From the NCBI GenBank assembly GCA_030447505.1, contig JAUJOT010000004.1, positions 62,001 through 126,000 on the forward strand: DNA of 64,000 nucleotides, written 5' to 3'. Made by a program: the position numbers and the translations under genes. Source of the DNA: Solirubrobacteraceae bacterium. GTDB taxonomy: Bacteria; Actinomycetota; Thermoleophilia; Solirubrobacterales; Solirubrobacteraceae. Numbering within the stretch: the stretch's first letter is position 1; each line of letters starts with the position of its first letter. Below are positions 1 to 64,000 of this stretch, piece after piece. The notes under the pieces are model-generated. The model was not told the origin of the DNA. It worked only from the letters and a program-made list of their open reading frames with translations, and did not search any database.

Positions 1-60
1 CGCGGATCGGCCTCACTCCGAAGGACCCGCCCTGCGGATGTTCGGCCGATCCACGCTGAC

Positions 61-1149
61 TTGACTCCCGGCGCCGACCCATCCACGTTCTCCGGCCGTA
101 CCGGGCTGACATTCCCGCGGCGGGCGGCGGTCGGTGCCGCCTTCGTCTTGATCGTCATCGCGGCGGCGTACTTCGCCCGCGGCGGAGCCGATGCCGAGCC
201 GCTGCCCGGCCCGCCGCTGCGCGAAGTGGCCAAGAAGCAAGGGATGGAGCTGGGAACGGCGGTGCGCGGCGACGCGCTCGAGCGCAACCGCGCCTACCGC
301 CAGATCGCGGCGGCGCAGTTCTCGACGGTGACGCCCGAGAACGACATGAAGTGGTTTGCGATCGAGCCCGAGCGCGGCGACTTCGACTTCGGCCCTGCCG
401 ACGACATCGTCGAGCGCGCGCGGGAGGCAAACCAGAAGGTGCGCGGCCACACCCTCGTCTGGCACGCGCAGCTGCCGGGCTGGGTGAAGGAGCTCGGCGC
501 GAAGGACCTGCGCCAGGCGACGCGCGAGCACATCCACGCCGTGATGGGTCACTACGACGAGGACGTCGGCGTATGGGACGTCGTCAACGAACCGGTCAGC
601 GACGACGGCGAACTGCGCAGGTCGGTCTTCATGCGCCGTCTCGGCCCCGGCTACATCGCCGACGCGTTTCGCACCGCGCGCGCGGCCGACGCCGACGCGA
701 AGCTCTACCTCAACGAGATCGGCGCCGAGGGGATCAACGCGAAGTCCAACCGGCTCTACGAGCTCGTGCGCCGGCTGAAGGCGCAGGGCGTGCCGATCGA
801 CGGCGTCGGCTTTCAGGCGCACGCCAACCTCGACGGGCTGCCGGGCGACTTCGTGGCGAACATGCGGCGCTTCAAGGCGCTCGGCCTGGACATCGCGATC
901 ACGGAGGCCGACGTCGGGCTGCCGGTGCCGGCGGACCCCGGCGAGCTGCAGGCGCAGGCGCGGATCTACCGCGAGATCGTCCGCAGCTGCCGCGCCGTCG
1001 ACTGCCGCTCGCTGACGTTCTGGGGCTTCACCGACGGGCGGTCGTGGATCTCCGAGACGCAGGCCGGGATGGGCGCCGCGACGCTGCTCGACGAAGCGCT
1101 GCGGCCCAAGCCCGCGTTCTCCGCGGTGCAGCAGGCGCTCGGTGGGTAG
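61..1149 (+). CDS. GH10 endo-1,4-beta-xylanase-like secreted or anchored glycoside hydrolase
   Basis: Glycoside hydrolase family 10 protein (362 aa from the TTG at 61), expected to cleave internal beta-1,4 links of xylan-like polymers outside the cell. A hydrophobic segment at about residues 21-40 looks like a signal anchor. GH10 hallmarks appear in order: TPENDMKW (91-98), GHTLVWH (about 129-135), WDVVNEP with acid/base Glu177, GFQAH (about 250-254), ITEADVG with nucleophile Glu282, and FWGFTDG (about 320). The start is uncertain: the frame is open to the left window edge, so a start outside the window is possible. It lies 35 bp before the polysaccharide exporter permease. It could trim the cell's own polymer rather than feed on plant xylan; that is inference. 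Confidence 0.9.
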   Translation: MTPGADPSTFSGRTGLTFPRRAAVGAAFVLIVIAAAYFARGGADAEPLPGPPLREVAKKQGMELGTAVRGDALERNRAYRQIAAAQFSTVTPENDMKWFAIEPERGDFDFGPADDIVERAREANQKVRGHTLVWHAQLPGWVKELGAKDLRQATREHIHAVMGHYDEDVGVWDVVNEPVSDDGELRRSVFMRRLGPGYIADAFRTARAADADAKLYLNEIGAEGINAKSNRLYELVRRLKAQGVPIDGVGFQAHANLDGLPGDFVANMRRFKALGLDIAITEADVGLPVPADPGELQAQARIYREIVRSCRAVDCRSLTFWGFTDGRSWISETQAGMGAATLLDEALRPKPAFSAVQQALGG

Positions 1150-1172
1150 CGGCTCCCGTCCCATGATGGCGC

Positions 1173-1178
1173 GATAAT
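1173..1178 (+). promoter_or_regulatory. -10 box, likely leaderless promoter of the exporter permease
   Basis: GATAAT lies 6 nt before the GTG start at 1185. This spacing puts the expected transcription start at or next to the start codon, and no ribosome-binding site fits in between. Confidence 0.55.
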
Positions 1179-1184
1179 CGCTGC

Positions 1185-1958
1185 GTGGCCTACCGCTACC
1201 TGTTCGAGCAGATGGTCCGTCGCGAGCTGCGCCAGAAGTACAAGGGCTCGGCGCTCGGCGTGCTCTGGTACCTCATCAACCCGCTCGTGCTGATGGGCGC
1301 CTACTACCTCATGTTCGGCGTGATCTTCCCGGCGCCGTCGGAGGACGACTATCCGCTGTTCCTGCTCGTCGGGCTCGTCGTGTGGGTCTTCTTCAGCCAG
1401 GCCGTGCTGAGCGCCGCGCCGTCGCTGCTGGACCAGGGCGCGCTCGTGCGCAAGGCGCGCTTCCCGCGCGAGGCGATCCCGGCGTCGGTCGTCACGGTGC
1501 AGCTCGTCACCTTCCTCGCGCTGCTCGCGCTGCTGACGCCGATCACGATCGCGATCCGCGGCACGGCCGACCTCGCGCTGCTGGCGCTGCCGCTGATCCT
1601 CGCGTGCCTGTTCGCGTTCGTGCTCGGCTTCGCGCTGGCGGTCAGCGTGCTGCACGCCTACTTCCGCGACGTCGCGCCGATCCTGTCGGCTGCGCTGCTG
1701 CCGTGGTTCTTCCTGTCGCCGATCTTCTTCGACCCCTCGCACCTGGACCGCTTCAGCGACGAGACCGCGGCGCTGTTCGTCCTGGAGTGGGTCAATCCGG
1801 TGGCGCCCTTCATCGTCGCGATCCGCGACGTGATCTACGGCGGAGCGCTGCCCGCGCTGCCGGTCCTGCTGTACGTCGGGGTCGCGGCCGCGCTCGTGCT
1901 GGCCGGCGGCATGGCGCTGTTTCGCCGGATGCAGGGCGAGCTGGCGGTGGTCGTGTGA
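1185..1958 (+). CDS. ABC-2 type polysaccharide export permease (Wzm/TagG-like)
   Basis: Integral-membrane permease (257 aa) of the Wzm/TagG/RfbA family that moves undecaprenyl-linked polysaccharide across the cytoplasmic membrane. The N-terminus RRELRQKYKGSALGVLWYLINP (split here: amphipathic RRELRQKYKG, then GVLWYLINP) is the classic family signature. About six membrane segments follow, with a HAYFRDV loop near residue 160. The start is GTG, directly after a -10-like GATAAT. The next gene encodes the matching ATPase, 55 bp downstream, and the gap is spanned by a mini-ORF that overlaps both genes. Length is normal for the family. The exported polymer cannot be read from the sequence. Confidence 0.93.
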   Translation: MAYRYLFEQMVRRELRQKYKGSALGVLWYLINPLVLMGAYYLMFGVIFPAPSEDDYPLFLLVGLVVWVFFSQAVLSAAPSLLDQGALVRKARFPREAIPASVVTVQLVTFLALLALLTPITIAIRGTADLALLALPLILACLFAFVLGFALAVSVLHAYFRDVAPILSAALLPWFFLSPIFFDPSHLDRFSDETAALFVLEWVNPVAPFIVAIRDVIYGGALPALPVLLYVGVAAALVLAGGMALFRRMQGELAVVV

Positions 1959-2017
1959 GATCGCGCCACTGCCCGACCGTCGCTGCGCCGGCGGCGAAAG
2001 GCGGGTCCTCGCGATGA
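1955..2017 (+). CDS. 20-codon bridging mini-ORF between permease and ATPase
   Basis: The GTG start overlaps the permease stop (GTGA, 1955-1958) and the TGA stop overlaps the ATPase ATG (ATGA, 2014-2017). It would encode VRSRHCPTVA then APAAKGGSSR. It has the same 63-nt length as the mini-ORFs between the response regulator and histidine kinase (11308-11429) and matches the second of those at 43 of 63 positions by hand alignment, with RHC, TV and SSR shared. Either a coupling device that keeps ribosomes running between the genes or a small dispersed element. No peptide function is known to me. Confidence 0.45.
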   Translation: MRSRHCPTVAAPAAKGGSSR

Positions 2018-2808
2018 CCCCGCGGCGCCCGGCGCTCGACGAGGGCGTCAGGCCGGGCGAGATCGTGCTCGAGCACGCCTCGCGCGCGTTCAGCGTGAAG
2101 GCCGACCGCGGCCGGACGCTGAAGGAGATGCTGATCGGGCGCAGGCGCGCGGGCGGGCCGGCGCCCGTGCAGGCGCTGCGCGACGTGTCGCTGCACATCC
2201 AGCCGGGGGAGACGGTCGGCATGGTCGGGCGCAACGGCGCCGGCAAGTCCTCGACGCTGCGCGTGCTCGCCGGGATCGTGCCGCTGAACTCCGGGCGCGT
2301 CGCCTGCGGCGGCCAGGTCGTCGCCCAGCTCGAGCTCGGCGCCGGCTTCGGCCGCGACTTCTCCGGCCGCGAGAACATCTTCCTCAACGGCGCGCTGCAC
2401 GGCCTGCAGAAGGAGCAGATCGAGTCGCGGCTGGACGCGATCATCGGGTTCTCCGAGCTCGGCGACTTCATCGACGCGCCCGTCGCGACGTACTCGTCGG
2501 GGATGTTCCTGCGCCTCGGCTTCTCGATCGCCGCGCACCTCGACGCCGACGTGCTGCTGATCGACGAGGTGCTCGCCGTCGGCGACGAGGCCTTCCAGCG
2601 CAGGTGCGAGGCGCGCATCGCCGAGCAGATCGCCGCCGGCGCCACGCTCGTGCTCGTCTCGCACGACGCGGCGCTGATCGAGCGCACCTGCGAGCGGCTC
2701 GTCGTGCTCGACGGCGGTAGGAAGGTCTTCGACGGACCCGTCGACGAGGGGATGCCCTTCTACCACCGCCTGATGGGCACCGCCGTGACGGTCCCGTCGC
2801 CGCAATGA
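2014..2808 (+). CDS. ABC transporter ATP-binding protein for polysaccharide export (Wzt/TagH-like)
   Basis: Nucleotide-binding subunit (264 aa) pairing with the upstream permease. Walker A GRNGAGKSS spans residues 72-80, the signature-type YSSGM is at 160-164, and Walker B VLLIDE at 180-185 is followed by the VLAVGD typical of this subfamily. The protein ends soon after the ATPase fold, so it lacks the C-terminal carbohydrate-binding domain with which many Wzt proteins recognise a capped O-antigen. The transporter may therefore be of the type that does not read a terminal cap. ATG is chosen because it is coupled to the preceding mini-ORF. Its stop overlaps the next gene by ATGA. Confidence 0.94.
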   Translation: MTPRRPALDEGVRPGEIVLEHASRAFSVKADRGRTLKEMLIGRRRAGGPAPVQALRDVSLHIQPGETVGMVGRNGAGKSSTLRVLAGIVPLNSGRVACGGQVVAQLELGAGFGRDFSGRENIFLNGALHGLQKEQIESRLDAIIGFSELGDFIDAPVATYSSGMFLRLGFSIAAHLDADVLLIDEVLAVGDEAFQRRCEARIAEQIAAGATLVLVSHDAALIERTCERLVVLDGGRKVFDGPVDEGMPFYHRLMGTAVTVPSPQ

Positions 2809-3161
2809 AGCCCGAGGACGCGCTCGCCGCCGCGCGCAGGGCGGCCGCCGCGCGCGACGATCGGCTGCCGCCGGGAATGTCGATCGAGCCGACCGAGCGC
2901 GTCTCGATCGAACAGCTCATGGAGTGGGCAAACATCGAGCCCGACCCCGACCTGATGCGCTCGACGCGCAGGCTCGGCGCGCCGATCACGTGGGCCAAGC
3001 GCCAGCTCGTCCACGTCATGCGCCAGTACCTGCGCGAGCTTCAGTCCCAGCAGACGCGCTTCAACCTCAACGTCCTGATCCGCGTCGCCGAGCTCGAGGA
3101 TCGCGTCGCGCGGCTCGAGCAGCGCGCCGCGGCACCGGCCGATCAGGCGCCGGGGCGTTGA
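2805..3161 (+). CDS. small coiled-coil protein linked to the ABC exporter
   Basis: Unrecognised 118-aa protein whose ATG overlaps the ATPase stop (ATGA). The N-terminus is Ala/Arg-rich. A middle stretch contains EWANIEPDPDLM, and a C-terminal amphipathic helix (about residues 75-110, ELQSQQTRFNLNVLIRVAEL then EDRVARLEQR) looks like a coiled coil. No signal peptide or membrane segment is visible. Its stop overlaps the TTG start of the following glycosyltransferase (TTGA). Tight placement between exporter and transferase suggests an accessory role in assembly, perhaps as a scaffold; this is inference. Confidence 0.75.
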   Translation: MKPEDALAAARRAAAARDDRLPPGMSIEPTERVSIEQLMEWANIEPDPDLMRSTRRLGAPITWAKRQLVHVMRQYLRELQSQQTRFNLNVLIRVAELEDRVARLEQRAAAPADQAPGR

Positions 3162-4204
3162 ACGTCCACCAGGTCCTCAGCGGCGCCGGCCCATACGACG
3201 CCGTCACGATGCAGGCGCTCGCGTTTCGCGACCTCTTCGGGCAGTGGGGCTGGGGAGGACGCGACGTCGCGGCGGAGATCGACCCGCGGATCGGCGACCG
3301 GATCGCGCCGCTGCGGGCGCTGCGAGCGGGCGCGATGCGCCCAGACGAGGTGCTGCTCGTCCACTACTCCGCCTATGCGCCGAAGCTGCGCGCCGTGCTC
3401 GAGCTGCCCCAGCGCAAGCTGCTGATCTCGCACAACATCACGCCCGCGCGCTGGTTCTGGGACCATGACCCGCAGGCCGCGGTCGTCTGCGCGCTGGGGC
3501 GCAAGCAGCTGCCGGAGTTCGCGGCGGCGGCCGACGTCGCCGCCGGCGTCTCGCTCTACAACGCCCGCGAGCTCGGCTCCGACACGGTCATCCCGATCCT
3601 CTTCGACCCGGCCGGGCTCGGCGCGCCGCGTGACGCCGGCAGGCCGGATCCTCCCGGTCCTCCCACGATCCTCTTCGTCGGGCGCCTTGCGCCGCACAAG
3701 CGCCAGGACGCGGTCATCCGCGCGTTCGAGCTCTACCGCCGCCGCCATGCGCCCGACGCGCGGCTCGTGCTCGTCGGCGCGCCGATCAACTGGGCCTACG
3801 ACGCCGCGATGCGCGAGCTCGCCGAGGAGCTGTCGCCGGGCCGCGTGACGATCGAGTCGGGGCTGACGCGCGAGCAGCTCGCCGAGCGCTGGCGCTCGGC
3901 GCACGCGTTCCTCTGCCTCTCCGAGCACGAGGGCTTCTGCATCCCGCTGCTGGAGGCCTTTCACTTCGGCGTGCCCGTCATCGCGCGGCCGATCGGCGGC
4001 GTGCCCGAGGTCGCCGGCGACGCGGCCCTGCTGCTCGGCAGCCAGGACGACGAGAGCGTCGCCGCCGAGCTGCTCGCGCTCGTCGTCGGCGACGGCGAGC
4101 TGCGTGCCGCGCTGCGCGAGCGCGGCGCTGCGCGGGTTGCCGCGTACGCCCCGCGGCAGACCGCGCAGACGCTGCGCGAGGCGCTCGAGTCGCTTCGCGG
4201 CTGA
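3158..4204 (+). CDS. GT4-family glycosyltransferase
   Basis: Retaining GT-B glycosyltransferase (348 aa from TTG at 3158, overlapping the previous stop as TTGA). It would add a sugar from a nucleotide donor to a lipid-linked chain in the cytoplasm. An N-terminal acceptor domain (VLSGAGPYDAVTMQA) is followed by a GT1/GT4 donor domain with LFVGRLAPHKRQD around residues 168-180 and the EX7E motif in SEHEGFCIPLLE. The same frame is open further upstream, but that part shows no conserved sequence and lies inside the previous gene. It completes a tight four-gene exporter operon from 1185. Confidence 0.9.
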   Translation: MNVHQVLSGAGPYDAVTMQALAFRDLFGQWGWGGRDVAAEIDPRIGDRIAPLRALRAGAMRPDEVLLVHYSAYAPKLRAVLELPQRKLLISHNITPARWFWDHDPQAAVVCALGRKQLPEFAAAADVAAGVSLYNARELGSDTVIPILFDPAGLGAPRDAGRPDPPGPPTILFVGRLAPHKRQDAVIRAFELYRRRHAPDARLVLVGAPINWAYDAAMRELAEELSPGRVTIESGLTREQLAERWRSAHAFLCLSEHEGFCIPLLEAFHFGVPVIARPIGGVPEVAGDAALLLGSQDDESVAAELLALVVGDGELRAALRERGAARVAAYAPRQTAQTLREALESLRG

Positions 4205-4308
4205 TCGCGACGTCGCCGTCGGCGGCGATCGCGCTCGCTCACTGTCGGAGCGTCGCTTCGCTCGCACGTGCCGCGGCAGACGGTGGGCGATGAGGCTGCC
4301 CCGCTCGA

Positions 4309-5193
4309 TCAGCGCTCGCGCGCCAGCGCGAGCGCGTGGACGGGCCCCGCCTCGGCGACCGGCTCGGTCCCGTCGAGGTTCGTCGTCACGTAGCCGAGCT
4401 CGTCCATGCGGGCGCAGAACGCGGCGTTCGTGTCGTGCAGCTCGCAGACGATCGCCGGGCGTCGCTGCTCGAGCGTCGCGCGCATGCCCTCGATCGCCTG
4501 CAGCTCGGCGCCCTCGGTGTCGATCTTCAGCACGTCGGGGGGCGGGATCGTCCCTGCGGCGACGAGCTCGTCGATCGACACGACCTTGACGGCGATCTCC
4601 TCGCGCACGTCGGCGTGCCGGCCGGTCGACGCGAGGTGCGACCAGCTCGCCTCGCCGACGACGAGCAGGCGCGCCGATCCGCTCCGCGCGCCGACCGCCT
4701 CCTCACGGATCTCGGCGTGGGCGAAGTCGTTGAGCGCGATGTTGCGCGCGACGGCGCGTGCGCAGGCGGGCACCGGCTCGAAGGCGATCACGCGGCCCGC
4801 CGGCCCGACGAGCCGCGCGCCGAGGATCGTGAAGAAGCCGATGTTCGCGCCGACGTCGTAGAACACGGCGCCGGGCGCGAGCAGGCGGCGCAGCGCCTCC
4901 TGCACCGGCGGCTCGAGCGTCCCGCGGACGATCAGCCCGGCGTGCGCGTGGTCGAGCGGCAGGTCGGCCGTCGATACCGACAGCAGGTGGCCGAGGCCGC
5001 CGGCGACCGGTACCGGCGCGCGCCCGTACCAGCCTGCGGCGCGCCGCAGCAGCGCGCGCGAGGCGCGCCCCGCGCGGACGCGCTCGGCGACCGCGGCGCG
5101 GCGCTCCTCGGGCATCCCCGTGATCAGGTGCGTCGCGCCGTTGCGCAGGCGCCCGGTCAGTTCGTGGCGCAGCTGGCGAAGGGCGCGGTGCAT
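4309..5193 (-). CDS. FkbM-family SAM-dependent methyltransferase
   Basis: FkbM-type methyltransferase (294 aa), a family that O-methylates sugars in capsules and polyketide glycosides. The SAM-binding motif is FYDVGANIGFFT followed by RVIAFEPVP. A later VLKIDTEGAE matches the FkbM signature, and VCELHD lies near the C-terminus. About 100 N-terminal residues precede the fold. It converges with the glycosyltransferase ending at 4204 across a 104-bp gap in which I see only weak GC-rich hairpins. A second FkbM gene lies at 52477. It probably decorates the polymer; substrate and position are unknown. Confidence 0.88.
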   Translation of the reverse strand: MHRALRQLRHELTGRLRNGATHLITGMPEERRAAVAERVRAGRASRALLRRAAGWYGRAPVPVAGGLGHLLSVSTADLPLDHAHAGLIVRGTLEPPVQEALRRLLAPGAVFYDVGANIGFFTILGARLVGPAGRVIAFEPVPACARAVARNIALNDFAHAEIREEAVGARSGSARLLVVGEASWSHLASTGRHADVREEIAVKVVSIDELVAAGTIPPPDVLKIDTEGAELQAIEGMRATLEQRRPAIVCELHDTNAAFCARMDELGYVTTNLDGTEPVAEAGPVHALALARER

Positions 5194-5281
5194 CGGCCGT
5201 CGATGATCGCACCGCTGCCCGGCGAGGGCTCGCGCGCGGGTCAGGCTTGGTGCAGCGGCCGCGACGCGGCGATCGCCGCGC

Positions 5282-5905
5282 TCATCCGCGGCGATACGGA
5301 TCGATGTACAGATCGTCGATCTGCCACGCGTCCCGACCGACCGCGCTGAACTGCAGGACGACCGGCAGCGCGTTGGCGTAGTCCGGCGCGATCTCGTTGA
5401 CCTTCATCGGCAGGGCGGGCGACGGCGCCCACTTGCCGCTGCCCCGGATCGTGCCGAGCTGCACGCGCTTCTCCTTGACGCTGTCCTTGGCGTAGATCGC
5501 GTGCACCTTGAGCACGCCGGCGCCGGAGCCGCGCGCGAAGAAGCGCATCGTCCGGTGCTCGACGCCGATGCAGACCGGCGGCGTCATCGCCGTGCTGCGA
5601 GCCGGCAGGCTCAGCGACAGCCGACCGCCGCCGGCGCCGACGTCAAACGGCTGGTTGCCCTCCACAGCGGTCGCGCCGCCGGCCAGGTCCCAGCTCGAGG
5701 CGCCACGCTCGATGTCGCCGTCCGGGGCGAGAAAGTAGTCGGCAAAATCCTGCCAGGCGCCGAACGGCTGGACCGTCGCGACGACGGGGCAGCCGCCCGT
5801 GGGCGGTTCGTCGGCGGCGATGGCTGAGCCGCTGAACACGACGGCTGCGGCGATTGCGATAGCGCACGCGCAAGCGGCGCGGCGACGGACGCTGACACAG
5901 GACAT
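5282..5905 (-). CDS. secreted hypothetical protein, possible beta-sandwich
   Basis: Unrecognised exported protein (207 aa). The start at 5905 is chosen because a strong GAGGGGG ribosome-binding site precedes it and a signal peptide follows at once (residues 1-30, RRRAACACAIAIAAAVVFSG then SAIAADE, likely cleaved after AIA). Two mature cysteines, in GGCPV and PPVCIG, could form a disulfide. The repeated pattern of strands ending in WQIDDLYIDPY suggests a carbohydrate-binding-like beta sandwich; that is a guess from pattern. It is transcribed toward the FkbM gene, 88 bp away. Confidence 0.75.
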   Translation of the reverse strand: MSCVSVRRRAACACAIAIAAAVVFSGSAIAADEPPTGGCPVVATVQPFGAWQDFADYFLAPDGDIERGASSWDLAGGATAVEGNQPFDVGAGGGRLSLSLPARSTAMTPPVCIGVEHRTMRFFARGSGAGVLKVHAIYAKDSVKEKRVQLGTIRGSGKWAPSPALPMKVNEIAPDYANALPVVLQFSAVGRDAWQIDDLYIDPYRRG

Positions 5906-5926
5906 TGGAGACCCCCTCGCGGTTAT

Positions 5927-5945
5927 CGAGCGCGAAGCGCGCTCG
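5927..5945. repeat. perfect 8-bp inverted repeat between divergent genes
   Basis: CGAGCGCG, loop AAG, CGCGCTCG. It sits in the 160-bp region between the secreted protein (start 5905) and the HD-GYP gene (start 6066). On the minus strand it is next to GATAAC, a possible -10 box. It could be an operator or a leader hairpin. Confidence 0.4.
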
Positions 5946-6049
5946 GGCCCCTTATCGGCCGTTCTCATAGAAGCTGGCTGTTCACGCCGGCCAGTCGCAC
6001 ACGCGTCCACACATGGGCGTCGACGTGCACGGCGACGCTGCTGCCCGGT

Positions 6050-6055
6050 TAACCT
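6050..6055 (+). promoter_or_regulatory. -10 box, likely leaderless promoter of the HD-GYP gene
   Basis: TAACCT lies 10 nt before the ATG at 6066, and no purine-rich ribosome-binding site is present. Confidence 0.45.
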
Positions 6056-6065
6056 CATCGCCACG

Positions 6066-7400
6066 ATGACGGCGCCGATCGGTCTTACCGAGGAGACGCG
6101 GTCGCTTCGACCCTCGCGGATGGCGGCTCGTGAGGCCGCCAGCGAGATCGCCGTCGGTGTCCCGTTCGTCGTCGCGGCCGTCGTCCTGCTCGTCGCGAGC
6201 AGCGCGGGCGTGGACCTGGGCGACGCCGCGCTGTTCGTGCTGCTGATGGCCGTCATGGGCCGCCTGAAGTTCGAGACCGGCGCAGGCTCGCTGGTTCCGA
6301 CGCAGCTTGCGTTCGTGCCGATGCTGTTCGTCCTGCCGCCGGCCGTCGCCCCGGCGATCGTCGCCGTCGGCTTCGTCGTCGGATCGCTACCCGACGTGGC
6401 GCGTCGCCGCCAGCACCCGCACTGGCTCGTCAGCGCGCCCGGCGACGCGATGTTCGCCGTCGGGCCGGCGCTCGTCTTCGTGCTCTTCGACGTGCAGGCC
6501 CCGGCGCTCGCCGACTGGCCGATCTACGCCCTCGCGCTGGTGGCGCAGTTCGGCGGCGATCTCGCCAGCTCGATCGCGCGCGAGTGGATCGGCCGCGGCG
6601 TCGCGCCGAGGCTCCAGCTCGGCGTGCTGCGGGAGGTCTGGCTCGTCGATCTGCTGCTGTCGCCGATCGGGCTGCTCGCCGCGCTTGCGAGCGGCGTCGA
6701 GCACTACGCCTACCTGCTCGTCCTGCCGCTCGGCGCGCTGCTCAGCGTCTTCGCGCGCGAGCGGCGCGAGCGGATCGCGACCGCGATCGAGCTCAGCGCC
6801 GCCTATCGCGGGACCGCGCTGCTGCTCGGCGACGTGCTGTCCGAGGACGACGAGTACACGGGGACGCACAGCCAGGGGGTCGTCCTCTTCGCGCTCGCGA
6901 TCGCCGACGAGCTGCGGCTCGACGACGAGCAGCGCCGGCTCGTGGAGTTCGGCGCGCTGCTGCACGACATCGGCAAGATGGCGACGCCGAAGGAGATCCT
7001 CAACAAGCCGGGCCCGCTCGATGACGACGAGTGGGAGACGATGCGCAGGCACACGATCGACGGCCAGCGGATGCTCGATCAGGTCGGGGGCACGCTGCAC
7101 GATGTCGGCGCGGTCGTGCGCTCCTCTCACGAGCGCTACGACGGCGGCGGCTACCCAGACGGCCTCAAGGGCGAGGAGATCGCGCTCGCCGCGCGGATCG
7201 TGGCCGTCGCCGATGCCTACAGTGCGATGACGACGCGCCGCTCCTACCGCGAGCCGCTGGCCCCAACCGATGCCGCGCACGAGCTGCGCGCCAGCGCACG
7301 TACGCAGTTCGATCCCGCCGTCGTCGACGCGGCGCTCGTCGTGCTGGGGCGCGACCTGGACGTCGCGTTCGCGCTGACGGGTGGTGAGACCGCTGCGTAA
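6066..7400 (+). CDS. membrane HD-GYP domain protein, putative c-di-GMP phosphodiesterase
   Basis: Protein of 444 aa with about seven N-terminal membrane segments (residues 30-240), a short linker and a C-terminal HD-GYP domain. The metal-binding HD is in LLHDIGKMATP, followed by KPGPLDDDEWETMRRH and the HERYDGGGYPDGL motif that includes GYP. The usual HHE is SHE here. HD-GYP proteins hydrolyse c-di-GMP, a messenger that often controls exopolysaccharide output, which fits this locus. The ATG at 6066 directly precedes the conserved protein and follows a TAACCT -10 box. Substrate hydrolysis has not been shown and the membrane input signal is unknown. Confidence 0.9.
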   Translation: MTAPIGLTEETRSLRPSRMAAREAASEIAVGVPFVVAAVVLLVASSAGVDLGDAALFVLLMAVMGRLKFETGAGSLVPTQLAFVPMLFVLPPAVAPAIVAVGFVVGSLPDVARRRQHPHWLVSAPGDAMFAVGPALVFVLFDVQAPALADWPIYALALVAQFGGDLASSIAREWIGRGVAPRLQLGVLREVWLVDLLLSPIGLLAALASGVEHYAYLLVLPLGALLSVFARERRERIATAIELSAAYRGTALLLGDVLSEDDEYTGTHSQGVVLFALAIADELRLDDEQRRLVEFGALLHDIGKMATPKEILNKPGPLDDDEWETMRRHTIDGQRMLDQVGGTLHDVGAVVRSSHERYDGGGYPDGLKGEEIALAARIVAVADAYSAMTTRRSYREPLAPTDAAHELRASARTQFDPAVVDAALVVLGRDLDVAFALTGGETAA

Positions 7401-7401
7401 G

Positions 7402-7479
7402 ATGCAACCCGCGTCGCGGGCGGGGACGGGTTCCCGGCGGCGGCGGATGATCGCCGACCTCGAGGAGTTGCTGGCTTGA
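7402..7479 (+). CDS. 25-codon bridging mini-ORF before the GH65 gene
   Basis: It starts one base after the HD-GYP stop codon. Its TGA overlaps the TTG start of the GH65 gene (TTGA, 7476-7479). The C-terminal half reads MIADLEELLA and contains the GAGGAG that serves as ribosome-binding site for the TTG. Most likely a translational coupling device. Confidence 0.4.
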   Translation: MQPASRAGTGSRRRRMIADLEELLA

Positions 7480-9881
7480 GCCTGAGGGAGTCGCGCCTCG
7501 CGGCGCTCAATCGCATCCGTGAGACGCGGCAGGGATCCGCCCTGCGCAAGGCGATGCCGATCGACCCGTGGCGGCTCGTATCGCGCCGCTTCTCGCTCGA
7601 GAGCCCGGCCGAGGCCGAGACGCTGTTCGCGATCGCCAACGGCTACATGGGCATCCGCGGCACGCACGACGAGGGGCTTCCGTCCAACGATCCCGGCTTC
7701 TTCCTCAACGGCTTCCACGAGACCTGGCCGATCCCCTACGGCGAGGCGGCGTTCGGCTTCGCGACGACCGGCCAGACGATCGTCAGCGCGCCCGACGGCT
7801 CGGTCATCCGCCTGTACGTCGACGAGGAGCCGCTGGTGCTCGCCGAGTCGAGGCTCCTGCACTACGAGCGCGTGCTGGACATGAAGAGCGCGATCCTCGA
7901 GCGCAGCGCGCGCTTCCGCACGGCGCGCGGCGCGGTCGTCGAGCTGCGTTCCCAGCGCCTGGTCTCGCTGCACTGGCGCCACCTCGCGGCGATCTCCTAC
8001 GAGGTCACGCTCGTCTCGGGCATGGCGGAGCTTGCGATCGCGTCGGAGCTCGTCACGCACCTGCCGCGCCCGAAGGGCCACGACGACCCGCGCATCGGGA
8101 TGCGGATGGACGAGTCGGCGCTCGAGCCGGTCGACCAGTTCTGCGACGCGACGCGGGTTCTGCTCGAGCTGCGCACCCGCTCGAGCGGAATCGGGCTCGC
8201 CTGCGGGATGGAGCACAGCATCGAGACCGAGCTTCGCCACAGCATCGAGCCAAGCGTGCAGGAGGACGAGGGGCGCGTCGTGTTCTTCCTCGACGCCGAG
8301 CCCGGCGTCCCCGCGCGCGTGACGAAGCTGCTGGGCTACCACCACGCCACGAACGCGCCGCCCGGCGACCTCCAGCGACGGGTCGCCCGCACGCTCGACC
8401 GCGCCGCCAACGACGGCTTCGAGCGCATCGCCGAGGTCCAGCGCGAGCGCCTCGCAGCGTTCTGGCAGCAGAGCGACATCGAGATCGACGGCCCCGAGGA
8501 CATCCAGCAGGCGGTGCGCTTCAACCTCTTTCAGATCCGCCAGGCGTCGGCGCGCGTCGAGGGCCACGGGATCGCCGCCAAGGGGCTGACCGGACGCGGC
8601 TACGAGGGCCAGTACTTCTGGGACACGGAGATCTACGTCCTGCCGGTGCTGACGTACACGCAGCCGCACGTCGCGCGGCGACTGCTGCACTTCCGCTACG
8701 AGATGCTCGAGGCCGCGCGCCGGCGCGCTCGCCAGCTCGGCCACCGCGGCGCGCTGTTTCCGTGGCGCACGATCTCCGGCGAGGAGGCGTCGGCGTACTA
8801 CGCCGCCGGCACCGCGCAATACCACATCAACGCCGCGATCTCATATGCGGTGCGGCAGTTCGTGCGCGTCACCGGCGACGAGGAGTTCCTCGCCCGCGAG
8901 GGCGTCGAGATCCTCGTCGAGACCGCGCGCCTGTGGGCCGACCTCGGCTTCTTCTCCGCGCGCCGCGACGGCCAGTTCTGCATCCAGGGCGTCACCGGCC
9001 CGGACGAGTACTCGGCGGTCGTCGACAACAACGCCTACACGAACCTGATGGCGCGCGAGAACCTGTCCGCCGCCGCCGAGGGCCTCGAGCTGCTGCGCGA
9101 CACTGATCCGGACGCCTACGACCGGCTTGTCGCGCGGCTGCGGATCGAGCCGCACGAGCCGCAGGAGTGGTGCCGCGCCGCCGCGCGGATGTTCATCCCC
9201 TACGACGAGCGCGCCGGCGTGCTGCTGCAGGACGAGCACTTCCTCAACCGCAAGCCGTGGGACTTCGAGCGCACGCCGCACGACAGCTATCCGCTGCTGC
9301 TGCACTACCACCCGCTGAACATCTACCGCCACCAGGTGATCAAGCAGACCGACGTCGTGCTCGCGACGTTCCTCGCCGGCGACCGCTTCTCACAGGAGGA
9401 GAAGCGACGCGTGTTCGAGTACTACGACCCGCTGACGACCGGCGACTCGTCGCTGTCGTCGTGCGTGCAGAGCGTGATGGCGGCCGAGGTCGGGGACATC
9501 CAGGCCGCCTACGACTACTTCCTGCTCAGCGCCGCCGTCGACCTGGCGAACCTCGCCGGCAACGTCAGCGACGGCATCCACGTCGCCTCCTGCGGCGGCG
9601 TCTGGATGGCGCTCGTCAACGGCTTCGCCGGGCTGCGCGACGTCTCCGGCGACGACCTGCGCTTCACGCCTCGCCTGCCCGTCGACTGGGATCGGATGCG
9701 CTTCCGGCTGATCTTCCGCGGCAGTCGCCTCGAGATCGAGATGCAGCGGGACGCGACGAGCTACACGCTGCTCGACGGCTCACCGCTGACGCTCGTCAGC
9801 GACGGCCAGCGCTTCGAGGTGTCGGTCGGCGACCCGGTCGTCGTGCCCGTGATCGTCGAAGCGGCGGGCGAAGCGGCCTAG
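7476..9881 (+). CDS. GH65 family glycosyl hydrolase / disaccharide phosphorylase
   Basis: Large cytoplasmic enzyme (801 aa) of family GH65, which phosphorolyses alpha-glucosidic disaccharides such as maltose, trehalose or kojibiose to beta-glucose-1-phosphate. Features are FAIANGYMGIRGTHDEG near the N-terminus, the (alpha/alpha)6 barrel with GYEGQYFWDTEI, the catalytic acid in GVTGPDEYS (Glu511), and KQTDVV late in the protein. The TTG start at 7476 is preceded by GAGGAG and coupled to a mini-ORF. An ATG at 7554 would give an N-terminus more typical of the family. A released glucose-1-phosphate could feed UDP-glucose synthesis. The disaccharide cannot be decided from sequence, and no beta-phosphoglucomutase gene lies next to it. 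Confidence 0.92.
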   Translation: MSLRESRLAALNRIRETRQGSALRKAMPIDPWRLVSRRFSLESPAEAETLFAIANGYMGIRGTHDEGLPSNDPGFFLNGFHETWPIPYGEAAFGFATTGQTIVSAPDGSVIRLYVDEEPLVLAESRLLHYERVLDMKSAILERSARFRTARGAVVELRSQRLVSLHWRHLAAISYEVTLVSGMAELAIASELVTHLPRPKGHDDPRIGMRMDESALEPVDQFCDATRVLLELRTRSSGIGLACGMEHSIETELRHSIEPSVQEDEGRVVFFLDAEPGVPARVTKLLGYHHATNAPPGDLQRRVARTLDRAANDGFERIAEVQRERLAAFWQQSDIEIDGPEDIQQAVRFNLFQIRQASARVEGHGIAAKGLTGRGYEGQYFWDTEIYVLPVLTYTQPHVARRLLHFRYEMLEAARRRARQLGHRGALFPWRTISGEEASAYYAAGTAQYHINAAISYAVRQFVRVTGDEEFLAREGVEILVETARLWADLGFFSARRDGQFCIQGVTGPDEYSAVVDNNAYTNLMARENLSAAAEGLELLRDTDPDAYDRLVARLRIEPHEPQEWCRAAARMFIPYDERAGVLLQDEHFLNRKPWDFERTPHDSYPLLLHYHPLNIYRHQVIKQTDVVLATFLAGDRFSQEEKRRVFEYYDPLTTGDSSLSSCVQSVMAAEVGDIQAAYDYFLLSAAVDLANLAGNVSDGIHVASCGGVWMALVNGFAGLRDVSGDDLRFTPRLPVDWDRMRFRLIFRGSRLEIEMQRDATSYTLLDGSPLTLVSDGQRFEVSVGDPVVVPVIVEAAGEAA

Positions 9882-11308
9882 GCTGGTGGGCCGCCGGCGG
9901 GCGCCGGCTCCCGCTCAGCCGCCGATTCCGCCTGCGTGCGCACCCGCTTCAGCGTCAGCCGGAACAGCGCCCCGCCAGCGGGCGCCTGCTCGACCGCGAT
10001 CGAGCCGCCGTGCGTCTCGGCGACCTGGCGCACGATCGCCAGGCCGAGGCCGGACCCGGGGCGCCCGCGCGCGGCGGCGCCGCGGTAGAAGCGATCGAAG
10101 ACGTGCGGCCGGTCAGCGGCGGCGATGCCGGGGCCGTCGTCGCGGACGGTCAGCTCGCCGCCGCACAGGCGAACCTCGACCACCGTTCCCTCGGGGGCGT
10201 GCTTTGCAGCGTTGTCGAGCAGGTTGTCGACGGCGCGGCCGAGCCGCTCGGACAGGCCTTCGACGAGCGTCGGCTCGAGCTTCGCCTCGAACGTCGTGTG
10301 CGGGCGGCGGCGCCGTGCGCGCGCGACCGCCTCGGCGACGACGTGGTCGAGCTGGACGTCGTCGACGCGCGACAGCGGCTCGTCGCCGCGCGCGAGCTCG
10401 ATCACGTCCGTGATCAGCGCGGTCAGCTCCTCGGTCTCCGCGCGGACGTCCTCCAGCAGCCGCTGGCGGTCGCCGCCCGTCAGCTCGCCCTCCTCGGAGA
10501 GCAGCACCTCGATGTTCGTGCGCAGCGCCGTGACCGGCGTGCGCAGCTCGTGCGACGCATCGGCGACGAGCTGGCGCTGCGAGTACACGGACTGGTCGAG
10601 CGCGCGCCGCGATCCCTCCAGCGCTTCGAGCATCGCGTTGAAGCGCTGCGCCATCCGGCCGACCTCGTCGTCGCTGCGCACCTCGATCCGCCGGCCGAGA
10701 TCGTCGGTCTGCGTGATGTGCTCGGCCGCCGCGGTCAGCTCGGTCACGGGCTGGACGACCTGGCGGCCGAACAGGCGCCCGAAGAAGGCCGCCAGCAGCG
10801 TGCCGCCGGCGCACAGCAGGGCGAGCACGAGCCGCAGCCGTGCGAGCGTCGCGTCGACGTTCTTCAGGCTGCGCGCGAGCTGGATCGCGCCGCCGCCCGC
10901 CAGCCGGACCGTCAACACGCGCAGGTGCACGCCGTCAGCGCTCTCGACATCGCGCAGGATCGCCTCGCGCGCGCCGCTCGCGACCTCGCGATCGCTCGCG
11001 TCGACCGGCACGCGCACGTCGCTCTCGTCGTCGCGGAAGACGATGTCGCCGTCGGACGCCAGCAGCTGCACCGGGCCCGTCGCTCGGCCCTCGCGCGCCG
11101 ACGGCGCCGGCACGCGCAGCCCGAGCGCGCGGCTGGCCCCGAACTCGCGCGCCAGGCGCTGGACCTTGACGTACTGCGCCGCGAGGCCGTCGTCGATCTG
11201 GCTGCGCAGCTCGCTGCGCAGCACGAGGTAGGCGGCGATCGCGACGACCACGACCGTCACGCCGACGGTCGCGGCGGCGAGCAGCGTCAGCCGGTGGCGC
11301 AGCGCCAT
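9878..11308 (-). CDS. two-component sensor histidine kinase (MprB-like)
   Basis: Membrane histidine kinase (476 aa). There is a first membrane segment at about residues 8-30, an extracytoplasmic region to about 155, a second segment at about 159-176, and HAMP to about 230. HisKA carries the phospho-accepting His253 in ASHELRTP, followed by the N box DNLLDNAAKH (361-370), DDGPGI and GSGLGLAIV. Two adjacent ATGs (11311, 11308) are possible starts. Upstream lie two mini-ORFs that link it to the response regulator. Its TAG stop overlaps that of the convergent GH65 gene in one CTAG. The signal is unknown; envelope stress is plausible by family. Confidence 0.93.
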   Translation of the reverse strand: MALRHRLTLLAAATVGVTVVVVAIAAYLVLRSELRSQIDDGLAAQYVKVQRLAREFGASRALGLRVPAPSAREGRATGPVQLLASDGDIVFRDDESDVRVPVDASDREVASGAREAILRDVESADGVHLRVLTVRLAGGGAIQLARSLKNVDATLARLRLVLALLCAGGTLLAAFFGRLFGRQVVQPVTELTAAAEHITQTDDLGRRIEVRSDDEVGRMAQRFNAMLEALEGSRRALDQSVYSQRQLVADASHELRTPVTALRTNIEVLLSEEGELTGGDRQRLLEDVRAETEELTALITDVIELARGDEPLSRVDDVQLDHVVAEAVARARRRRPHTTFEAKLEPTLVEGLSERLGRAVDNLLDNAAKHAPEGTVVEVRLCGGELTVRDDGPGIAAADRPHVFDRFYRGAAARGRPGSGLGLAIVRQVAETHGGSIAVEQAPAGGALFRLTLKRVRTQAESAAEREPAPAGGPPA

Positions 11309-11370
11309 CATCGCGAGGACCTGCCGTTGGGTTCGACGCGCACGACCGTCGAGCAATGGCGCGCTGTCAT
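11308..11370 (-). CDS. bridging mini-ORF, second copy, next to the histidine kinase
   Basis: Frame of 20 codons plus stop. It would encode [10 protein letters not shown] then RVEPNGRSSR. The ATG overlaps the stop of the first copy (ATGA) and the TGA overlaps the histidine-kinase ATGs (ATGATG). It differs from the first copy by one synonymous change and Cys18 to Ser. Confidence 0.45.
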   Translation of the reverse strand: MTARHCSTVVRVEPNGRSSR

Positions 11371-11426
11371 CGCGAGCACCTGCCGTTGGGTTCGACGCGC
11401 ACGACTGTCGAGCAATGGCGCGCTGT
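11309..11426. repeat. tandem duplication, two 59-bp units
   Basis: Units 11309-11367 and 11368-11426 differ at only two positions. They fill the whole gap between the response regulator and the histidine kinase. Each contains, on the minus strand, an ATGA junction and the stretch GCAGGT(G/C)CTCGCGATG, which can act as a translation start region. Confidence 0.95.
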
Positions 11427-11429
11427 CAT
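11367..11429 (-). CDS. bridging mini-ORF, first copy, next to the response regulator
   Basis: Frame of 20 codons plus stop. It would encode [10 protein letters not shown] then [10 protein letters not shown]. The ATG overlaps the response-regulator TGA (ATGA) and its own TGA overlaps the ATG of the second copy. The unit therefore has a 59-bp period (63 minus the 4-bp overlap). Confidence 0.45.
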
Positions 11430-12094
11430 GGGTCGCGCAGGACGTAGCCGACGCCGCGCACCGTGTGCAGCAGCCGCCGCTCGCCGCCCTCCTCGGTCTT
11501 GCGCCGCAGGTAGCCGATGTAGACGCCGAGCGCGTTGGAGGTCGCGCCGAAGTCATAGCCCCAGACGCGCTCGAACAGCGTCGATCGGCTCAGCACCTGG
11601 CGCGGGTGCTCGAGGAACGTCTCGAGCAGCGAGAACTCCGTCTTGGAGAGCTCGATCCGACGCCCGCCGCGGTGGACCTCGTGCGCCGAGCGGTCCAGCA
11701 CGAGGTCGGCAAACGCGAGCGTCGGCCCGGCCGGATCGACGCGCCGCAGCAGCGCGCGCAGGCGAGCGTTGAGCTCGCGCAGCGCGAACGGCTTGACGAG
11801 GTAGTCGTCCGCGCCGGCGTCGAGGCCGTCGACGCGGTCGTCGATCGCGTCGAGCGCGGTGAGCATGAGCACCGGCGTGCGGTCGCCCGCGGCGCGCAGC
11901 CGCCGGCAGACCTCGAGGCCGTCGATGCGCGGCATCATCACGTCGAGCACGATCGCGTCGACGGCGTCCTCGGCAAGCCTGTCGAGGGCCTGCTGGCCAT
12001 CCTCCGCGAGCGTGACGTCGTGGCGCTCGAGGGCGAGCGCGCGCTGCAGCGCGGCGCGCACGCCCGGCTCATCGTCGACGACGAGGACCTTCAT
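11426..12094 (-). CDS. OmpR/PhoB-type response regulator (MprA-like)
   Basis: DNA-binding response regulator (222 aa). Receiver domain: the acidic pocket is in VVDDEP, the phospho-acceptor is Asp51 in IVLDVMMP, and Lys101 is in LVKPF. A C-terminal winged helix carries [13 protein letters not shown] and RVWGYDFG. The start at 12094 has GCAGGAGC about 10 nt upstream. Its stop overlaps the first bridging mini-ORF, so the histidine kinase is translated downstream on the same message. With the neighbouring kinase it resembles the MprAB envelope-stress pair of mycobacteria, but regulon and signal are inferred. Confidence 0.94.
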
Positions 12095-12165
12095 CAGAAT
12101 GCTCCTGCACACAGCACACCACGGTTGGATAAGAGCGTACGAAGTGCCGCGACGGCAAGCCGTGT

Positions 12166-12738
12166 GTGACGATGCACGCGATGGGCTTCGCCGAGCACCT
12201 CGAGCGCTTCTTCCCCGACGGCGCACACGCGGTGATCGCTCCGCTGCGCGCCGAGGTCGAGGACCGGCTGCCCGGCTTTCGCGTGCGGCGGATCGCGCCC
12301 ACGGAGGCCGGCAAGCCCTGGATCTACGTGACCTGCGGCGCCGCGCAGTCCGCGCCCGCGGGCGCGGACGGCGCGGAGTACGTCGTGCTGGCGCCGGCGC
12401 AGGACCCGGTCCTCGTCGAGATGCTGGCCGCGCTCGCGACGGTCAACGCGGACGGGCAGGAGGGGCTGGGCGTCGGCAGCGTGATCGCCCTCGGGCGCCC
12501 GTGGACGCGTGGCTCGTTCGCCAACCACCTGCTCGTCGTCCCGCCGTACGCCTTCGGTCCCGGCTTCGACGTCTACGAGGACGAGGACGCCGAGCGCCGC
12601 ATCGTCGTGCTGTGGCTCGTGCCGATCACCGCCGCCGAGGCGCAGTTCGCGCGCGAGCAGGGCTACGAGGCGCTCGAGCAGCTGATCGAGGACAGCAGGG
12701 CCAACGTCGCCAACCCTCGGCGTGCCTCGGTCGTCTAG
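12166..12738 (+). CDS. SUFU (suppressor of fused)-domain protein
   Basis: Small soluble protein (190 aa from GTG; in-frame ATGs at 12172 and 12181 are alternatives) matching the bacterial SUFU-like fold: [12 protein letters not shown] at the start, then [13 protein letters not shown] and [15 protein letters not shown], then [10 protein letters not shown] and a final helix [12 protein letters not shown]. Bacterial SUFU-family proteins are often orphan and some act as immunity proteins to polymorphic toxins. No toxin gene lies next to it. It is transcribed away from the two-component pair and converges with the WecG/TagA gene, sharing a CTAG for both stop codons. Confidence 0.82.
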
Positions 12739-13532
12739 CGAGCGGCGCCGTGGCGCTGGCGCGCCTGCGACATGACGCGGGTCAGGAAGACCGGGTTGCC
12801 GACGAGGTAGCGCCGCCACATCCGCTTGGGCTCGATCGCGAGCCTGAAGATCCATTCCAGGCCGTTGTCCGACAGTGACGCCGGCGCGCGCGGGACGCGG
12901 CCGGAGACGAAGTCGAACAGCGCGCCGACGCTCCACAGGACGTCGCAGTTCAGGCGCTCGACGGTGCGCTGGGCCCAGATTTCCTGCTTCGGCGTGCCCA
13001 TCCCGACGAGCAGGATGTCCGGCTTGCGCGCGTTGATGTCCTCGATGACGCGCTCGTCGTGACCGGAGCCGATCTGGAAGTAGCCATGGTGGGTGCCGAC
13101 GACGCGCAGCCCCGGGTGCGCGCGGCGCAGGCGCTGGCCGGCCTGGGCGGCGACGCCCGGGTCGCAGCCGAGCAGGTAGACCGAGCGGCCCTGCGCCTCG
13201 CAGAGGGCAGCGAGCTTCCAGATCCAGTCGGCGCCCGTCATCCGGTGAGGGATCTCGGCGCTCAGCGCCTTCGCGGCGAGGCGCACGCCGTAGCCGTCGC
13301 AGTAGACGAGGTCGGCCTGCTCGAGCGCCGTGCGCAGCGCCGGGTCCTCGCGCGACTGGTTGAGCACGTGCGCGTTTACGTACATCACGCGCTTCGTCGG
13401 TTCGCCGCTGCCGACCCAGCCCACGATCCGCGCCAGCAGCTCGTCCGGATGCCCGAGCTCGATCGGCAGCTCGAAGATCCTCGACTGGCGCGCTTCCGAC
13501 GACGTGGTGGCGGCTTCCGTGACCTGGGGCAC
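12735..13532 (-). CDS. WecG/TagA/CpsF-family glycosyltransferase, copy 1
   Basis: GT26 transferase (265 aa from the GTG at 13532) of the family that adds N-acetylmannosamine or its uronate to GlcNAc-PP-undecaprenol. Motifs: YVNAHVLNQSRED, DLVYCDGYGVRLA, VYLLGCDPGVA and the diagnostic GMGTPKQEIW. The GTG start is supported by TAGGAT ten bases upstream. An ATG at 13601 in the same frame would add a poorly conserved tail and nearly touch the divergent gene. It probably performs the second step of lipid-linked unit assembly. A paralog lies at 47053. Confidence 0.9.
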   Translation of the reverse strand: MPQVTEAATTSSEARQSRIFELPIELGHPDELLARIVGWVGSGEPTKRVMYVNAHVLNQSREDPALRTALEQADLVYCDGYGVRLAAKALSAEIPHRMTGADWIWKLAALCEAQGRSVYLLGCDPGVAAQAGQRLRRAHPGLRVVGTHHGYFQIGSGHDERVIEDINARKPDILLVGMGTPKQEIWAQRTVERLNCDVLWSVGALFDFVSGRVPRAPASLSDNGLEWIFRLAIEPKRMWRRYLVGNPVFLTRVMSQARQRHGAAR

Positions 13533-13542
13533 GACGCGCTTG

Positions 13543-13548
13543 ATCCTA
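13543..13548 (-). promoter_or_regulatory. -10 box, likely leaderless promoter of WecG/TagA copy 1
   Basis: TAGGAT on the minus strand, 10 nt before the GTG at 13532. It helps decide between the GTG start and the upstream ATG at 13601. Confidence 0.45.
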
Positions 13549-13604
13549 GTCGGCCCGCTTGCAGCGGTCCACCGCCGCAACCGAGCGATCGATCCCGGCA
13601 TGAG

Positions 13605-14633
13605 ATGGTTCCGCGCGTGCCGATCGTCGCCATCGACGCGCGTGACGCGTACGACCCGCAGCTGCGCGGCTGGGGTCGCTACGTGCGCGAGCTCGTGGAC
13701 GCGCTGCCCGAGCGGCCCGGTCTCGACTTCCGCGTGATCTCGCGGGGCGGCCGCGGCCCCGAGGTCCTGTTCGAGCAGTTCGAGCTGCCGATCCGCCTGC
13801 GCCGCGAGCACGCCGACCTCGTCCACGCGCCGAACTGCTTTCTGCCGCTCGCGCGGCCGTGCATGGGCGTCGTCACGATCCACGACCTCGCCTTCGAGGT
13901 CTTTCCCGACGACTTCTCCAAGCGCACGGGCTGGAAGTACCGCGCGCTCACGCCGCGCGCGGCGCGCTCGGCGCAGCGCGTGATCTGCGTCTCGGGCTAC
14001 ACCGCCGCCGACGTCGTGCGGCGCTACGGCGTCGACGAGGCGCGCGTCCGGGTGATCCCCAACGCCCCGTCGCTGCCGATCGGCGACGAGCCGGTGCCGA
14101 ACGACGGCCCGTATCTGCTGGCGGTCGGCGACCTGCGGCCGAAGAAGAACCTGATGCGGCTCGTCCAGGCGTTCCGCGTCCTGCGCAGGGAGGGGCTCGA
14201 GCACCGCCTCGTGCTGGCCGGCCTCGACAGCGGCGCGGAGGCCGAGCGCGTGCGCGAGGCGGCCGACGGCGAGCCCGTACGGCTGACGGGCTACCTCTCC
14301 GACGTGCGCCTGGACGCGTTGATGCGCGGCGCGGACGCGCTGATCCACCCGTCGCTGTACGAGGGCTTCGGGCTCGTGATCGTCGAGGCGATGGCGCGCG
14401 GCGTGCCCGTCGTCGCCGCCCGCGCGACGGCGCTGCCCGAGACCGGCGGCGCCGCCGCCGCCTACTTCGAGCCGCTCGACGTCGGCGACCTGGCGGCGGC
14501 GATCCGCGGCGTCGTCGGCAACCGCGCACGTCACGACGAGCTCTCGCGGCTCGGCCGCGCCCGGGCGGCGCAGCTGTCGTGGGCCGCCAGCGCCGCGCTG
14601 ACGGTCGCCGTCTACGAGGAGCTGCTGACGTGA
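13605..14633 (+). CDS. GT4-family glycosyltransferase (mannosyltransferase-like)
   Basis: GT-B transferase (342 aa) with the layout of WbaZ/MtfB-like enzymes: an N-terminal IDARDAYDPQLRGWGRYVRE, then LVHAPNCFLPL, TIHDLAFEVFP and VICVSGYTA. The donor half has LAVGDLRPKKNL and the EX7E motif in HPSLYEGFGLVIVEAMARG. ATG 13605 gives a compact protein; GTG 13617 is an alternative. Translation is probably coupled to the GT2 gene downstream by two consecutive mini-ORFs. A mannose or deoxyhexose donor fits the family, but this is not proven. Confidence 0.9.
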   Translation: MVPRVPIVAIDARDAYDPQLRGWGRYVRELVDALPERPGLDFRVISRGGRGPEVLFEQFELPIRLRREHADLVHAPNCFLPLARPCMGVVTIHDLAFEVFPDDFSKRTGWKYRALTPRAARSAQRVICVSGYTAADVVRRYGVDEARVRVIPNAPSLPIGDEPVPNDGPYLLAVGDLRPKKNLMRLVQAFRVLRREGLEHRLVLAGLDSGAEAERVREAADGEPVRLTGYLSDVRLDALMRGADALIHPSLYEGFGLVIVEAMARGVPVVAARATALPETGGAAAAYFEPLDVGDLAAAIRGVVGNRARHDELSRLGRARAAQLSWAASAALTVAVYEELLT

Positions 14634-14659
14634 GGCCGCTGCCCGGCGCGTGGCGATGA
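14630..14659 (+). CDS. 9-codon bridging mini-ORF
   Basis: Reads VRPLPGAWR. The GTG overlaps the stop of the preceding transferase (GTGA) and the TGA overlaps the ATG of the next mini-ORF (ATGA, 14656-14659). Confidence 0.35.
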   Translation: MRPLPGAWR

Positions 14660-14718
14660 CGGCCCTTCGTCGCTCGCCGATGCCCGGCGCTGATCCGCAA
14701 CGCCGGCGCTCGCGATGA
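14656..14718 (+). CDS. 20-codon bridging mini-ORF before the GT2 gene
   Basis: It would encode MTALRRSPMP then GADPQRRRSR. The stop overlaps the GT2 ATG (ATGA). It is 63 nt long, like the copies at 1955 and 11308-11429, and matches the 11308-11370 unit at about 40 of 63 positions in ungapped hand alignment, sharing MTA and the SR-stop end. Confidence 0.42.
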   Translation: MTALRRSPMPGADPQRRRSR

Positions 14719-15683
14719 ACGAGCCCCTCGAACGGACGACGATCCTCGTCCTCAGCGTCGACGAGGCGCACCTGCTCGAGCACTCGCTGCCCGCGGCGGC
14801 GGCGCAGCCGGGCGCGGAGGTCGTCGTGATCGACAACGCTTCGTCCGATCCGACGCGGTCGGTGGCCGAGGCCTGCGGCGCACGCGTGCTCGGCCTGCGC
14901 GAGCGCGTGTCCTACGCGGCGGCGATCAACGCCGGGATCATCGCAAGCGAAGGCGACGCGCTGCTGCTGCTCAACGCAGACTGCGTGCTGGACGCCGGCT
15001 TTCTGAGCGCCGCGCGGCCGCGGCTCGCGCAGCGCGACGTCGGCTCGGTCGCGCCGCGGCTGATGCGCTCGACGGGGATGCAGCCGGCCGACCGCCTGGA
15101 CCGGCTCGACGCGGCCGGGATGGTGATCGACAGGCGCCGCAAGAACACGCTCGTCGGCCATGACGAGCCGGCGACGGGGTATCTGCAGGCGTCGGAGGTG
15201 TTCGGCGGCGATGGCGCCTGCGTGCTCTACCGGCGCGAGGCGCTCGACGCCTGCGCCGTCGGCGGCGAGGTGTTCGACGAGGACCTCGAGCTGTGGGCGT
15301 CCGACGTCGACCTCGCCTGGCGCGCGCGCCTGCTCGGCTGGCGCTGCATGTACGAACCGCGCGCGGTCGCCTGGCACATGCGCTTCTACTCGCCGACGAC
15401 GCGCGACGGGCTGCCCGAGGCGCACCGTCGGCTGCAGTTCCGAAACCGCCTGCTGATGATGGCCAAGAACGACTCGTGGACCGACGTCCGCGGCGACCTG
15501 CACCGGATCGCGACCTACGAGCTGCTCGCGCTCGGGCATGTCGTGCTGCGCGAGCGTCATCTGCTGCGCGCCTACTGGGCGGCTGCACGGGCGCTGCCGG
15601 CGGCCCGGCGGCGGCGCGCGGTGGTGCAGGCCAAGCGAGCGCGTGCGGTGCGCCCGCCGTTCGGGCTGCGGGCGGCGCGCTAG
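14715..15683 (+). CDS. GT2-family glycosyltransferase (rhamnosyltransferase-like)
   Basis: Inverting GT-A enzyme (322 aa), cytoplasmic face. Nucleotide-binding start TTILVLSVDEAHLLEHSLPA, then VVVIDNASSD, and the DXD-like LLLNADCVLD near residue 95. An acceptor region around ELWASDVDLAWRARLLGWRC matches the E(D)xDLxxR pattern of WbbL-type rhamnosyltransferases. The C-terminal 60 residues are Arg/Ala-rich helices that could sit on the membrane. Translation start ATG overlaps the preceding mini-ORF stop. Rhamnose is a family-level expectation only. Confidence 0.88.
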   Translation: MNEPLERTTILVLSVDEAHLLEHSLPAAAAQPGAEVVVIDNASSDPTRSVAEACGARVLGLRERVSYAAAINAGIIASEGDALLLLNADCVLDAGFLSAARPRLAQRDVGSVAPRLMRSTGMQPADRLDRLDAAGMVIDRRRKNTLVGHDEPATGYLQASEVFGGDGACVLYRREALDACAVGGEVFDEDLELWASDVDLAWRARLLGWRCMYEPRAVAWHMRFYSPTTRDGLPEAHRRLQFRNRLLMMAKNDSWTDVRGDLHRIATYELLALGHVVLRERHLLRAYWAAARALPAARRRRAVVQAKRARAVRPPFGLRAAR

Positions 15684-15743
15684 CCGTGATCGAGAGGGGC
15701 AGAGTCGTGCAAGAACGCGCGATCGGCGGCGCGTGCGCGGCGG

Positions 15744-16493
15744 CTACCAGGAGCGCGTGAGCCCGCCGTCGACCAGCAGCGATTGCCCCGTCACGTAGCC
15801 GGCGGCCTGCGAGCAGAGGAAGACCGCCGCGGCGGCGACCTCCTCCGGCGTCCCCAGCCGCCCGGCCGGGACCTCGCTTCGAGCGGCGGCCTCGGCGGCG
15901 TCGATTCCGCCATAGCCGGACGCCAGGCGGTCCGTCGCGATCCGGCCCGGCAGGACCGCGTTGAACGTCACCGCATGCGCCGCGTTCTCGCGCGCGAGCA
16001 GCTTCATCGCCGCGAGCAGGCCTGGCCGGTTGACGGTTGAGAGCTGCAGGCCCGGCAGCGGCTCGCGAGCGCTGCTCGACGACACCGCGAGCACGCGGCC
16101 GAACCCGCGCTCGCGCATCCCCGGGACGATGCGCGCCAGCACGAGCATCGGGGATACCACGAGCGCGCGGTGCGCCGCCTCCCACTCGCCGGCCGGGATC
16201 GACAGCGGGTCCTCGAAGCGCGGCGGCCCGCCGGTGTTCGCCACGTAGATCTCGACGGGGCCGAGATCCGCCGAGACGGCGTCGACGAGCGCGTCGACGG
16301 CGGCCAGGGAAGAGCTGTCGAAGACATAGCCCCGCCCGCCGGTCGCTTCGGCGACGGCTTCCAGGGCGGCGGGCGAGCGCGCCGCGATCGCCACGCGCGC
16401 TCCCTCGGCGGCCAGCGCGACCGCGATCGCGCGCCCGATGCCCCGCGAGCCGCCGGTGACGAGCGCTACGCGACCGCTGAGGCCGAGATCCAC
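15744..16493 (-). CDS. atypical short-chain dehydrogenase/reductase family protein
   Basis: SDR-fold protein (249 aa from GTG). The cofactor motif VTGGSRGIGRAIA is intact. The usual NNAG is ANTGG, and at the place of the catalytic YSASK the sequence reads LSTVN, so both the Tyr and the Lys are missing. This resembles the known non-canonical FabG-like SDR subgroup. It ends in the normal GYVTGQSLLVDGG. It begins 4 bp after the methyltransferase stop and is probably cotranscribed with it. Whether it still has reductase activity is open. Confidence 0.88.
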   Translation of the reverse strand: MDLGLSGRVALVTGGSRGIGRAIAVALAAEGARVAIAARSPAALEAVAEATGGRGYVFDSSSLAAVDALVDAVSADLGPVEIYVANTGGPPRFEDPLSIPAGEWEAAHRALVVSPMLVLARIVPGMRERGFGRVLAVSSSSAREPLPGLQLSTVNRPGLLAAMKLLARENAAHAVTFNAVLPGRIATDRLASGYGGIDAAEAAARSEVPAGRLGTPEEVAAAAVFLCSQAAGYVTGQSLLVDGGLTRSW

Positions 16494-16497
16494 GATC

Positions 16498-17442
16498 TCA
16501 CGACTCCTCGGAGCCGGAGTCTTCCGGCGCGCGGGCGATCACCGCCATCCGATCGTGGAAGTCCGGAGCCCACATCCGTTCGGCGAGCCCCGCCGCCCGT
16601 GCGCCGCGCACCAGCAACCGCGCCAGCCGCGGTGAGTAGCCGGCGACGCGCTCGAGGTAGTAGCGCACGCTGAAGGCCTTGGGCGAGCTGCGGATCTCGA
16701 GCACCGTCCAGCCGTGGCGCTCGAGCAGGACGCGCAGCGAGCCGCGCGTGAAGAACTGCACGTGCGTCGGGATCACCGACCACCAGCGCGCACGCAGCCC
16801 GCGCGCGACGACGCTGCCCGCGTCCGGCAGCGCCATCCAGGCGATCCCGCCCGGGCGCAGCAGCTCGGCCATCCGATCGAGCGCCGCGCCGGGGCGCGGC
16901 AGGTGCTCGATCACGTCGCCCATCACGATCGCGTCGTAGTGGTGCAGCGGCAGATCGGTCGCGAAGAGGTCGCCGGTGCGCACGTCGAGCCCCAGCTCGT
17001 CGCGCGCATAGGCCGAGGCGAAGGCCGAAGGCTCGACCCCGGCGGCGTCCCAGCCGCGCTCGACGGCCTCGGACAGCAGAAAGCCGACCCAGCAGCCCAG
17101 GTCGAGCAGGGTCCGGTGCCGCGGGCCGCCGTTGTCGGGCGGGATCGCGACAGGCGTGAGCTGCGCCTCGATCCGCTCCAGCGCGCGCCGCGCGGTCTCG
17201 CGCTGCCCGGCCTCCTCGGCGACGTAGTCCTGCGACGCGGCGTCCGCGTAGGCGCTCTCGAGCACCGCGTCGGCGGGCATCGGGTCGGTCTGGCGGTGGC
17301 CGCAGACCGGGCAGCGGACGATGTCGGCGAGCGCCGTGCCGAAGCGGTCGGTCGTGGGGATCAGCCCGTCCGGCCCCGCGTCGCCGGCCACCTTGAGGTG
17401 GGGAACGAGGCCGGCGGCGCCGCAGGCTGCACAGCGGGTCAC
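16498..17442 (-). CDS. class I SAM methyltransferase with N-terminal zinc-ribbon
   Basis: Protein of 314 aa. An N-terminal Cys4 zinc-binding module (Cys4, Cys7, Cys44, Cys47) precedes a methyltransferase domain with LLDLGCWVGFLL and IVMGDVIEHLPRPG. The arrangement resembles sugar C- or O-methyltransferases. GTG start, 7 nt after a TAACCT box. The final residues EDSGSEES are acidic. It lies upstream of the atypical SDR gene and divergent, across 218 bp, from the GT2 gene at 17661. Likely modifies a sugar or polymer end. Confidence 0.88.
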   Translation of the reverse strand: MTRCAACGAAGLVPHLKVAGDAGPDGLIPTTDRFGTALADIVRCPVCGHRQTDPMPADAVLESAYADAASQDYVAEEAGQRETARRALERIEAQLTPVAIPPDNGGPRHRTLLDLGCWVGFLLSEAVERGWDAAGVEPSAFASAYARDELGLDVRTGDLFATDLPLHHYDAIVMGDVIEHLPRPGAALDRMAELLRPGGIAWMALPDAGSVVARGLRARWWSVIPTHVQFFTRGSLRVLLERHGWTVLEIRSSPKAFSVRYYLERVAGYSPRLARLLVRGARAAGLAERMWAPDFHDRMAVIARAPEDSGSEES

Positions 17443-17660
17443 GCGGCGCAGGTTACGGGCGAGTGGTCCGTGCTGCAGAGCCGTGCGCGTTTGGCCGGCC
17501 GCCGATCGCCGACCACGGACTTCGTCCGCGGTGCCCGCGGCGTCCTCGTTCGGTCATCGGCCTGAAGGCCCACTCCCTCACTGCGTCCTTGCCAGCCGGC
17601 GCCGGCAACCCCCAGACGCGCACGGAGCCACAGCACGAACCACTCACTACGATCAGCGTC
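17443..17660. promoter_or_regulatory. 218-bp divergent intergenic region with two -10 boxes and a hairpin
   Basis: TAACCT on the minus strand (17450-17455) lies 7 nt before the methyltransferase GTG. TACGAT on the plus strand (17648-17653) lies 7 nt before the GT2 ATG at 17661. In between, 17512-17532 can fold as ACC-A-CGGAC, loop TTC, GTCCG-C-GGT. I see no supported gene in the rest. Confidence 0.45.
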
Positions 17661-18629
17661 ATGCCCGAACGGCATCTGGGCCTGCTGAGCATCGTCGCGC
17701 CGATGCTCGACGAGGAGGGAACGGCGCAAGCGTTCTGCGATCGCGTGCGATCGGCGCTGCAGGGGCTGCCCTGGGAGCTCGTCGTCGTCGACGACGGCTC
17801 GCAGGACTCGACGCCGCAGATCCTCGCCGCGCTGGCAAGCGCCGACGAGCGCGTGAAGGTCGTGACGCTGTCGCGCAACTTCGGTCATCAGACGGCGATC
17901 ACGGCCGGGCTGGACCACGCGTCCGGCGATGTCGTCGTGATGATCGACTCGGACCTGCAGGATCCGCCCGAGCTCGTGCCGACGATGCTCGAGCACTGGC
18001 GCGCCGGATCGGACGTCGTCTACGCGACCCGCACCGACCGCGAGGGCGAGTCGAAGTTCAAGCTCAAGACCGCGGACTGGTTCTACCGCATCATGGGCCG
18101 CGTCTCAGACGTGCCGCTGGCGGCGAACTCCGGCGACTTCCGCCTGCTCGACCGGCGCTCGCTCGACGCGCTGCTGACGATGCGCGAGCGCAACCGCTAC
18201 CTGCGCGGGATGACGTCCTGGGTCGGCTTCACGCAGACCGCTCTGCCCTACCACCGCGAGGCGCGCCACGCCGGCGAGACGAAGTACCCGATCCGCAAGA
18301 TGGTGCGCTTCGCACTCGACGCGATCGCGTCGTTCTCGCACGCGCCGCTGCAGCTCGCGACGATCGCGGGCTTCGTCTGCGCGATGCTCGCCTTCCTCGC
18401 GGTCCCGGTCGCGATCGTCTTTCGGATCTTCGGCGAGTTCGTGCCCGGCGTCACGACGACGGTCGTCGCGGTGCTGCTGCTGGGCGGCATCCAGCTGATG
18501 GCGATCGGGATGATCGGCGAGTACGTGGGGCGCATCTACGACGAGGTCAAACGACGGCCGCTGTACGTCGTGCGCGAGCGGACCAACGTGAGCGCGGCCG
18601 AGGATGAGCGCGAGCGCACCCCCGTCTAG
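17661..18629 (+). CDS. GT2 polyprenyl-phosphate glycosyltransferase (DPM1/GtrB-like)
   Basis: Membrane-anchored GT2 (322 aa) of the dolichyl-phosphate-mannose-synthase/GtrB/ArnC group, which loads a sugar onto polyprenyl phosphate. Motifs: SIVAPMLDEE, VVVDDGSQD, LSRNFGHQTAITAGLDHA, then VMIDSDLQDPPEL with the DXD, and LANSGDFRLLDRR-type AANSGDFRLLD. Two C-terminal membrane helices (about 230-255 and 265-290) are followed by GEYVGRIYDEVKRRP. It overlaps the downstream flippase-like gene by 26 bp, suggesting the lipid-sugar it makes is handled by that protein. ATG start follows TACGAT by 7 nt. Confidence 0.92.
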   Translation: MPERHLGLLSIVAPMLDEEGTAQAFCDRVRSALQGLPWELVVVDDGSQDSTPQILAALASADERVKVVTLSRNFGHQTAITAGLDHASGDVVVMIDSDLQDPPELVPTMLEHWRAGSDVVYATRTDREGESKFKLKTADWFYRIMGRVSDVPLAANSGDFRLLDRRSLDALLTMRERNRYLRGMTSWVGFTQTALPYHREARHAGETKYPIRKMVRFALDAIASFSHAPLQLATIAGFVCAMLAFLAVPVAIVFRIFGEFVPGVTTTVVAVLLLGGIQLMAIGMIGEYVGRIYDEVKRRPLYVVRERTNVSAAEDERERTPV

Positions 18630-19599
18630 CGGCATCCGGCGGCAGCGGGCGCTGACGGCGCTCGGAGCGATGATCTCGATCGCGGCGCTCGCCGCGGTCG
18701 TCCTCTGGGCGGCCCATCAGGAGCCGCCGGCGCTGCCGGCCTCGCCCGGGCGGCTGGCCGAGCTCGGCGGCGCGATCGCGTTCTATCTCGCGGGCTGCGC
18801 CGTGCGCGCCGAGCGCTGGTACGAGCTGCTGCGCTACAACGGCGCGCAGCCGCGGCGCCTGGACGCCTACGGCCTCGTCGCGGTCGCGTACTTCGGCAAC
18901 AACGTGCTTCCGGCGCGCGCCGGCGACGCGCTGCGCGTCGTCCTGATCGCGCCGCGCGCGCGCACGGACGCGCGCACGGCGATCGGCACCGTCGTCGCCG
19001 AGCGCGTGCTCGACGTCGTCGTGCTCGTCGGCCTGTTCGTCGTGCTCGCCTACGGCGTGCTGGGCGCCATCGACGTCCCCTCCGCGGGGCGCCTGGTGTT
19101 CGCGGCGCTGCTCGTCGGCGGCCTGATCGCGGCGAGCGCCGCCGTCGCCTGGGTCCTGCACCGCCGCGGTCACCTGCGGCGCGTGCTCGCCTTCCTCGCG
19201 CCGATGGCGGAGGCGACGCGGCGGCTGCGGTCCAACCACGGCATGCAGCTGCTCGGCATCACCTTCCTCGTCTGGGCGCTGGAGTGGATCGCGTGGTGGC
19301 TGACCGCGCGCGCGGTCGGCCTGGACCTCGCGCTGCTCGAGGTCGGCTACCTGATGGGCCTGGCGTCGGTCTTCGCGCTGATCCCGAGCGGGCCCGGCTA
19401 CGTCGGAACGTTCGACGCCGCGGTCGTCTTCGGCGTGCGCGCGCTGCAGTACACCGGCGCGCAGGCGCTGTCGTACGTGTTGCTGCTGCGCTTCGTGGTG
19501 ACCGTCCCGATCACGCTGATCGGGCTCGTGGTGCTCGTCGCCGGCTACGGTGGGATGAGGCCGATCCGGACGGGTCTCGCACGATCAGGCGCCCGATGA
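18604..19599 (+). CDS. lysylphosphatidylglycerol synthase TM region/UPF0104 family membrane protein
   Basis: Polytopic membrane protein (331 aa, about 8 helices) of the AglD/YbhN/UPF0104 family. Family marks: RAERWYELLRYNG, VAYFGNNVLPARAGD, and SGPGYVGTFDAAVVFG near residue 262. Members are found beside GT2 polyprenol transferases and are thought to help move or use lipid-linked sugars; the exact reaction is not settled. The start lies 26 bp inside the preceding gene. The stop overlaps a 52-codon frame (ATGA). Confidence 0.88.
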   Translation: MSASAPPSSGIRRQRALTALGAMISIAALAAVVLWAAHQEPPALPASPGRLAELGGAIAFYLAGCAVRAERWYELLRYNGAQPRRLDAYGLVAVAYFGNNVLPARAGDALRVVLIAPRARTDARTAIGTVVAERVLDVVVLVGLFVVLAYGVLGAIDVPSAGRLVFAALLVGGLIAASAAVAWVLHRRGHLRRVLAFLAPMAEATRRLRSNHGMQLLGITFLVWALEWIAWWLTARAVGLDLALLEVGYLMGLASVFALIPSGPGYVGTFDAAVVFGVRALQYTGAQALSYVLLLRFVVTVPITLIGLVVLVAGYGGMRPIRTGLARSGAR

Positions 19600-19754
19600 C
19601 CGTCGCGGCTGCGGCACCGCCACCGATTCCACGTAGCACCAGTACGAAGAATCGGTGTCGTCACCGCCCCGCTCGGTCCTCGGACACCTCATCGCACGAT
19701 TCCTGCCCGGATCGACCTCTGCACCGGATGCGGGCGCTGGTGCGGGCGGGATGA
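19596..19754 (+). CDS. 52-codon bridging mini-ORF
   Basis: The ATG overlaps the flippase-like gene stop (ATGA, 19596-19599) and the TGA overlaps an ATG at 19751 (ATGA) that is in frame with the FAD oxidoreductase. Composition is Ala/Pro then Arg/Ser-rich, unlike a folded protein. It contains the inverted repeat 19621-19657. Coupling role more likely than a functional product. Confidence 0.35.
   Translation: MTVAAAAPPPIPRSTSTKNRCRHRPARSSDTSSHDSCPDRPLHRMRALVRAG
19621..19657. repeat. 9-bp perfect inverted repeat with 19-nt spacer
   Basis: CACCGATTC (19621-19629) and GAATCGGTG (19649-19657). It is less GC-rich than its surroundings. Possible regulator-binding site or RNA hairpin in the 208-bp gap before the FAD oxidoreductase. 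Confidence 0.45.
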
Positions 19755-19810
19755 CAGCATCAGCGCTCGACGGCCGCTCGGGCGGAGCTCGAGAGCAGGT
19801 GCTCGCGATG
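19751..19810 (+). repeat. degenerate copy of the bridging element
   Basis: It begins ATGACAGC and ends GCAGGTGCTCGCGATG, identical to the ends of the tandem unit at 11309-11426 read on the minus strand, and is 2 nt shorter. The last 48 nt match the histidine-kinase-proximal unit at 34 positions by hand. The shortening puts the ATG in frame with the oxidoreductase. Confidence 0.5.
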
Positions 19811-21214
19811 CGGGTCGCGGTGCTGGGCGCCGGCGTCGCCGGGCTCGTCTGCGCGTACCGCCTCTCGCAGGAGGGCCACGTCTGCGACGTCTACGAGCGC
19901 TGGCCCGGCGTCGGCGGCCAGGCGGCGACGCTCGACGTCGGCGGCGGCGACCTGCTCGAGCGCTATTACCACCACCTCTTCACGAGCGACCGCCACATCG
20001 TCGCGCTCTACGAGGAGCTGGGCATGGGCGACGAGCTGGAATGGCATCCGTCCTCGATGGCGTTCTTCGTCGACGGGCGCCAGTGGGCGTTCAACACGCC
20101 GCTGGACCTGCTGCGCTTCGGCCCGCTGTCGCCGCCTGCGCGGCTTCGCATGGGCCTGGCGGTGGTGCTGCTGCAGAAGCGCGCCAGGCAGGTCGAGCCC
20201 TTCGAGTCGATCACGGCGCGCGAGTGGATCGAGAAGCGGATGGGCCGCGGGCCGTGGCGCAGGATCTGGGGGCCGCTGCTGCGCGGCAAGTTCGGCGAGC
20301 GCGCCGAGGACATCTCGATGGCGTGGCTGTGGAGCAAGCTGACGCTGCGCCGCCAGCTCGAGGGCGACGAGGCGCGCCACGAGCAGCTCGGCTATCCCTC
20401 GCACTCCTGGGAGCTCTTGTTCGACGCGCTGCGCGACGCGATCGTCGCGGCCGGCGGGCGCGTGCTCACCGACCGCCCGGCGGTGGCGCTGCGGCGTGAC
20501 GGCGACGGGACCTTTCACGTCACCGCCGGCGCGGCCGGCTCGTTTCGCGCCGGGCACGACCCGCGCCGCTTCCCGCCGGCCCCCGAGCCCAGCCGCGAGG
20601 AGCGCTACGACGCCGTCGTCGCGACCGTCCCCAGCGACGTCTTCGGCGCCCTCCTGGACGACGACCTTGCGAGCGCGATCGGGACCGACTACCTCGGGCG
20701 GCTCGCGGCCACCGAGTACCACACGGCGCTGTGCCTGCTGCTCGAGCTCGACCGCCGGTTCTCGCCGTTCTACTGGACGAACATCGCCGATCCCGAGCTG
20801 CCGTTCGTCGGCCTCGTCGAGCACACGAACCTCATCTCGCCCGAGCGCTACAAGGGGCGGCGCTTCCTCTACGTGGCCAACTACGTGGCGCCGGGCGACC
20901 CGCTGCTCGCGCTCTCGCCCGAGCAGCTGCTGGCCGCCTACCTGCCAGGCCTGCAGAAGGTGCAGCCGGACTTCTCACCGGACTGGATCCGGGCGCGCTG
21001 GCTGCACCGCGAGCCGGCCGCGCAGCCGATCGTGACGGTCGGCTACCACCGGCGGATCCCGCCGCTGCAGACCGGCGTGCCCGGGCTCGTGCTCGCCAAC
21101 ACGACCCAGATCTATCCCGAGGACCGGGGCACGAACTACAGCGTCCGGCTGGGAACGGATGCCGCGCGGGCGCTGCTGGAGGCGGCGCAGGCGCGCCACT
21201 CGCCGAAGAACTAG
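19808..21214 (+). CDS. FAD-dependent amine-oxidase/UDP-galactopyranose-mutase-like oxidoreductase
   Basis: Flavoprotein of 468 aa with the N-terminal Rossmann fold VAVLGAGVAGLVCAYRL and a GGQAATL second motif. A long middle region carries REWIEKRMGRGPWRRIWGPL and KFGERAEDISMAWLWSK. A C-terminal FAD-closing segment reads PGLVLANTTQIYPEDRG. It belongs to the NAD(P)/FAD-dependent oxidoreductases found in polysaccharide loci, related to protoporphyrinogen oxidase and amine oxidase. GAGAGCAGG precedes ATG 19808; the ATG at 19751 gives a 19-residue extension and a coupled ATGA start. It may oxidise or isomerise a lipid-linked sugar; substrate unknown. Confidence 0.87.
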   Translation: MRVAVLGAGVAGLVCAYRLSQEGHVCDVYERWPGVGGQAATLDVGGGDLLERYYHHLFTSDRHIVALYEELGMGDELEWHPSSMAFFVDGRQWAFNTPLDLLRFGPLSPPARLRMGLAVVLLQKRARQVEPFESITAREWIEKRMGRGPWRRIWGPLLRGKFGERAEDISMAWLWSKLTLRRQLEGDEARHEQLGYPSHSWELLFDALRDAIVAAGGRVLTDRPAVALRRDGDGTFHVTAGAAGSFRAGHDPRRFPPAPEPSREERYDAVVATVPSDVFGALLDDDLASAIGTDYLGRLAATEYHTALCLLLELDRRFSPFYWTNIADPELPFVGLVEHTNLISPERYKGRRFLYVANYVAPGDPLLALSPEQLLAAYLPGLQKVQPDFSPDWIRARWLHREPAAQPIVTVGYHRRIPPLQTGVPGLVLANTTQIYPEDRGTNYSVRLGTDAARALLEAAQARHSPKN

Positions 21215-21289
21215 ACGTTTGGCGGAGTTTTCTCTTTGACAGACTCTGGCATAACCGGAGGAGCCAATCCACGACACTGGACGTCGCCT

Positions 21290-21751
21290 ATGGATGCCTT
21301 TGCAATACCGCTTCTTCTGTTCAGCGCAGGTCTGACGTGCCTCTTGGTGGCGATCATCAGAGGTTCGTTCGACGACCCGTACCCACGGCGAGCCGGGGTG
21401 ACCTGGGCCGTCACGTGCCCGACCGCCGGACTGCTGTTCGGCATCGGACTCGGGCCGCTGGCGTTCGTGGTCGGCGTCGTGAGCATGCTCGCGCTGGGAT
21501 CGCTCGCATACTGGTTCCTGGCGACCGAGCCCGACGACACGGAGGACGAGACCGAGGAGCCCGTCGAGCCCGACCCGGGCCCGAGCGATGACATGGACGT
21601 CGAGCTGCCGGCGTGGGCGCTGCGCGCCGAGCCCAAGCCCGAGCCGAAGTCCGACATCGACTGGGACGCCTTCGACCGCCTTCGCGAGGAGTGGGAGAAG
21701 GAGATCACGATTCCGGCACCCGAGCCGGAGCGCGTTCCCGCCGGCGTCTGA
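21290..21751 (+). CDS. small membrane protein with acidic proline-rich tail
   Basis: Unrecognised 153-aa protein. There are two or three hydrophobic segments (about residues 3-22, 36-56 and 58-75). The C-terminal tail is strongly acidic and Pro-rich (EDETEEPVEP, PKPEPK) and ends in a helix FDRLREEWEKE. An in-frame TTG at 21236 with GGAG ten bases before it is an alternative start and would add 18 residues. It follows the FAD oxidoreductase by 75 bp and is closed by a strong hairpin. Possibly a membrane adaptor; no function assigned. Confidence 0.68.
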   Translation: MDAFAIPLLLFSAGLTCLLVAIIRGSFDDPYPRRAGVTWAVTCPTAGLLFGIGLGPLAFVVGVVSMLALGSLAYWFLATEPDDTEDETEEPVEPDPGPSDDMDVELPAWALRAEPKPEPKSDIDWDAFDRLREEWEKEITIPAPEPERVPAGV

Positions 21752-21761
21752 AGTACGCCTC

Positions 21762-21793
21762 GCACGGCGCGCGACAAGGGTCGCGCGCCGTGC
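21762..21793. terminator. bidirectional terminator hairpin
   Basis: A perfect 13-bp stem (GCACGGCGCGCGA, loop CAAGGG, then the exact reverse complement). It sits centrally in the 49-bp gap between two convergent stop codons (21751 and 21801). There is no U tract, as is common in high-GC actinobacteria. Confidence 0.8.
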
Positions 21794-21800
21794 CGGCGGG

Positions 21801-22718
21801 CTAGCCCGCGATGTCGGAGTAGACCCGCCACGTCGCGCGCGCGGCGTCGGCCCAGCTCCAGGCGGGCGGCGCCGGAGCCGGTCGCGTCGCAGCGGCGCCC
21901 GCCGCCAGCAGCGCCTCGAGGTCGCCCGGCTCGACGAATGTCGCACGGTCGCCGAGCACCTCGCGCAGCACCGGGATGTCGGTGACGACGACGGGCGTCC
22001 CGCACGCCAGCGCCTCGACCGTCGGCAGCCCGAAGCCCTCGTCGTCGGAGGGAAAGACGAGCGCCCGCGCCCCGGAGTAGATCGCCGCGAGGTCGTCGTC
22101 GGGAACGTGGCCGGTGAGCGTCACGCCGGGCAGCTCGTGCGCCCACGGCTTCGTCGCGCCGACGAGCACGAGCGGCAGCTCGCGCGGCGTCCGGGCCAGC
22201 GCGGCGACGCGCTTGCGCGGGTCGGGCGTCTGCAGGCCGCCGACCCACAGCAGGTACTCCTCCGGCAGCCCGTATCGCGCGCGCGCTGCGGCGATCTCGT
22301 CGGCGCCACGCTCGAAGAGCGCGGGCGCGGGCGCCTCGTGGATGACGACGATCCGCTCGGGCCCGATGCCGACGTGCTCGGTGATCTCGGCGGCGACGAC
22401 CGCGGTCGGCACGATCACGCGCGCCGAGCGACCGACGGCCAGGTAGCGCATGCGAAAGCGGATCCCGCTGCGCAGGTACTCGCTGCGACGCTTGAGCGGG
22501 ACGACGTCGTGCAGCGTCACGATCTGAGGGCCCGTCGGGCGCAGCAGCGCGCCGTCGATCCACGGCGAATGGAAGACCTCGCCGCGGCGCGGGCGCGCTG
22601 ACTCGACGAGCTCGTCGCCGGGCGCAGCGGTCTCGCGCAGCGCGGTCAGCAGGCAGCTCGCATAGCGTCCGATCCCGCGCGGGTCCTGCGCCGGGCGGCT
22701 GTCGAACGTCACCCTCAT
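21801..22718 (-). CDS. GT4-family glycosyltransferase
   Basis: GT-B transferase (305 aa) with a short N-terminal domain: TFDSRPAQDPRGIGRYASCL, FHSPWIDGALL, TLHDVVPL and VIVPTAVVAAEI. The donor domain has LLWVGGLQTPDPRKRV and the EX7E pattern in FPSDDEGFGLPTVEALACG. Its ATG overlaps the stop of the upstream transferase (ATGA), so the two are translated together and probably add successive sugars. Donor and linkage unknown. Confidence 0.9.
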   Translation of the reverse strand: MRVTFDSRPAQDPRGIGRYASCLLTALRETAAPGDELVESARPRRGEVFHSPWIDGALLRPTGPQIVTLHDVVPLKRRSEYLRSGIRFRMRYLAVGRSARVIVPTAVVAAEITEHVGIGPERIVVIHEAPAPALFERGADEIAAARARYGLPEEYLLWVGGLQTPDPRKRVAALARTPRELPLVLVGATKPWAHELPGVTLTGHVPDDDLAAIYSGARALVFPSDDEGFGLPTVEALACGTPVVVTDIPVLREVLGDRATFVEPGDLEALLAAGAAATRPAPAPPAWSWADAARATWRVYSDIAG

Positions 22719-23734
22719 CGCGCGGCCTCGAGCAGGATCGCCTCGACGCGGTCGGCGTAGGCATCGGCGCCGAAGCGCCGGGCGTGGTCGCGGGCCGCGG
22801 CTCCCATCCGCTCCCGCGCGGCGAGCACTTCGAGCACCGCCGCAGCGAGCTCGTCGGGACGGCCCGGTGTCACGAGGCGTCCTGTCACGCCGTCGGCGAC
22901 GACCTCGCCGAGGCCGCCGACGCGCGTCGCGACGACCGGGGTGCCGGCCGCCATCGCCTCGGCGAGCACCGTTCCGAACGGCTCCTGGCGCGAGGGCGCG
23001 ACGAGCACGTCGAGGTGGCGCATGAGCGCGGCTGCGTCCGGTACCCACGCAACGTGCTCGACGTCGCGCGAGCCGCGCACGCGCTGCGCATAGTCCGGGG
23101 CGCTGTCGTAGGGGTCGTCGCCGACGACGATGATCCGGGCGCCGGGCGCGCCGGCGCGGATCTGCGGCGCCGCGCGAACGAGGTCGAGCGGGCCCTTGCG
23201 CGGCTCGATGCGGCCGACGAAGCCGATCACGGGGCGGGCGGGCCGGCCCTCGCCGTCGGGCGGCCACGGGGCGGGCGCGTCCGGCACGTCGAGCTCGACG
23301 GGGCAGTAGACGACGTGCGCAGCGAGGCCTGCGAGGTGCTCGGCGACTGCGCCCGAGTCGGCGAGGACGGCATCTGCGAGCGACCAGAAGCGCGGCACGC
23401 GGTCGACGATGTCATGCACGTGCAGCACGCTGCGGCGCCCGACGAGGGCGGGCAGCAGGCGGCCGCTGACGGTCCCGTTGAGGTAGACGAGGTCGTGGCC
23501 CGCGGCCAGCCGGCGAGCGCGCGGGAAGCTCGCCGCCGCGCGCGCGCCGGCGCCGCGCTGCAGGCCACCGAGCGGGAGCCGCACGACCGGCAGCCCGGCG
23601 TCGTCGAGGGGCCCGGCGGCCGGTGTCGCGAGCGTCAGCGCGTGCCCGCGCGCGAGCAGCCGCTTGGCGAGCCGCAGCAGCCCGATCTCGGCGCCGCCGG
23701 GGTGGGCGACGGCACATACGGCGAGGATCCTCAC
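22715..23734 (-). CDS. GT4-family glycosyltransferase
   Basis: GT-B transferase (339 aa from the GTG at 23734, where ILAVCAVAHPGGAEIGLLRL begins the conserved fold). Donor-binding half: VIGFVGRIEPRKGPLDLV, then APSRQEPFGTVLAEAMAAGTP with EX7E. Upstream sequence in the same frame shows no conservation and would overlap the divergent methyltransferase. First gene of a two-transferase unit with 22718-21801. Confidence 0.9.
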   Translation of the reverse strand: MRILAVCAVAHPGGAEIGLLRLAKRLLARGHALTLATPAAGPLDDAGLPVVRLPLGGLQRGAGARAAASFPRARRLAAGHDLVYLNGTVSGRLLPALVGRRSVLHVHDIVDRVPRFWSLADAVLADSGAVAEHLAGLAAHVVYCPVELDVPDAPAPWPPDGEGRPARPVIGFVGRIEPRKGPLDLVRAAPQIRAGAPGARIIVVGDDPYDSAPDYAQRVRGSRDVEHVAWVPDAAALMRHLDVLVAPSRQEPFGTVLAEAMAAGTPVVATRVGGLGEVVADGVTGRLVTPGRPDELAAAVLEVLAARERMGAAARDHARRFGADAYADRVEAILLEAAR

Positions 23735-23777
23735 GCAGCGATCCTCGCAGGGCGCGGCACGCTGCGAGACTGCGGGG

Positions 23778-24377
23778 ATGGCAGGCGCGCTGCACGATGC
23801 GATCTGGGACATCGTGCCGCCCGACGCGCAGCCCGAGCGCTTCGCGCTGCGCCGCCGCTTCCTGCTCGCGCACGTGCAAGCGGGCGAGACGGTGCTCGAT
23901 CTCGGCTGCGGGGCGGGCGAGTTCAGCGCCGCGCTGCTCGAGCTCGGAGCGACGCCGGTCGGCGTCGACGTCGCGGCCGAGGCGCTGCGGCGCGCGGCAG
24001 CGCGCGTGCCGGGCGCCGACCTGCGGCTGTGGCGCCAGGGCGAGCCGCTGCCGCTCGGCGACAGCAGCGTCGACGCCGTCTGGGCGGGCGACGTGATCGA
24101 GCACGTCGCCGACGTCGCGCCGTGGCTGTCGGAGCTGCGCCGGGTGCTGCGCCCGCGCGGGACGCTGCTGCTGACGACGCCGCATCACGGCCCGCTGATC
24201 CTGCTCGGGCTCGCGCTCAGCCCGCGGCGCTTCGCCGAGCATTTCGAGCCGCGCTCCGATCACGTCCGCTTCTTCTCACCGCGCACGCTGCGCACGCTGC
24301 TGCACGACCTCGCCTTCGAGGTCGCGCAGCTGCGCGTCAGGCGCGCCACGATCCTGACGCGCGCGGTCCGCGCGTAG
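23778..24377 (+). CDS. class I SAM-dependent methyltransferase
   Basis: Compact methyltransferase (199 aa) with VLDLGCGAGEFSAALLELGA, GVDVA, an acidic AGDVIEHVADV and LLLTTPHHGPL. It resembles UbiE/COQ5-like and polysaccharide-locus methyltransferases. The start at 23778 lies 43 bp from the divergent GTG at 23734. It is followed 22 bp later by a glycosyltransferase on the same strand, so it may cap or methylate the same chain. Confidence 0.88.
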   Translation: MAGALHDAIWDIVPPDAQPERFALRRRFLLAHVQAGETVLDLGCGAGEFSAALLELGATPVGVDVAAEALRRAAARVPGADLRLWRQGEPLPLGDSSVDAVWAGDVIEHVADVAPWLSELRRVLRPRGTLLLTTPHHGPLILLGLALSPRRFAEHFEPRSDHVRFFSPRTLRTLLHDLAFEVAQLRVRRATILTRAVRA

Positions 24378-24399
24378 TGGACGACCACTGGCGGTCACC

Positions 24400-25413
24400 T
24401 TGCGCGTGCTGCTCGACATGACCTACGCCGTGCGCGGGCGCAGCGGCACAGGGGTCTATCTGGAGCGCTTGAGCGATGCATTGCAGGCCGAGGGCGTCGA
24501 GCTCGTCGCGGCTGTCGACACGCGCCGGGCCCGGCCGGCCGGCGGCGGCACGGGCAGCGTTCGCAACCTCGCCCACGACACGTGGTGGACGCAGGTCGCG
24601 CTGCCGCGCCGCGCGCGAGCCGTCGACGCCGACGTGCTGCACCACCCGCTGCCGGCGCTCGCGCGCAGCGCGTCCTGCGCACAGGTCGTGACGGTCCACG
24701 ACCTCGCCTTTGAGCGACTGCCCGAGCACTTCGCGCCCGCGTTCAGGCGCTGGGCCTCGATCTCTCACCGGCGGGCGGCCTGCCGGGCCGACGCGGTCGT
24801 CTGCGTCTCGCAGACGACGCGACGCGACGCGATGGCGCGCTGGGGGCTGGACGGGGCGCGGGTCGTCGTGGCCGCGCACGGACCGGGCCAGGGGCTGGAC
24901 GTGCCCGCCGTCCGCGCCGAGCACTTCCTCTACGTCGGCGACGACGAGCCGCGCAAGAACCTCGCGCTGCTGCTCGACGCGCACGCGCGCTACCGCGCGC
25001 AGGCCGGCGAGCAGGCGCTCGAGCTCGTCCTCGCCGGCAGCGCGCGCGCGGCCCAGGACGGCGTGCGCTGCGAGCCCGAGCCGGACCTCGCCGCCCTGCT
25101 CGGCGGCGCCGCGGCGCTCGTGCATCCGGCGCTGCACGAGGGCTTCGGGCTGACGCCGCTGGAGGCGATGCACGCCGGCGTCGCGGTCATCGCCGCGCGC
25201 TCGCCGGGGCTTGCCGAGACCTGCGCCGACGCGGTGCTCTACGTCGACCCCTACGACGCCGACGGCCTTGCGCGCGAGCTCGCGCGCGTCGCCGCCGACC
25301 CGGCGCTGCGGGCCGCGCTCGCCGCGCGTGGCCGCGACCGCGCCGCCGCCTTCTCCTGGCGGGCCTCGGCGCGCGCCCACATCGAGGCTTATACGCTGGC
25401 GCGCGATGCCTGA
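24400..25413 (+). CDS. GT4-family glycosyltransferase
   Basis: GT-B transferase (337 aa, TTG start at 24400). N-terminal LLDMTYAVRGRSGTGVYLER, HHPLPALARS, TVHDLAFERLPE and VVCVSQTTR. C-terminal FLYVGDDEPRKNLALLL and HPALHEGFGLTPLEAMHAG with EX7E. It resembles the mannosyltransferase type at 13605. It is connected to the next transferase by an 11-codon mini-ORF. No better start than TTG exists near the conserved N-terminus. Confidence 0.88.
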   Translation: MRVLLDMTYAVRGRSGTGVYLERLSDALQAEGVELVAAVDTRRARPAGGGTGSVRNLAHDTWWTQVALPRRARAVDADVLHHPLPALARSASCAQVVTVHDLAFERLPEHFAPAFRRWASISHRRAACRADAVVCVSQTTRRDAMARWGLDGARVVVAAHGPGQGLDVPAVRAEHFLYVGDDEPRKNLALLLDAHARYRAQAGEQALELVLAGSARAAQDGVRCEPEPDLAALLGGAAALVHPALHEGFGLTPLEAMHAGVAVIAARSPGLAETCADAVLYVDPYDADGLARELARVAADPALRAALAARGRDRAAAFSWRASARAHIEAYTLARDA

Positions 25414-25441
25414 GCCCCGTTTCCTGCGAGCCGCCCGATGA
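25406..25441 (+). CDS. 11-codon bridging mini-ORF
   Basis: Reads MPEPRFLRAAR. It starts 8 bp inside the end of the upstream transferase gene, and its TGA overlaps the ATG of the next (ATGA, 25438-25441). Confidence 0.35.
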   Translation: MPEPRFLRAAR

Positions 25442-26619
25442 GGGTCGCGATCCTCGGCACGCGCGGGATCCCCGCCTCCTACAGCGGCTTCGAGACGGCC
25501 GCCGAGCAGCTCGCCAGCCGCCTCACCGAGCGCGGCCACGAGGTCGTCGTCTACTGCCGTCCGCACGTCGTCGACCGCCGCCTGAAGGAGCACAAGGGCG
25601 CCCGGCTCGTGCACGTCCCGGCAGTGCGCAACAAGTACCTCGACACGTTCACGCACACGTTTCTGTCCTCGCTGCACGCGGCGCGCCGTCTGCGCCCCGA
25701 CGTCGCGCTGTTCTTCATCGCGGGCAACAGCCCGATGTGCCTCGTCACGCGCAGCGCCGGGATCCCGACGGTCATCAACGTCGACGGCCTCGATTCCGAC
25801 CGCTCGAAGTGGCCCGCGCTCGCCAAGGCGTACCTGCGCTTCGCGGAGCGCAACGCGCCGCGCTGGTCGGATACGGCGATCACGGACTCGCACGCCGTCG
25901 CGGAGATCTTCGAGCAGCGCTATGGCCAGCGGATCGGCGTCGTGCCCTACGGCGTCGAGGACCCCGGCCACGAGGGCACGCAGACGCTCGACCGCCTCGG
26001 CCTCGAGCCGCGCAAGTACGTCCTGTTCGTCGGTCGCCTGGAGCCGGAGAACAACCCGCACGTGCTCGTCGAGGCGTTCAGCCGCATCTCGAGCGCGCGC
26101 GCGAAGGGCATGAAGCTCGTCGTCGTCGGCGGTGCCCCGTACGCGCACGACTACATCAAGCAGGTCCAGCGCGCCGGCGACCCCCGCGTCATCTTTCCGG
26201 GATACGTCTTCGGGCGCGGCTACTGGGAGCTGCAGCGCCACGCCTACGTCTTCTGCGCGCCGACCGAGGTCGGTGGCACGCACCCGGTCATCCTCGAGGC
26301 GCTGGCCGCCGGCAACTGCGTGCTCGTCAACGATCACGCGCCGAACGTCGAGACCGTCGGCGACGCCGGGCTGACGTTCTCGGGCAACGAGGGGGTGCCG
26401 GCGCTGACGGCGCAGCTCGAGCGCCTCTTCGACGAGCCCGAGCTCGTCGAGCGCTACCGGGCACAGGCGCGCGAGCGCGCGCGGCGCTACTCGTGGGAGG
26501 CGGTGACCGACGAGTACGAGCAGCTGCTCGTCAGCGCGCGCCAGATGGGCGGCCCGGGCTCGCTGCCGGCCGAGTTCGTCGACGGCGCGATGACCGTCGC
26601 CGGAACGCGCTCGGCCTAG
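25438..26619 (+). CDS. DUF1972-containing glycosyltransferase (rhamnosyltransferase-like)
   Basis: GT-B enzyme (393 aa) whose N-terminus, VAILGTRGIPASYSGFETAA, is the signature of the DUF1972 / rhamnosyltransferase-1 N-terminal domain. The donor half contains YVLFVGRLEPENNPHVLVEA and FCAPTEVGGTHPVILEALAAG. In this family the E-rich motif is GGTHPVILEALA, as seen here. Likely transfers a deoxyhexose to the growing unit. The TAG stop is part of a palindromic hairpin shared with the convergent gene. Confidence 0.9.
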   Translation: MRVAILGTRGIPASYSGFETAAEQLASRLTERGHEVVVYCRPHVVDRRLKEHKGARLVHVPAVRNKYLDTFTHTFLSSLHAARRLRPDVALFFIAGNSPMCLVTRSAGIPTVINVDGLDSDRSKWPALAKAYLRFAERNAPRWSDTAITDSHAVAEIFEQRYGQRIGVVPYGVEDPGHEGTQTLDRLGLEPRKYVLFVGRLEPENNPHVLVEAFSRISSARAKGMKLVVVGGAPYAHDYIKQVQRAGDPRVIFPGYVFGRGYWELQRHAYVFCAPTEVGGTHPVILEALAAGNCVLVNDHAPNVETVGDAGLTFSGNEGVPALTAQLERLFDEPELVERYRAQARERARRYSWEAVTDEYEQLLVSARQMGGPGSLPAEFVDGAMTVAGTRSA

Positions 26620-26635
26620 TGGGCCGACCCACTAG
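26616..26635. terminator. palindromic hairpin containing both convergent stop codons
   Basis: CTAGTGGG, loop CCGA, CCCACTAG. The TAG at 26617-26619 ends the plus-strand transferase. The reverse complement of CTA at 26632-26634 is the TAG of the minus-strand gene. A compact bidirectional terminator. Confidence 0.65.
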
Positions 26636-28206
26636 CGCCTGACGGTGACCGCCACCTGGCGGCTGGCGACGGGGCGCGAGCCGTTGGCCCACAGGATCCG
26701 CACGTAGCCGCTGCGCGTCACGCGCAGGCGCTTCTGGAAGTAATGGCGCGGCCCTTTCACCGTGACGCGCGCGTGCGTCCGCCAGCGCTTGGCGCCGCGG
26801 GGGCGGAACTGGACCTGGACGGGAACGGTCGCCGTCGGCTGAGCCGGCCTCGCCATTCCGAAGACGGTCGTCGAGCGCCCGCGCCGGACACGCGTGCGCC
26901 GCAGGTGGATCGGCGTGATGTAGGCCTTGTAGGACAGCTTGCGCTCGCCCGTCAGCAGCTGCAATCCGCTCTGGAAGGTGCGGTAGGCGACGCGTGGGTC
27001 GGACTCGCCGGCGACGGGCGCGTCGTCGACGAGCAGGAACTGGCTCAGGGTGCGCACGTTGCGGTTCCTGAAGGCCATGTACTCGGCCTGGTTGATCCAC
27101 GCCGCCTGACGGCGGAACGTGACGACGTTGGCGACGAACGGGTCCGGCTTGGTCTGATAGCCGTACTCGGTCAGGTACAGCGGGACGCCGCGCTTGGTCT
27201 GCATCCGCTGCCCGTAGCGGCGGTAGATGCGCGCCAGCTCGCGGCTCAGCTTGCTCAGGTCTGCGATCGACACCCAGTCCGCCTGCCTCGAGCGACGGCC
27301 GGGCGGCGTCAGCAGCGCGTAGGGGTGATGGGCGAAGCCCGTCGCGCGGAAGAGGGCGGGGTTCTGTGCGACGAACGTCGCGCTGTCGCCGGGGCAATCG
27401 CGCACCTGCGCGTTTGACCCCTTCAGGATGTTGAGGTTGTCGTCGACGCAGTACAGGCGGCGGATGAACTTCAGCGCGTCGATCGACTGCGTGATGTCCT
27501 TGTCGTTGCCCTCACCCTGCGGCGCCGTCTCACCGACGAGGATCGTGTCCGCGCCATGGCCGCTGTCGGCCAGCCCCTGCCAGGCGTTCTGGACGAGCTT
27601 GCGGTAGAGCGCCGGCGCGGCCTCGACGAACCTCGTCGGCTTGCGCGGATCGGGTCCCCACTGCGGTGTCAGCCAGCCGGCCTGGTTGGGCTCGTTCCAG
27701 ATCGACCAGTAGTCGACCCGCGGCAGACCGGCGTAGGTGCCGCTGTAACGGGTGCCGACGGCGCGCACGAACTTGCCGAACTCCTCCGGGTTGGGCCCGA
27801 ACGTCTCCTGGATGTCGGCCCGCGGGGCCTTGCCGGCGGCCCAGCGCGGGACCGGCGAGGTGAGGTTCAGGTTCACGGCGATCCCGCGCGCCTGCGCGGC
27901 CCGGATCAGCCGGTCGTAGCGCTCCCAGAGCTGCGCCGGGTACTGCGCCGGATCGGTCGCGTCGAAGTTCGGCTTGCGCACCTGGTCGTTGGCCGGCGCG
28001 AGGATGCTCCAGAAGACCGACACGCGGATCCGGTCGACGCCGAAGGACTGCAGCGTGTCGAGCGTCGACATCATCTTCTCCGGCGTGCCGTACACGAGCA
28101 GCGGGTCGTCCTGGAACATCGACTCCTGCGACTTGGACGCAAGCGCGATCGAGGGGAAGGCCGCCAGCACGAGGATGGCGGCGATGAGCGGGCGGAGTGT
28201 TTTCAT
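26632..28206 (-). CDS. secreted clan GH-A glycoside hydrolase (cellulase/GH5- or GH39-like)
   Basis: Exported protein (524 aa) with a signal peptide (residues 1-23, ILVLAAFPSIALA). The TIM-barrel part shows VDRIRVSVFWSILAP, YWSIWNEPNQAGW with presumed acid/base Glu172, and PLYLTEYGYQT with presumed nucleophile Glu347. After about residue 420 a beta-rich C-terminal module contains SGYVRILWANGS. The start overlaps the stop of the O-antigen-ligase-like gene (ATGA), so it is made together with the polymer machinery. This suggests it trims or edits the exported polysaccharide. The exact GH family is uncertain. Confidence 0.83.
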   Translation of the reverse strand: MKTLRPLIAAILVLAAFPSIALASKSQESMFQDDPLLVYGTPEKMMSTLDTLQSFGVDRIRVSVFWSILAPANDQVRKPNFDATDPAQYPAQLWERYDRLIRAAQARGIAVNLNLTSPVPRWAAGKAPRADIQETFGPNPEEFGKFVRAVGTRYSGTYAGLPRVDYWSIWNEPNQAGWLTPQWGPDPRKPTRFVEAAPALYRKLVQNAWQGLADSGHGADTILVGETAPQGEGNDKDITQSIDALKFIRRLYCVDDNLNILKGSNAQVRDCPGDSATFVAQNPALFRATGFAHHPYALLTPPGRRSRQADWVSIADLSKLSRELARIYRRYGQRMQTKRGVPLYLTEYGYQTKPDPFVANVVTFRRQAAWINQAEYMAFRNRNVRTLSQFLLVDDAPVAGESDPRVAYRTFQSGLQLLTGERKLSYKAYITPIHLRRTRVRRGRSTTVFGMARPAQPTATVPVQVQFRPRGAKRWRTHARVTVKGPRHYFQKRLRVTRSGYVRILWANGSRPVASRQVAVTVRR

Positions 28207-30302
28207 GGTGCAGAGGTCTTTCGTTGCGCTGCAAGGAACACGGCGACCGCGTCAGAAGAGCGGGGGTCGAGGTACAGCGCCGGGCGGATCGCCGTCAGCG
28301 CCACCTTCGGCCGCTCGAGCGTATTCAACTCGAATTCGGCAAGTCGTATCCACGGGTCGGGATTGGAGGGCTGCAGGCGCACTGCCTGCTCAAACGCACG
28401 ACGAGCCGCAGAATTGCGGCCTGCCGCCGTCTCGATCGTCGCCAGCGCGTACAGCGGGTCGAGCGAGAGCGGGTTGATGCTGCGCGCGTGCTCGGCCTGC
28501 CTGCGTGCCGCGTCGGCGTTTCCGGTGGCCAGCGTTTGCAGGGCGTCCTGGGCGATCGTGTCGGCCCGTTGAGGCTGGTAGACGGTCCAGGCCGTTGCGA
28601 GCACGAGCAGCGCGACGGCGGCTGCGGAGACGGCGCGCGGCCGCTCGCGCAGCCCGGCGCGCAGCCGCTCGGCGAGCCGCGTTGCGCCGCCGCCGCCGCT
28701 CGTGCGCAGGTGCTCGGCGTCGTCGCGCCGGGGTGCGGCGAGCGGGCCGCGGCCGGCGATCCAGCCGGCGGCCAGCAGCGCGACCGCCGCGTTTGCCGGC
28801 ACGAACCAGGTCCAGTCGATCGACGAGGACACACCGAAGACGACCACGACCGCGAACAGCGTCAGCAGCCCGATCCGCTCCGGCGTGTACGGGCGCCGGC
28901 GATCGCGGCGGCGCAGGCCGGTCGCACGTGCTGCGCCTGCCAGCCAGGCGGCGAGCAGCGCGAGGCTGACGGCGAGGCCCGCCAGGCCGAGGTCGGCGAG
29001 CGTCTGCACGACGTAGCCGTGCGCGTGGCGGACCGCCGGGTCGGCGCTGCGATAGCGCTTTCGCACGATCGCGTAGCCGCCGGCGCCGACGCCCACGGCG
29101 GGGTTGTCGGCGAAGATCCGCAGCGCTTCGTCCCAGTAGCGCGCGCGCACGCTGCCGGCGGCGGTCAGACGGCTGTTGTCGTTGCGCGGCAGCGCCGCGG
29201 ACGGATCGGTGAGCTGCTGCCAGCGCGCCGAGATCGAACCCGTCAGCCCCCTGTCGCCGAGCGACAGCGCGACGACGGCGCCGAATCCGGCGAGCGCGAG
29301 CGCGGCGAGCAGCGCGACGCCGGCGCGATCGCGCGCCAGCGGGCTCGGCGCCCGCAGCGCGCGCGCGAAGCCCACGCCGAGGCCGACCAGCAGCAGCAGG
29401 CCGAGCATCACGACGACGAGCAGGCCGAGCTGCAGCCCCGCCGTGATGCGCAGGTCGACGGGCACGCGATCGTCGGTCAGCGCGCTCTGCCCGAACGCCC
29501 ATGCGGCGATCAGCCCGCCGCCGGCGACGGCGGCGATCAGCACGGCCGCGGCGCGCAGGCGCCGCGGCACGACGGCGATCCAGAAGGCCGCGCCGAGCAC
29601 GGCCGCCAGCACCGCGCCGCGCGAGAACGACAGCAGCATCGTCAGCACGAGCAGGCCGAGCGCCGGGTAGGCGAGCGCATTGAGCGCCTGGTGGCCGCTG
29701 CGCCGCGTGCCGAGCCAGAGGCAGCCGGGGACGCCGAGCGCGGCCGCCAGGCCGACGCTGTTCCAGTAGCCGAACGGCTCGCGCAGGCGGGCGTAGATCT
29801 CGTCGGGAGCCAGCGCGCCGGGGAAGATCTTCGTCAGCACGGCGTAGGCGCTGATCGCGACGGCGGACAGCGTGATCGCGCCCACGACGGCGCTCCAGCG
29901 ACCCGGCACGGCGTGCGCGAGCGCCACGGCGGCCGCGAAGACCGCGCTGTAGGCGAGCGTGCGGTTCGTCTCGAGCCATGCCTCGGAGGGATTGGCTGCC
30001 CACGTGATCGAGAAGGCGGTCAGGACCGCGAGCGCGAGCAGCAGCAGAAGCGGCCCGAGTCCCGAGATCCGCTCGCGGCGGGGCGCGAGCAGCAGCGCGC
30101 CACAGACCGCGACGCCGCCGCCGAGGATCAGGCCGAGCTCGGCCGGCGTCGTGCGGCCGACCCGCAGCCCGCCGTCGGCGACGAACGCGACCGCGCAGAT
30201 CATCGCCGCCAGACCCGCCGTCAGCAACGTGTGCACGGCGGGCGTGGGGACGCTCAGCGCACCGACGCGCCCGTGGTCGTCAAGCGCGGCGTGCGTCGAC
30301 AA
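28203..30302 (-). CDS. O-antigen ligase/Wzy-like polymerase with C-terminal repeat region
   Basis: Large membrane protein (699 aa) with about 12 helices and the Wzy_C/O-antigen ligase core. A long loop carries RARYWDEALRIFADNPAVGV, then GAGGYAIVRKRYRS and RHAHGYVVQTLADLGL; the HAHG-type His is typical. Residues about 600-695 look like TPR-type helices (ARRAFEQAVRLQPSNPDPWI, LAEFELNT). It joins or polymerises lipid-linked units outside the membrane. It overlaps the upstream small membrane gene by 23 bp and the downstream glycosidase by ATGA, forming a processing operon. Confidence 0.9.
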   Translation of the reverse strand: MSTHAALDDHGRVGALSVPTPAVHTLLTAGLAAMICAVAFVADGGLRVGRTTPAELGLILGGGVAVCGALLLAPRRERISGLGPLLLLLALAVLTAFSITWAANPSEAWLETNRTLAYSAVFAAAVALAHAVPGRWSAVVGAITLSAVAISAYAVLTKIFPGALAPDEIYARLREPFGYWNSVGLAAALGVPGCLWLGTRRSGHQALNALAYPALGLLVLTMLLSFSRGAVLAAVLGAAFWIAVVPRRLRAAAVLIAAVAGGGLIAAWAFGQSALTDDRVPVDLRITAGLQLGLLVVVMLGLLLLVGLGVGFARALRAPSPLARDRAGVALLAALALAGFGAVVALSLGDRGLTGSISARWQQLTDPSAALPRNDNSRLTAAGSVRARYWDEALRIFADNPAVGVGAGGYAIVRKRYRSADPAVRHAHGYVVQTLADLGLAGLAVSLALLAAWLAGAARATGLRRRDRRRPYTPERIGLLTLFAVVVVFGVSSSIDWTWFVPANAAVALLAAGWIAGRGPLAAPRRDDAEHLRTSGGGGATRLAERLRAGLRERPRAVSAAAVALLVLATAWTVYQPQRADTIAQDALQTLATGNADAARRQAEHARSINPLSLDPLYALATIETAAGRNSAARRAFEQAVRLQPSNPDPWIRLAEFELNTLERPKVALTAIRPALYLDPRSSDAVAVFLAAQRKTSAP

Positions 30303-30849
30303 GGCGTCGGATGCGAAGGCCGGCGATCGCGAGCGTCCCGGCGAGCAGCAGGGCGAGCAGGACGACCAGCGGCGTCGGCAGGTCGGCGACCTGGCTCACG
30401 CCGGGCACGGTCCCGGCCTTGGCCGGATCGACGCTCGCGTTGGCGAGCGCGACCGGCGCGCTGCGCGTCACGCGCGCCTGCTGGACCGCCTGGCGCTCGG
30501 TCTCGCTCGCGGAGGCCAGCTGCTCGGCGGCAGGGGCGCTGCCGATCGCGCCCGCGCCGCCACCGCCGGCGTTCGAGCCGCCACCCGTCCCGTCTGAGCT
30601 CTTGTCCTTGTTCCTGCTCGCCGCGAGCGCCGCCTGCTGGGCGCGCAGGATCACGTCGTGGCAGTTGCCGTATTGGTCGGCGTCGGCGGCGAGCTCCTTC
30701 AGCGCCGCGCGGTACTCCTTCTGCGTGTAGGTCTTCGACATGACCTCGTCGTCGGTGCAGTCGCGGATGACGTCCTCGCCGGAGGCGAGCGCCGAGCCCG
30801 CCGCGACGAGGGTGACGAGGATCGTGGCGAGGAAGAGTCGCAGGCGCAT
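30280..30849 (-). CDS. small exported/membrane protein with C-terminal anchor
   Basis: Unrecognised 189-aa protein with a signal peptide (residues 1-23), two cysteines in DCTDDEV and GNCHDV, a Gly/Ser/Ala-rich linker near 95-115, and a final membrane helix (about 163-181) with an RIRRLVDARR tail. The upstream GTG at 30861 overlaps the preceding transferase stop (GTGA) and is in frame, giving four more residues. It overlaps the ligase gene by 23 bp. Probably an extracytoplasmic accessory of the ligase; inference from position. Confidence 0.72.
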   Translation of the reverse strand: MRLRLFLATILVTLVAAGSALASGEDVIRDCTDDEVMSKTYTQKEYRAALKELAADADQYGNCHDVILRAQQAALAASRNKDKSSDGTGGGSNAGGGGAGAIGSAPAAEQLASASETERQAVQQARVTRSAPVALANASVDPAKAGTVPGVSQVADLPTPLVVLLALLLAGTLAIAGLRIRRLVDARRA

Positions 30850-30857
30850 CGCGCAGA

Positions 30858-31961
30858 TCACCGTAGCGAGGGCGGTCGACGATCTGCGCCACGAGACGGC
30901 GGTCGAGCGACGGCGCCTCGTCGTAGCGAGCCGATCGCGCTCTGGAAGCCGGCCGCCCAGGCCTCGAACGTGTACGCGGCGACGTCGCGGCGGGCGTTGG
31001 CGCCGAGCTCGGCGCGCAGCGCGCGGTCGTCGTGCATGCGCCGCAGCGCGGCGGCCAGCGCGGGCGCGTCGTCGGCCGCGACGACGAGGCCGTTGCGCTC
31101 GTGACGGACGAGTCCGCCGGCGACGGCGCCGACCTCCTCGCTGGCGATTACGGGTGTGGACTGGTTCATGGCCTCGTTGGCGACGAGTCCCCACGGTTCA
31201 CGGAAGCTGCGGGTCCGAAGGGACGGTATGACACAGACATCCGCGGCGGCCAGGAAGTTGCGGACCTGCTCCGCCGGCTGCGGGCCGACGAACACCACCG
31301 CGCCGCCGGCGGGTTGCCGAGCTGACCCGGTTCCCACGCCGACGAGGACGAGCGCGGCGGCTGATGCGTCGACGCCCGACTGTCGCCAGGCATCGAGCAG
31401 CACCGTTGCGCCTTTTGCCCGGCCTGGGCGCCCCAGAAACACCGCCACGAACGAGGCCGTCCGCTCGCGATCCACGGGAGCGCCCCAGAACGCGTTGTCG
31501 ACGGCCTGCGGCGCGATGTGGACGTTGCTCGCGCCGCGGGCCTTGGCGAACGCCGCGACATGCGGGCCGTAGGCGACGACGGCGTCCGCGTCGCGGTACA
31601 GCGCCGCCATCAGCGGGGCGCCCGCGACGAGCTGCGCCGGCGTGCGCGGATGCGCCCACAGCGCGCTCCACAGGACGAACGGGGTGCGCCCCGCGCGCGC
31701 GCCCTGCCACGCCGCCGGCAGCGCGACACGCCCGGCCGTGCCGCAGACGACGGCGCTGTAGCGACCCGAGGCGGCAAGCCGGGCGACCGCGCGCTGGCCG
31801 ACGCGGCGGTGCGGCACGCCGGGATCGTCGACGCCCGCCGTCGCGTGGATCGAGCGTCCGCCGAAGACCGCAAGCTCGATCGGCACGCGGCGGTGCAGGG
31901 CGGCGAACGCGCCGACGCGCTCGGGCGGGACGTGGTTCGTGACGAACAGGACCGGCTTCAT
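30858..31961 (-). CDS. GT4-family glycosyltransferase
   Basis: GT-B transferase (367 aa). N-terminal PVLFVTNHVPPERVGAFAAL, VVCGTAGRVAL and FVLWSALWAHP; donor half FVAVFLGRPGRAKGATVLLD and PSLRTRSFREPWGLVANEAM. In this protein the EX7E spacing is carried by REPWGLVANEAMN. The ATG at 31961 is coupled to a 17-codon mini-ORF that bridges to the previous transferase. Confidence 0.88.
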   Translation of the reverse strand: MKPVLFVTNHVPPERVGAFAALHRRVPIELAVFGGRSIHATAGVDDPGVPHRRVGQRAVARLAASGRYSAVVCGTAGRVALPAAWQGARAGRTPFVLWSALWAHPRTPAQLVAGAPLMAALYRDADAVVAYGPHVAAFAKARGASNVHIAPQAVDNAFWGAPVDRERTASFVAVFLGRPGRAKGATVLLDAWRQSGVDASAAALVLVGVGTGSARQPAGGAVVFVGPQPAEQVRNFLAAADVCVIPSLRTRSFREPWGLVANEAMNQSTPVIASEEVGAVAGGLVRHERNGLVVAADDAPALAAALRRMHDDRALRAELGANARRDVAAYTFEAWAAGFQSAIGSLRRGAVARPPSRGADRRPPSLR

Positions 31962-32011
31962 CGCGTCGTCGGGATCGCAGACGTCGCACAGGCCGGGTCG
32001 GCGGGGCTCAC
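31958..32011 (-). CDS. 17-codon bridging mini-ORF
   Basis: Reads VSPADPACATSAIPTTR. The GTG overlaps the upstream transferase stop (GTGA) and the TGA overlaps the downstream ATG (ATGA). It spans the whole intergenic gap. Confidence 0.35.
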   Translation of the reverse strand: MSPADPACATSAIPTTR

Positions 32012-33183
32012 GACAGCGCCGCCTCGTAGGCGGCGACGGTGGCCGCGCCGCACTGCGACCACGAGAACGCGTGCTCGACGGTGGCGCGGGCCTGCTCGCC
32101 GGCGCTGTGCAGCACGTGCTCGTCGCCGACGAGGCGGTCGATCTGCGCTGCGATCGCGCTGACGTCGCCGGCGCCCACGAGGCTGATGCCGCCGCCGGCG
32201 CCCGCGATCTCCTGCGGCCCCGGCTCGCCGTCGGCCGCGATCGCCGGCAACCAGCCCGCCATCGCCTCGACATATGCGACGCCGAACGCCTCGTCGGCCG
32301 ACGGCATCGCGAACAGCCACGCGCGGCGCGTCTCGTTCAGCGCTTGCGCGTGCGGGAGCTGGCCGGCGAAGCTGACCCGATCGGAGATGCCGAGCTGCGC
32401 CGCGAGCGCTGCGAGCGGCTCGCGCTCGGGTCCGTCGCCGATCACGAGATAGGTGAGATCCGGGTGGCGCTGCAGCGACGCGATCGCGCGCATGACGTCG
32501 GCGTGGCGCTTGCGCGCGACGAGGTGGCCGGTCGTGACGACCGTCGGCGCGTCGTGGCGCTGCGCGCGCCGCTGCGGGAGGTCCGTGCCGAGCCGCACGA
32601 CGCGCGTCGCGCGGGCTCCGAGCACGCGGCAGCGCTGCTCGATCCCCGCGCTGTTGGCGATCGTCAGCCGCGCGCCGCCGAGCGCCGCGCGCACCGCCTC
32701 CGCGCCGGCCGGCGAGCCGGGCTCGGTGTGGAAGACGTCGCCGCCGTGGACGGAGACGACGAACGGCGTGCGCAGGCCGGCGCGCCGCACGGCCTCGCCG
32801 GCCGGCACCGCATTGTGCGCGTGGACGAGGTCGTACGCGAACGTGCGCCGCAGCGCGCGCAGGGCGACCGCCAGCGACGGCGCCGCCCAGCGCCCCCACG
32901 TGCCGTAGCTCTTCGGCCGCGGCGGCGCGAGGAACGGGACGTACGTGACCTCGATGCCGTCGAGGGTCGCATGCAGCGGCTGGGCGAGAGCTGCCGCGGC
33001 CGCTCGCGCGGCGCCCCTCAGGCCGCTGCGCGCCTGCGCGAGCGACGGCAGCGGGCGGTGGAGCACGAGTACGCGCACGTCGGCGCCGGCGTCGCGCGCA
33101 GCGACGGCCTGGCGGTGCGCCCAGACGCCGAGCACCGGGTCGGCGGCGCGCGGGTAGAACTCCGCGACGATCGCGACCTTCAT
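32008..33183 (-). CDS. GT4-family glycosyltransferase
   Basis: GT-B transferase (391 aa) with VAIVAEFYPRAADPVLGVWA at the N-terminus, YDLVHAHNAVPAG, TPFVVSVHGGD, then VVTTGHLVARKRHADVMRA and FAMPSADEAFGVAYVEAMAG (EX7E). This layout is frequent in the mannosyl-/glucosyl-transferases of exopolysaccharide clusters. The ATG is overlapped by the stop of a 21-codon mini-ORF that links it to the double-domain transferase upstream. Confidence 0.9.
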   Translation of the reverse strand: MKVAIVAEFYPRAADPVLGVWAHRQAVAARDAGADVRVLVLHRPLPSLAQARSGLRGAARAAAAALAQPLHATLDGIEVTYVPFLAPPRPKSYGTWGRWAAPSLAVALRALRRTFAYDLVHAHNAVPAGEAVRRAGLRTPFVVSVHGGDVFHTEPGSPAGAEAVRAALGGARLTIANSAGIEQRCRVLGARATRVVRLGTDLPQRRAQRHDAPTVVTTGHLVARKRHADVMRAIASLQRHPDLTYLVIGDGPEREPLAALAAQLGISDRVSFAGQLPHAQALNETRRAWLFAMPSADEAFGVAYVEAMAGWLPAIAADGEPGPQEIAGAGGGISLVGAGDVSAIAAQIDRLVGDEHVLHSAGEQARATVEHAFSWSQCGAATVAAYEAALS

Positions 33184-33245
33184 CGCGACGGCCTGCTGCT
33201 CGGCTGCCCCCCGACGCTCGTCGCCGCAGCCTCCGGCGCCGTCAT
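33180..33245 (-). CDS. 21-codon bridging mini-ORF
   Basis: Starts MTAPEAAATS and ends SSRPSR. The ATG overlaps the stop of the upstream two-domain transferase (ATGA) and the TGA overlaps the ATG at 33183. The end GCAGGCCGTCGCGATGA closely resembles the ends of the 59-bp units at 11309-11426. Confidence 0.42.
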   Translation of the reverse strand: MTAPEAAATSVGGQPSSRPSR

Positions 33246-34882
33246 GCGATCCGCCGCGTCCAGCGCGCCTGCGCCCGCGTGACGTACGGGCGCGTCGCCA
33301 GGAAGGCCTGCGCTTCGGCGACCGCCGCGGCGCGCTCGTAGCCGCCGCCGACCGGCGTCGTGTGCAGGATCGGCGTCGCGTCGACGATCCCCGCACGCCA
33401 GCCGTGCTCCTGCGCGACGGCGCCCCAGTGCGCGTCGAGGCCCCAGCCCATCCGCAGGTCGGGAAACGGCAGCAGGGCTTCGAACGTCGGCGCTGCGAAC
33501 GCCGTGACGGGGCCGATCTCGACGAAGCGCGACTCGCGCACCGCGCCGCCCGGCAGCCGCCGCGTCGCCGCCCAGGCGGCGTGCGAGTGGCGGCGGTGGG
33601 CGGGCTGGGCGAGCAGCAGGCCGGCGGTCTCGGCGCAGAACAGGAAGCGGTCCAGGAAGCGCGGCGACAGGACGACGTCGTCGTCGACGACGAGCAGCCA
33701 GTCGTGGCCTCGCGCGGGGTGCTCGTCCAGCAGCGCGTTGAGGTGCTCGAACTTCCCGGCGTCGCCCATCACGGCGGTGTGCATCTCGACGCGGTGGCGC
33801 GTGCGGTGAAGCTCGGCGCGCAGCGCGCCCATCAGGCGCCCGGGGCGCTCGACGCCGATGACGAGCACGCGGCGCGGCGGCGGGCGCTCGCGTGCGGCGC
33901 GCTCGATGCGGCGCAGGCGCGGGGCCGACTCGACGTCGAGCAGCGCGTCGGCGGCGCGCATCGCGGGCTTGCGCAGGCCCCGCACCGTGCCGCTCTCGCC
34001 GGACAGGAAGTCGTGGTCCTCCACGTCGGGGCCGACCTGCACCGGCCCGGCGAGCGTCGCGTGCAGGCGGCCGAGCGAGTGCGCCGCCAGCACGATCCCG
34101 TTGGGGCAGGCGAAGCGGACGCTGTGCGCGACGCAGCCGGCGAGCACGGCCAGCTCGCGCGCGCGCGAGGGGGCCCGGCCTTGGGAGACGTCGAAGCGCC
34201 GGCTCGCTGCCCCGCGCCGGTAGGCGGCGGCCGCGAGCGCGCGCAGGCGCGCATCGTCTCCGGCGCGGCGGTGGTCGAGCGCGGCGGCGGCGACGTAGCG
34301 GATCCGACCCCCGGCCGCGAGCAGCCGGCTCTGCCACTCCTGCTCGTCGCCGTAGAGCTCGCGCGTCTCGTCGAAGCGCCCGGCACGGGCGATCGCGGAG
34401 CGCCGCACGGTCATGTTCGCGCCCCACGCGTGGGGCACGTCTGCGTCCTGCGGGCCGTGATCCTGGGTCGTGATCGGCGGGCTCTCGCGACCACAGGTTC
34501 TGAGCCGGTGGTCCTCGAAGCGGGCGCGGATCGGGCCGGTCAGGACGCCGATCTCGGGGTCTGCGGCATCGTCGGCGTCGATCAGGGCCTGCAGCCAGCC
34601 GGGATGCACGTCGACGTCGTCGTCGACGAAGACGAGCAGGTCCGCGCCGGCGCTGTCGATGCCGGTGTTGCGCGCGGCGTTGAGGCCGCGTGACCTGGCG
34701 TGCGCGACGTACCGCGCGCCGTGGCGCTGCGCGGCGGCCCTTGCTCGATCGTCGGGTCCGTCGTCGACGACGATCAGCTCGGCGCCGGCCGCCGCGGCCT
34801 GCGGCGCGATCGACGCCAGCGCGACCTCGAGGTAGTCCGCCCGCAGCCGCGTCGGCACGATGATGCTCGCCGTCACGGCCAT
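33242..34882 (-). CDS. two-domain GT2/GT-A glycosyltransferase
   Basis: Protein of 546 aa that appears to carry two GT-A domains. The first (residues 1-280) is a clear GT2: TASIIVPTRLRADYLEVALA, ELIVVDDGPDD, then LLVFVDDDVDVHPGW. The second (about 340-546) begins RRVLVIGVERPGRLMGALRA and has its own acidic motif LLVVDDDVVLSPRF, then PDLRMGWGLDAHWG. Such fusions can add two sugars in sequence. ATG start 8 nt after TAGACT. First gene of a minus-strand run that continues to 26632. Confidence 0.85.
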   Translation of the reverse strand: MAVTASIIVPTRLRADYLEVALASIAPQAAAAGAELIVVDDGPDDRARAAAQRHGARYVAHARSRGLNAARNTGIDSAGADLLVFVDDDVDVHPGWLQALIDADDAADPEIGVLTGPIRARFEDHRLRTCGRESPPITTQDHGPQDADVPHAWGANMTVRRSAIARAGRFDETRELYGDEQEWQSRLLAAGGRIRYVAAAALDHRRAGDDARLRALAAAAYRRGAASRRFDVSQGRAPSRARELAVLAGCVAHSVRFACPNGIVLAAHSLGRLHATLAGPVQVGPDVEDHDFLSGESGTVRGLRKPAMRAADALLDVESAPRLRRIERAARERPPPRRVLVIGVERPGRLMGALRAELHRTRHRVEMHTAVMGDAGKFEHLNALLDEHPARGHDWLLVVDDDVVLSPRFLDRFLFCAETAGLLLAQPAHRRHSHAAWAATRRLPGGAVRESRFVEIGPVTAFAAPTFEALLPFPDLRMGWGLDAHWGAVAQEHGWRAGIVDATPILHTTPVGGGYERAAAVAEAQAFLATRPYVTRAQARWTRRIA

Positions 34883-34890
34883 GGCGCCGC

Positions 34891-34896
34891 AGTCTA
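34891..34896 (-). promoter_or_regulatory. -10 box, likely leaderless promoter of the two-domain transferase
   Basis: TAGACT on the minus strand, 8 nt before the ATG at 34882. It would drive the whole minus-strand run down to the glycosidase at 26632. Confidence 0.5.
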
Positions 34897-34996
34897 GGTC
34901 GGCCTCCCGAGCTGGGCTGCTCGAGCGATCGCCGGCTGCGCCCGTACGAGCGCTCTGCTCGCCGACGGCCAGCGGCCGCGGCCCTCGCGCCGCGCC

Positions 34997-35572
34997 TCAG
35001 TCCAGCGCCAGCTCCATCACCTCGGCCTCGCGTCGCAGCCGCTGCAGGCAGCGCGCGCGCGTCGGGCCGATCGAGCCGACCGGCATCCCGATCGCGGCGC
35101 CGATCTCCTCGTAGCTGGGCATCGGGTCGCTGACGAGCAGGCGCAGCAGCGCCTGGTCGCGTGCGGGCAGCCGCGCAAAGGCCCGCCAGAGCATCGCGTC
35201 ACGCTCGTCGCACAGCAGCTCGGCGTCGATCGCCGGGGCGCGGCGATCGGGCTCGGGCATGTCGTCGCCCATCGGGATCTGGCGGCCGGCGCCGCGCAGC
35301 ACGCGCAGCGACTCGTGGCGCGCCGTCGTGGCGAGCCAGCCGCCCACCTTCGACGGGTCCTGGAGGCGGTCGATGTGCTCGGCCAGCCGCAGCCACGTCG
35401 TCTGCGAGACCTCGGACGCGTCGTCGGCGCAGAGGCGATGGTTGCGTGCGATCGCCCATACGAGCGCGGAGAAGCGGTCGACGAGCGCGCTCCAGGCCTG
35501 CTGGTCGCCGCTCGCTGCGGCGCGCACCAGCGCGCCGACGTCGGAAGTTGCCCTGTTGGCTTGCATCAGCAT
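34997..35572 (-). CDS. ECF-type RNA polymerase sigma factor
   Basis: Sigma-70 family protein (191 aa) with region 2 (AWSALVDRFSALVWAIARNH, then EVSQTTWLRLAEHIDRL) and region 4 (ARLPARDQALLRLLVSDPMP, SYEEIGAAIGMPVGSIGPTR). There is no C-terminal extension and no anti-sigma gene next to it. It is divergent from the AfsR-like regulator across 149 bp, so the two may be co-regulated. ATG 35572 is chosen as the first start in the conserved region; 35566 is also possible. Target promoters unknown. Confidence 0.88.
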   Translation of the reverse strand: MLMQANRATSDVGALVRAAASGDQQAWSALVDRFSALVWAIARNHRLCADDASEVSQTTWLRLAEHIDRLQDPSKVGGWLATTARHESLRVLRGAGRQIPMGDDMPEPDRRAPAIDAELLCDERDAMLWRAFARLPARDQALLRLLVSDPMPSYEEIGAAIGMPVGSIGPTRARCLQRLRREAEVMELALD

Positions 35573-35606
35573 GCGAGCGACCTTCGCTGCGCCGCATTGA
35601 CGCGAG

Positions 35607-35636
35607 GCTGCGGAAACCTTGCGGTGCAGCTTGCGG
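35607..35636. promoter_or_regulatory. direct heptamer repeats, possible BTAD-regulator operator
   Basis: GCTGCGG (35607-35613), CTTGCGG (35618-35624) and CTTGCGG (35630-35636) recur at 11- and 12-bp steps, with a further GCTGCGC at 35586-35592. SARP/BTAD regulators bind direct heptamers at about one helical turn. It lies between the sigma factor and the AfsR-like gene, so self-regulation is plausible. Confidence 0.4.
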
Positions 35637-35721
35637 CCCTGCAAGATTCGATCTGCCTTCCCGTGCCGACAGGTAGCGCCGTAGTCCTCCAACCGAAGTA
35701 GGGGTCGCGAGAGGACACCCG

Positions 35722-38700
35722 ATGCAGGGTCAGCAGACCGACGACGTCACAGCCGCGACGCACGCGCGCATCGCGCTGTCGGGGACGCTGCGGGCCGAGA
35801 TCGGCGGCCGCGACGTCGCCGCCGAGCTGCCCGGCCGGCAGGGCCGCGCGCTGTTCGCCTTCCTCGTCGTCAATCGCCACCGGTCGGTGCCGCGCGGCGA
35901 GCTGACCGGCGTGCTGTGGCCGCACGAGCCGCCCGAGGCGCCGGAGGCCGGCCTGGCGACCGTGCTCGCGCGCACGCGCCGCGCGCTCGGCGAGGGCGTC
36001 GTGCAGGGACGGGGCGAGCTGCGGATCATGCTCTCGCCCGACGCGGAGGTCGACATCGAACGCGCGGAGGCGGCCGCCGAGGCCGCCGAGCGGGCGCTCG
36101 CGGGCGGCGATCCGCGCTTCGCGCGGGCGTCGGCCGAGGCGGCGCTGCAGATCATCGGCCGGCCGCTGCTGCCCGGCATCGAGGGCGACTGGGTCGAGAG
36201 CCGCCGCGGCGAGCTTGCGGCGCTCGAGCCCGGGCTGCTCGAGGTCCTCGCGCGCGCGGCGCTCGCCGTCGGCGGCCGCGAGCACCTGGCGGTCGCCGAG
36301 CGCGTCGCCCGCACGCTCGCCGAGCGCCACCCGTTCCGCGAGTCCGGCCATGCGCTGCTGATCGAGGTCCACGGCGCCCGCGGCAACATCGCCGAGGCGA
36401 CGCTCGCGTACGACCGCCTGCGCGTGTTCCTGCGCGACGAGCTCGGCACCGTGCCGTCGAGCGCCGTCTCGGCGCTGCACGAGGAGCTTCTGCACGACGG
36501 GCGCCTGCGCGCGTCGGACCAAGCCGCGGCGCCGGCGGCGGCGAGCGGCGCAGGCACGGCGACCACCACGAGCCCGATCCCGCTGCCGGTGATCGGCGGG
36601 ACGCCGGCGGCGACGCCGTTCGTCGGCCGCGAGCAGCAGCTGCGGCGCCTGCGGATGCCGTGGCTGGAGGCGATCACGAGCCAGCGGCGCCTGGCGCTGC
36701 TCGTCGGCGAGGCCGGCGTCGGCAAGACGCGGCTCGCCGCGCAGTTCGCCGCCGAGGTCGACAGCGCCGGCGCCGCCGTCCTCTACGGGCGCTGCGACGA
36801 GGAGCCGCTGTGCTCCTACCAGCCGTTCATCGAGGCGCTGCGCCACCTGCTGCGCCACGGCGATCTGGTCGGCGACGGCGAAGCGGCGCACGACCTCCAC
36901 GAGCTGGCGCGAATCCTGCCGCAGGCGCGGCCCGCGACGGCGGCCGGCGACGCGCCCGCCGGCCAGGACCCCGAGACGGAGCGCTACCGCCTCTTCGAAG
37001 CCGTCGCAGCGCTCCTGCGGCGCGCGAGCCGGCGCGCGCCGCTGCTGCTCGTCGTCGACGACCTGCACTGGGCCGACAAGCCGACGCTGCTGCTCCTGCG
37101 CCACCTCCTGCGCCACGCCGATCCAGCGCGCCTGATGGTGCTCGGCCTCGTCCGCGACGTCGAGGTCGGCGACGACCAGCCGCTGACCGAGCTGATCGCC
37201 GACCTGCGCCGCGAGCGGCGCTTCGACCGCATCGTGCTCGGCGGACTCAGCGAGCGCGAGGCCGATGCGCTCGTCGCCGCGCGCCTCGCCGCGCAGCCGC
37301 GTGCGGACTTCGTCGCCGGCCTGCACGCGCAGACGCAGGGCAACGCGTTCTTCATCGAGGAGGCGCTGCGGGCGCTCGTCGAGGCGCACCTGCTCGAGCC
37401 CGGCGGGGAGGCGAAGGCCGACGCGCTGCGGTCGATCGGCGTGCCGGAAAGCGTCGCCGACGTGATCCTGCGCCGGCTCGGCCGCGTCTCGCAGCTCGCG
37501 CGCGAGGCGCTCACGGTCGCGGCGACGATCGGCCCGGAGTTCGACCTCGCGATCGTCGAGGCGCTGGTCTCGTCATCTCCGGAGCACGTCATCGAAGCGC
37601 TCGAGGAGGCGATCGCGGCGGGGCTCGTCGCCGAGGTCGCCGAGTCCGTCGATCGCTTCGCGTTCTGCCACGCGCTGGCCCGCGACGCGATCTACGGCCG
37701 CCTGTCGCGCGCGCGCCGCCTGCGCCTGCACCTGCGCGTCGCAGCGGCGCTCGAGGCGGCGGGCGCGCCGCCGCGCACGCTCGCGCACCACTTCTTCGCG
37801 GCGCGCGAGGTCGGCGCCGCCGCGCAGGCCGTTCGCTACGCGGTCCTCGCCGGCGAGGAGGCCGCCGCGTCGCTGGCCTACGAGGACTCCGTCGAGCACT
37901 ACCGTCGCGCGCTGGAGGCGGTCGCCGCCGACCCGGCGGCCGACGAGGCGCAGCGCTGCGAGATCCTGCTCGCGCTCGGGCGCATCCAGTGGCGCTCCGG
38001 CGACGCCGCCGCTCGCGAGACGTACGTCGAGGCCGCGGCGAGCGCGCGCGAGCGCGGCGCGGCAGAGCAGCTCGGCCGCGCCGCCCTCGGGCTGGCCGAG
38101 CGCTACTGGGAGGCGAGCGCGGTCAACAGGCGCTACGCCGAGCTCATCACCGAAGCCGTGCAGGGATTGCCGGCCGAGGACAGCGCGCTGCGCGCACGCC
38201 TGCTGGGACGGATGGCGGAGAACCTGCACTTCACGGCCGAGCAGGACCACGGCAAGCAGCTCAGCGCCGACGCGCTGGCGATGGCACGCCGCGTCGGCGA
38301 CGCCGAGACGCTCGCGATGGCGCTCATGAGCCGCCACGTCACGCTGCTGCACATCGAGCACCTCGACGAGCGCGTCGCGCTCAGCGACGAGATCGTCTCG
38401 CTGAGCGGCGAGCATCGCGCGCTGCGCGCCGAGGCACTGCACTGGCGCCTGCTCGACATGTGCGAGCTCGGCGCTCCCGACGAGGCGCGCCGCGACCACG
38501 CCGAGCTCACCGCGCTCGCGGCGCAGCTGCGCCAGCCGCTGCTCGAGCACCTCGCGATCGGCTGGGAAGGCGCGTTCGCACATCTGCGCGGAGACGTCGC
38601 GGCGGCCGAGCGCCTTGCCGGCCGCTCCTTCAGGCAGGCCGGCCGCGCCCAGGTCGGGCACGCCGACAGCTACCTCGCCGGGATGCTCTACACGCTGCGC

Positions 38701-39309
38701 CGCCAGCAGGGCCGCGTCGGCGAGCTGCTGGCGTCGATGGACGCGCTCGCCGGCGGCGGGTCGGCGAACCTCGCCTGGAGCGCCGCCCTCGCGCTCGCGC
38801 AGGCCGAGACCGGCGCCGGCGAGGAGGGCCGCGCGCGCTACGCCGAGCTCGCCGCCGACGGCGCCCGTGCGGTACCGCGCGACTGGTACTGGTTCTTGAC
38901 CGTCGTGCTGCTCGCCGAGACCGCCTGCGAGCTGGGCGACGCCGAGCGCGCGCAGCAGCTCTACGACCTGCTTGCGCCCCACGCCGAGCGCTTCGTGCAG
39001 GTCATCTTCACCGCGAACTGGGGCTCGGTGCAGCGCCAGCTCGGCATGCTCGCGGCCGTCATGGAGCGCTTCGACGCCGCCGAGGAGCACTTTCGCGCCG
39101 CGCTCGCGGCGAACGGGCGCATCGGCGCGGTCCTGATGACGGCCGAGACGCAGGTGCAGTACGCCGCGCTGCTGGCGCGGCGCGGCGCCGCGGGCGACCG
39201 CGTCCGCGCGACGGCGCTTGCCGAGCTCGTCGAGCAGGTCGCGAGGCCGCGCGGCCTGGACGGGCTGCGCCGGCGGGCGCGCGCCGTCAGCGCAGGTCGG
39301 GATGCGTGA
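35722..39309 (+). CDS. AfsR-like transcriptional regulator: BTAD domain, AAA ATPase and TPR region
   Basis: Large regulator (1195 aa). Residues about 15-105 form an OmpR-like winged helix (ELPGRQGRALFAFLVVNRHR, then VPRGELTGVLWP). Residues 110-260 are the bacterial transcriptional activation domain, ending VFLRDELGTVPSSAVSALHE. An AAA/NB-ARC-like ATPase follows, with Walker A GEAGVGKT at 329-336 and Walker B VVDDLHWAD around 444-452. The C-terminal half is helical TPR-like repeat. GAGAGGAC precedes the ATG. Such proteins integrate signals to activate secondary-metabolite or envelope genes. Its target could be the divergent sigma gene or the downstream peroxidase. Confidence 0.92.
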   Translation: MQGQQTDDVTAATHARIALSGTLRAEIGGRDVAAELPGRQGRALFAFLVVNRHRSVPRGELTGVLWPHEPPEAPEAGLATVLARTRRALGEGVVQGRGELRIMLSPDAEVDIERAEAAAEAAERALAGGDPRFARASAEAALQIIGRPLLPGIEGDWVESRRGELAALEPGLLEVLARAALAVGGREHLAVAERVARTLAERHPFRESGHALLIEVHGARGNIAEATLAYDRLRVFLRDELGTVPSSAVSALHEELLHDGRLRASDQAAAPAAASGAGTATTTSPIPLPVIGGTPAATPFVGREQQLRRLRMPWLEAITSQRRLALLVGEAGVGKTRLAAQFAAEVDSAGAAVLYGRCDEEPLCSYQPFIEALRHLLRHGDLVGDGEAAHDLHELARILPQARPATAAGDAPAGQDPETERYRLFEAVAALLRRASRRAPLLLVVDDLHWADKPTLLLLRHLLRHADPARLMVLGLVRDVEVGDDQPLTELIADLRRERRFDRIVLGGLSEREADALVAARLAAQPRADFVAGLHAQTQGNAFFIEEALRALVEAHLLEPGGEAKADALRSIGVPESVADVILRRLGRVSQLAREALTVAATIGPEFDLAIVEALVSSSPEHVIEALEEAIAAGLVAEVAESVDRFAFCHALARDAIYGRLSRARRLRLHLRVAAALEAAGAPPRTLAHHFFAAREVGAAAQAVRYAVLAGEEAAASLAYEDSVEHYRRALEAVAADPAADEAQRCEILLALGRIQWRSGDAAARETYVEAAASARERGAAEQLGRAALGLAERYWEASAVNRRYAELITEAVQGLPAEDSALRARLLGRMAENLHFTAEQDHGKQLSADALAMARRVGDAETLAMALMSRHVTLLHIEHLDERVALSDEIVSLSGEHRALRAEALHWRLLDMCELGAPDEARRDHAELTALAAQLRQPLLEHLAIGWEGAFAHLRGDVAAAERLAGRSFRQAGRAQVGHADSYLAGMLYTLRRQQGRVGELLASMDALAGGGSANLAWSAALALAQAETGAGEEGRARYAELAADGARAVPRDWYWFLTVVLLAETACELGDAERAQQLYDLLAPHAERFVQVIFTANWGSVQRQLGMLAAVMERFDAAEEHFRAALAANGRIGAVLMTAETQVQYAALLARRGAAGDRVRATALAELVEQVARPRGLDGLRRRARAVSAGRDA

Positions 39310-39353
39310 TCTCGAACACGACGATGTATCTGAGGCGGCGCAGCCGCCTCTGA
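39306..39353 (+). CDS. 15-codon mini-ORF between regulator and peroxidase
   Basis: Reads VISNTTMYLRRRSRL. The GTG overlaps the regulator stop (GTGA) and the TGA lies 6 nt before the peroxidase ATG, so coupling would depend on re-initiation. It covers the hairpin at 39332-39350. Confidence 0.3.
   Translation: MISNTTMYLRRRSRL
39332..39350 (+). terminator. GC hairpin upstream of the peroxidase gene
   Basis: GAGGCGGC, loop GCA, GCCGCCTC: a perfect 8-bp stem just after the regulator gene and 10 nt before the peroxidase ATG. It could be a terminator for the regulator transcript or a structure gating peroxidase translation. Confidence 0.45.
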
Positions 39354-39359
39354 CCCTGC

Positions 39360-40994
39360 ATGACCAAGCTTGCCGAGGCCCCGATGGCTGAGATACGACG
39401 ATCCGCAGCGAAGCGCCGGCGCACGAAGAAGACGAGCCTCGTGGAGCTGCGCACGAGCCTGCCGACGCGCTTTGGCCCGCTGTGGCGGTTCATCCAGCGC
39501 ACCCCGCCGCTCGAGCGGATCGTCAATCGCGTGCTCATCAACCAGGGCATCAACGTCCTGCCGCCGCGCCCGTACCGCCTCAGCACGAAGCTCGACTTCA
39601 CGACGCAGGACACGCTCGTCGACAAGACCTACAACTGCCGCCAGCTTCCCCCGACGGACGCCGTCGATCCGCGCACGGATCCCGATCCCTGCGCTGTCGT
39701 CGAGCTCTTCCGGCGCCGTGAGTTCATTCCCTGCGAGAAGTCGACGGTGCTGTTCGCGTACGTCGCGCAGTGGTTCACGGACGGCTTTCTGCGCAGCGAC
39801 CGCAAGAACGTCGACAACGACGTGCGCGACATCCGTCGCAACGAGTCCACGCACGAGGTCGACCTGGCGCAGCTCTACGGCCTCGACGACGACGAGACCC
39901 AGGCGCTGCGCGACAAGCGCCAGCCGATGCTGCTCGCCCACCAGGGTGAGATCGGCGAGGAGCTGCCACCGGATCTCTACGACGCCGACGGGACGCGGGT
40001 GGCCCAGTTCGCCGGCCTGCGGGTCGTCGGAACGAAGAAGGTGAAGGTCGACAACGCCCAGCTGCTGGCGATGGGCAGCGACGTCTCGAACACGCAGATC
40101 GGCTACTCGATGCTCAACACCCTGTTCCTGCGCGAGCACAACCGGATCGCCCGCGAGCTCGCGCAGGCCAACCCGGGATGGCACGAGGACCGGATCTTCT
40201 ACGCCGCGCGCAGCGTCCTGACCGTGCTCCTGATCAGGGTCGTGATCGAGGAGTACATCAACCACATCCACCCCTACCACTTCCGCTTTCGCCTCGATCC
40301 GCGCGGCTTCGACAAGCAGCCGTGGATGCGGCCCAACTGGGTCGCGGTCGAGTTCAACCTGCTCTACCGCTGGCACAGCCTGATCCCGTCAGAGCTCGCG
40401 GTCGGCTCGCAGACGCTGCCGCTCGAGCAGACGGTGTTCCGCACGCGGGACCTGCTCTCCACGCACGGCCTCGCGGCGCTCGTCGACAGCGCCTCGCGCC
40501 AGCCCGCCGGCAAGGTCGGCCTGCGCAACACGCCCGAGATGCTGCTCTACAGAACCGACCTGCCGAGCATCAAGGCGGGGCGCGACGTGCGCCTGCGCGG
40601 CTACAACGACTACCGCGAGGCGTGCAGGTTCCCGCGCGCCAGGACCTTCGAGGACATCTCGTCGGACCCGGAGACGTGCGACGCGCTGCGCGAGCTGTAC
40701 GGCGACGACGTCGACGAGGTCGAGTTCTACGTCGGGCTGTTCGCCGAGGACAGCCGCCCGAACTCGGTGCTGCCGCCGCTGATCGGGCGCCTCGTCGGCC
40801 TGCACGCGTTCTCGCAGCTGCTGACGAACCCGCTCTTCTCTCGCGAGGTCTACAACGAGGCGACGTTCTCGCGTCGCGGAATGCAGATCATCGACGAGAC
40901 CCGCAGCCTGGGCGACGTCGTGCGACGCAACATCCCAGAGGGCACGCGGATGCCGCTCGTGACCCTCACGCGGCAGGACTGGAAGCGCGTGTAG
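39360..40994 (+). CDS. cyclooxygenase-like animal-type haem peroxidase
   Basis: Protein of 544 aa in the peroxidase-cyclooxygenase superfamily. The proximal haem ligand and the radical-forming Tyr of prostaglandin synthases are recognisable in EFNLLYRWHSLIP (Tyr336, His339; COX Tyr385 and His388). HNRIARELAQANPGW and VVIEEYINHIHPYHF match the flanking COX helices. At the distal site COX has AQHFTHQF; here it is AQWFTDGF, with Gln137 kept and the distal His replaced by Asp141. No signal peptide; the N-terminus is very basic (KRRRTKK). May oxidise fatty acids or lipid chains. The gene stands alone after the AfsR-like regulator. Confidence 0.88.
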   Translation: MTKLAEAPMAEIRRSAAKRRRTKKTSLVELRTSLPTRFGPLWRFIQRTPPLERIVNRVLINQGINVLPPRPYRLSTKLDFTTQDTLVDKTYNCRQLPPTDAVDPRTDPDPCAVVELFRRREFIPCEKSTVLFAYVAQWFTDGFLRSDRKNVDNDVRDIRRNESTHEVDLAQLYGLDDDETQALRDKRQPMLLAHQGEIGEELPPDLYDADGTRVAQFAGLRVVGTKKVKVDNAQLLAMGSDVSNTQIGYSMLNTLFLREHNRIARELAQANPGWHEDRIFYAARSVLTVLLIRVVIEEYINHIHPYHFRFRLDPRGFDKQPWMRPNWVAVEFNLLYRWHSLIPSELAVGSQTLPLEQTVFRTRDLLSTHGLAALVDSASRQPAGKVGLRNTPEMLLYRTDLPSIKAGRDVRLRGYNDYREACRFPRARTFEDISSDPETCDALRELYGDDVDEVEFYVGLFAEDSRPNSVLPPLIGRLVGLHAFSQLLTNPLFSREVYNEATFSRRGMQIIDETRSLGDVVRRNIPEGTRMPLVTLTRQDWKRV

Positions 40995-41028
40995 TCGCGC
41001 CGGCGTCCGGCTCGGGCCGGCGCAAACC

Positions 41029-41034
41029 TAGACT
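41029..41034 (+). promoter_or_regulatory. -10 box before the MAARE mini-ORF
   Basis: TAGACT, 11 nt before an ATG at 41046. That ATG opens a 5-codon frame coupled to the transferase GTG at 41060. Confidence 0.4.
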
Positions 41035-41045
41035 CTCGCGCGGAG

Positions 41046-41063
41046 ATGGCGGCGCGCGAGTGA
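41046..41063 (+). CDS. 5-codon leader mini-ORF
   Basis: MAARE then stop. Its TGA overlaps the GTG start of the following glycosyltransferase (GTGA, 41060-41063). Likely a leader that delivers ribosomes to the GTG. Confidence 0.3.
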   Translation: MAARE

Positions 41064-42175
41064 TCCTGTTGCTGCACAACCGCTACCGGACGACCGGCGG
41101 CGAGGAGCGTGCGGTCGAGGATCTGCTGTGGCTCGTGCGCGAGCACCTCGGCGAGGAGGTGCGGCTGCTGACGCGCGACAGCGCGACGATCGGCCGCGCC
41201 CGCGCCGCTGCCGGGCTGCTCGGCGGTGGCCTGGCGCCGGCGCAAGTCGCCGACGCCGTGCGGCGCAGCGGCGCGCGCGTCGTGCACGCGCACAACCTGC
41301 ACCCGTCGCTCGGCTGGCGGGCGCTGGCGGCGGCGCGCGCGGCGGGCGCGCGGACGGTGCTGCACCTGCACAACTACCGCCTCGTCTGCGCGGTCGGCAC
41401 GTGCTTCACGCGCGGCGCGGACTGCACCCGTTGCCACGGGCGCGAGACGCTGCCGGGCGTGCGCCTGAACTGCCGCGGCACCGGCGCCGAGGCGGCGGTC
41501 TACGGCGCGGCGCTCGCGCTGTGGCAGCGGCGCCTGCTCGAGCATGCCGACGCCGTGATCGTGCCGAGCGCGTTCGCGCTGGCGCGGCTGCGCGCGCTGG
41601 GCGCTCCGCTGCAGGGCAGGGCCGTCCACGTCGTCGGCCATGTCGTGCGCGAGGTCGTCGAGCGCTCCGCGGCCGCCACCGGCACGCATGCGCTCGTCGT
41701 CTCGCGGCTGGCCGCGGAGAAGGGCGTCGACACTGCGATCGCGGCCTGTGCCGCCGCCGGCCTGCCGCTCGTCATCGCCGGCGACGGGCCGCAGCGCGCG
41801 CACCTGCAGGCGCGCGCGCAGGGCACGCGGACGACGTTCGCAGGGCATGTCGGCGCCGATCAGCTGGCTCGCTTGCGCGCGGCCGCGGGGCTGGCGATCG
41901 TGCCCTCCCGCTCGGCCGAGACATTCGGCCTCGCGGCCGCCGAGGCGATGGCGGCCGGCCTGCCGCTCGTCGCCAGCGCGATCGGCGCGCTGCCGGAGCT
42001 GTGCGATCCGGCGGGCCTCGTCGCGCCCGGCGACGCGGCCGCGCTCGCGCTCGCCGCGGCCGCGCGCTTCGGCGACGCGCAGGTCGGCGAGGCGGGCCGC
42101 AGGCGCGCGCTCGAGGTCGCGTCGCCGGCCGCGATCGCGCCCGCGCTGCGCGCGGTCTACGACGCGTTGTACTAG
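41060..42175 (+). CDS. GT4-family glycosyltransferase
   Basis: GT-B transferase (371 aa, GTG start). N-terminal ILLLHNRYRTTGGEERAVED, then VVHAHNLHPSLGWRALAAA and LHLHNYRLVCAVGTCFTRG. A Cys-rich insert (CFTRGADCTRCHG, then LNCRG) could bind a metal. Donor half: ALVVSRLAAEKGVDTAIAA and VPSRSAETFGLAAAEAMAAG. The GTG overlaps a 5-codon leader frame preceded by TAGACT. The TAG stop shares CTAG with the convergent gene. Confidence 0.89.
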   Translation: MILLLHNRYRTTGGEERAVEDLLWLVREHLGEEVRLLTRDSATIGRARAAAGLLGGGLAPAQVADAVRRSGARVVHAHNLHPSLGWRALAAARAAGARTVLHLHNYRLVCAVGTCFTRGADCTRCHGRETLPGVRLNCRGTGAEAAVYGAALALWQRRLLEHADAVIVPSAFALARLRALGAPLQGRAVHVVGHVVREVVERSAAATGTHALVVSRLAAEKGVDTAIAACAAAGLPLVIAGDGPQRAHLQARAQGTRTTFAGHVGADQLARLRAAAGLAIVPSRSAETFGLAAAEAMAAGLPLVASAIGALPELCDPAGLVAPGDAAALALAAAARFGDAQVGEAGRRRALEVASPAAIAPALRAVYDALY

Positions 42176-42825
42176 GTGGACCTGTCGCCGGCGTCGCCGG
42201 CGTCTTCGGCCGCTGCGTCTCCGACCGGGTCCGCTGGGTCGGACGCCGGCTCGCTGCTCGGCGCATCGTCCTCGGCCGACGAGGCCGTCGCGGCGTCCTC
42301 GGACCCGAGCGGCTCGTCGCTCGCGGGCTCGGCCGCCTCGCCGTCGCTTTCGGGCTGCGGCGGCGCATCGGCCAGATCCTCGAGGACGATCGGCGACGGG
42401 TCGCGCGGCGGCAGGTCCTTGGAGGCGGTCAGCGCGGGCTCCGCGACCGATGGGACAGACGCCGTCTCGGCGGACGCGCTGTCCGGCGCGAGGTCCCCGA
42501 CGGCGACGTCCGACGGCGGCGCGATGTCCGGGCCCGGCCCGGGCGGCGTGTAGAGCGGCTCGGCCTTGCCGCCGGTCAGCTTCTTGGCGGCCGCGGCGCC
42601 GATCCCGCCGACGAGCGCGACCGCTGCGACGATCTTCACCGGCTTGCGCTTGCCGCCATCCGGCCGCGAGCCCTGGCCCTTGGACGCCTTCTTCGCGGCC
42701 TTCCTGGTCGCCTTGGAGGCGGTCTTCGAGACCTTCTCTCCGAGACGCCACTCAGACCAGGTCTTCGCAATCGAGGCGACGGCGTCGAGCGCCTGGTCGC
42801 GCTTGCTCCTCTGGCGCAGCTTCAT
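42172..42825 (-). CDS. membrane protein with histone-like basic N-terminus and acidic C-terminus
   Basis: Unrecognised 217-aa protein. Residues 1-62 are strongly basic with KTASKATRKAAKKASKGQGS, like histone-H1/AlgP-type tails. A hydrophobic stretch follows (about 66-82, IVAAVALVGGIGAAAA). From residue 100 on it is acidic, Ser/Pro/Ala-rich and probably disordered. GGGAGC precedes the ATG. It might tether DNA or polyanions to the membrane; purely inferred. Converges with the transferase, sharing CTAG for both stops. Confidence 0.7.
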   Translation of the reverse strand: MKLRQRSKRDQALDAVASIAKTWSEWRLGEKVSKTASKATRKAAKKASKGQGSRPDGGKRKPVKIVAAVALVGGIGAAAAKKLTGGKAEPLYTPPGPGPDIAPPSDVAVGDLAPDSASAETASVPSVAEPALTASKDLPPRDPSPIVLEDLADAPPQPESDGEAAEPASDEPLGSEDAATASSAEDDAPSSEPASDPADPVGDAAAEDAGDAGDRST

Positions 42826-42924
42826 GTGTGCTCCCGGCTCGTGTTGGCCACAGATTCGCGCCTACCCTGGGTCTCGCGGACGCAAAACGAGGGTACCCGA
42901 CGGCGGCCTGGGCGGAGGGCCGTC

Positions 42925-42930
42925 TACACT
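42925..42930 (+). promoter_or_regulatory. -10 box, likely leaderless promoter of the epimerase
   Basis: TACACT, 9 nt before the ATG at 42940. The 13-mer GTCTACACTCGCG is repeated exactly before the dehydrogenase at 49014. Confidence 0.5.
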
Positions 42931-42939
42931 CGCGACCGC

Positions 42940-43875
42940 ATGCGGACGCTTGTCACCGGAGGCGCAGGCTTCATCGGCTCGCACCTCGCCGACGCGCTGA
43001 CCGCCCGCGGCGACAGCGTCACGATCGTCGACGACCTGTCCAGTGGCAAGGAGGCCAATCTCGCCGCGGCGCTGAGGGCGGGCGCACGCCTGCAGCGCAG
43101 CGACATCCGCGACGCGGGCGCGCTCGCGCGGGTCGTCGCCGACGCGCAGCCGCAGGTGATCTTCCACCTCGCCGCGCAGGTCGACGTTCGCATCTCGCTC
43201 GCCGACCCCGGGTTCGACGCGCGCACGAACGTCGAAGGGACGATCAACGTGCTCGAGGCCGCCCGCCAGGCGGGCGTCGAGCGCGTCGTGCTCGCCTCGA
43301 CCGGCGGCGCGATCTACGGCGACACCGAGGTGCTGCCGACGCCGGAGACGGTCGACGCGCTGCCGATGGCGGCGTATGGGCAGAGCAAGTTCTGTGCGGA
43401 GCGCTACCTCGGGCTGTACGAGCGCCTCTACGGCCTTTCGACGGTCGCGCTGCGCTTCGGCAACGTCTACGGGCCGCGCCAGGACCCGCACGGCGAGGCC
43501 GGCGTGATCGCGATCTTCTGCGGCAGGCTGCGCGCGGGCGCACGACCGAGGATCTTCGGCGACGGCACGCAGACGCGTGACTACATCTACGTCGGCGATC
43601 TCGTCGGCGCCCTGCTGCGCGCCGGCGAGACGCGCGCCGGCGGCGCGGTGAACATCGGCACCGAGGAGGAGACCTCGGTTCTCGACATCGTGCGCACGCT
43701 GTCGGCGCTGATCGGACCGGACACGCCCGAGCCCGAGTTCGCGCCGACGCGGCTCGGCGAGCTCGATCGCTCGTGCCTCGACGCCAGCCGGGCGCGAGAG
43801 CTGCTCGGCTGGAGCGCGAGCACGCCGATCGAAGATGGGCTGCGGCTGACCTGGGAGGCATTCGAGGGCGGATAG
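42940..43875 (+). CDS. NAD-dependent sugar-nucleotide epimerase/dehydratase
   Basis: Extended SDR (311 aa) with TGGAGFIGSHL (glycines 7-13), VFHLAAQ-like IFHLAAQVDVR, and the catalytic Tyr146 and Lys150 in AYGQSK. FGNVYGPRQDPHGEAGV and RDYIYVGDLV are typical of UDP-glucose 4-epimerase / UDP-glucuronate epimerase-like enzymes. It would interconvert a UDP-hexose to supply the transferases. Monocistronic, with a TACACT box 9 nt before the ATG. Confidence 0.9.
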   Translation: MRTLVTGGAGFIGSHLADALTARGDSVTIVDDLSSGKEANLAAALRAGARLQRSDIRDAGALARVVADAQPQVIFHLAAQVDVRISLADPGFDARTNVEGTINVLEAARQAGVERVVLASTGGAIYGDTEVLPTPETVDALPMAAYGQSKFCAERYLGLYERLYGLSTVALRFGNVYGPRQDPHGEAGVIAIFCGRLRAGARPRIFGDGTQTRDYIYVGDLVGALLRAGETRAGGAVNIGTEEETSVLDIVRTLSALIGPDTPEPEFAPTRLGELDRSCLDASRARELLGWSASTPIEDGLRLTWEAFEGG

Positions 43876-43956
43876 CTTGCCCCGCGCGCGCGCTGGCGCT
43901 AGGGTCACCGCGTTGGCTGGGGGAGAGGCGCGGTGCTACGGGCGCCGGAGGCGCGA

Positions 43957-44802
43957 CTACGCGCCCCGGCGCCCCGCGCGTCTTGGGCGCGGCTGGTCGA
44001 TGGCGCGCAGGACGAGCGGCGCGTAGCCGCGGCTGTGCCCGGCGCGGTTGGGATGGAAGCTGTCGCCGATCGGAGTGACGAGTCCGTTGATCCACTCCGC
44101 CGCGGCGCAGACCCGATGGCGGTCGAAGGCCGCAATCGCGTCGCTGAACGAAAACCGCTCGCCCGCCGCCTTCACGCGCCTGCGCACCGTGTCGCGCAGC
44201 AGGTCCGCGCCGCGGTTCAGCCGCACGACCTGAGCCGACGGGATCGATCCACAGCGTGAGCCCGTGAACAGGCGCGGGTAGCCGAGCACGATCACCCTGG
44301 CCTGCGGCGCGCGCCGGCTGATCTGCGCGTAGACGGCGTCGAGCTTTGCCGGCAGCCGCTTGCGGATCGACGCGCGCGCGCGGTCGATCGCCTTGTCGCA
44401 CGTGCTCGGGCTCAACCGCACGCACACGCCGAGGACCTGTGCGAAGCCGACGTCGTTGCCGCCGATCGTGATCGTCACGAGGCGGGTTGCCTCGTCGAGC
44501 TGCGACACCTGATCGAGCAGCACGTCGTCGGTCGTCGCGCCGGCGCAGGCGGCGAACACGAGCTTCAGGTTCGAGCGGCGCTTTGCGACGAGCGCGGGAT
44601 AGGCGTGCCTGCTGCGCTGACAGCTCGGGCTCAGGCCGTAGGCGTTGGTTCCGGTTCCCGACGAGTAGGAGTCGCCGAGCGCGACGTAGCGGTCGGGCGC
44701 GGACGCGGGCGCGCCGGCCAGCGCAAGCAGCGCGGCCACGCAGACGACAACACCGACAGCAGCGCCGAACAAGGCTCCCCGTCTTCCCCGCGACGCGCCC
44801 AA
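43957..44802 (-). CDS. secreted SGNH/GDSL-family esterase
   Basis: Exported hydrolase (281 aa, TTG start 44802) with a signal sequence (about residues 9-35). Nucleophile Ser45 in ALGDSYSSG, oxyanion GGND in TITIGGNDVGFA, and DSFHPNRAGH with the catalytic Asp/His. It resembles actinobacterial SGNH lipases/esterases and could remove acetyl groups from the polysaccharide. It starts 9 bp after the epimerase stop, at the end of a four-gene minus-strand unit from 47895. Confidence 0.88.
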   Translation of the reverse strand: MGASRGRRGALFGAAVGVVVCVAALLALAGAPASAPDRYVALGDSYSSGTGTNAYGLSPSCQRSRHAYPALVAKRRSNLKLVFAACAGATTDDVLLDQVSQLDEATRLVTITIGGNDVGFAQVLGVCVRLSPSTCDKAIDRARASIRKRLPAKLDAVYAQISRRAPQARVIVLGYPRLFTGSRCGSIPSAQVVRLNRGADLLRDTVRRRVKAAGERFSFSDAIAAFDRHRVCAAAEWINGLVTPIGDSFHPNRAGHSRGYAPLVLRAIDQPRPRRAGRRGA

Positions 44803-44811
44803 CGCACACCG

Positions 44812-45774
44812 CTACGCGGCAGCGAGCCGCTCCCGCAGCCACTCCGTCGTCTGCGCGATCCCCTCGCGCACGTCGATCCGGGCCTTCCAGCCGAGGATCC
44901 GCCCGGCCTTCTCGACGCTCGGCCAGCGCCGCTGCACGTCGACGGTGAACGACGGCAGGTGCTCGAGCTCGAACTGCTCGGGGTCGCGTCCGCAGACCTC
45001 CCAGACGATCCGCGCGATCTCGGCGACGGTCAGCTCCTGCGAGGCCGAGATGTTGAAGTCCTCGTGCAGGCCGGCGGGCGAGGACATCGCGGTCACGACG
45101 CCGTCGGCGACGTCGTCGATGTGCGTCAGCGTCCGCGTCTGCTCGCCCGAGCCGAAGATCTCCAGCGGCCGCTGTCCGGACAGGCACTTGCGGATCAGAT
45201 CGGGCACGGCGTGCGCGATCCCCGGCTCGTCGTCGGGCATCTCGCCGGGACCGTAGGCGTTGAACGGACGGCAGATCGTGAACGGCAGCCCGTGCTCGTC
45301 GTGGGCGGCGCGACACCAGACCTCGCCGGCGAGCTTCGAGAAGCCGTAGGCCGAGCGCGGCATCGCGACCTCCCAGACGTGCTCCTCGGTGGTCGGGTAC
45401 TGCGTCGCGCGCTCGAAGACCATCGACGACGAGACGTAGACGAAGCGCTCGACGGCGTGGTCGAGCGCCGCCCGGATGACCGCGTCGTAGAGCGCGCTGT
45501 TGACCGACGTCAGCGTGTGCGGAAGCCTGTGGAAGTTCGCGATCCCGCCGACGATCGCCGCGAGGTGGATGACCTGGTCGCAGCCGGCCGTCGCCGCGCG
45601 CGCCTGCGCGCGGTCGCGCAGGTCACCGGTGTGGACCTCGCAGCCCTCGCGCATCCACGGCGGCGCCGGGCGCTGGTCTGAGACGCGCACGTCGTAGCCG
45701 GGGTCGCGCAGCAGGCGCCGCACGACCGCGGCGCCGATCGTGCCGGCGCCGCCCGTCACCAGGACACGACTCAC
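44812..45774 (-). CDS. NAD-dependent sugar epimerase/decarboxylase-like protein
   Basis: Extended SDR (320 aa, GTG start overlapping the dehydrogenase stop as GTGA). VLVTGGAGTIGAAVVRRLL, VIHLAAIVGG, VYVSSSMVFE, catalytic Tyr and Lys in AYGFSK, then CRPFNAYGPGEMPDDEPG and THIDDVADG. Directly after a nucleotide-sugar dehydrogenase it may act on the uronic-acid product (epimerase or decarboxylase). The precise reaction is not clear from motifs. Confidence 0.88.
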   Translation of the reverse strand: MSRVLVTGGAGTIGAAVVRRLLRDPGYDVRVSDQRPAPPWMREGCEVHTGDLRDRAQARAATAGCDQVIHLAAIVGGIANFHRLPHTLTSVNSALYDAVIRAALDHAVERFVYVSSSMVFERATQYPTTEEHVWEVAMPRSAYGFSKLAGEVWCRAAHDEHGLPFTICRPFNAYGPGEMPDDEPGIAHAVPDLIRKCLSGQRPLEIFGSGEQTRTLTHIDDVADGVVTAMSSPAGLHEDFNISASQELTVAEIARIVWEVCGRDPEQFELEHLPSFTVDVQRRWPSVEKAGRILGWKARIDVREGIAQTTEWLRERLAAA

Positions 45775-47039
45775 GGCAGCGTCACCTGGCCGTTCGTCAG
45801 CGCGCTCAGCTCTCCGACGTAGCCGAACACCTGCGCCGCGCCGAAGCAGTTCCAGGGATCGACGACCAGCGCGTCGCCGCCGGCGAGCGCGGCGATCGCG
45901 CGCAGCACCTCGGGGCCGGCGAACTCGTCGTGGTTGGCGGCCACGACGACCGCGTCGGCGCCCGCGACCGCCTCCTCGAACGGCGCCGTCGGCGTCGCGA
46001 CGCGCGGGTCGTGGACGGCGACGTCGGCGAGCTCGCGCTCCAGCAGCCGCACGAGCTTGTAGGCCAGCGAGTCGCGTTCGTCGTCGGTGTTGCCCTTGAA
46101 GGCGAGCCCGAGGACGCCGATCTTGCGGCCGTTGAGCGACCCCAGCCGGCGCCTCATCCCCTCGACGAGGAACAGCGGCACCGACTCGTTGACGCGCGAG
46201 ACGGCAAGCAGCATGCCGGGCGCGTTGGAGCGCTCCTCGCTGAAGGCGAAGTCCTTGCGCAGGCAGGTCCCGGCGGTCAGCCCCGGCTTGGCGATGCCGC
46301 CGCGCGGATAGTCGCGGTTGATGAGGTCGATGACGTCGAAGACGTTCGCGCCGTGCTGCTCGCAATCCATCATCAGCAGGTTGGGCAGCGCGAAGTTCGC
46401 GTAGCGCAGGATGTTCGTCCAGATCTTCGCCAGCTCGGCCTGCACCGGTGTCGTCTGCACGATCGGCGCCCCGAAGATCGAGAAGAGCCTGCCGACGCGC
46501 TCGCCCGACGCCTCGCCGACGCCGCCGACGATGCACGGCAGCGTGCCGATCTCGTCCATGAAGCGTCCGGCCGCGATCCGCTCGGGGGCATGCGCGACGA
46601 ACACGTCCTCGCCGATGCGGAAGGCGCGGTGCTTGGCGAGGTAGCCGGCGACGAAGTCCGTCGTCCCGGGCGCGATCGTCGAGCGCAGGACGATCGTGTG
46701 ACCGTCGCGCAGGTGGCCGAGCAGGTCGTCCAGCGCCGCGCGGATGTCGGAGATGTCGATCTCGATGTGCGAGAACGACGGTGTTCCGAGCGTGACGACG
46801 ATGTGCTCGGCGAGCGCGGCGTCGGCGACGCGGTCGGAGACGGTCAGCGTGCCCGCTGCGGCGACCCGCTCCAGCGCCTCCTGCGCGCCGGGCTCGGCGA
46901 ACGGCATCCGCGCGTCGCGGACCGCCTGCAGGCGGTCGGGGTCCTTGTCGACGCCGAGCACGGCCAGCCCGCGGTCGGCGAACGAGATCGCGAGCGGGAG
47001 CCCGATACGGCCGAGCCCGATGACGGCGACCTCAGGCAT
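45771..47039 (-). CDS. nucleotide-sugar dehydrogenase, type 1
   Basis: UDP-sugar 6-dehydrogenase (422 aa) with VAVIGLGRIGLPLAISFADR, VLRSTIAPGTT, APERIAAG, and the catalytic Cys in GLTAGTCLRKDF. The C-terminal domain has IGVLGLAFKGNTDDERDS. Makes a UDP-uronic acid with 2 NAD+. The Cys loop differs from the GGHCLPVDP of the second dehydrogenase at 49014, so the two probably use different sugars. A TAGATT box lies 10 nt before the ATG, overlapping the stop of the WecG/TagA gene. Confidence 0.92.
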   Translation of the reverse strand: MPEVAVIGLGRIGLPLAISFADRGLAVLGVDKDPDRLQAVRDARMPFAEPGAQEALERVAAAGTLTVSDRVADAALAEHIVVTLGTPSFSHIEIDISDIRAALDDLLGHLRDGHTIVLRSTIAPGTTDFVAGYLAKHRAFRIGEDVFVAHAPERIAAGRFMDEIGTLPCIVGGVGEASGERVGRLFSIFGAPIVQTTPVQAELAKIWTNILRYANFALPNLLMMDCEQHGANVFDVIDLINRDYPRGGIAKPGLTAGTCLRKDFAFSEERSNAPGMLLAVSRVNESVPLFLVEGMRRRLGSLNGRKIGVLGLAFKGNTDDERDSLAYKLVRLLERELADVAVHDPRVATPTAPFEEAVAGADAVVVAANHDEFAGPEVLRAIAALAGGDALVVDPWNCFGAAQVFGYVGELSALTNGQVTLP

Positions 47040-47052
47040 GAGGTCTGAGAAT

Positions 47053-47895
47053 CTACCGTTCGCTGGTGTTGCCAAGCAGGCGATGCCGCGCGTACTGGCG
47101 CGCGAAGCAGCGGATGAAGCGCGGGTTGTAGCGCACGTAGCGCGGTGCGAGGCGGCGCGGTTCGTGTGCCATGCGGAACAACCACTCGAGTCCGGCGGCC
47201 TGCATCCACTCCGGCGCCTGCGGCACGAGACCGGCGTGGAAGTCAAACGCAGCGCCGACCCCGACGAGCACCGACGCGTCGAGCCGGTCGCGCATCGCGG
47301 CCATCCACTTCTCCTGCTTGGGGGCGCCTACGCCGACCCAGACGACGTCCGCCTTCGAGCGGTTCATCTCGTCGACGATCGCGTCCTCCTCGTCGGGCGC
47401 GAGGTCGCGGAACGGCGGCGAGTAGCCGCCGACGATCTTGACGCCCGGAAAGCGCCGGCGCAGGTTGAGCGCGAGCTGGACGAGCGCCCCCTGGTTGCGC
47501 CCGCCGTAGAGGTACATGCGCGTACCGGCGTCGGCGGCGCGCTCGCAGTAGCGGGCCATCAGCTCGGGGCCGTAGACGCGATCGTCGAGATCGCCGCCAA
47601 GCGCGTTCATCGCCCACACGAGCGGCTGACCGTCGGGCACCGTGATGGAGGAGTTGAGGACGGCGTCGCGCAGCTCCGGATCCTCGTAGCAGACCATGAT
47701 CGTGTGCGTCGCGGCGACGCAGATGTAGCCCTTCTGATCGTGGGCGATCGTTCCGTCCATCCACGCCATCGTCGCGTCGTAGTCCGTCAGCGCCAGCGGG
47801 ACGCCGAGCACGTTGACGGCGTCGGGAACGATCGGTGCGGGCGCCGGCTCGGGAGGCGTCGGCGACCGGCTGGAGACGGTGAGGGGAAGGGTCAT
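47053..47895 (-). CDS. WecG/TagA/CpsF-family glycosyltransferase, copy 2
   Basis: GT26 transferase (280 aa). YICVAATHTIMVCYED, SSITVPDGQPLVWAMN, MYLYGGRNQG, and the diagnostic VGVGAPKQEKWM. Probably transfers ManNAc(A)- or a related residue onto a lipid-linked primer. It is first in a unit with a UDP-sugar dehydrogenase, an epimerase and an esterase, so its donor may be the uronic acid made there. About 30 variable Pro-rich residues precede the conserved part. Confidence 0.9.
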   Translation of the reverse strand: MTLPLTVSSRSPTPPEPAPAPIVPDAVNVLGVPLALTDYDATMAWMDGTIAHDQKGYICVAATHTIMVCYEDPELRDAVLNSSITVPDGQPLVWAMNALGGDLDDRVYGPELMARYCERAADAGTRMYLYGGRNQGALVQLALNLRRRFPGVKIVGGYSPPFRDLAPDEEDAIVDEMNRSKADVVWVGVGAPKQEKWMAAMRDRLDASVLVGVGAAFDFHAGLVPQAPEWMQAAGLEWLFRMAHEPRRLAPRYVRYNPRFIRCFARQYARHRLLGNTSER

Positions 47896-48022
47896 CGGAT
47901 GTTTCGACACCGAGGCGTCGCCTGAGGGTACGAACGAGAACGCTTGGGGAGCCGAAAGGTTGCGTTTTTGCACAACGCTCGCGGATCGCGTACCCGCTGA
48001 TAGTTCGAGGAAACGCGGCAGA

Positions 48023-48028
48023 TATCCT
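48023..48028 (+). promoter_or_regulatory. -10 box, likely leaderless promoter of the Gmd-like gene
   Basis: TATCCT, 6 nt before the ATG at 48035. Confidence 0.5.
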
Positions 48029-48034
48029 CCGCCG

Positions 48035-48985
48035 ATGCCGCGCGCGCTGATCACCGGTATCACCGGGCAGGACGGCGGGTACCTCACGGAGTTGCTGCAG
48101 GCCAAGGGCTACGAGGTCGTCGGCCTCGTTCGACCCGCCTCGAAGGCCGCTGCCCCGCCCGCTGTCGCAACCGTCCAGGGCGACCTCGCAGACGCGGACT
48201 CGCTGCGTGCCGCGGTGCTCGACACGGCGCCCGACGAGCTCTATCACCTGGCCGCGCCGACCTTCGTGCCCGCCTCGTGGAAGGATCCCGCGGGCACGCT
48301 CGGGCTCGTCGCCGGCGCGACGGCGACGCTGCTGCAGGCCGCGCGCGAGGTCGAGGGCGGCGTGCGGGTGCTCGTCGCAAGCTCCGGCGAGATCTTCGGC
48401 GCGGCCAAGGTCTCGCCGCAGAACGAGCAGACGCCGATGCGCCCGCGCTCCCCGTACGGCGTCGCGAAGCTCGCCGCCTACGGCCTCGTCGACACGCTGC
48501 GCCACAAGCACGCGATGCACGCCTCGAGCGCGATCGCCTACAACCACGAGTCACCGCGGCGTCCCGAGCGCTTCCTCCCGCGCAAGGTCGCCAAGGCCGC
48601 CGCTTCGATCAAGCTCGGCCTGCAGGACGAGGTCCAGCTCGGCGACCTCGATGCCGTGCGCGACTGGTGCCACGCGCGCGACGTCGTGCGCGGCTACTGG
48701 CTGATGCTCCAGCAGGACGAGCCCGGCGACTACATCCTCGCGGGGGGCGTCGGGCGCAGCGTCCGCGAGCTCGTCGACGCCGCGTTCGGCTGCATCGGCC
48801 TCGATCCCGCCGATCACGTGCGCGTCGATCGGAAGCTCGTGCGTCGCGCGGAGCGCACGCCGCCGGTCGGCGACACGACGCGCGCCCGCGAGCGCCTCGG
48901 CTGGGAGCCTGAGACGAGCTTCGAGGCGATGATCGAGGAGATGGTGCAGGCCGATCTCGCCGCGCTCTCCGCGCCGGCGCGCTAA
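48035..48985 (+). CDS. GDP-mannose 4,6-dehydratase-like SDR
   Basis: Extended SDR (316 aa) of the Gmd/RMD group: [41 protein letters not shown], Tyr141 and Lys145 in [25 protein letters not shown] and RDWCHARD. It is more divergent than the Gmd at 53404, which has SSSEMFG. It may be a GDP-4-keto-6-deoxy-mannose reductase or a dehydratase for another NDP-sugar. Divergent from WecG/TagA copy 2 across 139 bp. Followed 28 bp later by a dehydrogenase with its own -10 box. Confidence 0.86.
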   Translation: MPRALITGITGQDGGYLTELLQAKGYEVVGLVRPASKAAAPPAVATVQGDLADADSLRAAVLDTAPDELYHLAAPTFVPASWKDPAGTLGLVAGATATLLQAAREVEGGVRVLVASSGEIFGAAKVSPQNEQTPMRPRSPYGVAKLAAYGLVDTLRHKHAMHASSAIAYNHESPRRPERFLPRKVAKAAASIKLGLQDEVQLGDLDAVRDWCHARDVVRGYWLMLQQDEPGDYILAGGVGRSVRELVDAAFGCIGLDPADHVRVDRKLVRRAERTPPVGDTTRARERLGWEPETSFEAMIEEMVQADLAALSAPAR

Positions 48986-48997
48986 GCCGGCGCTGTC

Positions 48998-49003
48998 TAC
49001 ACT
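48998..49003 (+). promoter_or_regulatory. -10 box, likely leaderless promoter of the WbpA-like operon
   Basis: TACACT, 10 nt before the ATG at 49014, inside the same 13-mer GTCTACACTCGCG found at 42923-42935. Confidence 0.5.
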
Positions 49004-49013
49004 CGCGCGGACT

Positions 49014-50258
49014 ATGGCCGTCGGAGTCATCGGCATGGGGTACGTGGGGCTGCCGCTTGCCGTTGCCTTTGCGGCCGAGGGCCGCGACGTCGTCGCCGTC
49101 GACATCGACCGGCGCAAGGTCGACGCCCTGCGCGCGGGCCGCTCCTACGTCGAAGACGTTCCCGACGCGGCGCTCGCCGCCGCGACGCCGCGGATCGAGG
49201 CGACGACGCGGTTTGCGGCCCTTGCCCGCTGCGACGCGATCCTGATCTGCGTGCCGACGCCGCTGACCGCCAACCGCGAGCCCGACCTCGGCCCGCTCGT
49301 CGGCGCGTCGCGGGCGCTCGCCGAGGTGCTGCAGGCGGGTCAGCTCGTCGTGCTGGAGTCCACGACGTACCCGGGCACGACGCGCGAGCGCGTCGCGCCG
49401 ATCCTCGCCGAGTCGGGGCTGGTCGCCGGCGAGGACTTCAGCCTCGCGTTCTCGCCCGAGCGCGTCGACCCGGGCCGCACGGACTTCACGCTGCGCACGA
49501 CGCCGAAGGTCGTCGGCGGCCTGACCGAGGCCTGCGGCGACCGCGCCACGGCGCTCTACGGCGAGGTCTGCGATCAGATCGTGCGCGTGTCGACACCCGA
49601 GGCCGCCGAGCTCACGAAGCTGCTGGAGAACATCTTCCGCTCGGTCAACATCGCGCTCGTCAACGAGCTGGCGATGCTCTGCGACCGCATGGGGATCGAC
49701 ATCTGGGAGGTCGTCGACGCGGCGTCGACGAAGCCCTATGGCTTCATGCGCTTCGAGCCCGGACCGGGGATGGGCGGGCACTGCCTGCCGGTCGATCCCT
49801 TCTACCTCTCGTGGCGCGCGCGCGAGTTCGACATGGCGACGGAGTTCATCGAGCTGGCGGGCAAGATCAACCAGCAGATGCCCTATCACTGCGTCGCCAA
49901 GGTCGAGCGGCTGCTCAACGCGGCGAGCAAGCCGGTCCGCGGGTCGAAGATCGCGCTGCTCGGCATCTCCTACAAGCCGGGCGTCGGCGACGTGCGCGAG
50001 TCTCCCGGACTGAAGATCGTGGCGCTGCTGGCCGCGCTCGGCGCCGAGCTGCGCTACCACGACCCGTTCGTGCCCGAGCTGCCCGAGCACGGCCTGCGCA
50101 GCGAGTCGCTGGACGAGACGCTCGCGGGGGCAGACCTCGCGCTGATCGTCACCGCCCATCCCGGCGTCGACCATCAGGCCGCCGTCGAGCGGGTCCCGCT
50201 CGCGCTCGACCTGCGCGGCGTGACGCGTCAGTCCGGCGGGCGCGCCGTGCTGCTGTGA
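49014..50258 (+). CDS. UDP-N-acetylglucosamine 6-dehydrogenase-like enzyme (WbpA-like)
   Basis: Nucleotide-sugar dehydrogenase (414 aa) with VGVIGMGYVGLPLAVAFAAE, PTPLTANREPDL, ESTTYPGTT, FSPERVDPG, and the catalytic Cys257 in GPGMGGHCLPVDPFYL. This loop is the one of WbpA-type UDP-GlcNAc 6-dehydrogenases. GISYKPGVGDVRESP marks the C-terminal domain. It is coupled (GTGA) to a WbpB-like oxidoreductase, with a WbpE-like aminotransferase convergent behind it. The set points to UDP-GlcNAcA and a 3-amino derivative. Confidence 0.92.
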   Translation: MAVGVIGMGYVGLPLAVAFAAEGRDVVAVDIDRRKVDALRAGRSYVEDVPDAALAAATPRIEATTRFAALARCDAILICVPTPLTANREPDLGPLVGASRALAEVLQAGQLVVLESTTYPGTTRERVAPILAESGLVAGEDFSLAFSPERVDPGRTDFTLRTTPKVVGGLTEACGDRATALYGEVCDQIVRVSTPEAAELTKLLENIFRSVNIALVNELAMLCDRMGIDIWEVVDAASTKPYGFMRFEPGPGMGGHCLPVDPFYLSWRAREFDMATEFIELAGKINQQMPYHCVAKVERLLNAASKPVRGSKIALLGISYKPGVGDVRESPGLKIVALLAALGAELRYHDPFVPELPEHGLRSESLDETLAGADLALIVTAHPGVDHQAAVERVPLALDLRGVTRQSGGRAVLL

Positions 50259-51262
50259 GCGCCGGCGAGCAGCCTGTCCGCATCGGTGTCGTCGGCCTCG
50301 GCTACTGGGGCCCGAACCTCGCGCGCAACATCGATCACGTCGCCGCCGCCGAGCTCGCCTGGTGCTGCGACGCGCGCGAGGAGGTGCGGGGGCGCCTGGC
50401 GGCCGAGCATCCGCGAACGCGCTTCACCGCGCGGCTGGAGGATCTGCTCGCCGACGACGAGCTCGACGCGGTCGTCCTCGCGACGCCGGTGCCCACCCAT
50501 GCCGAGCTCGCCGTGCACGTGCTCGAGGCCGGCAAGCACTGCTTCGTCGAGAAGCCGCTCGCGCAGTCCGTGGCCGACGCCGAGCGGGCGGTCGCGGCGG
50601 CGCGCGCGGCCGATCGCCTGCTGATGGTCGGCCACCTGCTCGAGTACCACCCCGGTGTCCGCAAGCTCAAGCAGATCGCCGAGTCCGGTGAGCTCGGCGA
50701 GATCCACTACATCTATTCGAACCGGCTGAACCTCGGCCAGCTGCGCGCCGACGAGAACGCGCTGTGGTCGCTCGGCGCGCACGACATATCGGTGATCCTG
50801 CACTTGGCCGGCGAGGATCCGTACGAGATGCACGCGCATGGCGAGTCCTACATGCGCGCGGGCGTCGAGGACGTCGTGTTCGCGTTCCTGCGCTTTCCCT
50901 CCGGCCTCGCCGCGCACCTGCACCTGTCGTGGCTCGATCCGCACAAGGAGCGGCGCTTCACGGTCGTCGGCTCGCAGCGGATGGCGACCTTCGACGACAT
51001 GGACCTCGAGCGCAAGGTCACCGTCTACGACAAGGGCTTCGACCAGTCGGCGAGCTCCTACGGCGAGTACATCACCCGCGCCGGTGACATCTACAGCCCC
51101 CGCATATCCAACGCCGAGCCGCTGCGCCTGGAGATCGAGCACTTCGTGGAGTGCGTGCGCAGCGGGCAGCGGCCGCGCTCGGACGGTGAGAGCGGCGTGC
51201 GCGTCGTGCGTGTGCTCGAGCACCTGCAGCGCGAGCTCGACCGGTCGGGGAGGGCGAGTTGA
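50255..51262 (+). CDS. Gfo/Idh/MocA-family oxidoreductase (WbpB-like)
   Basis: NAD-dependent oxidoreductase (335 aa) with RIGVVGLGYWGPNLARNID, VVLATPVPTHAELAVHVLEA, KHCFVEKPLA and HLLEYHPGVRKLKQI. The SLGAHDISVILHLAG segment holds the usual active-site His. In the WbpA-B-E pathway such an enzyme oxidises the C3 hydroxyl of UDP-GlcNAcA before transamination. The GTG overlaps the dehydrogenase stop (GTGA), strongly suggesting a joint pathway. Confidence 0.9.
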   Translation: MSAGEQPVRIGVVGLGYWGPNLARNIDHVAAAELAWCCDAREEVRGRLAAEHPRTRFTARLEDLLADDELDAVVLATPVPTHAELAVHVLEAGKHCFVEKPLAQSVADAERAVAAARAADRLLMVGHLLEYHPGVRKLKQIAESGELGEIHYIYSNRLNLGQLRADENALWSLGAHDISVILHLAGEDPYEMHAHGESYMRAGVEDVVFAFLRFPSGLAAHLHLSWLDPHKERRFTVVGSQRMATFDDMDLERKVTVYDKGFDQSASSYGEYITRAGDIYSPRISNAEPLRLEIEHFVECVRSGQRPRSDGESGVRVVRVLEHLQRELDRSGRAS

Positions 51263-51302
51263 AGACGTCGTCTGCTGCCGACCGCGTCGACAGAGCCCGG
51301 CC

Positions 51303-52388
51303 TCAGCCCAGCAGCGCCCGCACGGCGGCGACGACCTCGCGCGCCTGTTCGGCGCTCAGCACCGGGCTGATCGGCAGCGCCAGGTGCGTGCGCGCGACCT
51401 CGTCGGTGACCGGCAGCTCCGCGCTCGCAGCGAACTGCGCCATCGCGGGCTGGCGGTGGATCGGCGTGCGGTAATACGCCTTGCAGCCGACGCCGTGCCC
51501 GGGCAGGCCGGCGGCGAGCTCGTCGGCGCGCTCTGAGCGCACGACGTACAGATGCCACGCCGGCTCGCTGCCCGGCGAGGCGACCGGCAGCGTCACGAGC
51601 TCGCCGAGGCCCGCCTGCTCGTAGTGGCGCGCGGCGGCGCGGCGGCCGTCCGCCCAGGCGTCGAGGTGCGGCAGCTGCACGCGCAGGATCGCTGCCTGCA
51701 GCTCGTCGAGGCGCGAGTTGTAGCCGATCTGCTCGTAGGTGACCTTGTCGTGCGAGCCGTGGAAGCGCAGCATCCGCGCGGCCTGCGCGATCGCGTCGTC
51801 GTCGGTCGTGATCGCGCCGCCGTCGCCGAAGCAGGCGAGGTTCTTGGAGGGAAAGAAGCTCCACGTCGCGGCGCTGCCGAGCGCACCCGGGCGCGCAGCG
51901 TCGCCGCGCGTGCCGGCCGCCTGCGCGGCGTCTTCGAGCACCGGCACGCCGAGCGCCTCGATCTCGGCGACGGGCGCGAGGTTGCCGAACAGGTGGACTG
52001 CGACGACGGCCTTCGTCGCGGGCGTCAGCGCGGCGGCGACGGTCGCGCGGCTGATGCAGAGCGTGTCTCGCTCGACGTCGCAGAAGACCGGTCGCGCGCC
52101 GGTCGCGGGGACCGCCTCGGCGGTCGCGTAGAAGCTGAACGAGGGCACGATCACCTCGTCGCCGGGCCCGACGCCCAGCGCCCGCAGCGCGATCGTCAGC
52201 GCGTCGGTGCCGTTCGCGACGCCGACCGCGTGGCGGGTGCCGCAGTAGGCCGCGAACTCCTGCTCGAACGCTGCGACCTCGGGGCCGAGGATGAAGCGCC
52301 GCGCGGCGACGACGTCCGCGATCGCGGCGTCGATCTGCGCGCGCAACGGCTCGAGCGCGGTCGTCGTGTCGAAGAGCGCAACGGGCAT
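51303..52388 (-). CDS. DegT/DnrJ/EryC1/StrS sugar aminotransferase (WbpE-like)
   Basis: PLP-dependent aminotransferase (361 aa): FILGPEVAAFEQEFAAYCGT, ANGTDALTIALRALGVGPGD, EDAAQAAGT, and PLP-binding Lys182 in FFPSKNLACFGDGG. The family installs an amino group on a keto-sugar nucleotide. Beside WbpA- and WbpB-like genes it fits the C3 amination of UDP-3-keto-GlcNAcA. It is convergent with WbpB, so the pathway genes are not one operon. ATG 52388 is preceded by TAGGCT at 11 nt. Confidence 0.91.
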   Translation of the reverse strand: MPVALFDTTTALEPLRAQIDAAIADVVAARRFILGPEVAAFEQEFAAYCGTRHAVGVANGTDALTIALRALGVGPGDEVIVPSFSFYATAEAVPATGARPVFCDVERDTLCISRATVAAALTPATKAVVAVHLFGNLAPVAEIEALGVPVLEDAAQAAGTRGDAARPGALGSAATWSFFPSKNLACFGDGGAITTDDDAIAQAARMLRFHGSHDKVTYEQIGYNSRLDELQAAILRVQLPHLDAWADGRRAAARHYEQAGLGELVTLPVASPGSEPAWHLYVVRSERADELAAGLPGHGVGCKAYYRTPIHRQPAMAQFAASAELPVTDEVARTHLALPISPVLSAEQAREVVAAVRALLG

Positions 52389-52464
52389 CGCCGTCGTGCA
52401 GCCTACGGCCGCCATCCGCCGCCTGACTGCTGGTCGGCAATGCGGTCGCGGTCATGACCGCCCC

Positions 52465-52470
52465 TATAGT
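52465..52470 (+). promoter_or_regulatory. -10 box, likely leaderless promoter of the second FkbM gene
   Basis: TATAGT, 6 nt before the ATG at 52477. Confidence 0.55.
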
Positions 52471-52476
52471 CCGCTG

Positions 52477-53325
52477 ATGGCGACAAGGGGATCGGCCGGC
52501 GCGCGACCGGGAGTGGCGCTGCGCCTGAAGCTGATCGCAGCGGACCGCACGCCGGACCGCGTCAAGGAGCTGATCGGTCGCGCGAGCGCGCGCTCGCAGA
52601 TCGTGCGCCGCATGCTGGCGATCGCGCACGGCGACCTGCGCCACGAGGACGTCACGATTCCCGTCGGCGCCGCCGCCGGGCTGCGCTTCAACTCCGCCGA
52701 CAGCGTCTGCGGCTACACGCAGGGAACGAACGAGCCGGCGGTGCAGGAGGTGCTCGCGCGCGAGCTGTCGTCGGGCAAGGTCGCGTACGACATCGGCGCG
52801 AACATCGGCTTCTTCACGATCATCGCGGCGCGCGAGGTCGGGCCGCAGGGCCGCGTGATCGCGTTCGAGCCGCTGCCGGACAACGTGCGGTGGCTGCGCC
52901 ACAACGCCGATCTCAACGGCTTCAGCCAGGTCGACGTCGTCGAGGCGGCGGTCGGAGCGCAGCCCGGGACGGTCAGCCTCGAGGCCGGCGGGGCCGGCGT
53001 CTGGGCGAGGATCAGCGAGACCGGCGAGCATGCGGTGCGCATGCTGCGCCTCGACGACGCGATCGCCGACGGCTCGCTGCCGCCGCCCGACGTCGTGAAG
53101 ATGGACATCGAGGGCGCCGAGGTCCAGGCGCTCGAGGGCATGCGCGACACGCTCGTCAACCACCGCCCGACGGTGATCGTCGAGCTGCACGGGACGCTCG
53201 CTCCGGTGACGGACGCGCTGCGCGCGGCCGGCTACGGCTTCGAGCGCATCGATCCACGCGCGCCCGACGTCCACGGACACCTGCTCGCTCGCCACGGCGG
53301 CGACGACGCGGGCGTCTGCTGCTGA
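52477..53325 (+). CDS. FkbM-family SAM-dependent methyltransferase
   Basis: FkbM-type methyltransferase (282 aa): YDIGANIGFFTIIAAREVGP, VIAFEPLPDN, then VVKMDIEGAEVQALEGM and VIVELHG. Closely related in layout to the gene at 4309. The N-terminal 80 residues are basic and probably cover acceptor binding. Leaderless-type start. Divergent from the aminotransferase gene and convergent with Gmd. Likely O-methylates a sugar of the polymer. Confidence 0.89.
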   Translation: MATRGSAGARPGVALRLKLIAADRTPDRVKELIGRASARSQIVRRMLAIAHGDLRHEDVTIPVGAAAGLRFNSADSVCGYTQGTNEPAVQEVLARELSSGKVAYDIGANIGFFTIIAAREVGPQGRVIAFEPLPDNVRWLRHNADLNGFSQVDVVEAAVGAQPGTVSLEAGGAGVWARISETGEHAVRMLRLDDAIADGSLPPPDVVKMDIEGAEVQALEGMRDTLVNHRPTVIVELHGTLAPVTDALRAAGYGFERIDPRAPDVHGHLLARHGGDDAGVCC

Positions 53326-53403
53326 CGCATCGATCGGCGCTCGTGCGGCCGGGCCGCGATCGACGGCGCTCGAGCGACGGAGGGCGCCCGAGCCTGAGCG
53401 GCG

Positions 53404-54399
<996 letters not shown>

Positions 54400-55161
54400 C
54401 TACGGATGCGGCCGGCGCCGCCGAGCAGCGCTTTCGATCGTCCTTCGCAGGCGCCGGACCGCGGCCTTCGCCGTCGCCGGCGCGTGGGTCTCGTACGCGG
54501 TCCAGCCGCGCTGCGAGACCTGCTGGCGCAGGGGGAGGTGCCGCAGCGACGTTCGAGCGTTGTACGCCTGCAGCCACCAGCCCTCGCCGTACGGCTCGAC
54601 GCCCGCGGCGGCGGTGCGCCGGAAGAAGGCCGTCGTGTCGGCGACCTCGATCAGATCCCACATCGCGTCGCTGCGCAGGACGTCGAAGAGATTGGCGATC
54701 GTCGGGATCTGCACGTCGTCGATCACGAGCAGGCCGCCGCTCGGGATGTGCGGGTAGACCGCCCAGTACTCGAGCTCGGGAAACGGGTAGGCGTGCGGGC
54801 CGTCGAGATAGGCGACGTCGATCTGCGCGTCGAATTCGTGGCCCAGCAGCGTCCGCTGAGTGGGGCCGACGACGAACTCGACGCTGCCGGGCCGCAGCAG
54901 TTCAGAGCCCTGCACGGCCACGAGGCTGTCGCCGTCGCCGACGTCCTCCTTCGTGAAGACGAGGTGGCGCGCGCTGAGATGCGAGAACAGCAGCGTGCTG
55001 CGACCGGTGCCGGTTTCGACGCTGAGGCGCGGCGGACGCTCCTGCAGGTGTCGTGCGAGAGCCTCGATCACGCGTGGCCCGATCGATCCGGCGCCGTGCC
55101 ACGCCGCGGGCAGCGCATCGATCGCCCGGCAGAGCTCTCCGGCGGCCGTCGTCGTGCTCAT
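54400..55161 (-). CDS. class I SAM methyltransferase-like protein
   Basis: Protein of 253 aa. SAM-fold start LSVETGTGRSTLLFSHLSAR, then IDVAYLDGPHAYPFPELEYW and GGLLVIDDVQIPT, matching the Methyltransf_24 type. The C-terminus is basic (RRLRRTIESAARRRR). No obvious partner domain. It follows another methyltransferase by 12 bp but has its own TAGCAT box. Probably acts on a glycan; substrate unknown. Confidence 0.82.
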   Translation of the reverse strand: MSTTTAAGELCRAIDALPAAWHGAGSIGPRVIEALARHLQERPPRLSVETGTGRSTLLFSHLSARHLVFTKEDVGDGDSLVAVQGSELLRPGSVEFVVGPTQRTLLGHEFDAQIDVAYLDGPHAYPFPELEYWAVYPHIPSGGLLVIDDVQIPTIANLFDVLRSDAMWDLIEVADTTAFFRRTAAAGVEPYGEGWWLQAYNARTSLRHLPLRQQVSQRGWTAYETHAPATAKAAVRRLRRTIESAARRRRPHP

Positions 55162-55170
55162 GGCGTCACG

Positions 55171-55176
55171 ATGCTA
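55171..55176 (-). promoter_or_regulatory. -10 box, likely leaderless, overlapping the upstream stop codon
   Basis: TAGCAT on the minus strand, 9 nt before the ATG at 55161. Its TAG is also the stop codon of the upstream methyltransferase. Confidence 0.42.
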
Positions 55177-55884
55177 TGGCCTGCTCGCGCGGAAGATCAG
55201 CGAGAAGTTCTCGACGAGCGGGCGCCAGCCGAGCGTGTGCCGGTCGGTCTCCTCGCGTGTCCGGTCCTCGATCGCGACGAAACCGGCATCGGCGAGCTCG
55301 CCGTGCAGCAGATCGGCGTCGAACATCGTCTGATGGTCGGCGAGCTCGGGAAACTCCTCCGGCCCGCGTACGTCCTTGCTGCCGTAGACGCCGGTGATCG
55401 CGGCGTTCAGCGCCCAGCGCTGTGGCCCGCGCTGCTCCAGCCAGAGCCGGAAGAGCGTCGCGCTGTCGGGCACGTGCACGCGCAGCACCCCGCCCGGAGC
55501 GATCACCCGGTGCCACTCGCGCAGCGTCGCGCGCAGCCGCGGCGGCGGCACGTGCTCGAGGACATGGATCGCGAGCAGCTCGCTGGCCCAGCCGTCGGGG
55601 AACGGCAGCGCGTCGCCCTGCGCGAGCGCCTCGAGGTGCTCGGCGCCGCTGTCGACGTCGACGTGCACGAAGCCGGGCGTCGGGTACGGGCCCGCGCCGA
55701 CCTCGATGCGGCGGGAGCGCAGCGCGTCGTCGTCGTCGAGGCCCAGCCCGAAGCGCACGCGGCGCGGCAACCGCGCAACGACACGCGCTCCGCGGCGATC
55801 GACGTAGTAGCGCCAGCGCAGTCCGCGCGCCCGCCGATGGACCGTTCTGGTGGCGCGCACGTACAGCGAGGGCGTGGCCGTCAT
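55174..55884 (-). CDS. class I SAM-dependent methyltransferase
   Basis: Methyltransferase (236 aa): IEVGAGPYPTPGFVHVDVDS, then LLAIHVLEHVPPPRLRATLR and APGGVLRVHVPDS, followed by VYGSKDVRGPEEFPELADHQ, the methyltransferase-11-like pattern common in polysaccharide clusters. The N-terminal 50 residues are Arg-rich. Minus strand, divergent from the GT2 at 55971. Confidence 0.88.
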   Translation of the reverse strand: MTATPSLYVRATRTVHRRARGLRWRYYVDRRGARVVARLPRRVRFGLGLDDDDALRSRRIEVGAGPYPTPGFVHVDVDSGAEHLEALAQGDALPFPDGWASELLAIHVLEHVPPPRLRATLREWHRVIAPGGVLRVHVPDSATLFRLWLEQRGPQRWALNAAITGVYGSKDVRGPEEFPELADHQTMFDADLLHGELADAGFVAIEDRTREETDRHTLGWRPLVENFSLIFRASRP

Positions 55885-55957
55885 CGGCCTGCGCAGCGGT
55901 CGGTCACTGCCCGATCGTAGCCCCCTGCGCCGCCGAAGATTGCGCGGACGGCGCTTG

Positions 55958-55963
55958 TAAGGT
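55958..55963 (+). promoter_or_regulatory. -10 box, likely leaderless promoter of a GT2 gene
   Basis: TAAGGT (within TGTAAGGT), 7 nt before the ATG at 55971. Confidence 0.42.
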
Positions 55964-55970
55964 GTCGCCG

Positions 55971-56930
55971 ATGCCGTCCCAGACGTCCTCCGCGCCCGAC
56001 ATCGGGATCGTCGTCCTCGCGTACGGCATCGAGACCGTCTACGCGCCGCTCGTCGCGTCCGTGCTCGAGCAGGGCGCCGCTGCGGAATCGATCGTGATCG
56101 TGCACAACTCGACCACGCCGGACGGTCCCGTGGTCTCCCCGCCCGTTCCCGGCGTCCACGTGATCCACCACGGCCGCAACCTCGGCTACGCAGGTGGGAT
56201 GAACGCCGGCATCCGACACCAGCTCGGGCGCGGCGTCAGGAACGTGCTGCTCCTCACGCACGAGGTGCGCCTGCGCGACGGCGCGCTCGCGGCGCTGCGC
56301 GAGGCGGCGAGCGCGGCGCCGCGGTTCGGCATCCTCGGTCCGGCGCTGCGGTTCCCGGACTCCGAGCGCGTGTTCTCCTTCGGTGGCCGGCGCACGCGCA
56401 GTGGCGCGACGGCGCACATCATGGAAGCGACCGGCGCGACGTCTGACGGGATCGTCGGCTGCGACTGGATCGACGGGGCCGCGATGCTGATCCGCGCCGA
56501 CGCGCTGCAGCGCGTGGGCCTGATGGACGACCGGTTCTTCATGTACTTCGAGGAGGCCGACCTCTGCCTGCGCGTGCAGCGCGCCGGCTGGGAGATCGGC
56601 GTCGTCGTCGCCGCGATCGCCGAGCAGGCGTCGGGCGCCGCACGCCGCCCGGGCGCGTTCAGCTACCTCATGAGTCGCAACGGAACCGAGTACGCGCGCC
56701 GGGTGGGCGGCGTGTACGGAGTGGCCTGCGCCCTGCGCCGGGCGCTGTCGGAGAGCGGCGGCCACGTCGGGTGCGTGGCCCGCAGACGGACGCCGGCCGA
56801 ACAGCGCGCGGCGTCTCGCGCGACGCTCGAGGCGATCTGGCTGGGGATGCTCGACTTCGCCCGCCGGCGCTGGGGGCCGCCGCCGGCGCGGCTGACCGGA
56901 CTCGGCGACGTGGTCGGGACCGGAACGTGA
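55971..56930 (+). CDS. GT2-family glycosyltransferase
   Basis: GT-A enzyme (319 aa): IGIVVLAYGIETVYAPLVAS, VIVHNSTTP, HHGRNLGYAGGMNAGIRHQL, and FFMYFEEADLCLRVQRAGWE for the acceptor side. At the usual NPD/DXD site it reads LLLTHEVRLRDG, so the metal-binding Asp is replaced by Glu in HEV. It overlaps the epimerase start by one base (TGATG). Sugar and acceptor unknown. Confidence 0.87.
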   Translation: MPSQTSSAPDIGIVVLAYGIETVYAPLVASVLEQGAAAESIVIVHNSTTPDGPVVSPPVPGVHVIHHGRNLGYAGGMNAGIRHQLGRGVRNVLLLTHEVRLRDGALAALREAASAAPRFGILGPALRFPDSERVFSFGGRRTRSGATAHIMEATGATSDGIVGCDWIDGAAMLIRADALQRVGLMDDRFFMYFEEADLCLRVQRAGWEIGVVVAAIAEQASGAARRPGAFSYLMSRNGTEYARRVGGVYGVACALRRALSESGGHVGCVARRRTPAEQRAASRATLEAIWLGMLDFARRRWGPPPARLTGLGDVVGTGT

Positions 56931-57928
56931 TGGCGAAGTGCCTCGTCACCGGCGGCGCCGGCTTCATGGGCGCTCACCTCGTCCGCGCGCTGCTCGACGC
57001 CGGACACGAGGTCGTGGCGCTCGACGACCTCAGCGGAGGCTTCGCTGACAACGCCGATCCGCGCGCGCGCTTCGTCGAGGGATCGGTGACCGACCCCGAT
57101 CTCGTCGACGAGCTGTTCGCCAACGAGGGGTTCGACGACGTCTACCACCTCGCCGCGTACGCCGCCGAGGGACTGAGCCACTTCATCAAGCGCTTCAACT
57201 ACACGAACAACGTGATCGGCAGCGTGAACCTCATCAACGCGTCGGTGAACCACGCGGTCGACTGCTTCGTCTTCACGTCCTCGATCGCCGTCTACGGCGC
57301 GGGGCAGCTGCCGATGACCGAGTCGCTGCGGCCCGAGCCGGAGGACAGCTACGGGATCGCCAAGTTCGCAGTCGAGCAGGAGCTCGCGGTCTCGCGCGCG
57401 ATGTTCGGCTTGGACTACGTGATCTTCCGGCCGCACAACGTCTACGGCGAGCTGCAGAACATCGGCGACCGCTATCGCAACGTGCTCGGGATCTTCATCA
57501 ACCAGATCCTGCAGGGGCAGCCGCTGTCGATCTTCGGCGACGGCGAGCAGACGCGCGCCTTCAGCTACGTCGGCGACATCGTGCCGGCGATCGCCGCCGC
57601 GCCCCGGACCGAGGGCGCGCGCGGCGAGGTGTTCAACGTCGGCGCCGACACGCCCTACAGCGTCAACGCGCTCGCCGACACGGTGCGGCGCGCGATGGGC
57701 GTCCCCGACCACCCGGTGATCCACCACGAGGCACGCAGCGAGGTCAAGCACGCGTTCTCCGACCACTCCAAGCTGCATCGCGTGTTCGGCAAGCCGCCTG
57801 CGACGTCGCTCGAGGACGGCGTCGGGCGCATGGTTCGGTGGGCGCGAGAGCACGGGCCGCGCGCGGCCTCGCGCTTCTCGAAGATCGAGGTGCTCAAGAA
57901 CCTGCCGCCGTCCTGGCTCGACGGCTGA
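56930..57928 (+). CDS. NAD-dependent sugar-nucleotide epimerase/dehydratase
   Basis: Extended SDR (332 aa): CLVTGGAGFMGAHLVRALLD, VYHLAAYAAEGLSHFIKRFN, FTSSIAVYG, Tyr and Lys in SYGIAK, then FRPHNVYGELQNIGDRYRNV and RAFSYVGDIV. Resembles UDP-glucose 4-epimerase-like enzymes. Translation is coupled to the preceding GT2, so the enzyme may produce that transferase's donor. Its last 35 bp overlap the convergent flippase gene. Confidence 0.9.
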   Translation: MAKCLVTGGAGFMGAHLVRALLDAGHEVVALDDLSGGFADNADPRARFVEGSVTDPDLVDELFANEGFDDVYHLAAYAAEGLSHFIKRFNYTNNVIGSVNLINASVNHAVDCFVFTSSIAVYGAGQLPMTESLRPEPEDSYGIAKFAVEQELAVSRAMFGLDYVIFRPHNVYGELQNIGDRYRNVLGIFINQILQGQPLSIFGDGEQTRAFSYVGDIVPAIAAAPRTEGARGEVFNVGADTPYSVNALADTVRRAMGVPDHPVIHHEARSEVKHAFSDHSKLHRVFGKPPATSLEDGVGRMVRWAREHGPRAASRFSKIEVLKNLPPSWLDG

Positions 57929-59417
57929 ACCGCTCCCGAAACGCCTGCGCCAGCTCCTCGGGGATGGCGCCGACGGCGAGGAGCGCGCCGAAGTAGACGA
58001 CGGTCGCGACGATCGTCCGCGTGAAGGAGCTCAAGCCGGGGATCAGAAACACCGCGAAGCCGAGCGCGCAGGCCGATCCGACACGTACCGTGAGGGCGAC
58101 CGGGAAGCGGGAGTTCGCAACGCTGCGGCGCAGCACGACGAACGCGAGCAGCGCCTGCACGCTGTCTCCGGCGACGATCGCCAGCGCCGCGCCCTGCGCG
58201 TGCAGCGACGGCTCGAGCGCCAGCGTGAGCACGGTGACGGTGAGCACGCCCGTCGACGTGATCGCGAGCACCGCGCGGTAACGGGCCAGCGAGAGTAGGC
58301 CGAAGCTCCAGACGTTCGCGACGAAGCTCAGCGCGATCGCGATGCCCTGCAGTTGCAGGACCGCCACCGCCGGCTCGGCGCTCCCGCCCGCGAGCACCTC
58401 GATCGCGAAGGCGGCGCCGAGGACGACGGACATCGCGACCCAGACGCCGACGATGATCATCGCCTCCGACAGGCGCTGGAGCGCGTAGTTCAGGCGGCTC
58501 TCGTCGTCGCGCGCGGCGCGGGCGAGGAGCGGGAACGCGGCGCCGACGATCAGCCCGGGCAGCAGGATGACGACCTCGAGCACGCGGTAGGCGGTCGCGA
58601 AGTACCCCGTCTGCTCCTCGGAGCTGATCAGCGACATGAGGATCAGCGACATCCGGAAGTAGATCGCTCCGACCGCCACCGCGGCGGCGATCGGCACGAT
58701 CGTGCGCAGCATCGCCCGGCACTCGTCGATGTCCAGGCGCGGCCGCAGGGGCATCGAGTCGGGGATCTGGCGCAGCGTCAGGATCAGGATCGCGATCCCG
58801 ACGGGGATCGGGACCGCGAGGAACGCGAGCAGCGTGCCGCCGGCGAACACGACGGGAACGGTGATCGCCGTGAACAGGACCTGACGGGCGAAGTCCAGGC
58901 CGGTGACGGTTCCCAGGCGCAGCATCGCGGTCAGCGGCACCGCGTACGTTCCCTGGAGGACCGTCAGCACGATGCCGGCGCCGCCGACGAGCGTCCCGAC
59001 CACGAGGCGGTCCTCGTAGCCTGCGACAAGGGCGAACAGCGCCGCGCCTGCGACGCCGAGCACCGTCAGGACGCAGCGCAGCCCGAGCAGGTTCGCCATC
59101 AGCCGGTCACGGCTCTCCGGCGGCCGGACCGCGTACTCGCGGATCCCGATCGTCGCCAGGCCGGCGTCGCTGAGCGTGGCCGCCAGCGTGACGAGCGATA
59201 CGACCGTCACGTAGTGACCGAAGTCCACGACCCCGAGCTGGCGGATGATCAGGCTGACCGAGATCAGGCTGACGACGGCCGCGGCGAGATAGCCCGCGGC
59301 GCGCAGCAGGCTGCCGCGGATGGCCGCCGGCCCGGCCGCCGCGGTGTCCAGCAGGTCGCCCTCCCGCTCCCCGTGCGGATCCGGGCCGCGTCCGTCCGTC
59401 GGCGCTGACCCGTGCAC
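57894..59417 (-). CDS. Wzx-type polysaccharide flippase (MOP superfamily)
   Basis: Polytopic membrane protein (507 aa, 12-14 helices) of the Wzx/MurJ-like oligosaccharide exporter superfamily, which flips undecaprenyl-PP-linked units. The core begins about residue 33 with AAIRGSLLRAAGYLAAAVVS, then IIRQLGVVDFGHYVTVVSLV and DAGLATIGIREYA. ISSEEQTGYFATAYRVLEVV is a family-type loop. A GTG start 6 nt after TACGAT is chosen. With the ABC exporter at 1185 it gives the locus a second export route. Confidence 0.92.
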   Translation of the reverse strand: MHGSAPTDGRGPDPHGEREGDLLDTAAAGPAAIRGSLLRAAGYLAAAVVSLISVSLIIRQLGVVDFGHYVTVVSLVTLAATLSDAGLATIGIREYAVRPPESRDRLMANLLGLRCVLTVLGVAGAALFALVAGYEDRLVVGTLVGGAGIVLTVLQGTYAVPLTAMLRLGTVTGLDFARQVLFTAITVPVVFAGGTLLAFLAVPIPVGIAILILTLRQIPDSMPLRPRLDIDECRAMLRTIVPIAAAVAVGAIYFRMSLILMSLISSEEQTGYFATAYRVLEVVILLPGLIVGAAFPLLARAARDDESRLNYALQRLSEAMIIVGVWVAMSVVLGAAFAIEVLAGGSAEPAVAVLQLQGIAIALSFVANVWSFGLLSLARYRAVLAITSTGVLTVTVLTLALEPSLHAQGAALAIVAGDSVQALLAFVVLRRSVANSRFPVALTVRVGSACALGFAVFLIPGLSSFTRTIVATVVYFGALLAVGAIPEELAQAFRERFSRRARTAAGS

Positions 59418-59423
59418 GCGTGC

Positions 59424-59429
59424 ATCGTA
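59424..59429 (-). promoter_or_regulatory. -10 box, likely leaderless promoter of the flippase
   Basis: TACGAT on the minus strand, 6 nt before the GTG at 59417. Confidence 0.5.
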
Positions 59430-59545
59430 GGCGAGGGCCTGCGCATGCTCGCTTCACCGGGCCGCGTCCGTCAACCCGAGACGGATGCGACATCATCGGC
59501 AGCGTGCCCGTGCTTCTTCCGGACGCCGCCGCGGCGGCCGCGTGA

Positions 59546-60373
59546 ATGCGCATCCACGTCATCTACCGCTCGGCGAGAAGTGGCGGCCAGCACAGGCCCG
59601 ACTACTTCGACCATCAGGCGGCGCTGCTCTCGTTCGTGCGCTCGGTCGAGCGATGTGGCGACGCCGTCCGAGTCCATTTCCTCAACGACGGCGAGATCCA
59701 GCCCGAGCGGCTCGCGCTGATGGAGGGCCGCGGCGAGCTGATCGACGCCGGCGGCGTCGGCAACTGCGAATCGCATCGTCTGGCGTTGTCGCTCGCCGAG
59801 CGCCTCGAAGCCCAGGACGACGACGTCGTGTACTTCTCCGAGGACGACTACATCTACCTGCCGGAGGCGTTCTCGCAGCTGCTCGTCGCGGCCACGCAGT
59901 TCCGCCAGGCCGACTACTTCTGCCTGCAGTACCCGCCGACGATTCCACAACCCGCAGACCGTCGCGTGGCCGTGCGCGGCCAGCGCTGGGTGGGCATCCG
60001 AAGCGCGACGATGACGTTCGGCGTCCGATCGCGTCGACTCGCGCAGGACTCGTGGATCCACTGGCTCGCGACCCGCCACGCATACCCGCACGATCAGGCG
60101 ATCTGGCCGGCGACGCTCGGCGGGCCGCGCTACCGGCTCGTCCACGCGCTCTGCGCCGTAGCGATCGTCAGCCACGACAGCCTGCTCCTGCGCCATGCGC
60201 TGAAGGCCGTGCTGAGCGGACGCAGGCGCGGCGAGCAGATCGTCGCTCCGTGGCCGACGCTCGCCACCCACGGCGAGATGATCGACACGGCCGAGGGCGT
60301 GGACTGGGCCTGCGCGGTCGAGGACGTGCGGGCCTGGGCGCGCGAGCGCGCGCTCCCGCAGACCTGCGCCTGA
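59546..60373 (+). CDS. GT-A-fold glycosyltransferase-like protein
   Basis: Protein of 275 aa that I only place at fold level. IHVIYRSARSGGQHRPDYFD opens a Rossmann-like half. VRVHFLNDGE and VVYFSEDDYIYLPEAFSQLL give an acidic EDD that could act as DXD. The TWIHW-like SWIHWLATRHAYPHDQAIWP and final HGEMIDTAEGVDWA are conserved-looking. No membrane segment. Between the flippase and two transferases it probably adds or trims a sugar. Confidence 0.72.
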   Translation: MRIHVIYRSARSGGQHRPDYFDHQAALLSFVRSVERCGDAVRVHFLNDGEIQPERLALMEGRGELIDAGGVGNCESHRLALSLAERLEAQDDDVVYFSEDDYIYLPEAFSQLLVAATQFRQADYFCLQYPPTIPQPADRRVAVRGQRWVGIRSATMTFGVRSRRLAQDSWIHWLATRHAYPHDQAIWPATLGGPRYRLVHALCAVAIVSHDSLLLRHALKAVLSGRRRGEQIVAPWPTLATHGEMIDTAEGVDWACAVEDVRAWARERALPQTCA

Positions 60374-60391
60374 CGTTTTGGGCGAAGGGGC

Positions 60392-61609
60392 TCAGCGACG
60401 CGGCAGGACGGACGCGACCGCCTGACGAAGCGCGCGGCCCGACGTCGCCCAGCCGTGCTCGCGCTCGACGAAGGCTCGACCGGCGGCGGCCAGGCGCGCC
60501 GTCCGTGCCGGGTCGTCGAGCAGCGCGCCCAGCGCGGCGGAGAACTGCTCGATCGGCGCGATCACGAGCTGCTCCCCGTCGCGCAGCGCAAGTCCCTCCG
60601 CTGCCTTCGGCGTGCTCACGATCGCACAGCCCATCGCCATCGCGTCGAGCAGCTTGACCCGTACGCCGCCGCCGAACATGATCGGCGCGCAGACGACAGC
60701 CGCAGCGGCCAGATAGGGCCGCACGTCGGCGACCTCCCCGACGACGTCGACGCCGGGGAGCGCCCCAAGGGCGGTCACCTCCGGCGCGGGCCTGCGGCCG
60801 ACGAGCTGCAGGCGCAGATCGCGACCGCCGCTTCGCAGCAGCGGCAGCACGTCGCGCGCCATCCGCTGAGCGGCGTCGATGTTCGGCGGGTGGTTGAGCG
60901 AGCCGACGAGGACGAGCGGTCCGTCGGGACGCGGCGCCGAGCCCGCCGGGCGGCGAAAGTAGTCGAGGTCGACGCCGTTGCGGACGAGCACCGTGCGCGC
61001 CTGGGGCGCCAGCCGCCACAGGTCGCGCTGCTCGAGCGCGGAGATCATGACGTTCAGGTCGGCCGCCGTCGCCTGATGCAGCTCGAGCCGGCGCATCCGG
61101 CGCCACTCGAGCTCGAGCAGCGCGCGCGATCGCCGATCGCTCGTCCGGCGCGCTCGCTCGCGATAGGCGGCGAACGTCAGGTCGTGGAAGCCGAGGACGG
61201 TCGCGCAGCCGCTGGGCGCGAGCATCCGCCAGTCGGCGATCGTCGACGGCTCGACGTACAGGACGTCGGGCGCGCGCGGCAGGCCGTTGATCGCAGCGCG
61301 CAGCGGCGCCTTCAGCGGATCCATCGCCAGCGACGCATACGGCCGTCGCGACGCGATCATCTCGCCGAGTCGCAGCGCCCGGCGCAGCGGGCTGCGCGAC
61401 CACGTCGGCGGCGGGACGACGATCGTGGTCGCGAACTGCGCCAGCTGCTCGCGGGCCTCGGCGCTCGCGCCCGCGTCATCCGCTGCGATGACGGCGACAT
61501 CGAAGTCGCGCGCGAGCTCGCGCAGCAGAAAGAACTGCCGCGCGGCGCCACCGCCTCCGGCGCGGTAGGGCAGCTGGAACGTCGCCTGGACGACGAGCGG
61601 GCGCGTCAC
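60392..61609 (-). CDS. GT4-family glycosyltransferase
   Basis: GT-B transferase (405 aa, GTG start overlapping the upstream stop as GTGA). N-terminal PLVVQATFQLPYRAGGGGAA, RQFFLLREL; then VLGFHDLTFAAYRERARRTS, LVLVGSLNHPPNIDAAQRMA and VCAPIMFGGGVRVKLLDAMA, the GGGxRxKxLEAMA pattern of GT4 enzymes such as those with Glyco_trans_4_4. Coupled to the transferase upstream. Confidence 0.9.
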   Translation of the reverse strand: MTRPLVVQATFQLPYRAGGGGAARQFFLLRELARDFDVAVIAADDAGASAEAREQLAQFATTIVVPPPTWSRSPLRRALRLGEMIASRRPYASLAMDPLKAPLRAAINGLPRAPDVLYVEPSTIADWRMLAPSGCATVLGFHDLTFAAYRERARRTSDRRSRALLELEWRRMRRLELHQATAADLNVMISALEQRDLWRLAPQARTVLVRNGVDLDYFRRPAGSAPRPDGPLVLVGSLNHPPNIDAAQRMARDVLPLLRSGGRDLRLQLVGRRPAPEVTALGALPGVDVVGEVADVRPYLAAAAVVCAPIMFGGGVRVKLLDAMAMGCAIVSTPKAAEGLALRDGEQLVIAPIEQFSAALGALLDDPARTARLAAAGRAFVEREHGWATSGRALRQAVASVLPRR

Positions 61610-62844
61610 GATCGCGGCGCGCAGGGGCGCCGACGCGGCGCGGCCAGGCCCGCCAGCAGCTCGTCGAACGCACACGCCGTGCGCTCCCAGCTCCAGTCGC
61701 TGACGGCGGCCTCGCGTCCGGCGGCGCCGAGCCGCGCGGCGAGCTGGGGGTCGCCGAGCACGCGCTCGATCGCCGCGCCGAGCGCGGCCGGCTCGCGCGG
61801 CGCGAGGATGCCCGTCTGCATGTCGCGGACCGTCTCCAGCAGGCCGCCCTCGGCGACCGCGACGACCGGCGCGCCGCACGCCATCGCCTCCAGCGGGACG
61901 AGCCCGAACGGCTCGCGGACCATCGCGGCGACGACCACGCCGGCCCGGCGGTACTGCTCGACGAGCCGATCGAGCGGCAGCCCGTGCAGCAGGTCGAGCT
62001 CGACCTCGAGCGCGCGCGCCTGGTCGCGCAGCGCGCCGGCGAGCGCGCCCCGATCGCCGACGATCACGACCCGTGGCCGGGCCGGCGCCGCGATCGTCGC
62101 GACCGCGGCGATGACGTCCTGGTGGCCCTTGAGCGGATGCAGCGCGCCGATCGACAGGACCGTCGGCTCCCGCCGTCCGTCGCCGGGCGTGAACGTGTCG
62201 CTGTCGACGCCGAGCGGCACGACGCCTGCATGCACGCCGTAGATCCGCGCGAGGTTCGCGGCCGTGAACCGCGAGTGCGTGACGATCGTGTCGGCGCCCA
62301 CGATGTGACGGCGGTCCAGGCGCTTGCGCAGCGCCTCGTAGGGATCGAGGCCGGCGCCGATCAGCCGCGGCCGCAGGCCCCGCGGCGTGCCGAAGGCCGG
62401 CATCGGCTCGTGCAGCGCGCGCAACGGCTCGGGTGCGTACGCGAGCGTCGGCGTGCGCAGGTGGGGGAGGACCTCGTGCGCCTGCACGAGCAGCGACGCA
62501 TGCGCGAACACGACGTCGTGACCGGCGGCGTCGATCCGCGCCGCCAGCGTGCGGCCGTAATGCGGGAGGCGCGCGAGCTGCCACAGGCGGTGCAGCGCCG
62601 AGGCCGGCTCGCGCAGCGGGAGGCGGTGGACCGTGACGTCGTCGGGCAGGCGCACGAGGCGCAGCTCGGGCGGCGCCTGTGCCATCCGCGTGTAGACGGT
62701 GAAGCGATGGCGCGGCCGCCGCGCGACGTACTCGGCGAGCACCCGCGGCGCGCCACCGGCCTCGGGCAGGTGGTGCACGATCGCGATGTCGAGGGCCCGC
62801 CCGGCGTCCGGGCCCGGCCCGGGCGAGCGGGGCTCTGCGAGCAT
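61606..62844 (-). CDS. GT4-family glycosyltransferase
   Basis: GT-B transferase (412 aa). DIAIVHHLPEAGGAPRVLAE, DVVFAHASLLVQAHEVLPHL, THSRFTAANLARIYGV, then VLSIGALHPLKGHQDVIAAV and VREPFGLVPLEAMACGAP with EX7E. The ATG at 62844 lies 6 bp from the divergent start at 62851, so the two promoters must lie inside the opposite genes. Confidence 0.9.
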   Translation of the reverse strand: MLAEPRSPGPGPDAGRALDIAIVHHLPEAGGAPRVLAEYVARRPRHRFTVYTRMAQAPPELRLVRLPDDVTVHRLPLREPASALHRLWQLARLPHYGRTLAARIDAAGHDVVFAHASLLVQAHEVLPHLRTPTLAYAPEPLRALHEPMPAFGTPRGLRPRLIGAGLDPYEALRKRLDRRHIVGADTIVTHSRFTAANLARIYGVHAGVVPLGVDSDTFTPGDGRREPTVLSIGALHPLKGHQDVIAAVATIAAPARPRVVIVGDRGALAGALRDQARALEVELDLLHGLPLDRLVEQYRRAGVVVAAMVREPFGLVPLEAMACGAPVVAVAEGGLLETVRDMQTGILAPREPAALGAAIERVLGDPQLAARLGAAGREAAVSDWSWERTACAFDELLAGLAAPRRRPCAPRS

Positions 62845-62850
62845 CCGCGC

Positions 62851-63783
62851 ATGGTCGCAGGCGACATCCCCGACATCTCGGTCGTCGTCGTCAACTACCG
62901 CAGCGCCGAGCTCGCCGTGCGGGCGCTCGCGAGCGCATCGGCGAGCGCCGGCGACGCCGTCGTCGAGGAGATCGTCGTCGACAACGCGTCCGATGACGGC
63001 AGCCTCGAGCTGCTGCGCGCGCGCCGGCCGCAGGCGCAGCTGATCGCCAACGCCGACAACCGCGGCTTCGCGGCCGCCGTCAACCAGGGACTGGCGATCG
63101 CGCGCGGGCGCAGCGTGCTGCTGCTCAATCCGGACACCGTCGCGGGCGAGGACGCGCTGGCGCGCATGCTGACCTATCTCGACGAGCACGCGCGCGCCGG
63201 CATCGTCGCGCCGCTGCTGCGTCATTCCGACGGCTCGCTGCAGCTCAGCGTGCACCGGCGCTTTCCCAACCTGCTGACGCTGTTCGTCGAGTTCTGCGCG
63301 CCGCTGCACGTGCTCTCGAAGACGCGCTGGCACCCGCACACGCTGCCGCCCGGCAGCCTGCAGCGCGCGCGGCCGATCTGCCATGCCGCCGGCGCCGCGC
63401 TGCTCGTGCGGGCCGACGCCGCGCGTGCCGCCGGCCCGCTCGACGAGCGCTTCTTCCTCTACCTCGAGGAGACCGATTGGCAGCGCCGCATGACGCGCGC
63501 CGGATGGGAGATCCATCTCGAGCCCGCGGCGCAGATGGTGCACGTCGGTCAGGGCAGCGATCACGAGGTGGAGGTCGTCTCGCGCCACTACGTCGACAGC
63601 GCGCAGCTCTTCTTCGGCTCGCGGGCGCGGCCCGTGATGCGCGCCGGCGCCGCGATCTCCGTCTGGTCGGCGCGCGCCGCAGGCCGCGCGCGACCCGGTG
63701 ATCCGCGCTTCGCCAAGCTCGAGCGCGCCTACGGCCACGTGCGCGAGCAGCTGCGCCGGCGTCCGGCGAGCGCGCGGCGGTAG
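62851..63783 (+). CDS. GT2-family glycosyltransferase (rhamnosyltransferase-like)
   Basis: GT-A enzyme (310 aa): ISVVVVNYRSAELAVRALAS, EIVVDNASDDGSLELL, NADNRGFAAAVNQGLAIARG, LLLNPDTVAGEDALARML and FFLYLEETDWQRRMTRAGWE. These are the WbbL-type rhamnosyltransferase hallmarks. It ends with Arg-rich helices, and its last 55 bp overlap the convergent partial gene. Confidence 0.91.
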   Translation: MVAGDIPDISVVVVNYRSAELAVRALASASASAGDAVVEEIVVDNASDDGSLELLRARRPQAQLIANADNRGFAAAVNQGLAIARGRSVLLLNPDTVAGEDALARMLTYLDEHARAGIVAPLLRHSDGSLQLSVHRRFPNLLTLFVEFCAPLHVLSKTRWHPHTLPPGSLQRARPICHAAGAALLVRADAARAAGPLDERFFLYLEETDWQRRMTRAGWEIHLEPAAQMVHVGQGSDHEVEVVSRHYVDSAQLFFGSRARPVMRAGAAISVWSARAAGRARPGDPRFAKLERAYGHVREQLRRRPASARR

Positions 63784-64000
63784 GACGCCAGCGTCGCCGC
63801 AGCGGCCGCGTCCCAGGTGAACGCGCGGCAGCGCTCGCCGCCGCGAGCGACGAGCTCCGCGCGCAGCTGCTCGGACCGAAGCAGCCGCTCGACGCCGCGC
63901 GCGATGTCGTGCGGATCGTGCGGGTCGAACAGGACGGCGGCGTCCCCGGCGACCTCGGGCAGCGAGGAGGCGTTCGAGCACGCGACCGGCACGCCCCGTC
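63729..64000 (-). CDS. GT4-family glycosyltransferase, C-terminal part (cut by window edge)
   Basis: Only the C-terminal end (about 90 residues) is inside the window. RGVPVACSNASSLPEVAGDA, AVLFDPHDPHDIARGVERLL is the typical end of a GT1/GT4 transferase after the EX7E motif, followed by CRAFTWDAAAAATLASYRRA. The frame continues past the right edge. Confidence 0.85.
   Translation of the reverse strand, partial: RGVPVACSNASSLPEVAGDAAVLFDPHDPHDIARGVERLLRSEQLRAELVARGGERCRAFTWDAAAAATLASYRRALAGRRRSCSRTWP

Follow-up and report, generated by a model that had tools for sequence, protein, structure and literature searches.

The window analysed here is a stretch of 64,000 nt (G000:C11:62001-126000) from a Solirubrobacteraceae genome of 3.84 Mb and 73% GC, referred to as G000. 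The original prediction held that gaps between co-directional genes in this DNA are systematically bridged by mini-ORFs whose stops overlap the next start, and that these bridges are separate from the repeat copies found alongside them. All eight frames on which the prediction was built are present, open and in the predicted phase. Repeat copies were detected with a profile made from the first copies and then with a sequence-only covariance model (R1), genes neighbouring them in the window were annotated by Pfam, and orthologous junctions in sister species were located by single-protein searches. The features are as follows (E values are for R1).

1955-2017, plus strand: repeat copy, GTGA...ATGA, with a 20-codon mini-ORF (E 1.8e-14)
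7402-7479, plus strand: frame beginning with an ATG that overlaps the conserved -10-like box TAAGAT (7398-7403)
11308-11370, minus strand: second copy of a tandem pair, having an ATGA in common with the first (E 7.3e-17)
11367-11429, minus strand: first copy of the tandem pair (E 7.2e-19)
14630-14659, plus strand: mini-ORF, GTGA...GCGATGA, leading into a full copy
14656-14718, plus strand: repeat copy, its terminal ATGA providing the start at 14715 for a glycosyltransferase gene (E 4.7e-13)
19596-19754, plus strand: 52-codon mini-ORF, its first 155 nt running from the upstream stop to a decayed copy
19751-19810, plus strand: decayed repeat copy that has lost its stop (E 4e-12)
25392-25397, plus strand: -10-like TACGCT, 8 nt upstream of a mini-ORF ATG, in a leaderless arrangement
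25406-25441, plus strand: upstream mini-ORF whose stop overlaps the ATGA of the next gene, with coupling kept in relatives
31958-32011, minus strand: 54-nt insert of the form GTGA...GCGATGA that bridges two glycosyltransferase genes
33180-33245, minus strand: 66-nt bridging insert, a worn repeat copy (R1 match 33180-33224, E 4.3e-5)
39306-39353, plus strand: near-miss frame that does not overlap the next start
41046-41063, plus strand: 5-codon frame ending in a GTGA on the next gene, its ATG 11 nt after TAGACT (41029-41034)

The copy at 1955-2017 lies between genes for an ABC-2 permease (1185-1958) and an ABC ATPase (2014-2808), and the orthologous junction in the relative G006 is a bare GTGA overlap. 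The tandem array at 11308-11429 lies between a response regulator gene (11426-12094) and a histidine kinase gene (9878-11311), with the copy at 11308-11370 terminating on the kinase start. Copy number at this junction differs among relatives: two copies in G000, a single copy each in G005 and G002, and a bare ATGA without any copy in G006. At 14630-14659 the stop does overlap a start, as predicted, but this is the first codon of the adjoining repeat copy, the gene itself starting at 14715. The same junction is a bare overlap in G001, G002, G004, G005 and G006, and the nearest relative, G003, carries a 24-nt remnant, GTGAGCGGCGCGCGGCGGCGATGA, with both overlaps intact. From these sister-species junctions, 14630-14659 is probably the deleted remnant of a repeat copy. 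Similarly, the frame at 19596-19754 ends on a start, but on the first codon of the decayed copy at 19751-19810 and not on that of the gene. This decayed copy reads in frame into an amine oxidase-like gene, the true start of which is likely 19808; G005 has one clean 63-nt copy at the 19596 junction and G006 a bare GTGA. The insert at 31958-32011 gave no match to R1; its junction is a bare GTGA in G005, G006 and G007, and it is probably a worn repeat copy. The 33180 junction is a bare ATGA in G006. The bridges, described as separate from the repeat and as having little sequence similarity, are mostly repeat inserts or remnants at ancestral stop/start overlaps; three of them (14630, 31958 and 33180), as well as the 19596 junction, are extra DNA at such overlaps.

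The repeat unit is 59 nt long (63 nt including both NTGA ends), and adjacent copies have an NTGA in common. The profile gave 30 matches in 1.55 Mb of G000, and R1 placed about 57 copies in the whole genome, arrays included (E<1e-3); tandem arrays of two and of four units were found, with three copies identical within the four-unit array. Conserved sequence extends over 20 nt at the left end and 12 nt at the right, with the middle differing at about half of its positions. Copy features were tallied on 68 distinct copies from the genus. The exact 63-nt length is kept in 62 of the 68; the stop of the mini-ORF falls exactly on the terminal ATGA in 62, the rule being broken in the other six, and in 63 copies the left end lies on the stop codon of an ORF that is 40 codons long or longer. 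The base at the left end is A in 49, G in 15 and T in 2, whereas the right end is ATGA in 66 of the 68. Since left ends vary and right ends are ATGA, the A that opens the new start codon is supplied by the inserted piece; in agreement with this, sites that are GTGA in relatives are GTGA...ATGA in G000 (1955 and 31958). Two copies (G003 L087 and G002 L143) lie 7 nt behind a TANNNT box without an upstream ORF and look like copies sitting at leaderless start codons. No RNA structure was predicted for the consensus (fold of -0.81 kcal/mol, 3 pairs), a conserved hairpin is absent, and an Rfam scan of the window gave no match. A Shine-Dalgarno-like match of at least 4 nt is present at the 3' end of the element in 73% of copies, compared with 54% of native -4 overlaps; with matches of at least 5 nt, the copies are no richer than the native overlaps.

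Copy numbers across the seven genus genomes are 57, 28, 15, 7, 1, 0 and 0. Beyond the genus, R1 matched one other genome (two copies) among 146 of the family (E<1e-4). Matches in named genomes were confined to Solirubrobacteraceae and Solirubrobacterales MAGs, one 'Actinomycetota bacterium' MAG and 'Candidatus Siliceabacter maunaloa', which belongs to a Solirubrobacteraceae genus. The family is all but restricted to one genus, no relative having been detected elsewhere.

Empty sites are seen in both directions between species. A G002 copy (L121) corresponds to a bare ATGA overlap in G000, GCGCGATGACC, and where G005 (L124) and G002 (L131) have copies, G000 has a bare GTGA overlap, GCTGTGAGG. 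A further G005 copy (L130) is found at a start behind a -10-like box, where G000 has the same box followed by a plain ATGACC start. In G006, which is free of copies, an in-frame NTGA occurs at the upstream stop in 34 gene pairs, in two of which it is there by chance only. At eight junctions that are bare NTGA in G006, G000 has forward inserts of at least 46 nt, and all eight, which include the four-copy and two-copy arrays, are NTGA-bridged.

In order to assess how often gaps are bridged by chance, co-directional gaps were counted in the 1.55-Mb sample of G000, in which genes were called from codon usage by a home-made caller, so that some starts are uncertain. Gaps were 20-220 nt (n=439) or, for counts of NTGA-linked chains, 20-420 nt, and the null model was made of shuffled gaps with flanks kept or phase randomised. 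A bridge was called strict when its frame has an NTGA overlap at both ends of the gap. Strict double-overlap bridges were found in 25 of the 439 gaps, 14 of them being members of the repeat family in which the gap measures exactly 55 nt. Outside the family, 11 of 416 gaps have a strict frame, compared with 7.2±2.6 after phase randomisation (P=0.11), and loose bridges number 32, compared with 21.4±4.3 expected (P=0.03). NTGA-linked chains cross 18 of 24 family gaps (5.0±1.9 expected); in the non-family set, 16 gaps out of 496 are crossed (8.8±2.6 expected, P=0.01). The small residual excess fits worn repeat copies. Given the shuffled control and the split by family, systematic bridging is right for repeat-bearing gaps and wrong for gaps generally, 97% of the non-family gaps (480 of 496) having no bridge.

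The original prediction proposed that unbroken translation is selected genome-wide, either against Rho-type termination or in favour of reinitiation, with mini-ORFs arising gap by gap. The slight non-family excess of chains points this way, as does the mini-ORF at 25406, which keeps its coupling in eight genomes while its sequence changes. However, nearly all non-family gaps are unbridged, strict frames are not significantly enriched among them, and three of the best cases put forward are inserts at bare overlaps. The shuffled control, which took away most of the general claim and left the small excess, largely refutes this reading, and we consider it improbable. What stands is that coupling survives where the sequence changes, at the 14630 remnant and at 25406, but not as a genome-wide rule. 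Nothing was found in favour of Rho avoidance, and coupling of termination to reinitiation is sufficient.

We consider it very probable that the bridges are mainly intact or decayed copies of a dispersed element, about 59 bp in length, which inserted at stop/start overlaps with the coupling kept. Insertion would take place at N|TGA, the TGA being the upstream stop that overlaps the start codon, or at a bare NTGA start codon, and would yield N+[TGACN...CTCGCGA]+TGA, in which the TGA could be either a duplicated target or a portion of the element. A ribosome ending the upstream gene at NTGA would restart at once, read the 20-codon mini-ORF, stop at the new ATGA and restart on the downstream gene. 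One stop/start overlap would thereby become two, or n+1 in tandem arrays, and coupling would be preserved. Since the element length is 2 modulo 3 and the inner frame is open, insertion is predicted to create a relay mini-ORF between the NTGA and the new ATGA. After insertion, the interior would be free to drift and might become shorter through in-frame deletions, with only the two overlaps maintained. The middle is near random between copies, yet length and frame are kept in 62 of 68, which argues for relay translation; a stop interrupts the coding frame in 1 copy of 61, compared with 4 and 7 for the two alternative sense frames, although the difference is small. Selection, beyond the choice of target, may maintain the frame, and the element may move by transposition. 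Speaking against this explanation are the 31958 insert, which R1 does not recognise, the left 155 nt at 19596, for which it does not account, and the six deviating copies among the 68. A search for orphan element ends, as marks of a long autonomous element, gave none that was convincing; a Y1 transposase (PF01797) is present in none of the seven genus genomes, and a mobilising enzyme was not found in this search.

Alternatively, the encoded peptide might itself be functional and the copies a gene family. A 20-residue peptide consensus is recognisable in many copies. Against this, middle codons differ at about half of their positions, at rates of 0.50, 0.44 and 0.53 for codon positions 1, 2 and 3, so that a third-position pattern is not clear; remnants of 7-9 codons persist, and reversed copies encode unrelated peptides. 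Taken together, these figures give no clear sign of selection on the peptide, and we regard a functional product as highly improbable. Least probable of all is that the frames arose by chance, long open frames being plentiful at 73% GC, which holds for 7402, 39306 and perhaps 41046, and would account for 13.4 chain bridges in 525 gaps, but is refuted for the family copies by repeat homology and empty sites and is at odds with the overall count (34 vs 13.4±3.1).

In addition to forward copies, weak matches with odd ends proved to be reverse-oriented copies between co-directional genes, at least six in number. Read in the direction of the genes, a reversed copy has the form TAG-CGAGGA-N6-DTG...CGAGCAAYGGCGCGCAGTC-GTGA. 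In all six reversed copies examined, a frame of 15-16 codons opens from a start 14-15 nt beyond the first base of the upstream TAG, and its stop overlaps the next start by -4 in five cases and by -1 in one; two of these sites are bare overlaps in G006. Gaps C11:44885 and C10:207075, considered as possible start-codon miscalls, are both reversed copies. The reversed and forward frames are not complementary to each other, and typical forward copies are without the reversed start, so that each orientation has its own bridging-competent versions. Most copies have the orientation of the flanking genes; the reversed ones also bridge. Somewhat short of an even chance, in our estimate, is the fuller proposal that this is a new lineage-specific mobile family, independent of the MIRUs discussed below and translationally transparent either way round, in which forward copies would enter NTGA overlaps as 20-codon relays, a reversed subfamily would serve as 15-16-codon relays with their own Shine-Dalgarno-like GAGGA and internal start, and copies would decay into sequence-free relays that act as new operon spacers.

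Short repeats at stop/start overlaps are familiar from the mycobacterial interspersed repetitive units (MIRUs), reportedly described by Supply et al. in 1997. MIRUs underlie a widely used tuberculosis typing scheme and have the orientation of their flanking genes; we know of no dyad symmetry in them. The present element likewise consists of short units, dispersed and in tandem (59 nt here, 40-100 bp for MIRUs), shows little sign of dyad symmetry in its consensus, and contains a small ORF that overlaps the stop and start of its neighbours. MIRUs are found in tandem at senX3-regX3 and insert at start codons with -4 coupling; immediate restart of a ribosome that terminates at a -4 overlap has been described, and it has been proposed for MIRUs as well (PMC12548453). 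Their DTGA or start-codon insertion sites resemble the bare NTGA at our orthologous empty sites. The senX3-regX3 units are 77 and 53 bp long, both 2 modulo 3 like the 59 nt here, and are restricted to M. leprae and the M. tuberculosis complex (PMC4213456); in both systems a two-component operon is variable, namely senX3-regX3 there and the response regulator/kinase junction at 11308-11429 here. The host, however, is a member of the Solirubrobacteraceae and not a mycobacterium, reversed copies with their own internal start bridge here, and empty sites are seen between species. R1 found no match beyond the genus among 396 genomes of the phylum. By analogy, the element acts like a MIRU; it is not filed as one because host and sequence distribution differ, the comparison being one of descriptions only. 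Dispersed short intergenic repeats that may be mobilised in trans are also known as REP/RAYT and IS200/IS605-derived elements, but membership in either group was rejected, since a conserved terminal hairpin is absent and PF01797 is missing from the seven genus genomes. A second MIRU-like system in a distant actinobacterial lineage would make the origin of MIRUs and their role in coupling testable by comparison, as its sister species provide empty sites, remnants and differing copy numbers. It would also explain how operons can gain sequence-free mini-ORF bridges when no peptide is under selection.

The mini-ORF at 25406-25441 is of a different kind. Preceded by a TANNNT box located where the upstream gene ends, it retains its coupling, despite differing sequence and length (3-19 codons), in G000, G001, G002, G003, G005, G006, G011 and G012; the coupling is absent in G013 and G014. 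In most relatives the box is 4-10 nt from the mini-ORF start; in G011 it is farther away. This mini-ORF is probably a leaderless upstream mini-ORF, unlike the repeat-derived bridges. Leaderless upstream small ORFs with RTGA coupling have been described in mycobacteria (PMC4633059), and 25406 resembles them in its TANNNT box, an ATG about 8 nt further on and a stop overlapping the gene start, with the difference that no clear genome-wide enrichment was seen here. As a genome-wide rule, leaderless mini-ORFs were unconvincing (10 of 327 leaderless-like cases, or 3.1%, vs 2.2% in the control).

The distance from TANNNT to called starts peaks at 6-10 nt genome-wide. Leaderless-type starts are common: roughly one first-gene start in five has a TANNNT box 6-10 nt ahead of it.

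The three remaining frames, 7402, 39306 and 41046, are chance or unproven as bridges. The frame at 41046-41063 is a possible leaderless mini-ORF, and no genus ortholog of its upstream neighbour was found. The frame at 7402-7479 is open in G000 as predicted, but its ATG lies inside the -10-like box and the frame is broken in G003, the closest relative; it is probably not translated from that ATG. Within the frame at 39306-39353, correctly described as a near miss, lies a perfect inverted repeat, GAGGCGGC-gca-GCCGCCTC.

At least six copies of the dispersed 59-nt repeat lie in reverse orientation in the source genome; the six listed here are all outside the window and each flanked by co-directional genes:

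C12:188671-188733, reversed repeat copy
C11:304822-304884, reversed repeat copy
C11:44885-44946, reversed repeat copy
C2:2225-2285, reversed repeat copy
C12:140879-140940, reversed repeat copy
C10:207075-207136, reversed repeat copy

In every case (6/6), a start inside the copy opens a 15-16-codon frame that overlaps the next start. At C10:321309-321424, a forward copy is immediately adjoined by a reversed repeat end (GGCGCGCAGTCGTGACTGCGCGCC), and the C-terminus of the upstream gene (...SDGAQS) looks to be derived from that reversed copy. A tandem array of four copies, three of them identical, occupies C11:20935-21174 and probably reflects a recent expansion or homogenisation; the gene downstream begins MSILVGEDTRL.

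Bridge-like frames also occur in gaps without the repeat. One such bridge, in a gap on the C11 minus strand (233240-233358, reverse-complement coordinates), contains an apparent tRNA gene (GGTGGCCCATCCGGTCTTCAAAACCGGC...), cautioning that bridging frames can be incidental. In a relative from another genus (G013, locus L166), the orthologs of the genes at window positions 13605 and 14715 are separated by an 86-nt gap (GTGAGCTCGCGCCGG...CGCTCGTGAGCC), possibly a bridging insert from a different repeat family.

Throughout the sampled part of the source genome, TANNNT boxes are most frequent 6-10 nt before called starts and stand there in about one-fifth of first genes, suggesting that leaderless mRNAs are numerous; these boxes also allow gene starts to be re-annotated.

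Window positions 39306-39360 carry a GC-rich inverted repeat with perfectly matching arms, GAGGCGGC-gca-GCCGCCTC, flanked by genes for a BTAD/AAA regulator and an animal-haem-peroxidase-like protein, the latter without an ortholog in the genus.

What the first reader, a model, noticed from the sequence alone, without database searches (positions are those of the whole stretch)
39360..40994. Cyclooxygenase-like peroxidase with the distal haem histidine replaced by aspartate
The proximal His339 and the radical Tyr336 of prostaglandin-synthase-type enzymes are in place, and the Gln of the distal site is kept (Gln137). The distal His is Asp141 (AQWFTDGF against AQHFTHQF). In COX the distal His is needed for peroxide cleavage, so radical formation would need another mechanism. 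The protein sits alone after an AfsR-like regulator inside a polysaccharide locus, which suggests a lipid-oxidation or signalling role not yet described.
Basis: partly seen in the sequence, partly recalled or inferred. Interest (0 to 1): 0.65.

Follow-up and report, generated by a model that had tools for sequence, protein, structure and literature searches.

The report
Bacterial cyclooxygenase-like dioxygenase with distal aspartate
This soil-bacterium gene encodes a relative of the animal prostaglandin enzyme that probably adds oxygen to fatty acids; the odd aspartate in its haem pocket is the normal state of its bacterial family, and the less expected part is that it keeps company with two gene regulators.

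Summary
Window 39360-40994 (+) encodes a 544-aa PF03098 protein. Two alignments put Asp141 on COX His207; Gln137, Tyr336 and His339 match Gln203, Tyr385 and His388. The Asp is not an oddity of this protein. It is present in all 40 aligned bacterial and phage relatives and in two dropped rows. A published review gives the same motif (FTDSF) for the characterised Nostoc linoleate/oleate 10S-dioxygenase (PMC13049297). COX Ser530 is Ala in 40 of 40, and no row keeps Arg120. So this is most likely a fatty-acid hydroperoxide-forming haem dioxygenase, not a prostaglandin synthase and not an undescribed enzyme type.

The gene sits with an ECF sigma gene and a BTAD/AAA_16 (AfsR-like) regulator. Two relatives keep all three genes together in a different order, in genomes with only 1-2 BTAD genes each. 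Other relatives neighbour P450s, catalase-like proteins or a fatty-acid desaturase. This suggests oxylipin production under dedicated control.

Open: how the Tyr radical forms without a distal His; the product; whether the regulator senses it. Two structure predictions failed (pLDDT 37). Side finding: IMG/VR phages carry the same enzyme among structural genes.

The parts
39360..40994 (+). COX-like haem fatty-acid dioxygenase, 544 aa (possible alternative start at 39384)
39768..39770 (+). codon of Gln137, aligned to COX Gln203
39780..39782 (+). codon of Asp141, aligned to COX distal His207; Asp in 40 of 40 aligned relatives
40083..40085 (+). codon of Val242, second distal column (COX Val291; Arg in 20 of 40 rows, Val in 2)
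40365..40367 (+). codon of Tyr336, aligned to COX radical Tyr385; invariant in 40 of 40
40374..40376 (+). codon of His339, aligned to COX proximal His388; invariant in 40 of 40
40803..40805 (+). codon of His482, a change private to this protein (Asp in the other 39 of 40 rows; COX Phe529)
40806..40808 (+). codon of Ala483, at the COX aspirin-site Ser530; Ala in 40 of 40
35722..39309 (+). large BTAD + AAA_16 (AfsR/SARP-like) transcriptional regulator, 1195 aa, ends 50 bases before the dioxygenase
34997..35572 (-). ECF-type sigma factor (Sigma70_r2), divergent from the regulator; start taken at the internal ATG
39332..39350 (+). perfect 8-bp inverted repeat GAGGCGGC-GCA-GCCGCCTC between regulator and dioxygenase; one exact copy in the window, within chance for matches with up to 2 mismatches

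Best explanation
The protein belongs to the bacterial branch of the peroxidase-cyclooxygenase superfamily that makes fatty-acid hydroperoxides and has Asp instead of His on the distal side of the haem. Shown by sequence: fold family, proximal His339, radical Tyr336 with the neighbouring Tyr299 (COX Tyr348), Gln137, family-wide Asp141, loss of COX Ser530 (Ala) and of Arg120. Inferred mechanism: haem bound by His339 reacts with a trace hydroperoxide; Asp141 with Gln137 stands in, poorly, for the distal His in O-O cleavage; the resulting oxidised haem draws an electron from Tyr336; the tyrosyl radical takes an allylic hydrogen from an unsaturated C18 fatty acid; O2 adds; the hydroperoxide is released rather than reduced because peroxidase turnover is weak. 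Because the radical is regenerated each turnover, slow priming is enough. In this genome the gene is probably under the adjoining BTAD/AAA_16 regulator and ECF sigma factor. Position and stereochemistry of oxygenation are not determined.
For: COX-2 match E 5.9e-56, profile E 2.1e-109. Asp 40/40, Tyr385 40/40, His388 40/40, Tyr348 40/40, Gln203 39/40, Ser530 as Ala 40/40, Arg120 kept in 0/40. Nostoc punctiforme 10S-DOX (B2J5P4) has F143-t-d-s-F where COX has F205-t-h-q-F, has Ala487 at Ser530, and makes 10S-hydroperoxides of oleate and linoleate (PMC13049297 section 6 and passages). Its FxxxY342 motif is met by the EFNLLY336 stretch. The window scores 8 of 15 specified letters of its terminal substrate motif, close relatives 10-11, mouse COX-2 2. 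Lipid context in relatives: P450 in 8 loci, of which 7 lie beside the dioxygenase; catalase-like protein in 7 loci, of which 4 lie beside it; fatty-acid desaturase next to L099. The Nostoc enzyme works with a catalase-related hydroperoxide lyase. The genome has two desaturase-family genes that could supply substrate.
Against: No activity or structure for any close relative was found. The window protein lacks two features of the Nostoc enzyme: Arg at the Val291 column (here Val) and Asp486 (here His482, unique among 40 rows). It has a long tree branch of 0.95 and has lost residues conserved in 33 of 34 rows (Trp83, Thr282), so it may have diverged in activity. Both structure predictions were unusable (mean pLDDT 37.1 and 36.9). 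The window has no P450 or catalase-like gene beside it. I could not read the Nostoc sequence itself, only published motifs.
Confidence: 0.75

Rival explanations
1. It is a haem peroxidase that oxidises small substrates (halides, phenols, radicals), not a fatty-acid dioxygenase.
For: PF03098 covers peroxidases; second-tier PDB matches are lactoperoxidase, peroxinectin and myeloperoxidase.
Against: Distal His, the catalytic base of peroxidases, is absent. In 9 of 9 non-clade PF03098 proteins where my pattern found a distal motif it is His. The radical Tyr, Tyr348 partner and COX-type YxWH motif are invariant, and COX, not a peroxidase, is the nearest solved relative.
Confidence: 0.1
2. It is a true prostaglandin-type cyclooxygenase forming endoperoxides.
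For: COX-2 is the closest solved relative; Tyr385, Tyr348 and His388 are kept.
Against: Arg120 and Ser530 are absent from all 40 rows and the distal His is absent from all 40. A C20 polyunsaturated substrate is unlikely in such a bacterium (general knowledge, not tested).
Confidence: 0.05
3. The protein has lost catalysis and serves as a haem or lipid sensor for the neighbouring regulator.
For: Long branch, private changes at conserved positions (Trp83Gln, Thr282Ala, Asp482His), neither distal His nor distal Arg, regulator 50 bases upstream.
Against: Every COX-type catalytic residue other than the family-wide Asp is intact: Gln137, Tyr299, Tyr336, Trp338, His339. The sister regulator-linked enzymes L065 and L066 keep the standard residues.
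Confidence: 0.1

Closest known systems
Nostoc punctiforme linoleate 10S-dioxygenase (10S-DOX, NpDOX, UniProt B2J5P4; PMC13049297)
   Same: Size (542 vs 544 aa), distal Asp in FTDxF, Ala at COX Ser530, central Tyr, FxxxY catalytic motif, part of the terminal substrate motif.
   Different: Window has Val for the Arg at the Val291 column and His for Asp486; no catalase-related lyase gene beside it; regulator and sigma genes instead.
Cyclooxygenase (prostaglandin G/H synthase) 1 and 2
   Same: Fold family, proximal His, radical Tyr, Tyr348, distal Gln.
   Different: Distal His to Asp, Ser530 to Ala, Arg120 absent.
Fungal DOX-CYP fusion dioxygenases (8R-, 10R-DOX and kin)
   Same: Same superfamily and radical chemistry; some bacterial relatives of the window protein have a P450 gene next door.
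   Different: Fungal enzymes keep a distal His and are fused to P450; the window protein is not fused and has no P450 beside it.
Pseudomonas aeruginosa oxylipin quorum sensing (OdsR with diol synthases; PMC6377657 passages)
   Same: A 10S-oxygenated C18 acid made next to a gene for a regulator that responds to it.
   Different: There the enzymes are di-haem cytochrome c peroxidases and the regulator is LysR type; no response of the window regulator is known.

Membership tests
Peroxidase-cyclooxygenase superfamily (PF03098) | Match above the curated Pfam cut-off | tested here: met
   172.8 bits against cut-off 25, E 1.4e-50
Cyclooxygenase / PGHS | Proximal His388 and radical Tyr385 | tested here: met
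   His339 and Tyr336
Cyclooxygenase / PGHS | Distal His207 | tested here: not met
   Asp141; Asp in 40 of 40 rows
Cyclooxygenase / PGHS | Ser530 and carboxylate-binding Arg120 | tested here: not met
   Ala483 and Gly; Ala 40 of 40, Arg 0 of 40
Cyclooxygenase / PGHS | Endoperoxide product from a C20 polyunsaturated acid | not testable with these tools
   needs enzymology
Bacterial distal-Asp COX-like dioxygenase clade (defined here) | QxxxD distal motif, YRWH proximal motif, Ala at Ser530, over 30% identity along the length | tested here: met
   32-51% identity to the other 33 aligned bacterial rows; motifs 40 of 40 except Gln 39 of 40
Linoleate 10S-dioxygenase (Nostoc type) | FTDxF distal motif, Ala at Ser530, central and catalytic Tyr | tested here: met
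   against motifs published in PMC13049297
Linoleate 10S-dioxygenase (Nostoc type) | Arg at the Val291 column, called unique and conserved in DOXs | tested here: not met
   Val242; Arg in 20 of 40 rows
Linoleate 10S-dioxygenase (Nostoc type) | Terminal substrate motif | tested here: inconclusive
   8 of 15 specified letters; range in the 34 bacterial rows 3-11, COX-2 2
Linoleate 10S-dioxygenase (Nostoc type) | 10S-hydroperoxide product | not testable with these tools
   needs enzymology; therefore not filed as a 10S-DOX, only as working like one

The most novel reading that the evidence does not exclude
An actinobacterial oxylipin-signalling module: the distal-Asp dioxygenase makes a fatty-acid hydroperoxide that the adjoining BTAD/AAA_16 (STAND-like) regulator or the ECF sigma circuit responds to, using a tyrosyl radical primed without either of the usual distal catalytic residues (no His, and in this subclade no Arg). 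Similar large AAA regulators lie beside other relatives: a cyclase-AAA_16 protein in two Ruegeria loci and LuxR-type AAA proteins in two loci of the mycobacterial family.
Probability: 0.2. Interest if true: 0.7.

Novelty: new member of a known kind. Interest (0 to 1): 0.42.

Why it matters
The bacterial branch offers a natural test of a textbook point. COX needs its distal His for peroxide cleavage, yet a whole family has Asp there and at least one member is an active dioxygenase. Comparing subclades with Arg, His, Tyr, Thr or Val in the second distal column would show what is really needed to prime a tyrosyl radical. The regulator-linked subclade is a lead to oxylipin signalling in soil actinobacteria, and the phage-borne copies extend the family to viruses.

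Tried and rejected
Structure prediction over COX was tried twice, with 3 and with 9 aligned sequences. Mean pLDDT was 37.1 and 36.9, so no fold search was run and no geometry is claimed.

I first read the aspirin-site Ser as conserved (AFSQLL); the column alignment shows the adjacent Ala483 is the counterpart. Rejected.

Long N-terminal extensions of some relatives (open frames of 778-912 aa) looked like fusions. In L065 and L066 a sigma-factor gene on the opposite strand overlaps that stretch, so they are taken as spurious frame. Rejected as fusions.

A hydroperoxide-processing partner in this genome: one full-length catalase and one weak catalase-like hit, three P450s, none next to the dioxygenase. 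Not followed further.

The inverted repeat at 39332-39350 is not special by the folding test (z -1.49), and near-matches are expected by chance. No promoter or terminator pattern was found.

Literature: ten searches of the held library listed no paper on a BTAD- or AfsR-linked or phage-borne COX-like dioxygenase. The original 10S-DOX paper (recalled: Brash and colleagues, J Biol Chem 2014) is not held, so I rely on PMC13049297.

Rows dropped before the 34-row bacterial alignment: L073 (in-frame TAG), L105 (cut by contig end), L098 (same contig as L016). All three show Asp. Of the 12 plasmid records covering at least 80% of the query I read 9; three Paracoccus yeei near-duplicates (H2-H4) were not read. 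The 40-row set adds 6 phage proteins; L114, L115 and L129 were not aligned.

Full report
What is there. The ORF at 39360-40994 (+) encodes 544 aa and belongs to PF03098 (E 1.4e-50). NCBIfam has no model for it at E up to 0.1. The window lies in a 3.84 Mb draft genome with a single match to this protein.

The distal residue. phmmer with the single sequence and hmmsearch with a 13-sequence profile both align Asp141 with COX His207, Gln137 with Gln203, Tyr336 with Tyr385 and His339 with His388. I aligned 34 bacterial proteins with mouse COX-2 and later added 6 phage proteins. The distal residue is Asp in 40 of 40, Tyr385 and His388 are kept in 40 of 40, Gln203 in 39 of 40, Ser530 is Ala in 40 of 40, and Arg120 is Arg in 0 of 40. 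Two further rows left out as partial or interrupted also have Asp (L073, L105). This set was found by similarity to the window protein, so it describes its clade and not all bacterial COX relatives. As a control, among 41 loci holding other PF03098 or weak hits, my motif pattern, which allowed His or Asp, found a distal motif in 9 non-clade proteins, and all 9 have His.

Known precedent. PMC13049297 (section 6 and passages read) compares COX with the Nostoc punctiforme 10S-dioxygenase (B2J5P4, 542 aa). It gives F143-t-d-s-F for that enzyme against F205-t-h-q-F in COX, states that COX, 8R-DOX or 10S-DOX differ at the distal His207 position, and reports 10S-hydroperoxide formation from oleate and linoleate. 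PMC9579011 (passages) used recombinant NpDOX to make 10(S)-HPODE. So the distal Asp is compatible with fatty-acid dioxygenation. [quoted passage not shown] PMC4420034 (section 7 part 1) still called bacterial cyclooxygenases putative in 2015.

The second distal column. At COX Val291 the 40 rows have Arg 20, Thr 7, His 6, Tyr 3, Val 2, Asn 2. The review points to a conserved Arg there in the DOXs. The window protein has Val and most of its nearest relatives Thr, so in this subclade neither His nor Arg is available on the distal side by alignment. The window protein also has His482 where the other 39 rows have Asp, and lacks Trp83 and Thr282, each conserved in 33 of 34.

Distribution. Matches at E <= 1e-30: 10 of 146 genomes of the family, none of them among the six other genomes of the same genus; 7 of 396 spread over the phylum; 4 of 8 of another order; 11 of 251 of the family of G351, which includes the Mycolicibacterium xanthum contig. 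Plasmids of Paracoccus, Rhizobium, Sinorhizobium, Methylobacterium, Ruegeria and Acaryochloris carry relatives (12 of 72,556 records with at least 80% coverage). The patchiness suggests horizontal transfer or frequent loss (inference).

Neighbourhood. Of 37 loci compared (36 distinct), a BTAD/AAA_16 regulator is near the dioxygenase in 5 (window, L065, L066, L067, L095). A divergent ECF sigma gene is near it in 3 of these (window, L065, L066; domains). In L065 and L066 the order is sigma, dioxygenase, regulator; in the window it is sigma, regulator, dioxygenase, so the association survives a rearrangement. BTAD genes are few in three of these genomes: 2 in G000, 1 in G033, 2 in G013 (7 in G035 and 19 in G547). 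With about 3,700 genes (my estimate from genome size) chance adjacency in G000 would be about one in a thousand. In the tree, window, L095, L065 and L066 form one group (support 86/90), short of the tool's strong mark. Other relatives have a P450 gene (8 loci; in L071 it is about 4 kb away), a catalase-like gene (4 adjacent, 3 about 4 kb away), a desaturase (L099), or a LuxR-type AAA regulator (L100, L103 adjacent, L101 nearby). Twenty neighbour proteins of these loci were scanned, and several were unrelated housekeeping genes or had no Pfam match. The P450s keep the haem Cys motif, one of them in a form that my pattern missed. Nostoc 10S-DOX works with a catalase-related lyase, so catalase-like neighbours fit the same chemistry.

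Mechanism. Shown: residues and neighbours above. Inferred: slow peroxide priming through Asp141 and Gln137, tyrosyl radical at Tyr336, allylic hydrogen abstraction, O2 addition, release of a hydroperoxide. The regulator link is inferred from conserved proximity only. Substrate and product are unknown; the genome has two desaturase-family genes.

Limits. Both structure predictions failed. No cyanobacterial survey could be made and the Nostoc sequence itself was not available, so closeness to 10S-DOX rests on published motifs.

Side finding. Nine IMG/VR contigs carry a relative, 559-562 aa where complete. In L123 the order is terminase, portal, head protease, major head protein, unidentified genes, dioxygenase, then a tail-gene run ending in tape measure and tail protein (the tail terminator and minor tail protein were matched in the homologous genes of L116 and L113). 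The six aligned phage proteins keep the distal Asp and have Arg at the Val291 column. No match was found in 50,697 phage records or in PHROGs. IMG/VR was searched with patterns, so this count is a lower bound.

Noticed in passing
L113-L129 (IMG/VR contigs), e.g. L123 10001-11689: A COX-like distal-Asp dioxygenase lies between head and tail genes of bacteriophage contigs; no match in 50,697 phage records or in PHROGs.
   Followed up: partly
L054, L059, L061 (Rhizobiaceae plasmids); L068, L069, L070, L071, L094: A P450 gene lies next to the dioxygenase (about 4 kb away in L071) in two phyla, a possible unfused counterpart of the fungal DOX-CYP fusions.
   Followed up: partly
L053 2090-6566: In a Paracoccus yeei plasmid the dioxygenase follows a catalase-like gene and a RoxA-like cytochrome c gene.
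   Followed up: no
window 40803-40805: His482 replaces an Asp present in all other 39 aligned rows; it is next to the COX Ser530 position in the substrate channel motif.
   Followed up: no
L073 7446-9134 (G351): The dioxygenase gene is interrupted by an in-frame TAG, so it may be a decaying copy.
   Followed up: no
L066 2211-3704: A second An_peroxidase gene lies downstream of the regulator in G013, on the same strand.
   Followed up: no
L065 12524-13738: A Tle1-like phospholipase-domain gene follows the regulator, possibly a source of free fatty acid.
   Followed up: no
L064 (G000 contig 7, 244970-245143): A short catalase-like C-terminal stretch lies next to an alpha/beta-hydrolase-like ORF.
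   Followed up: no
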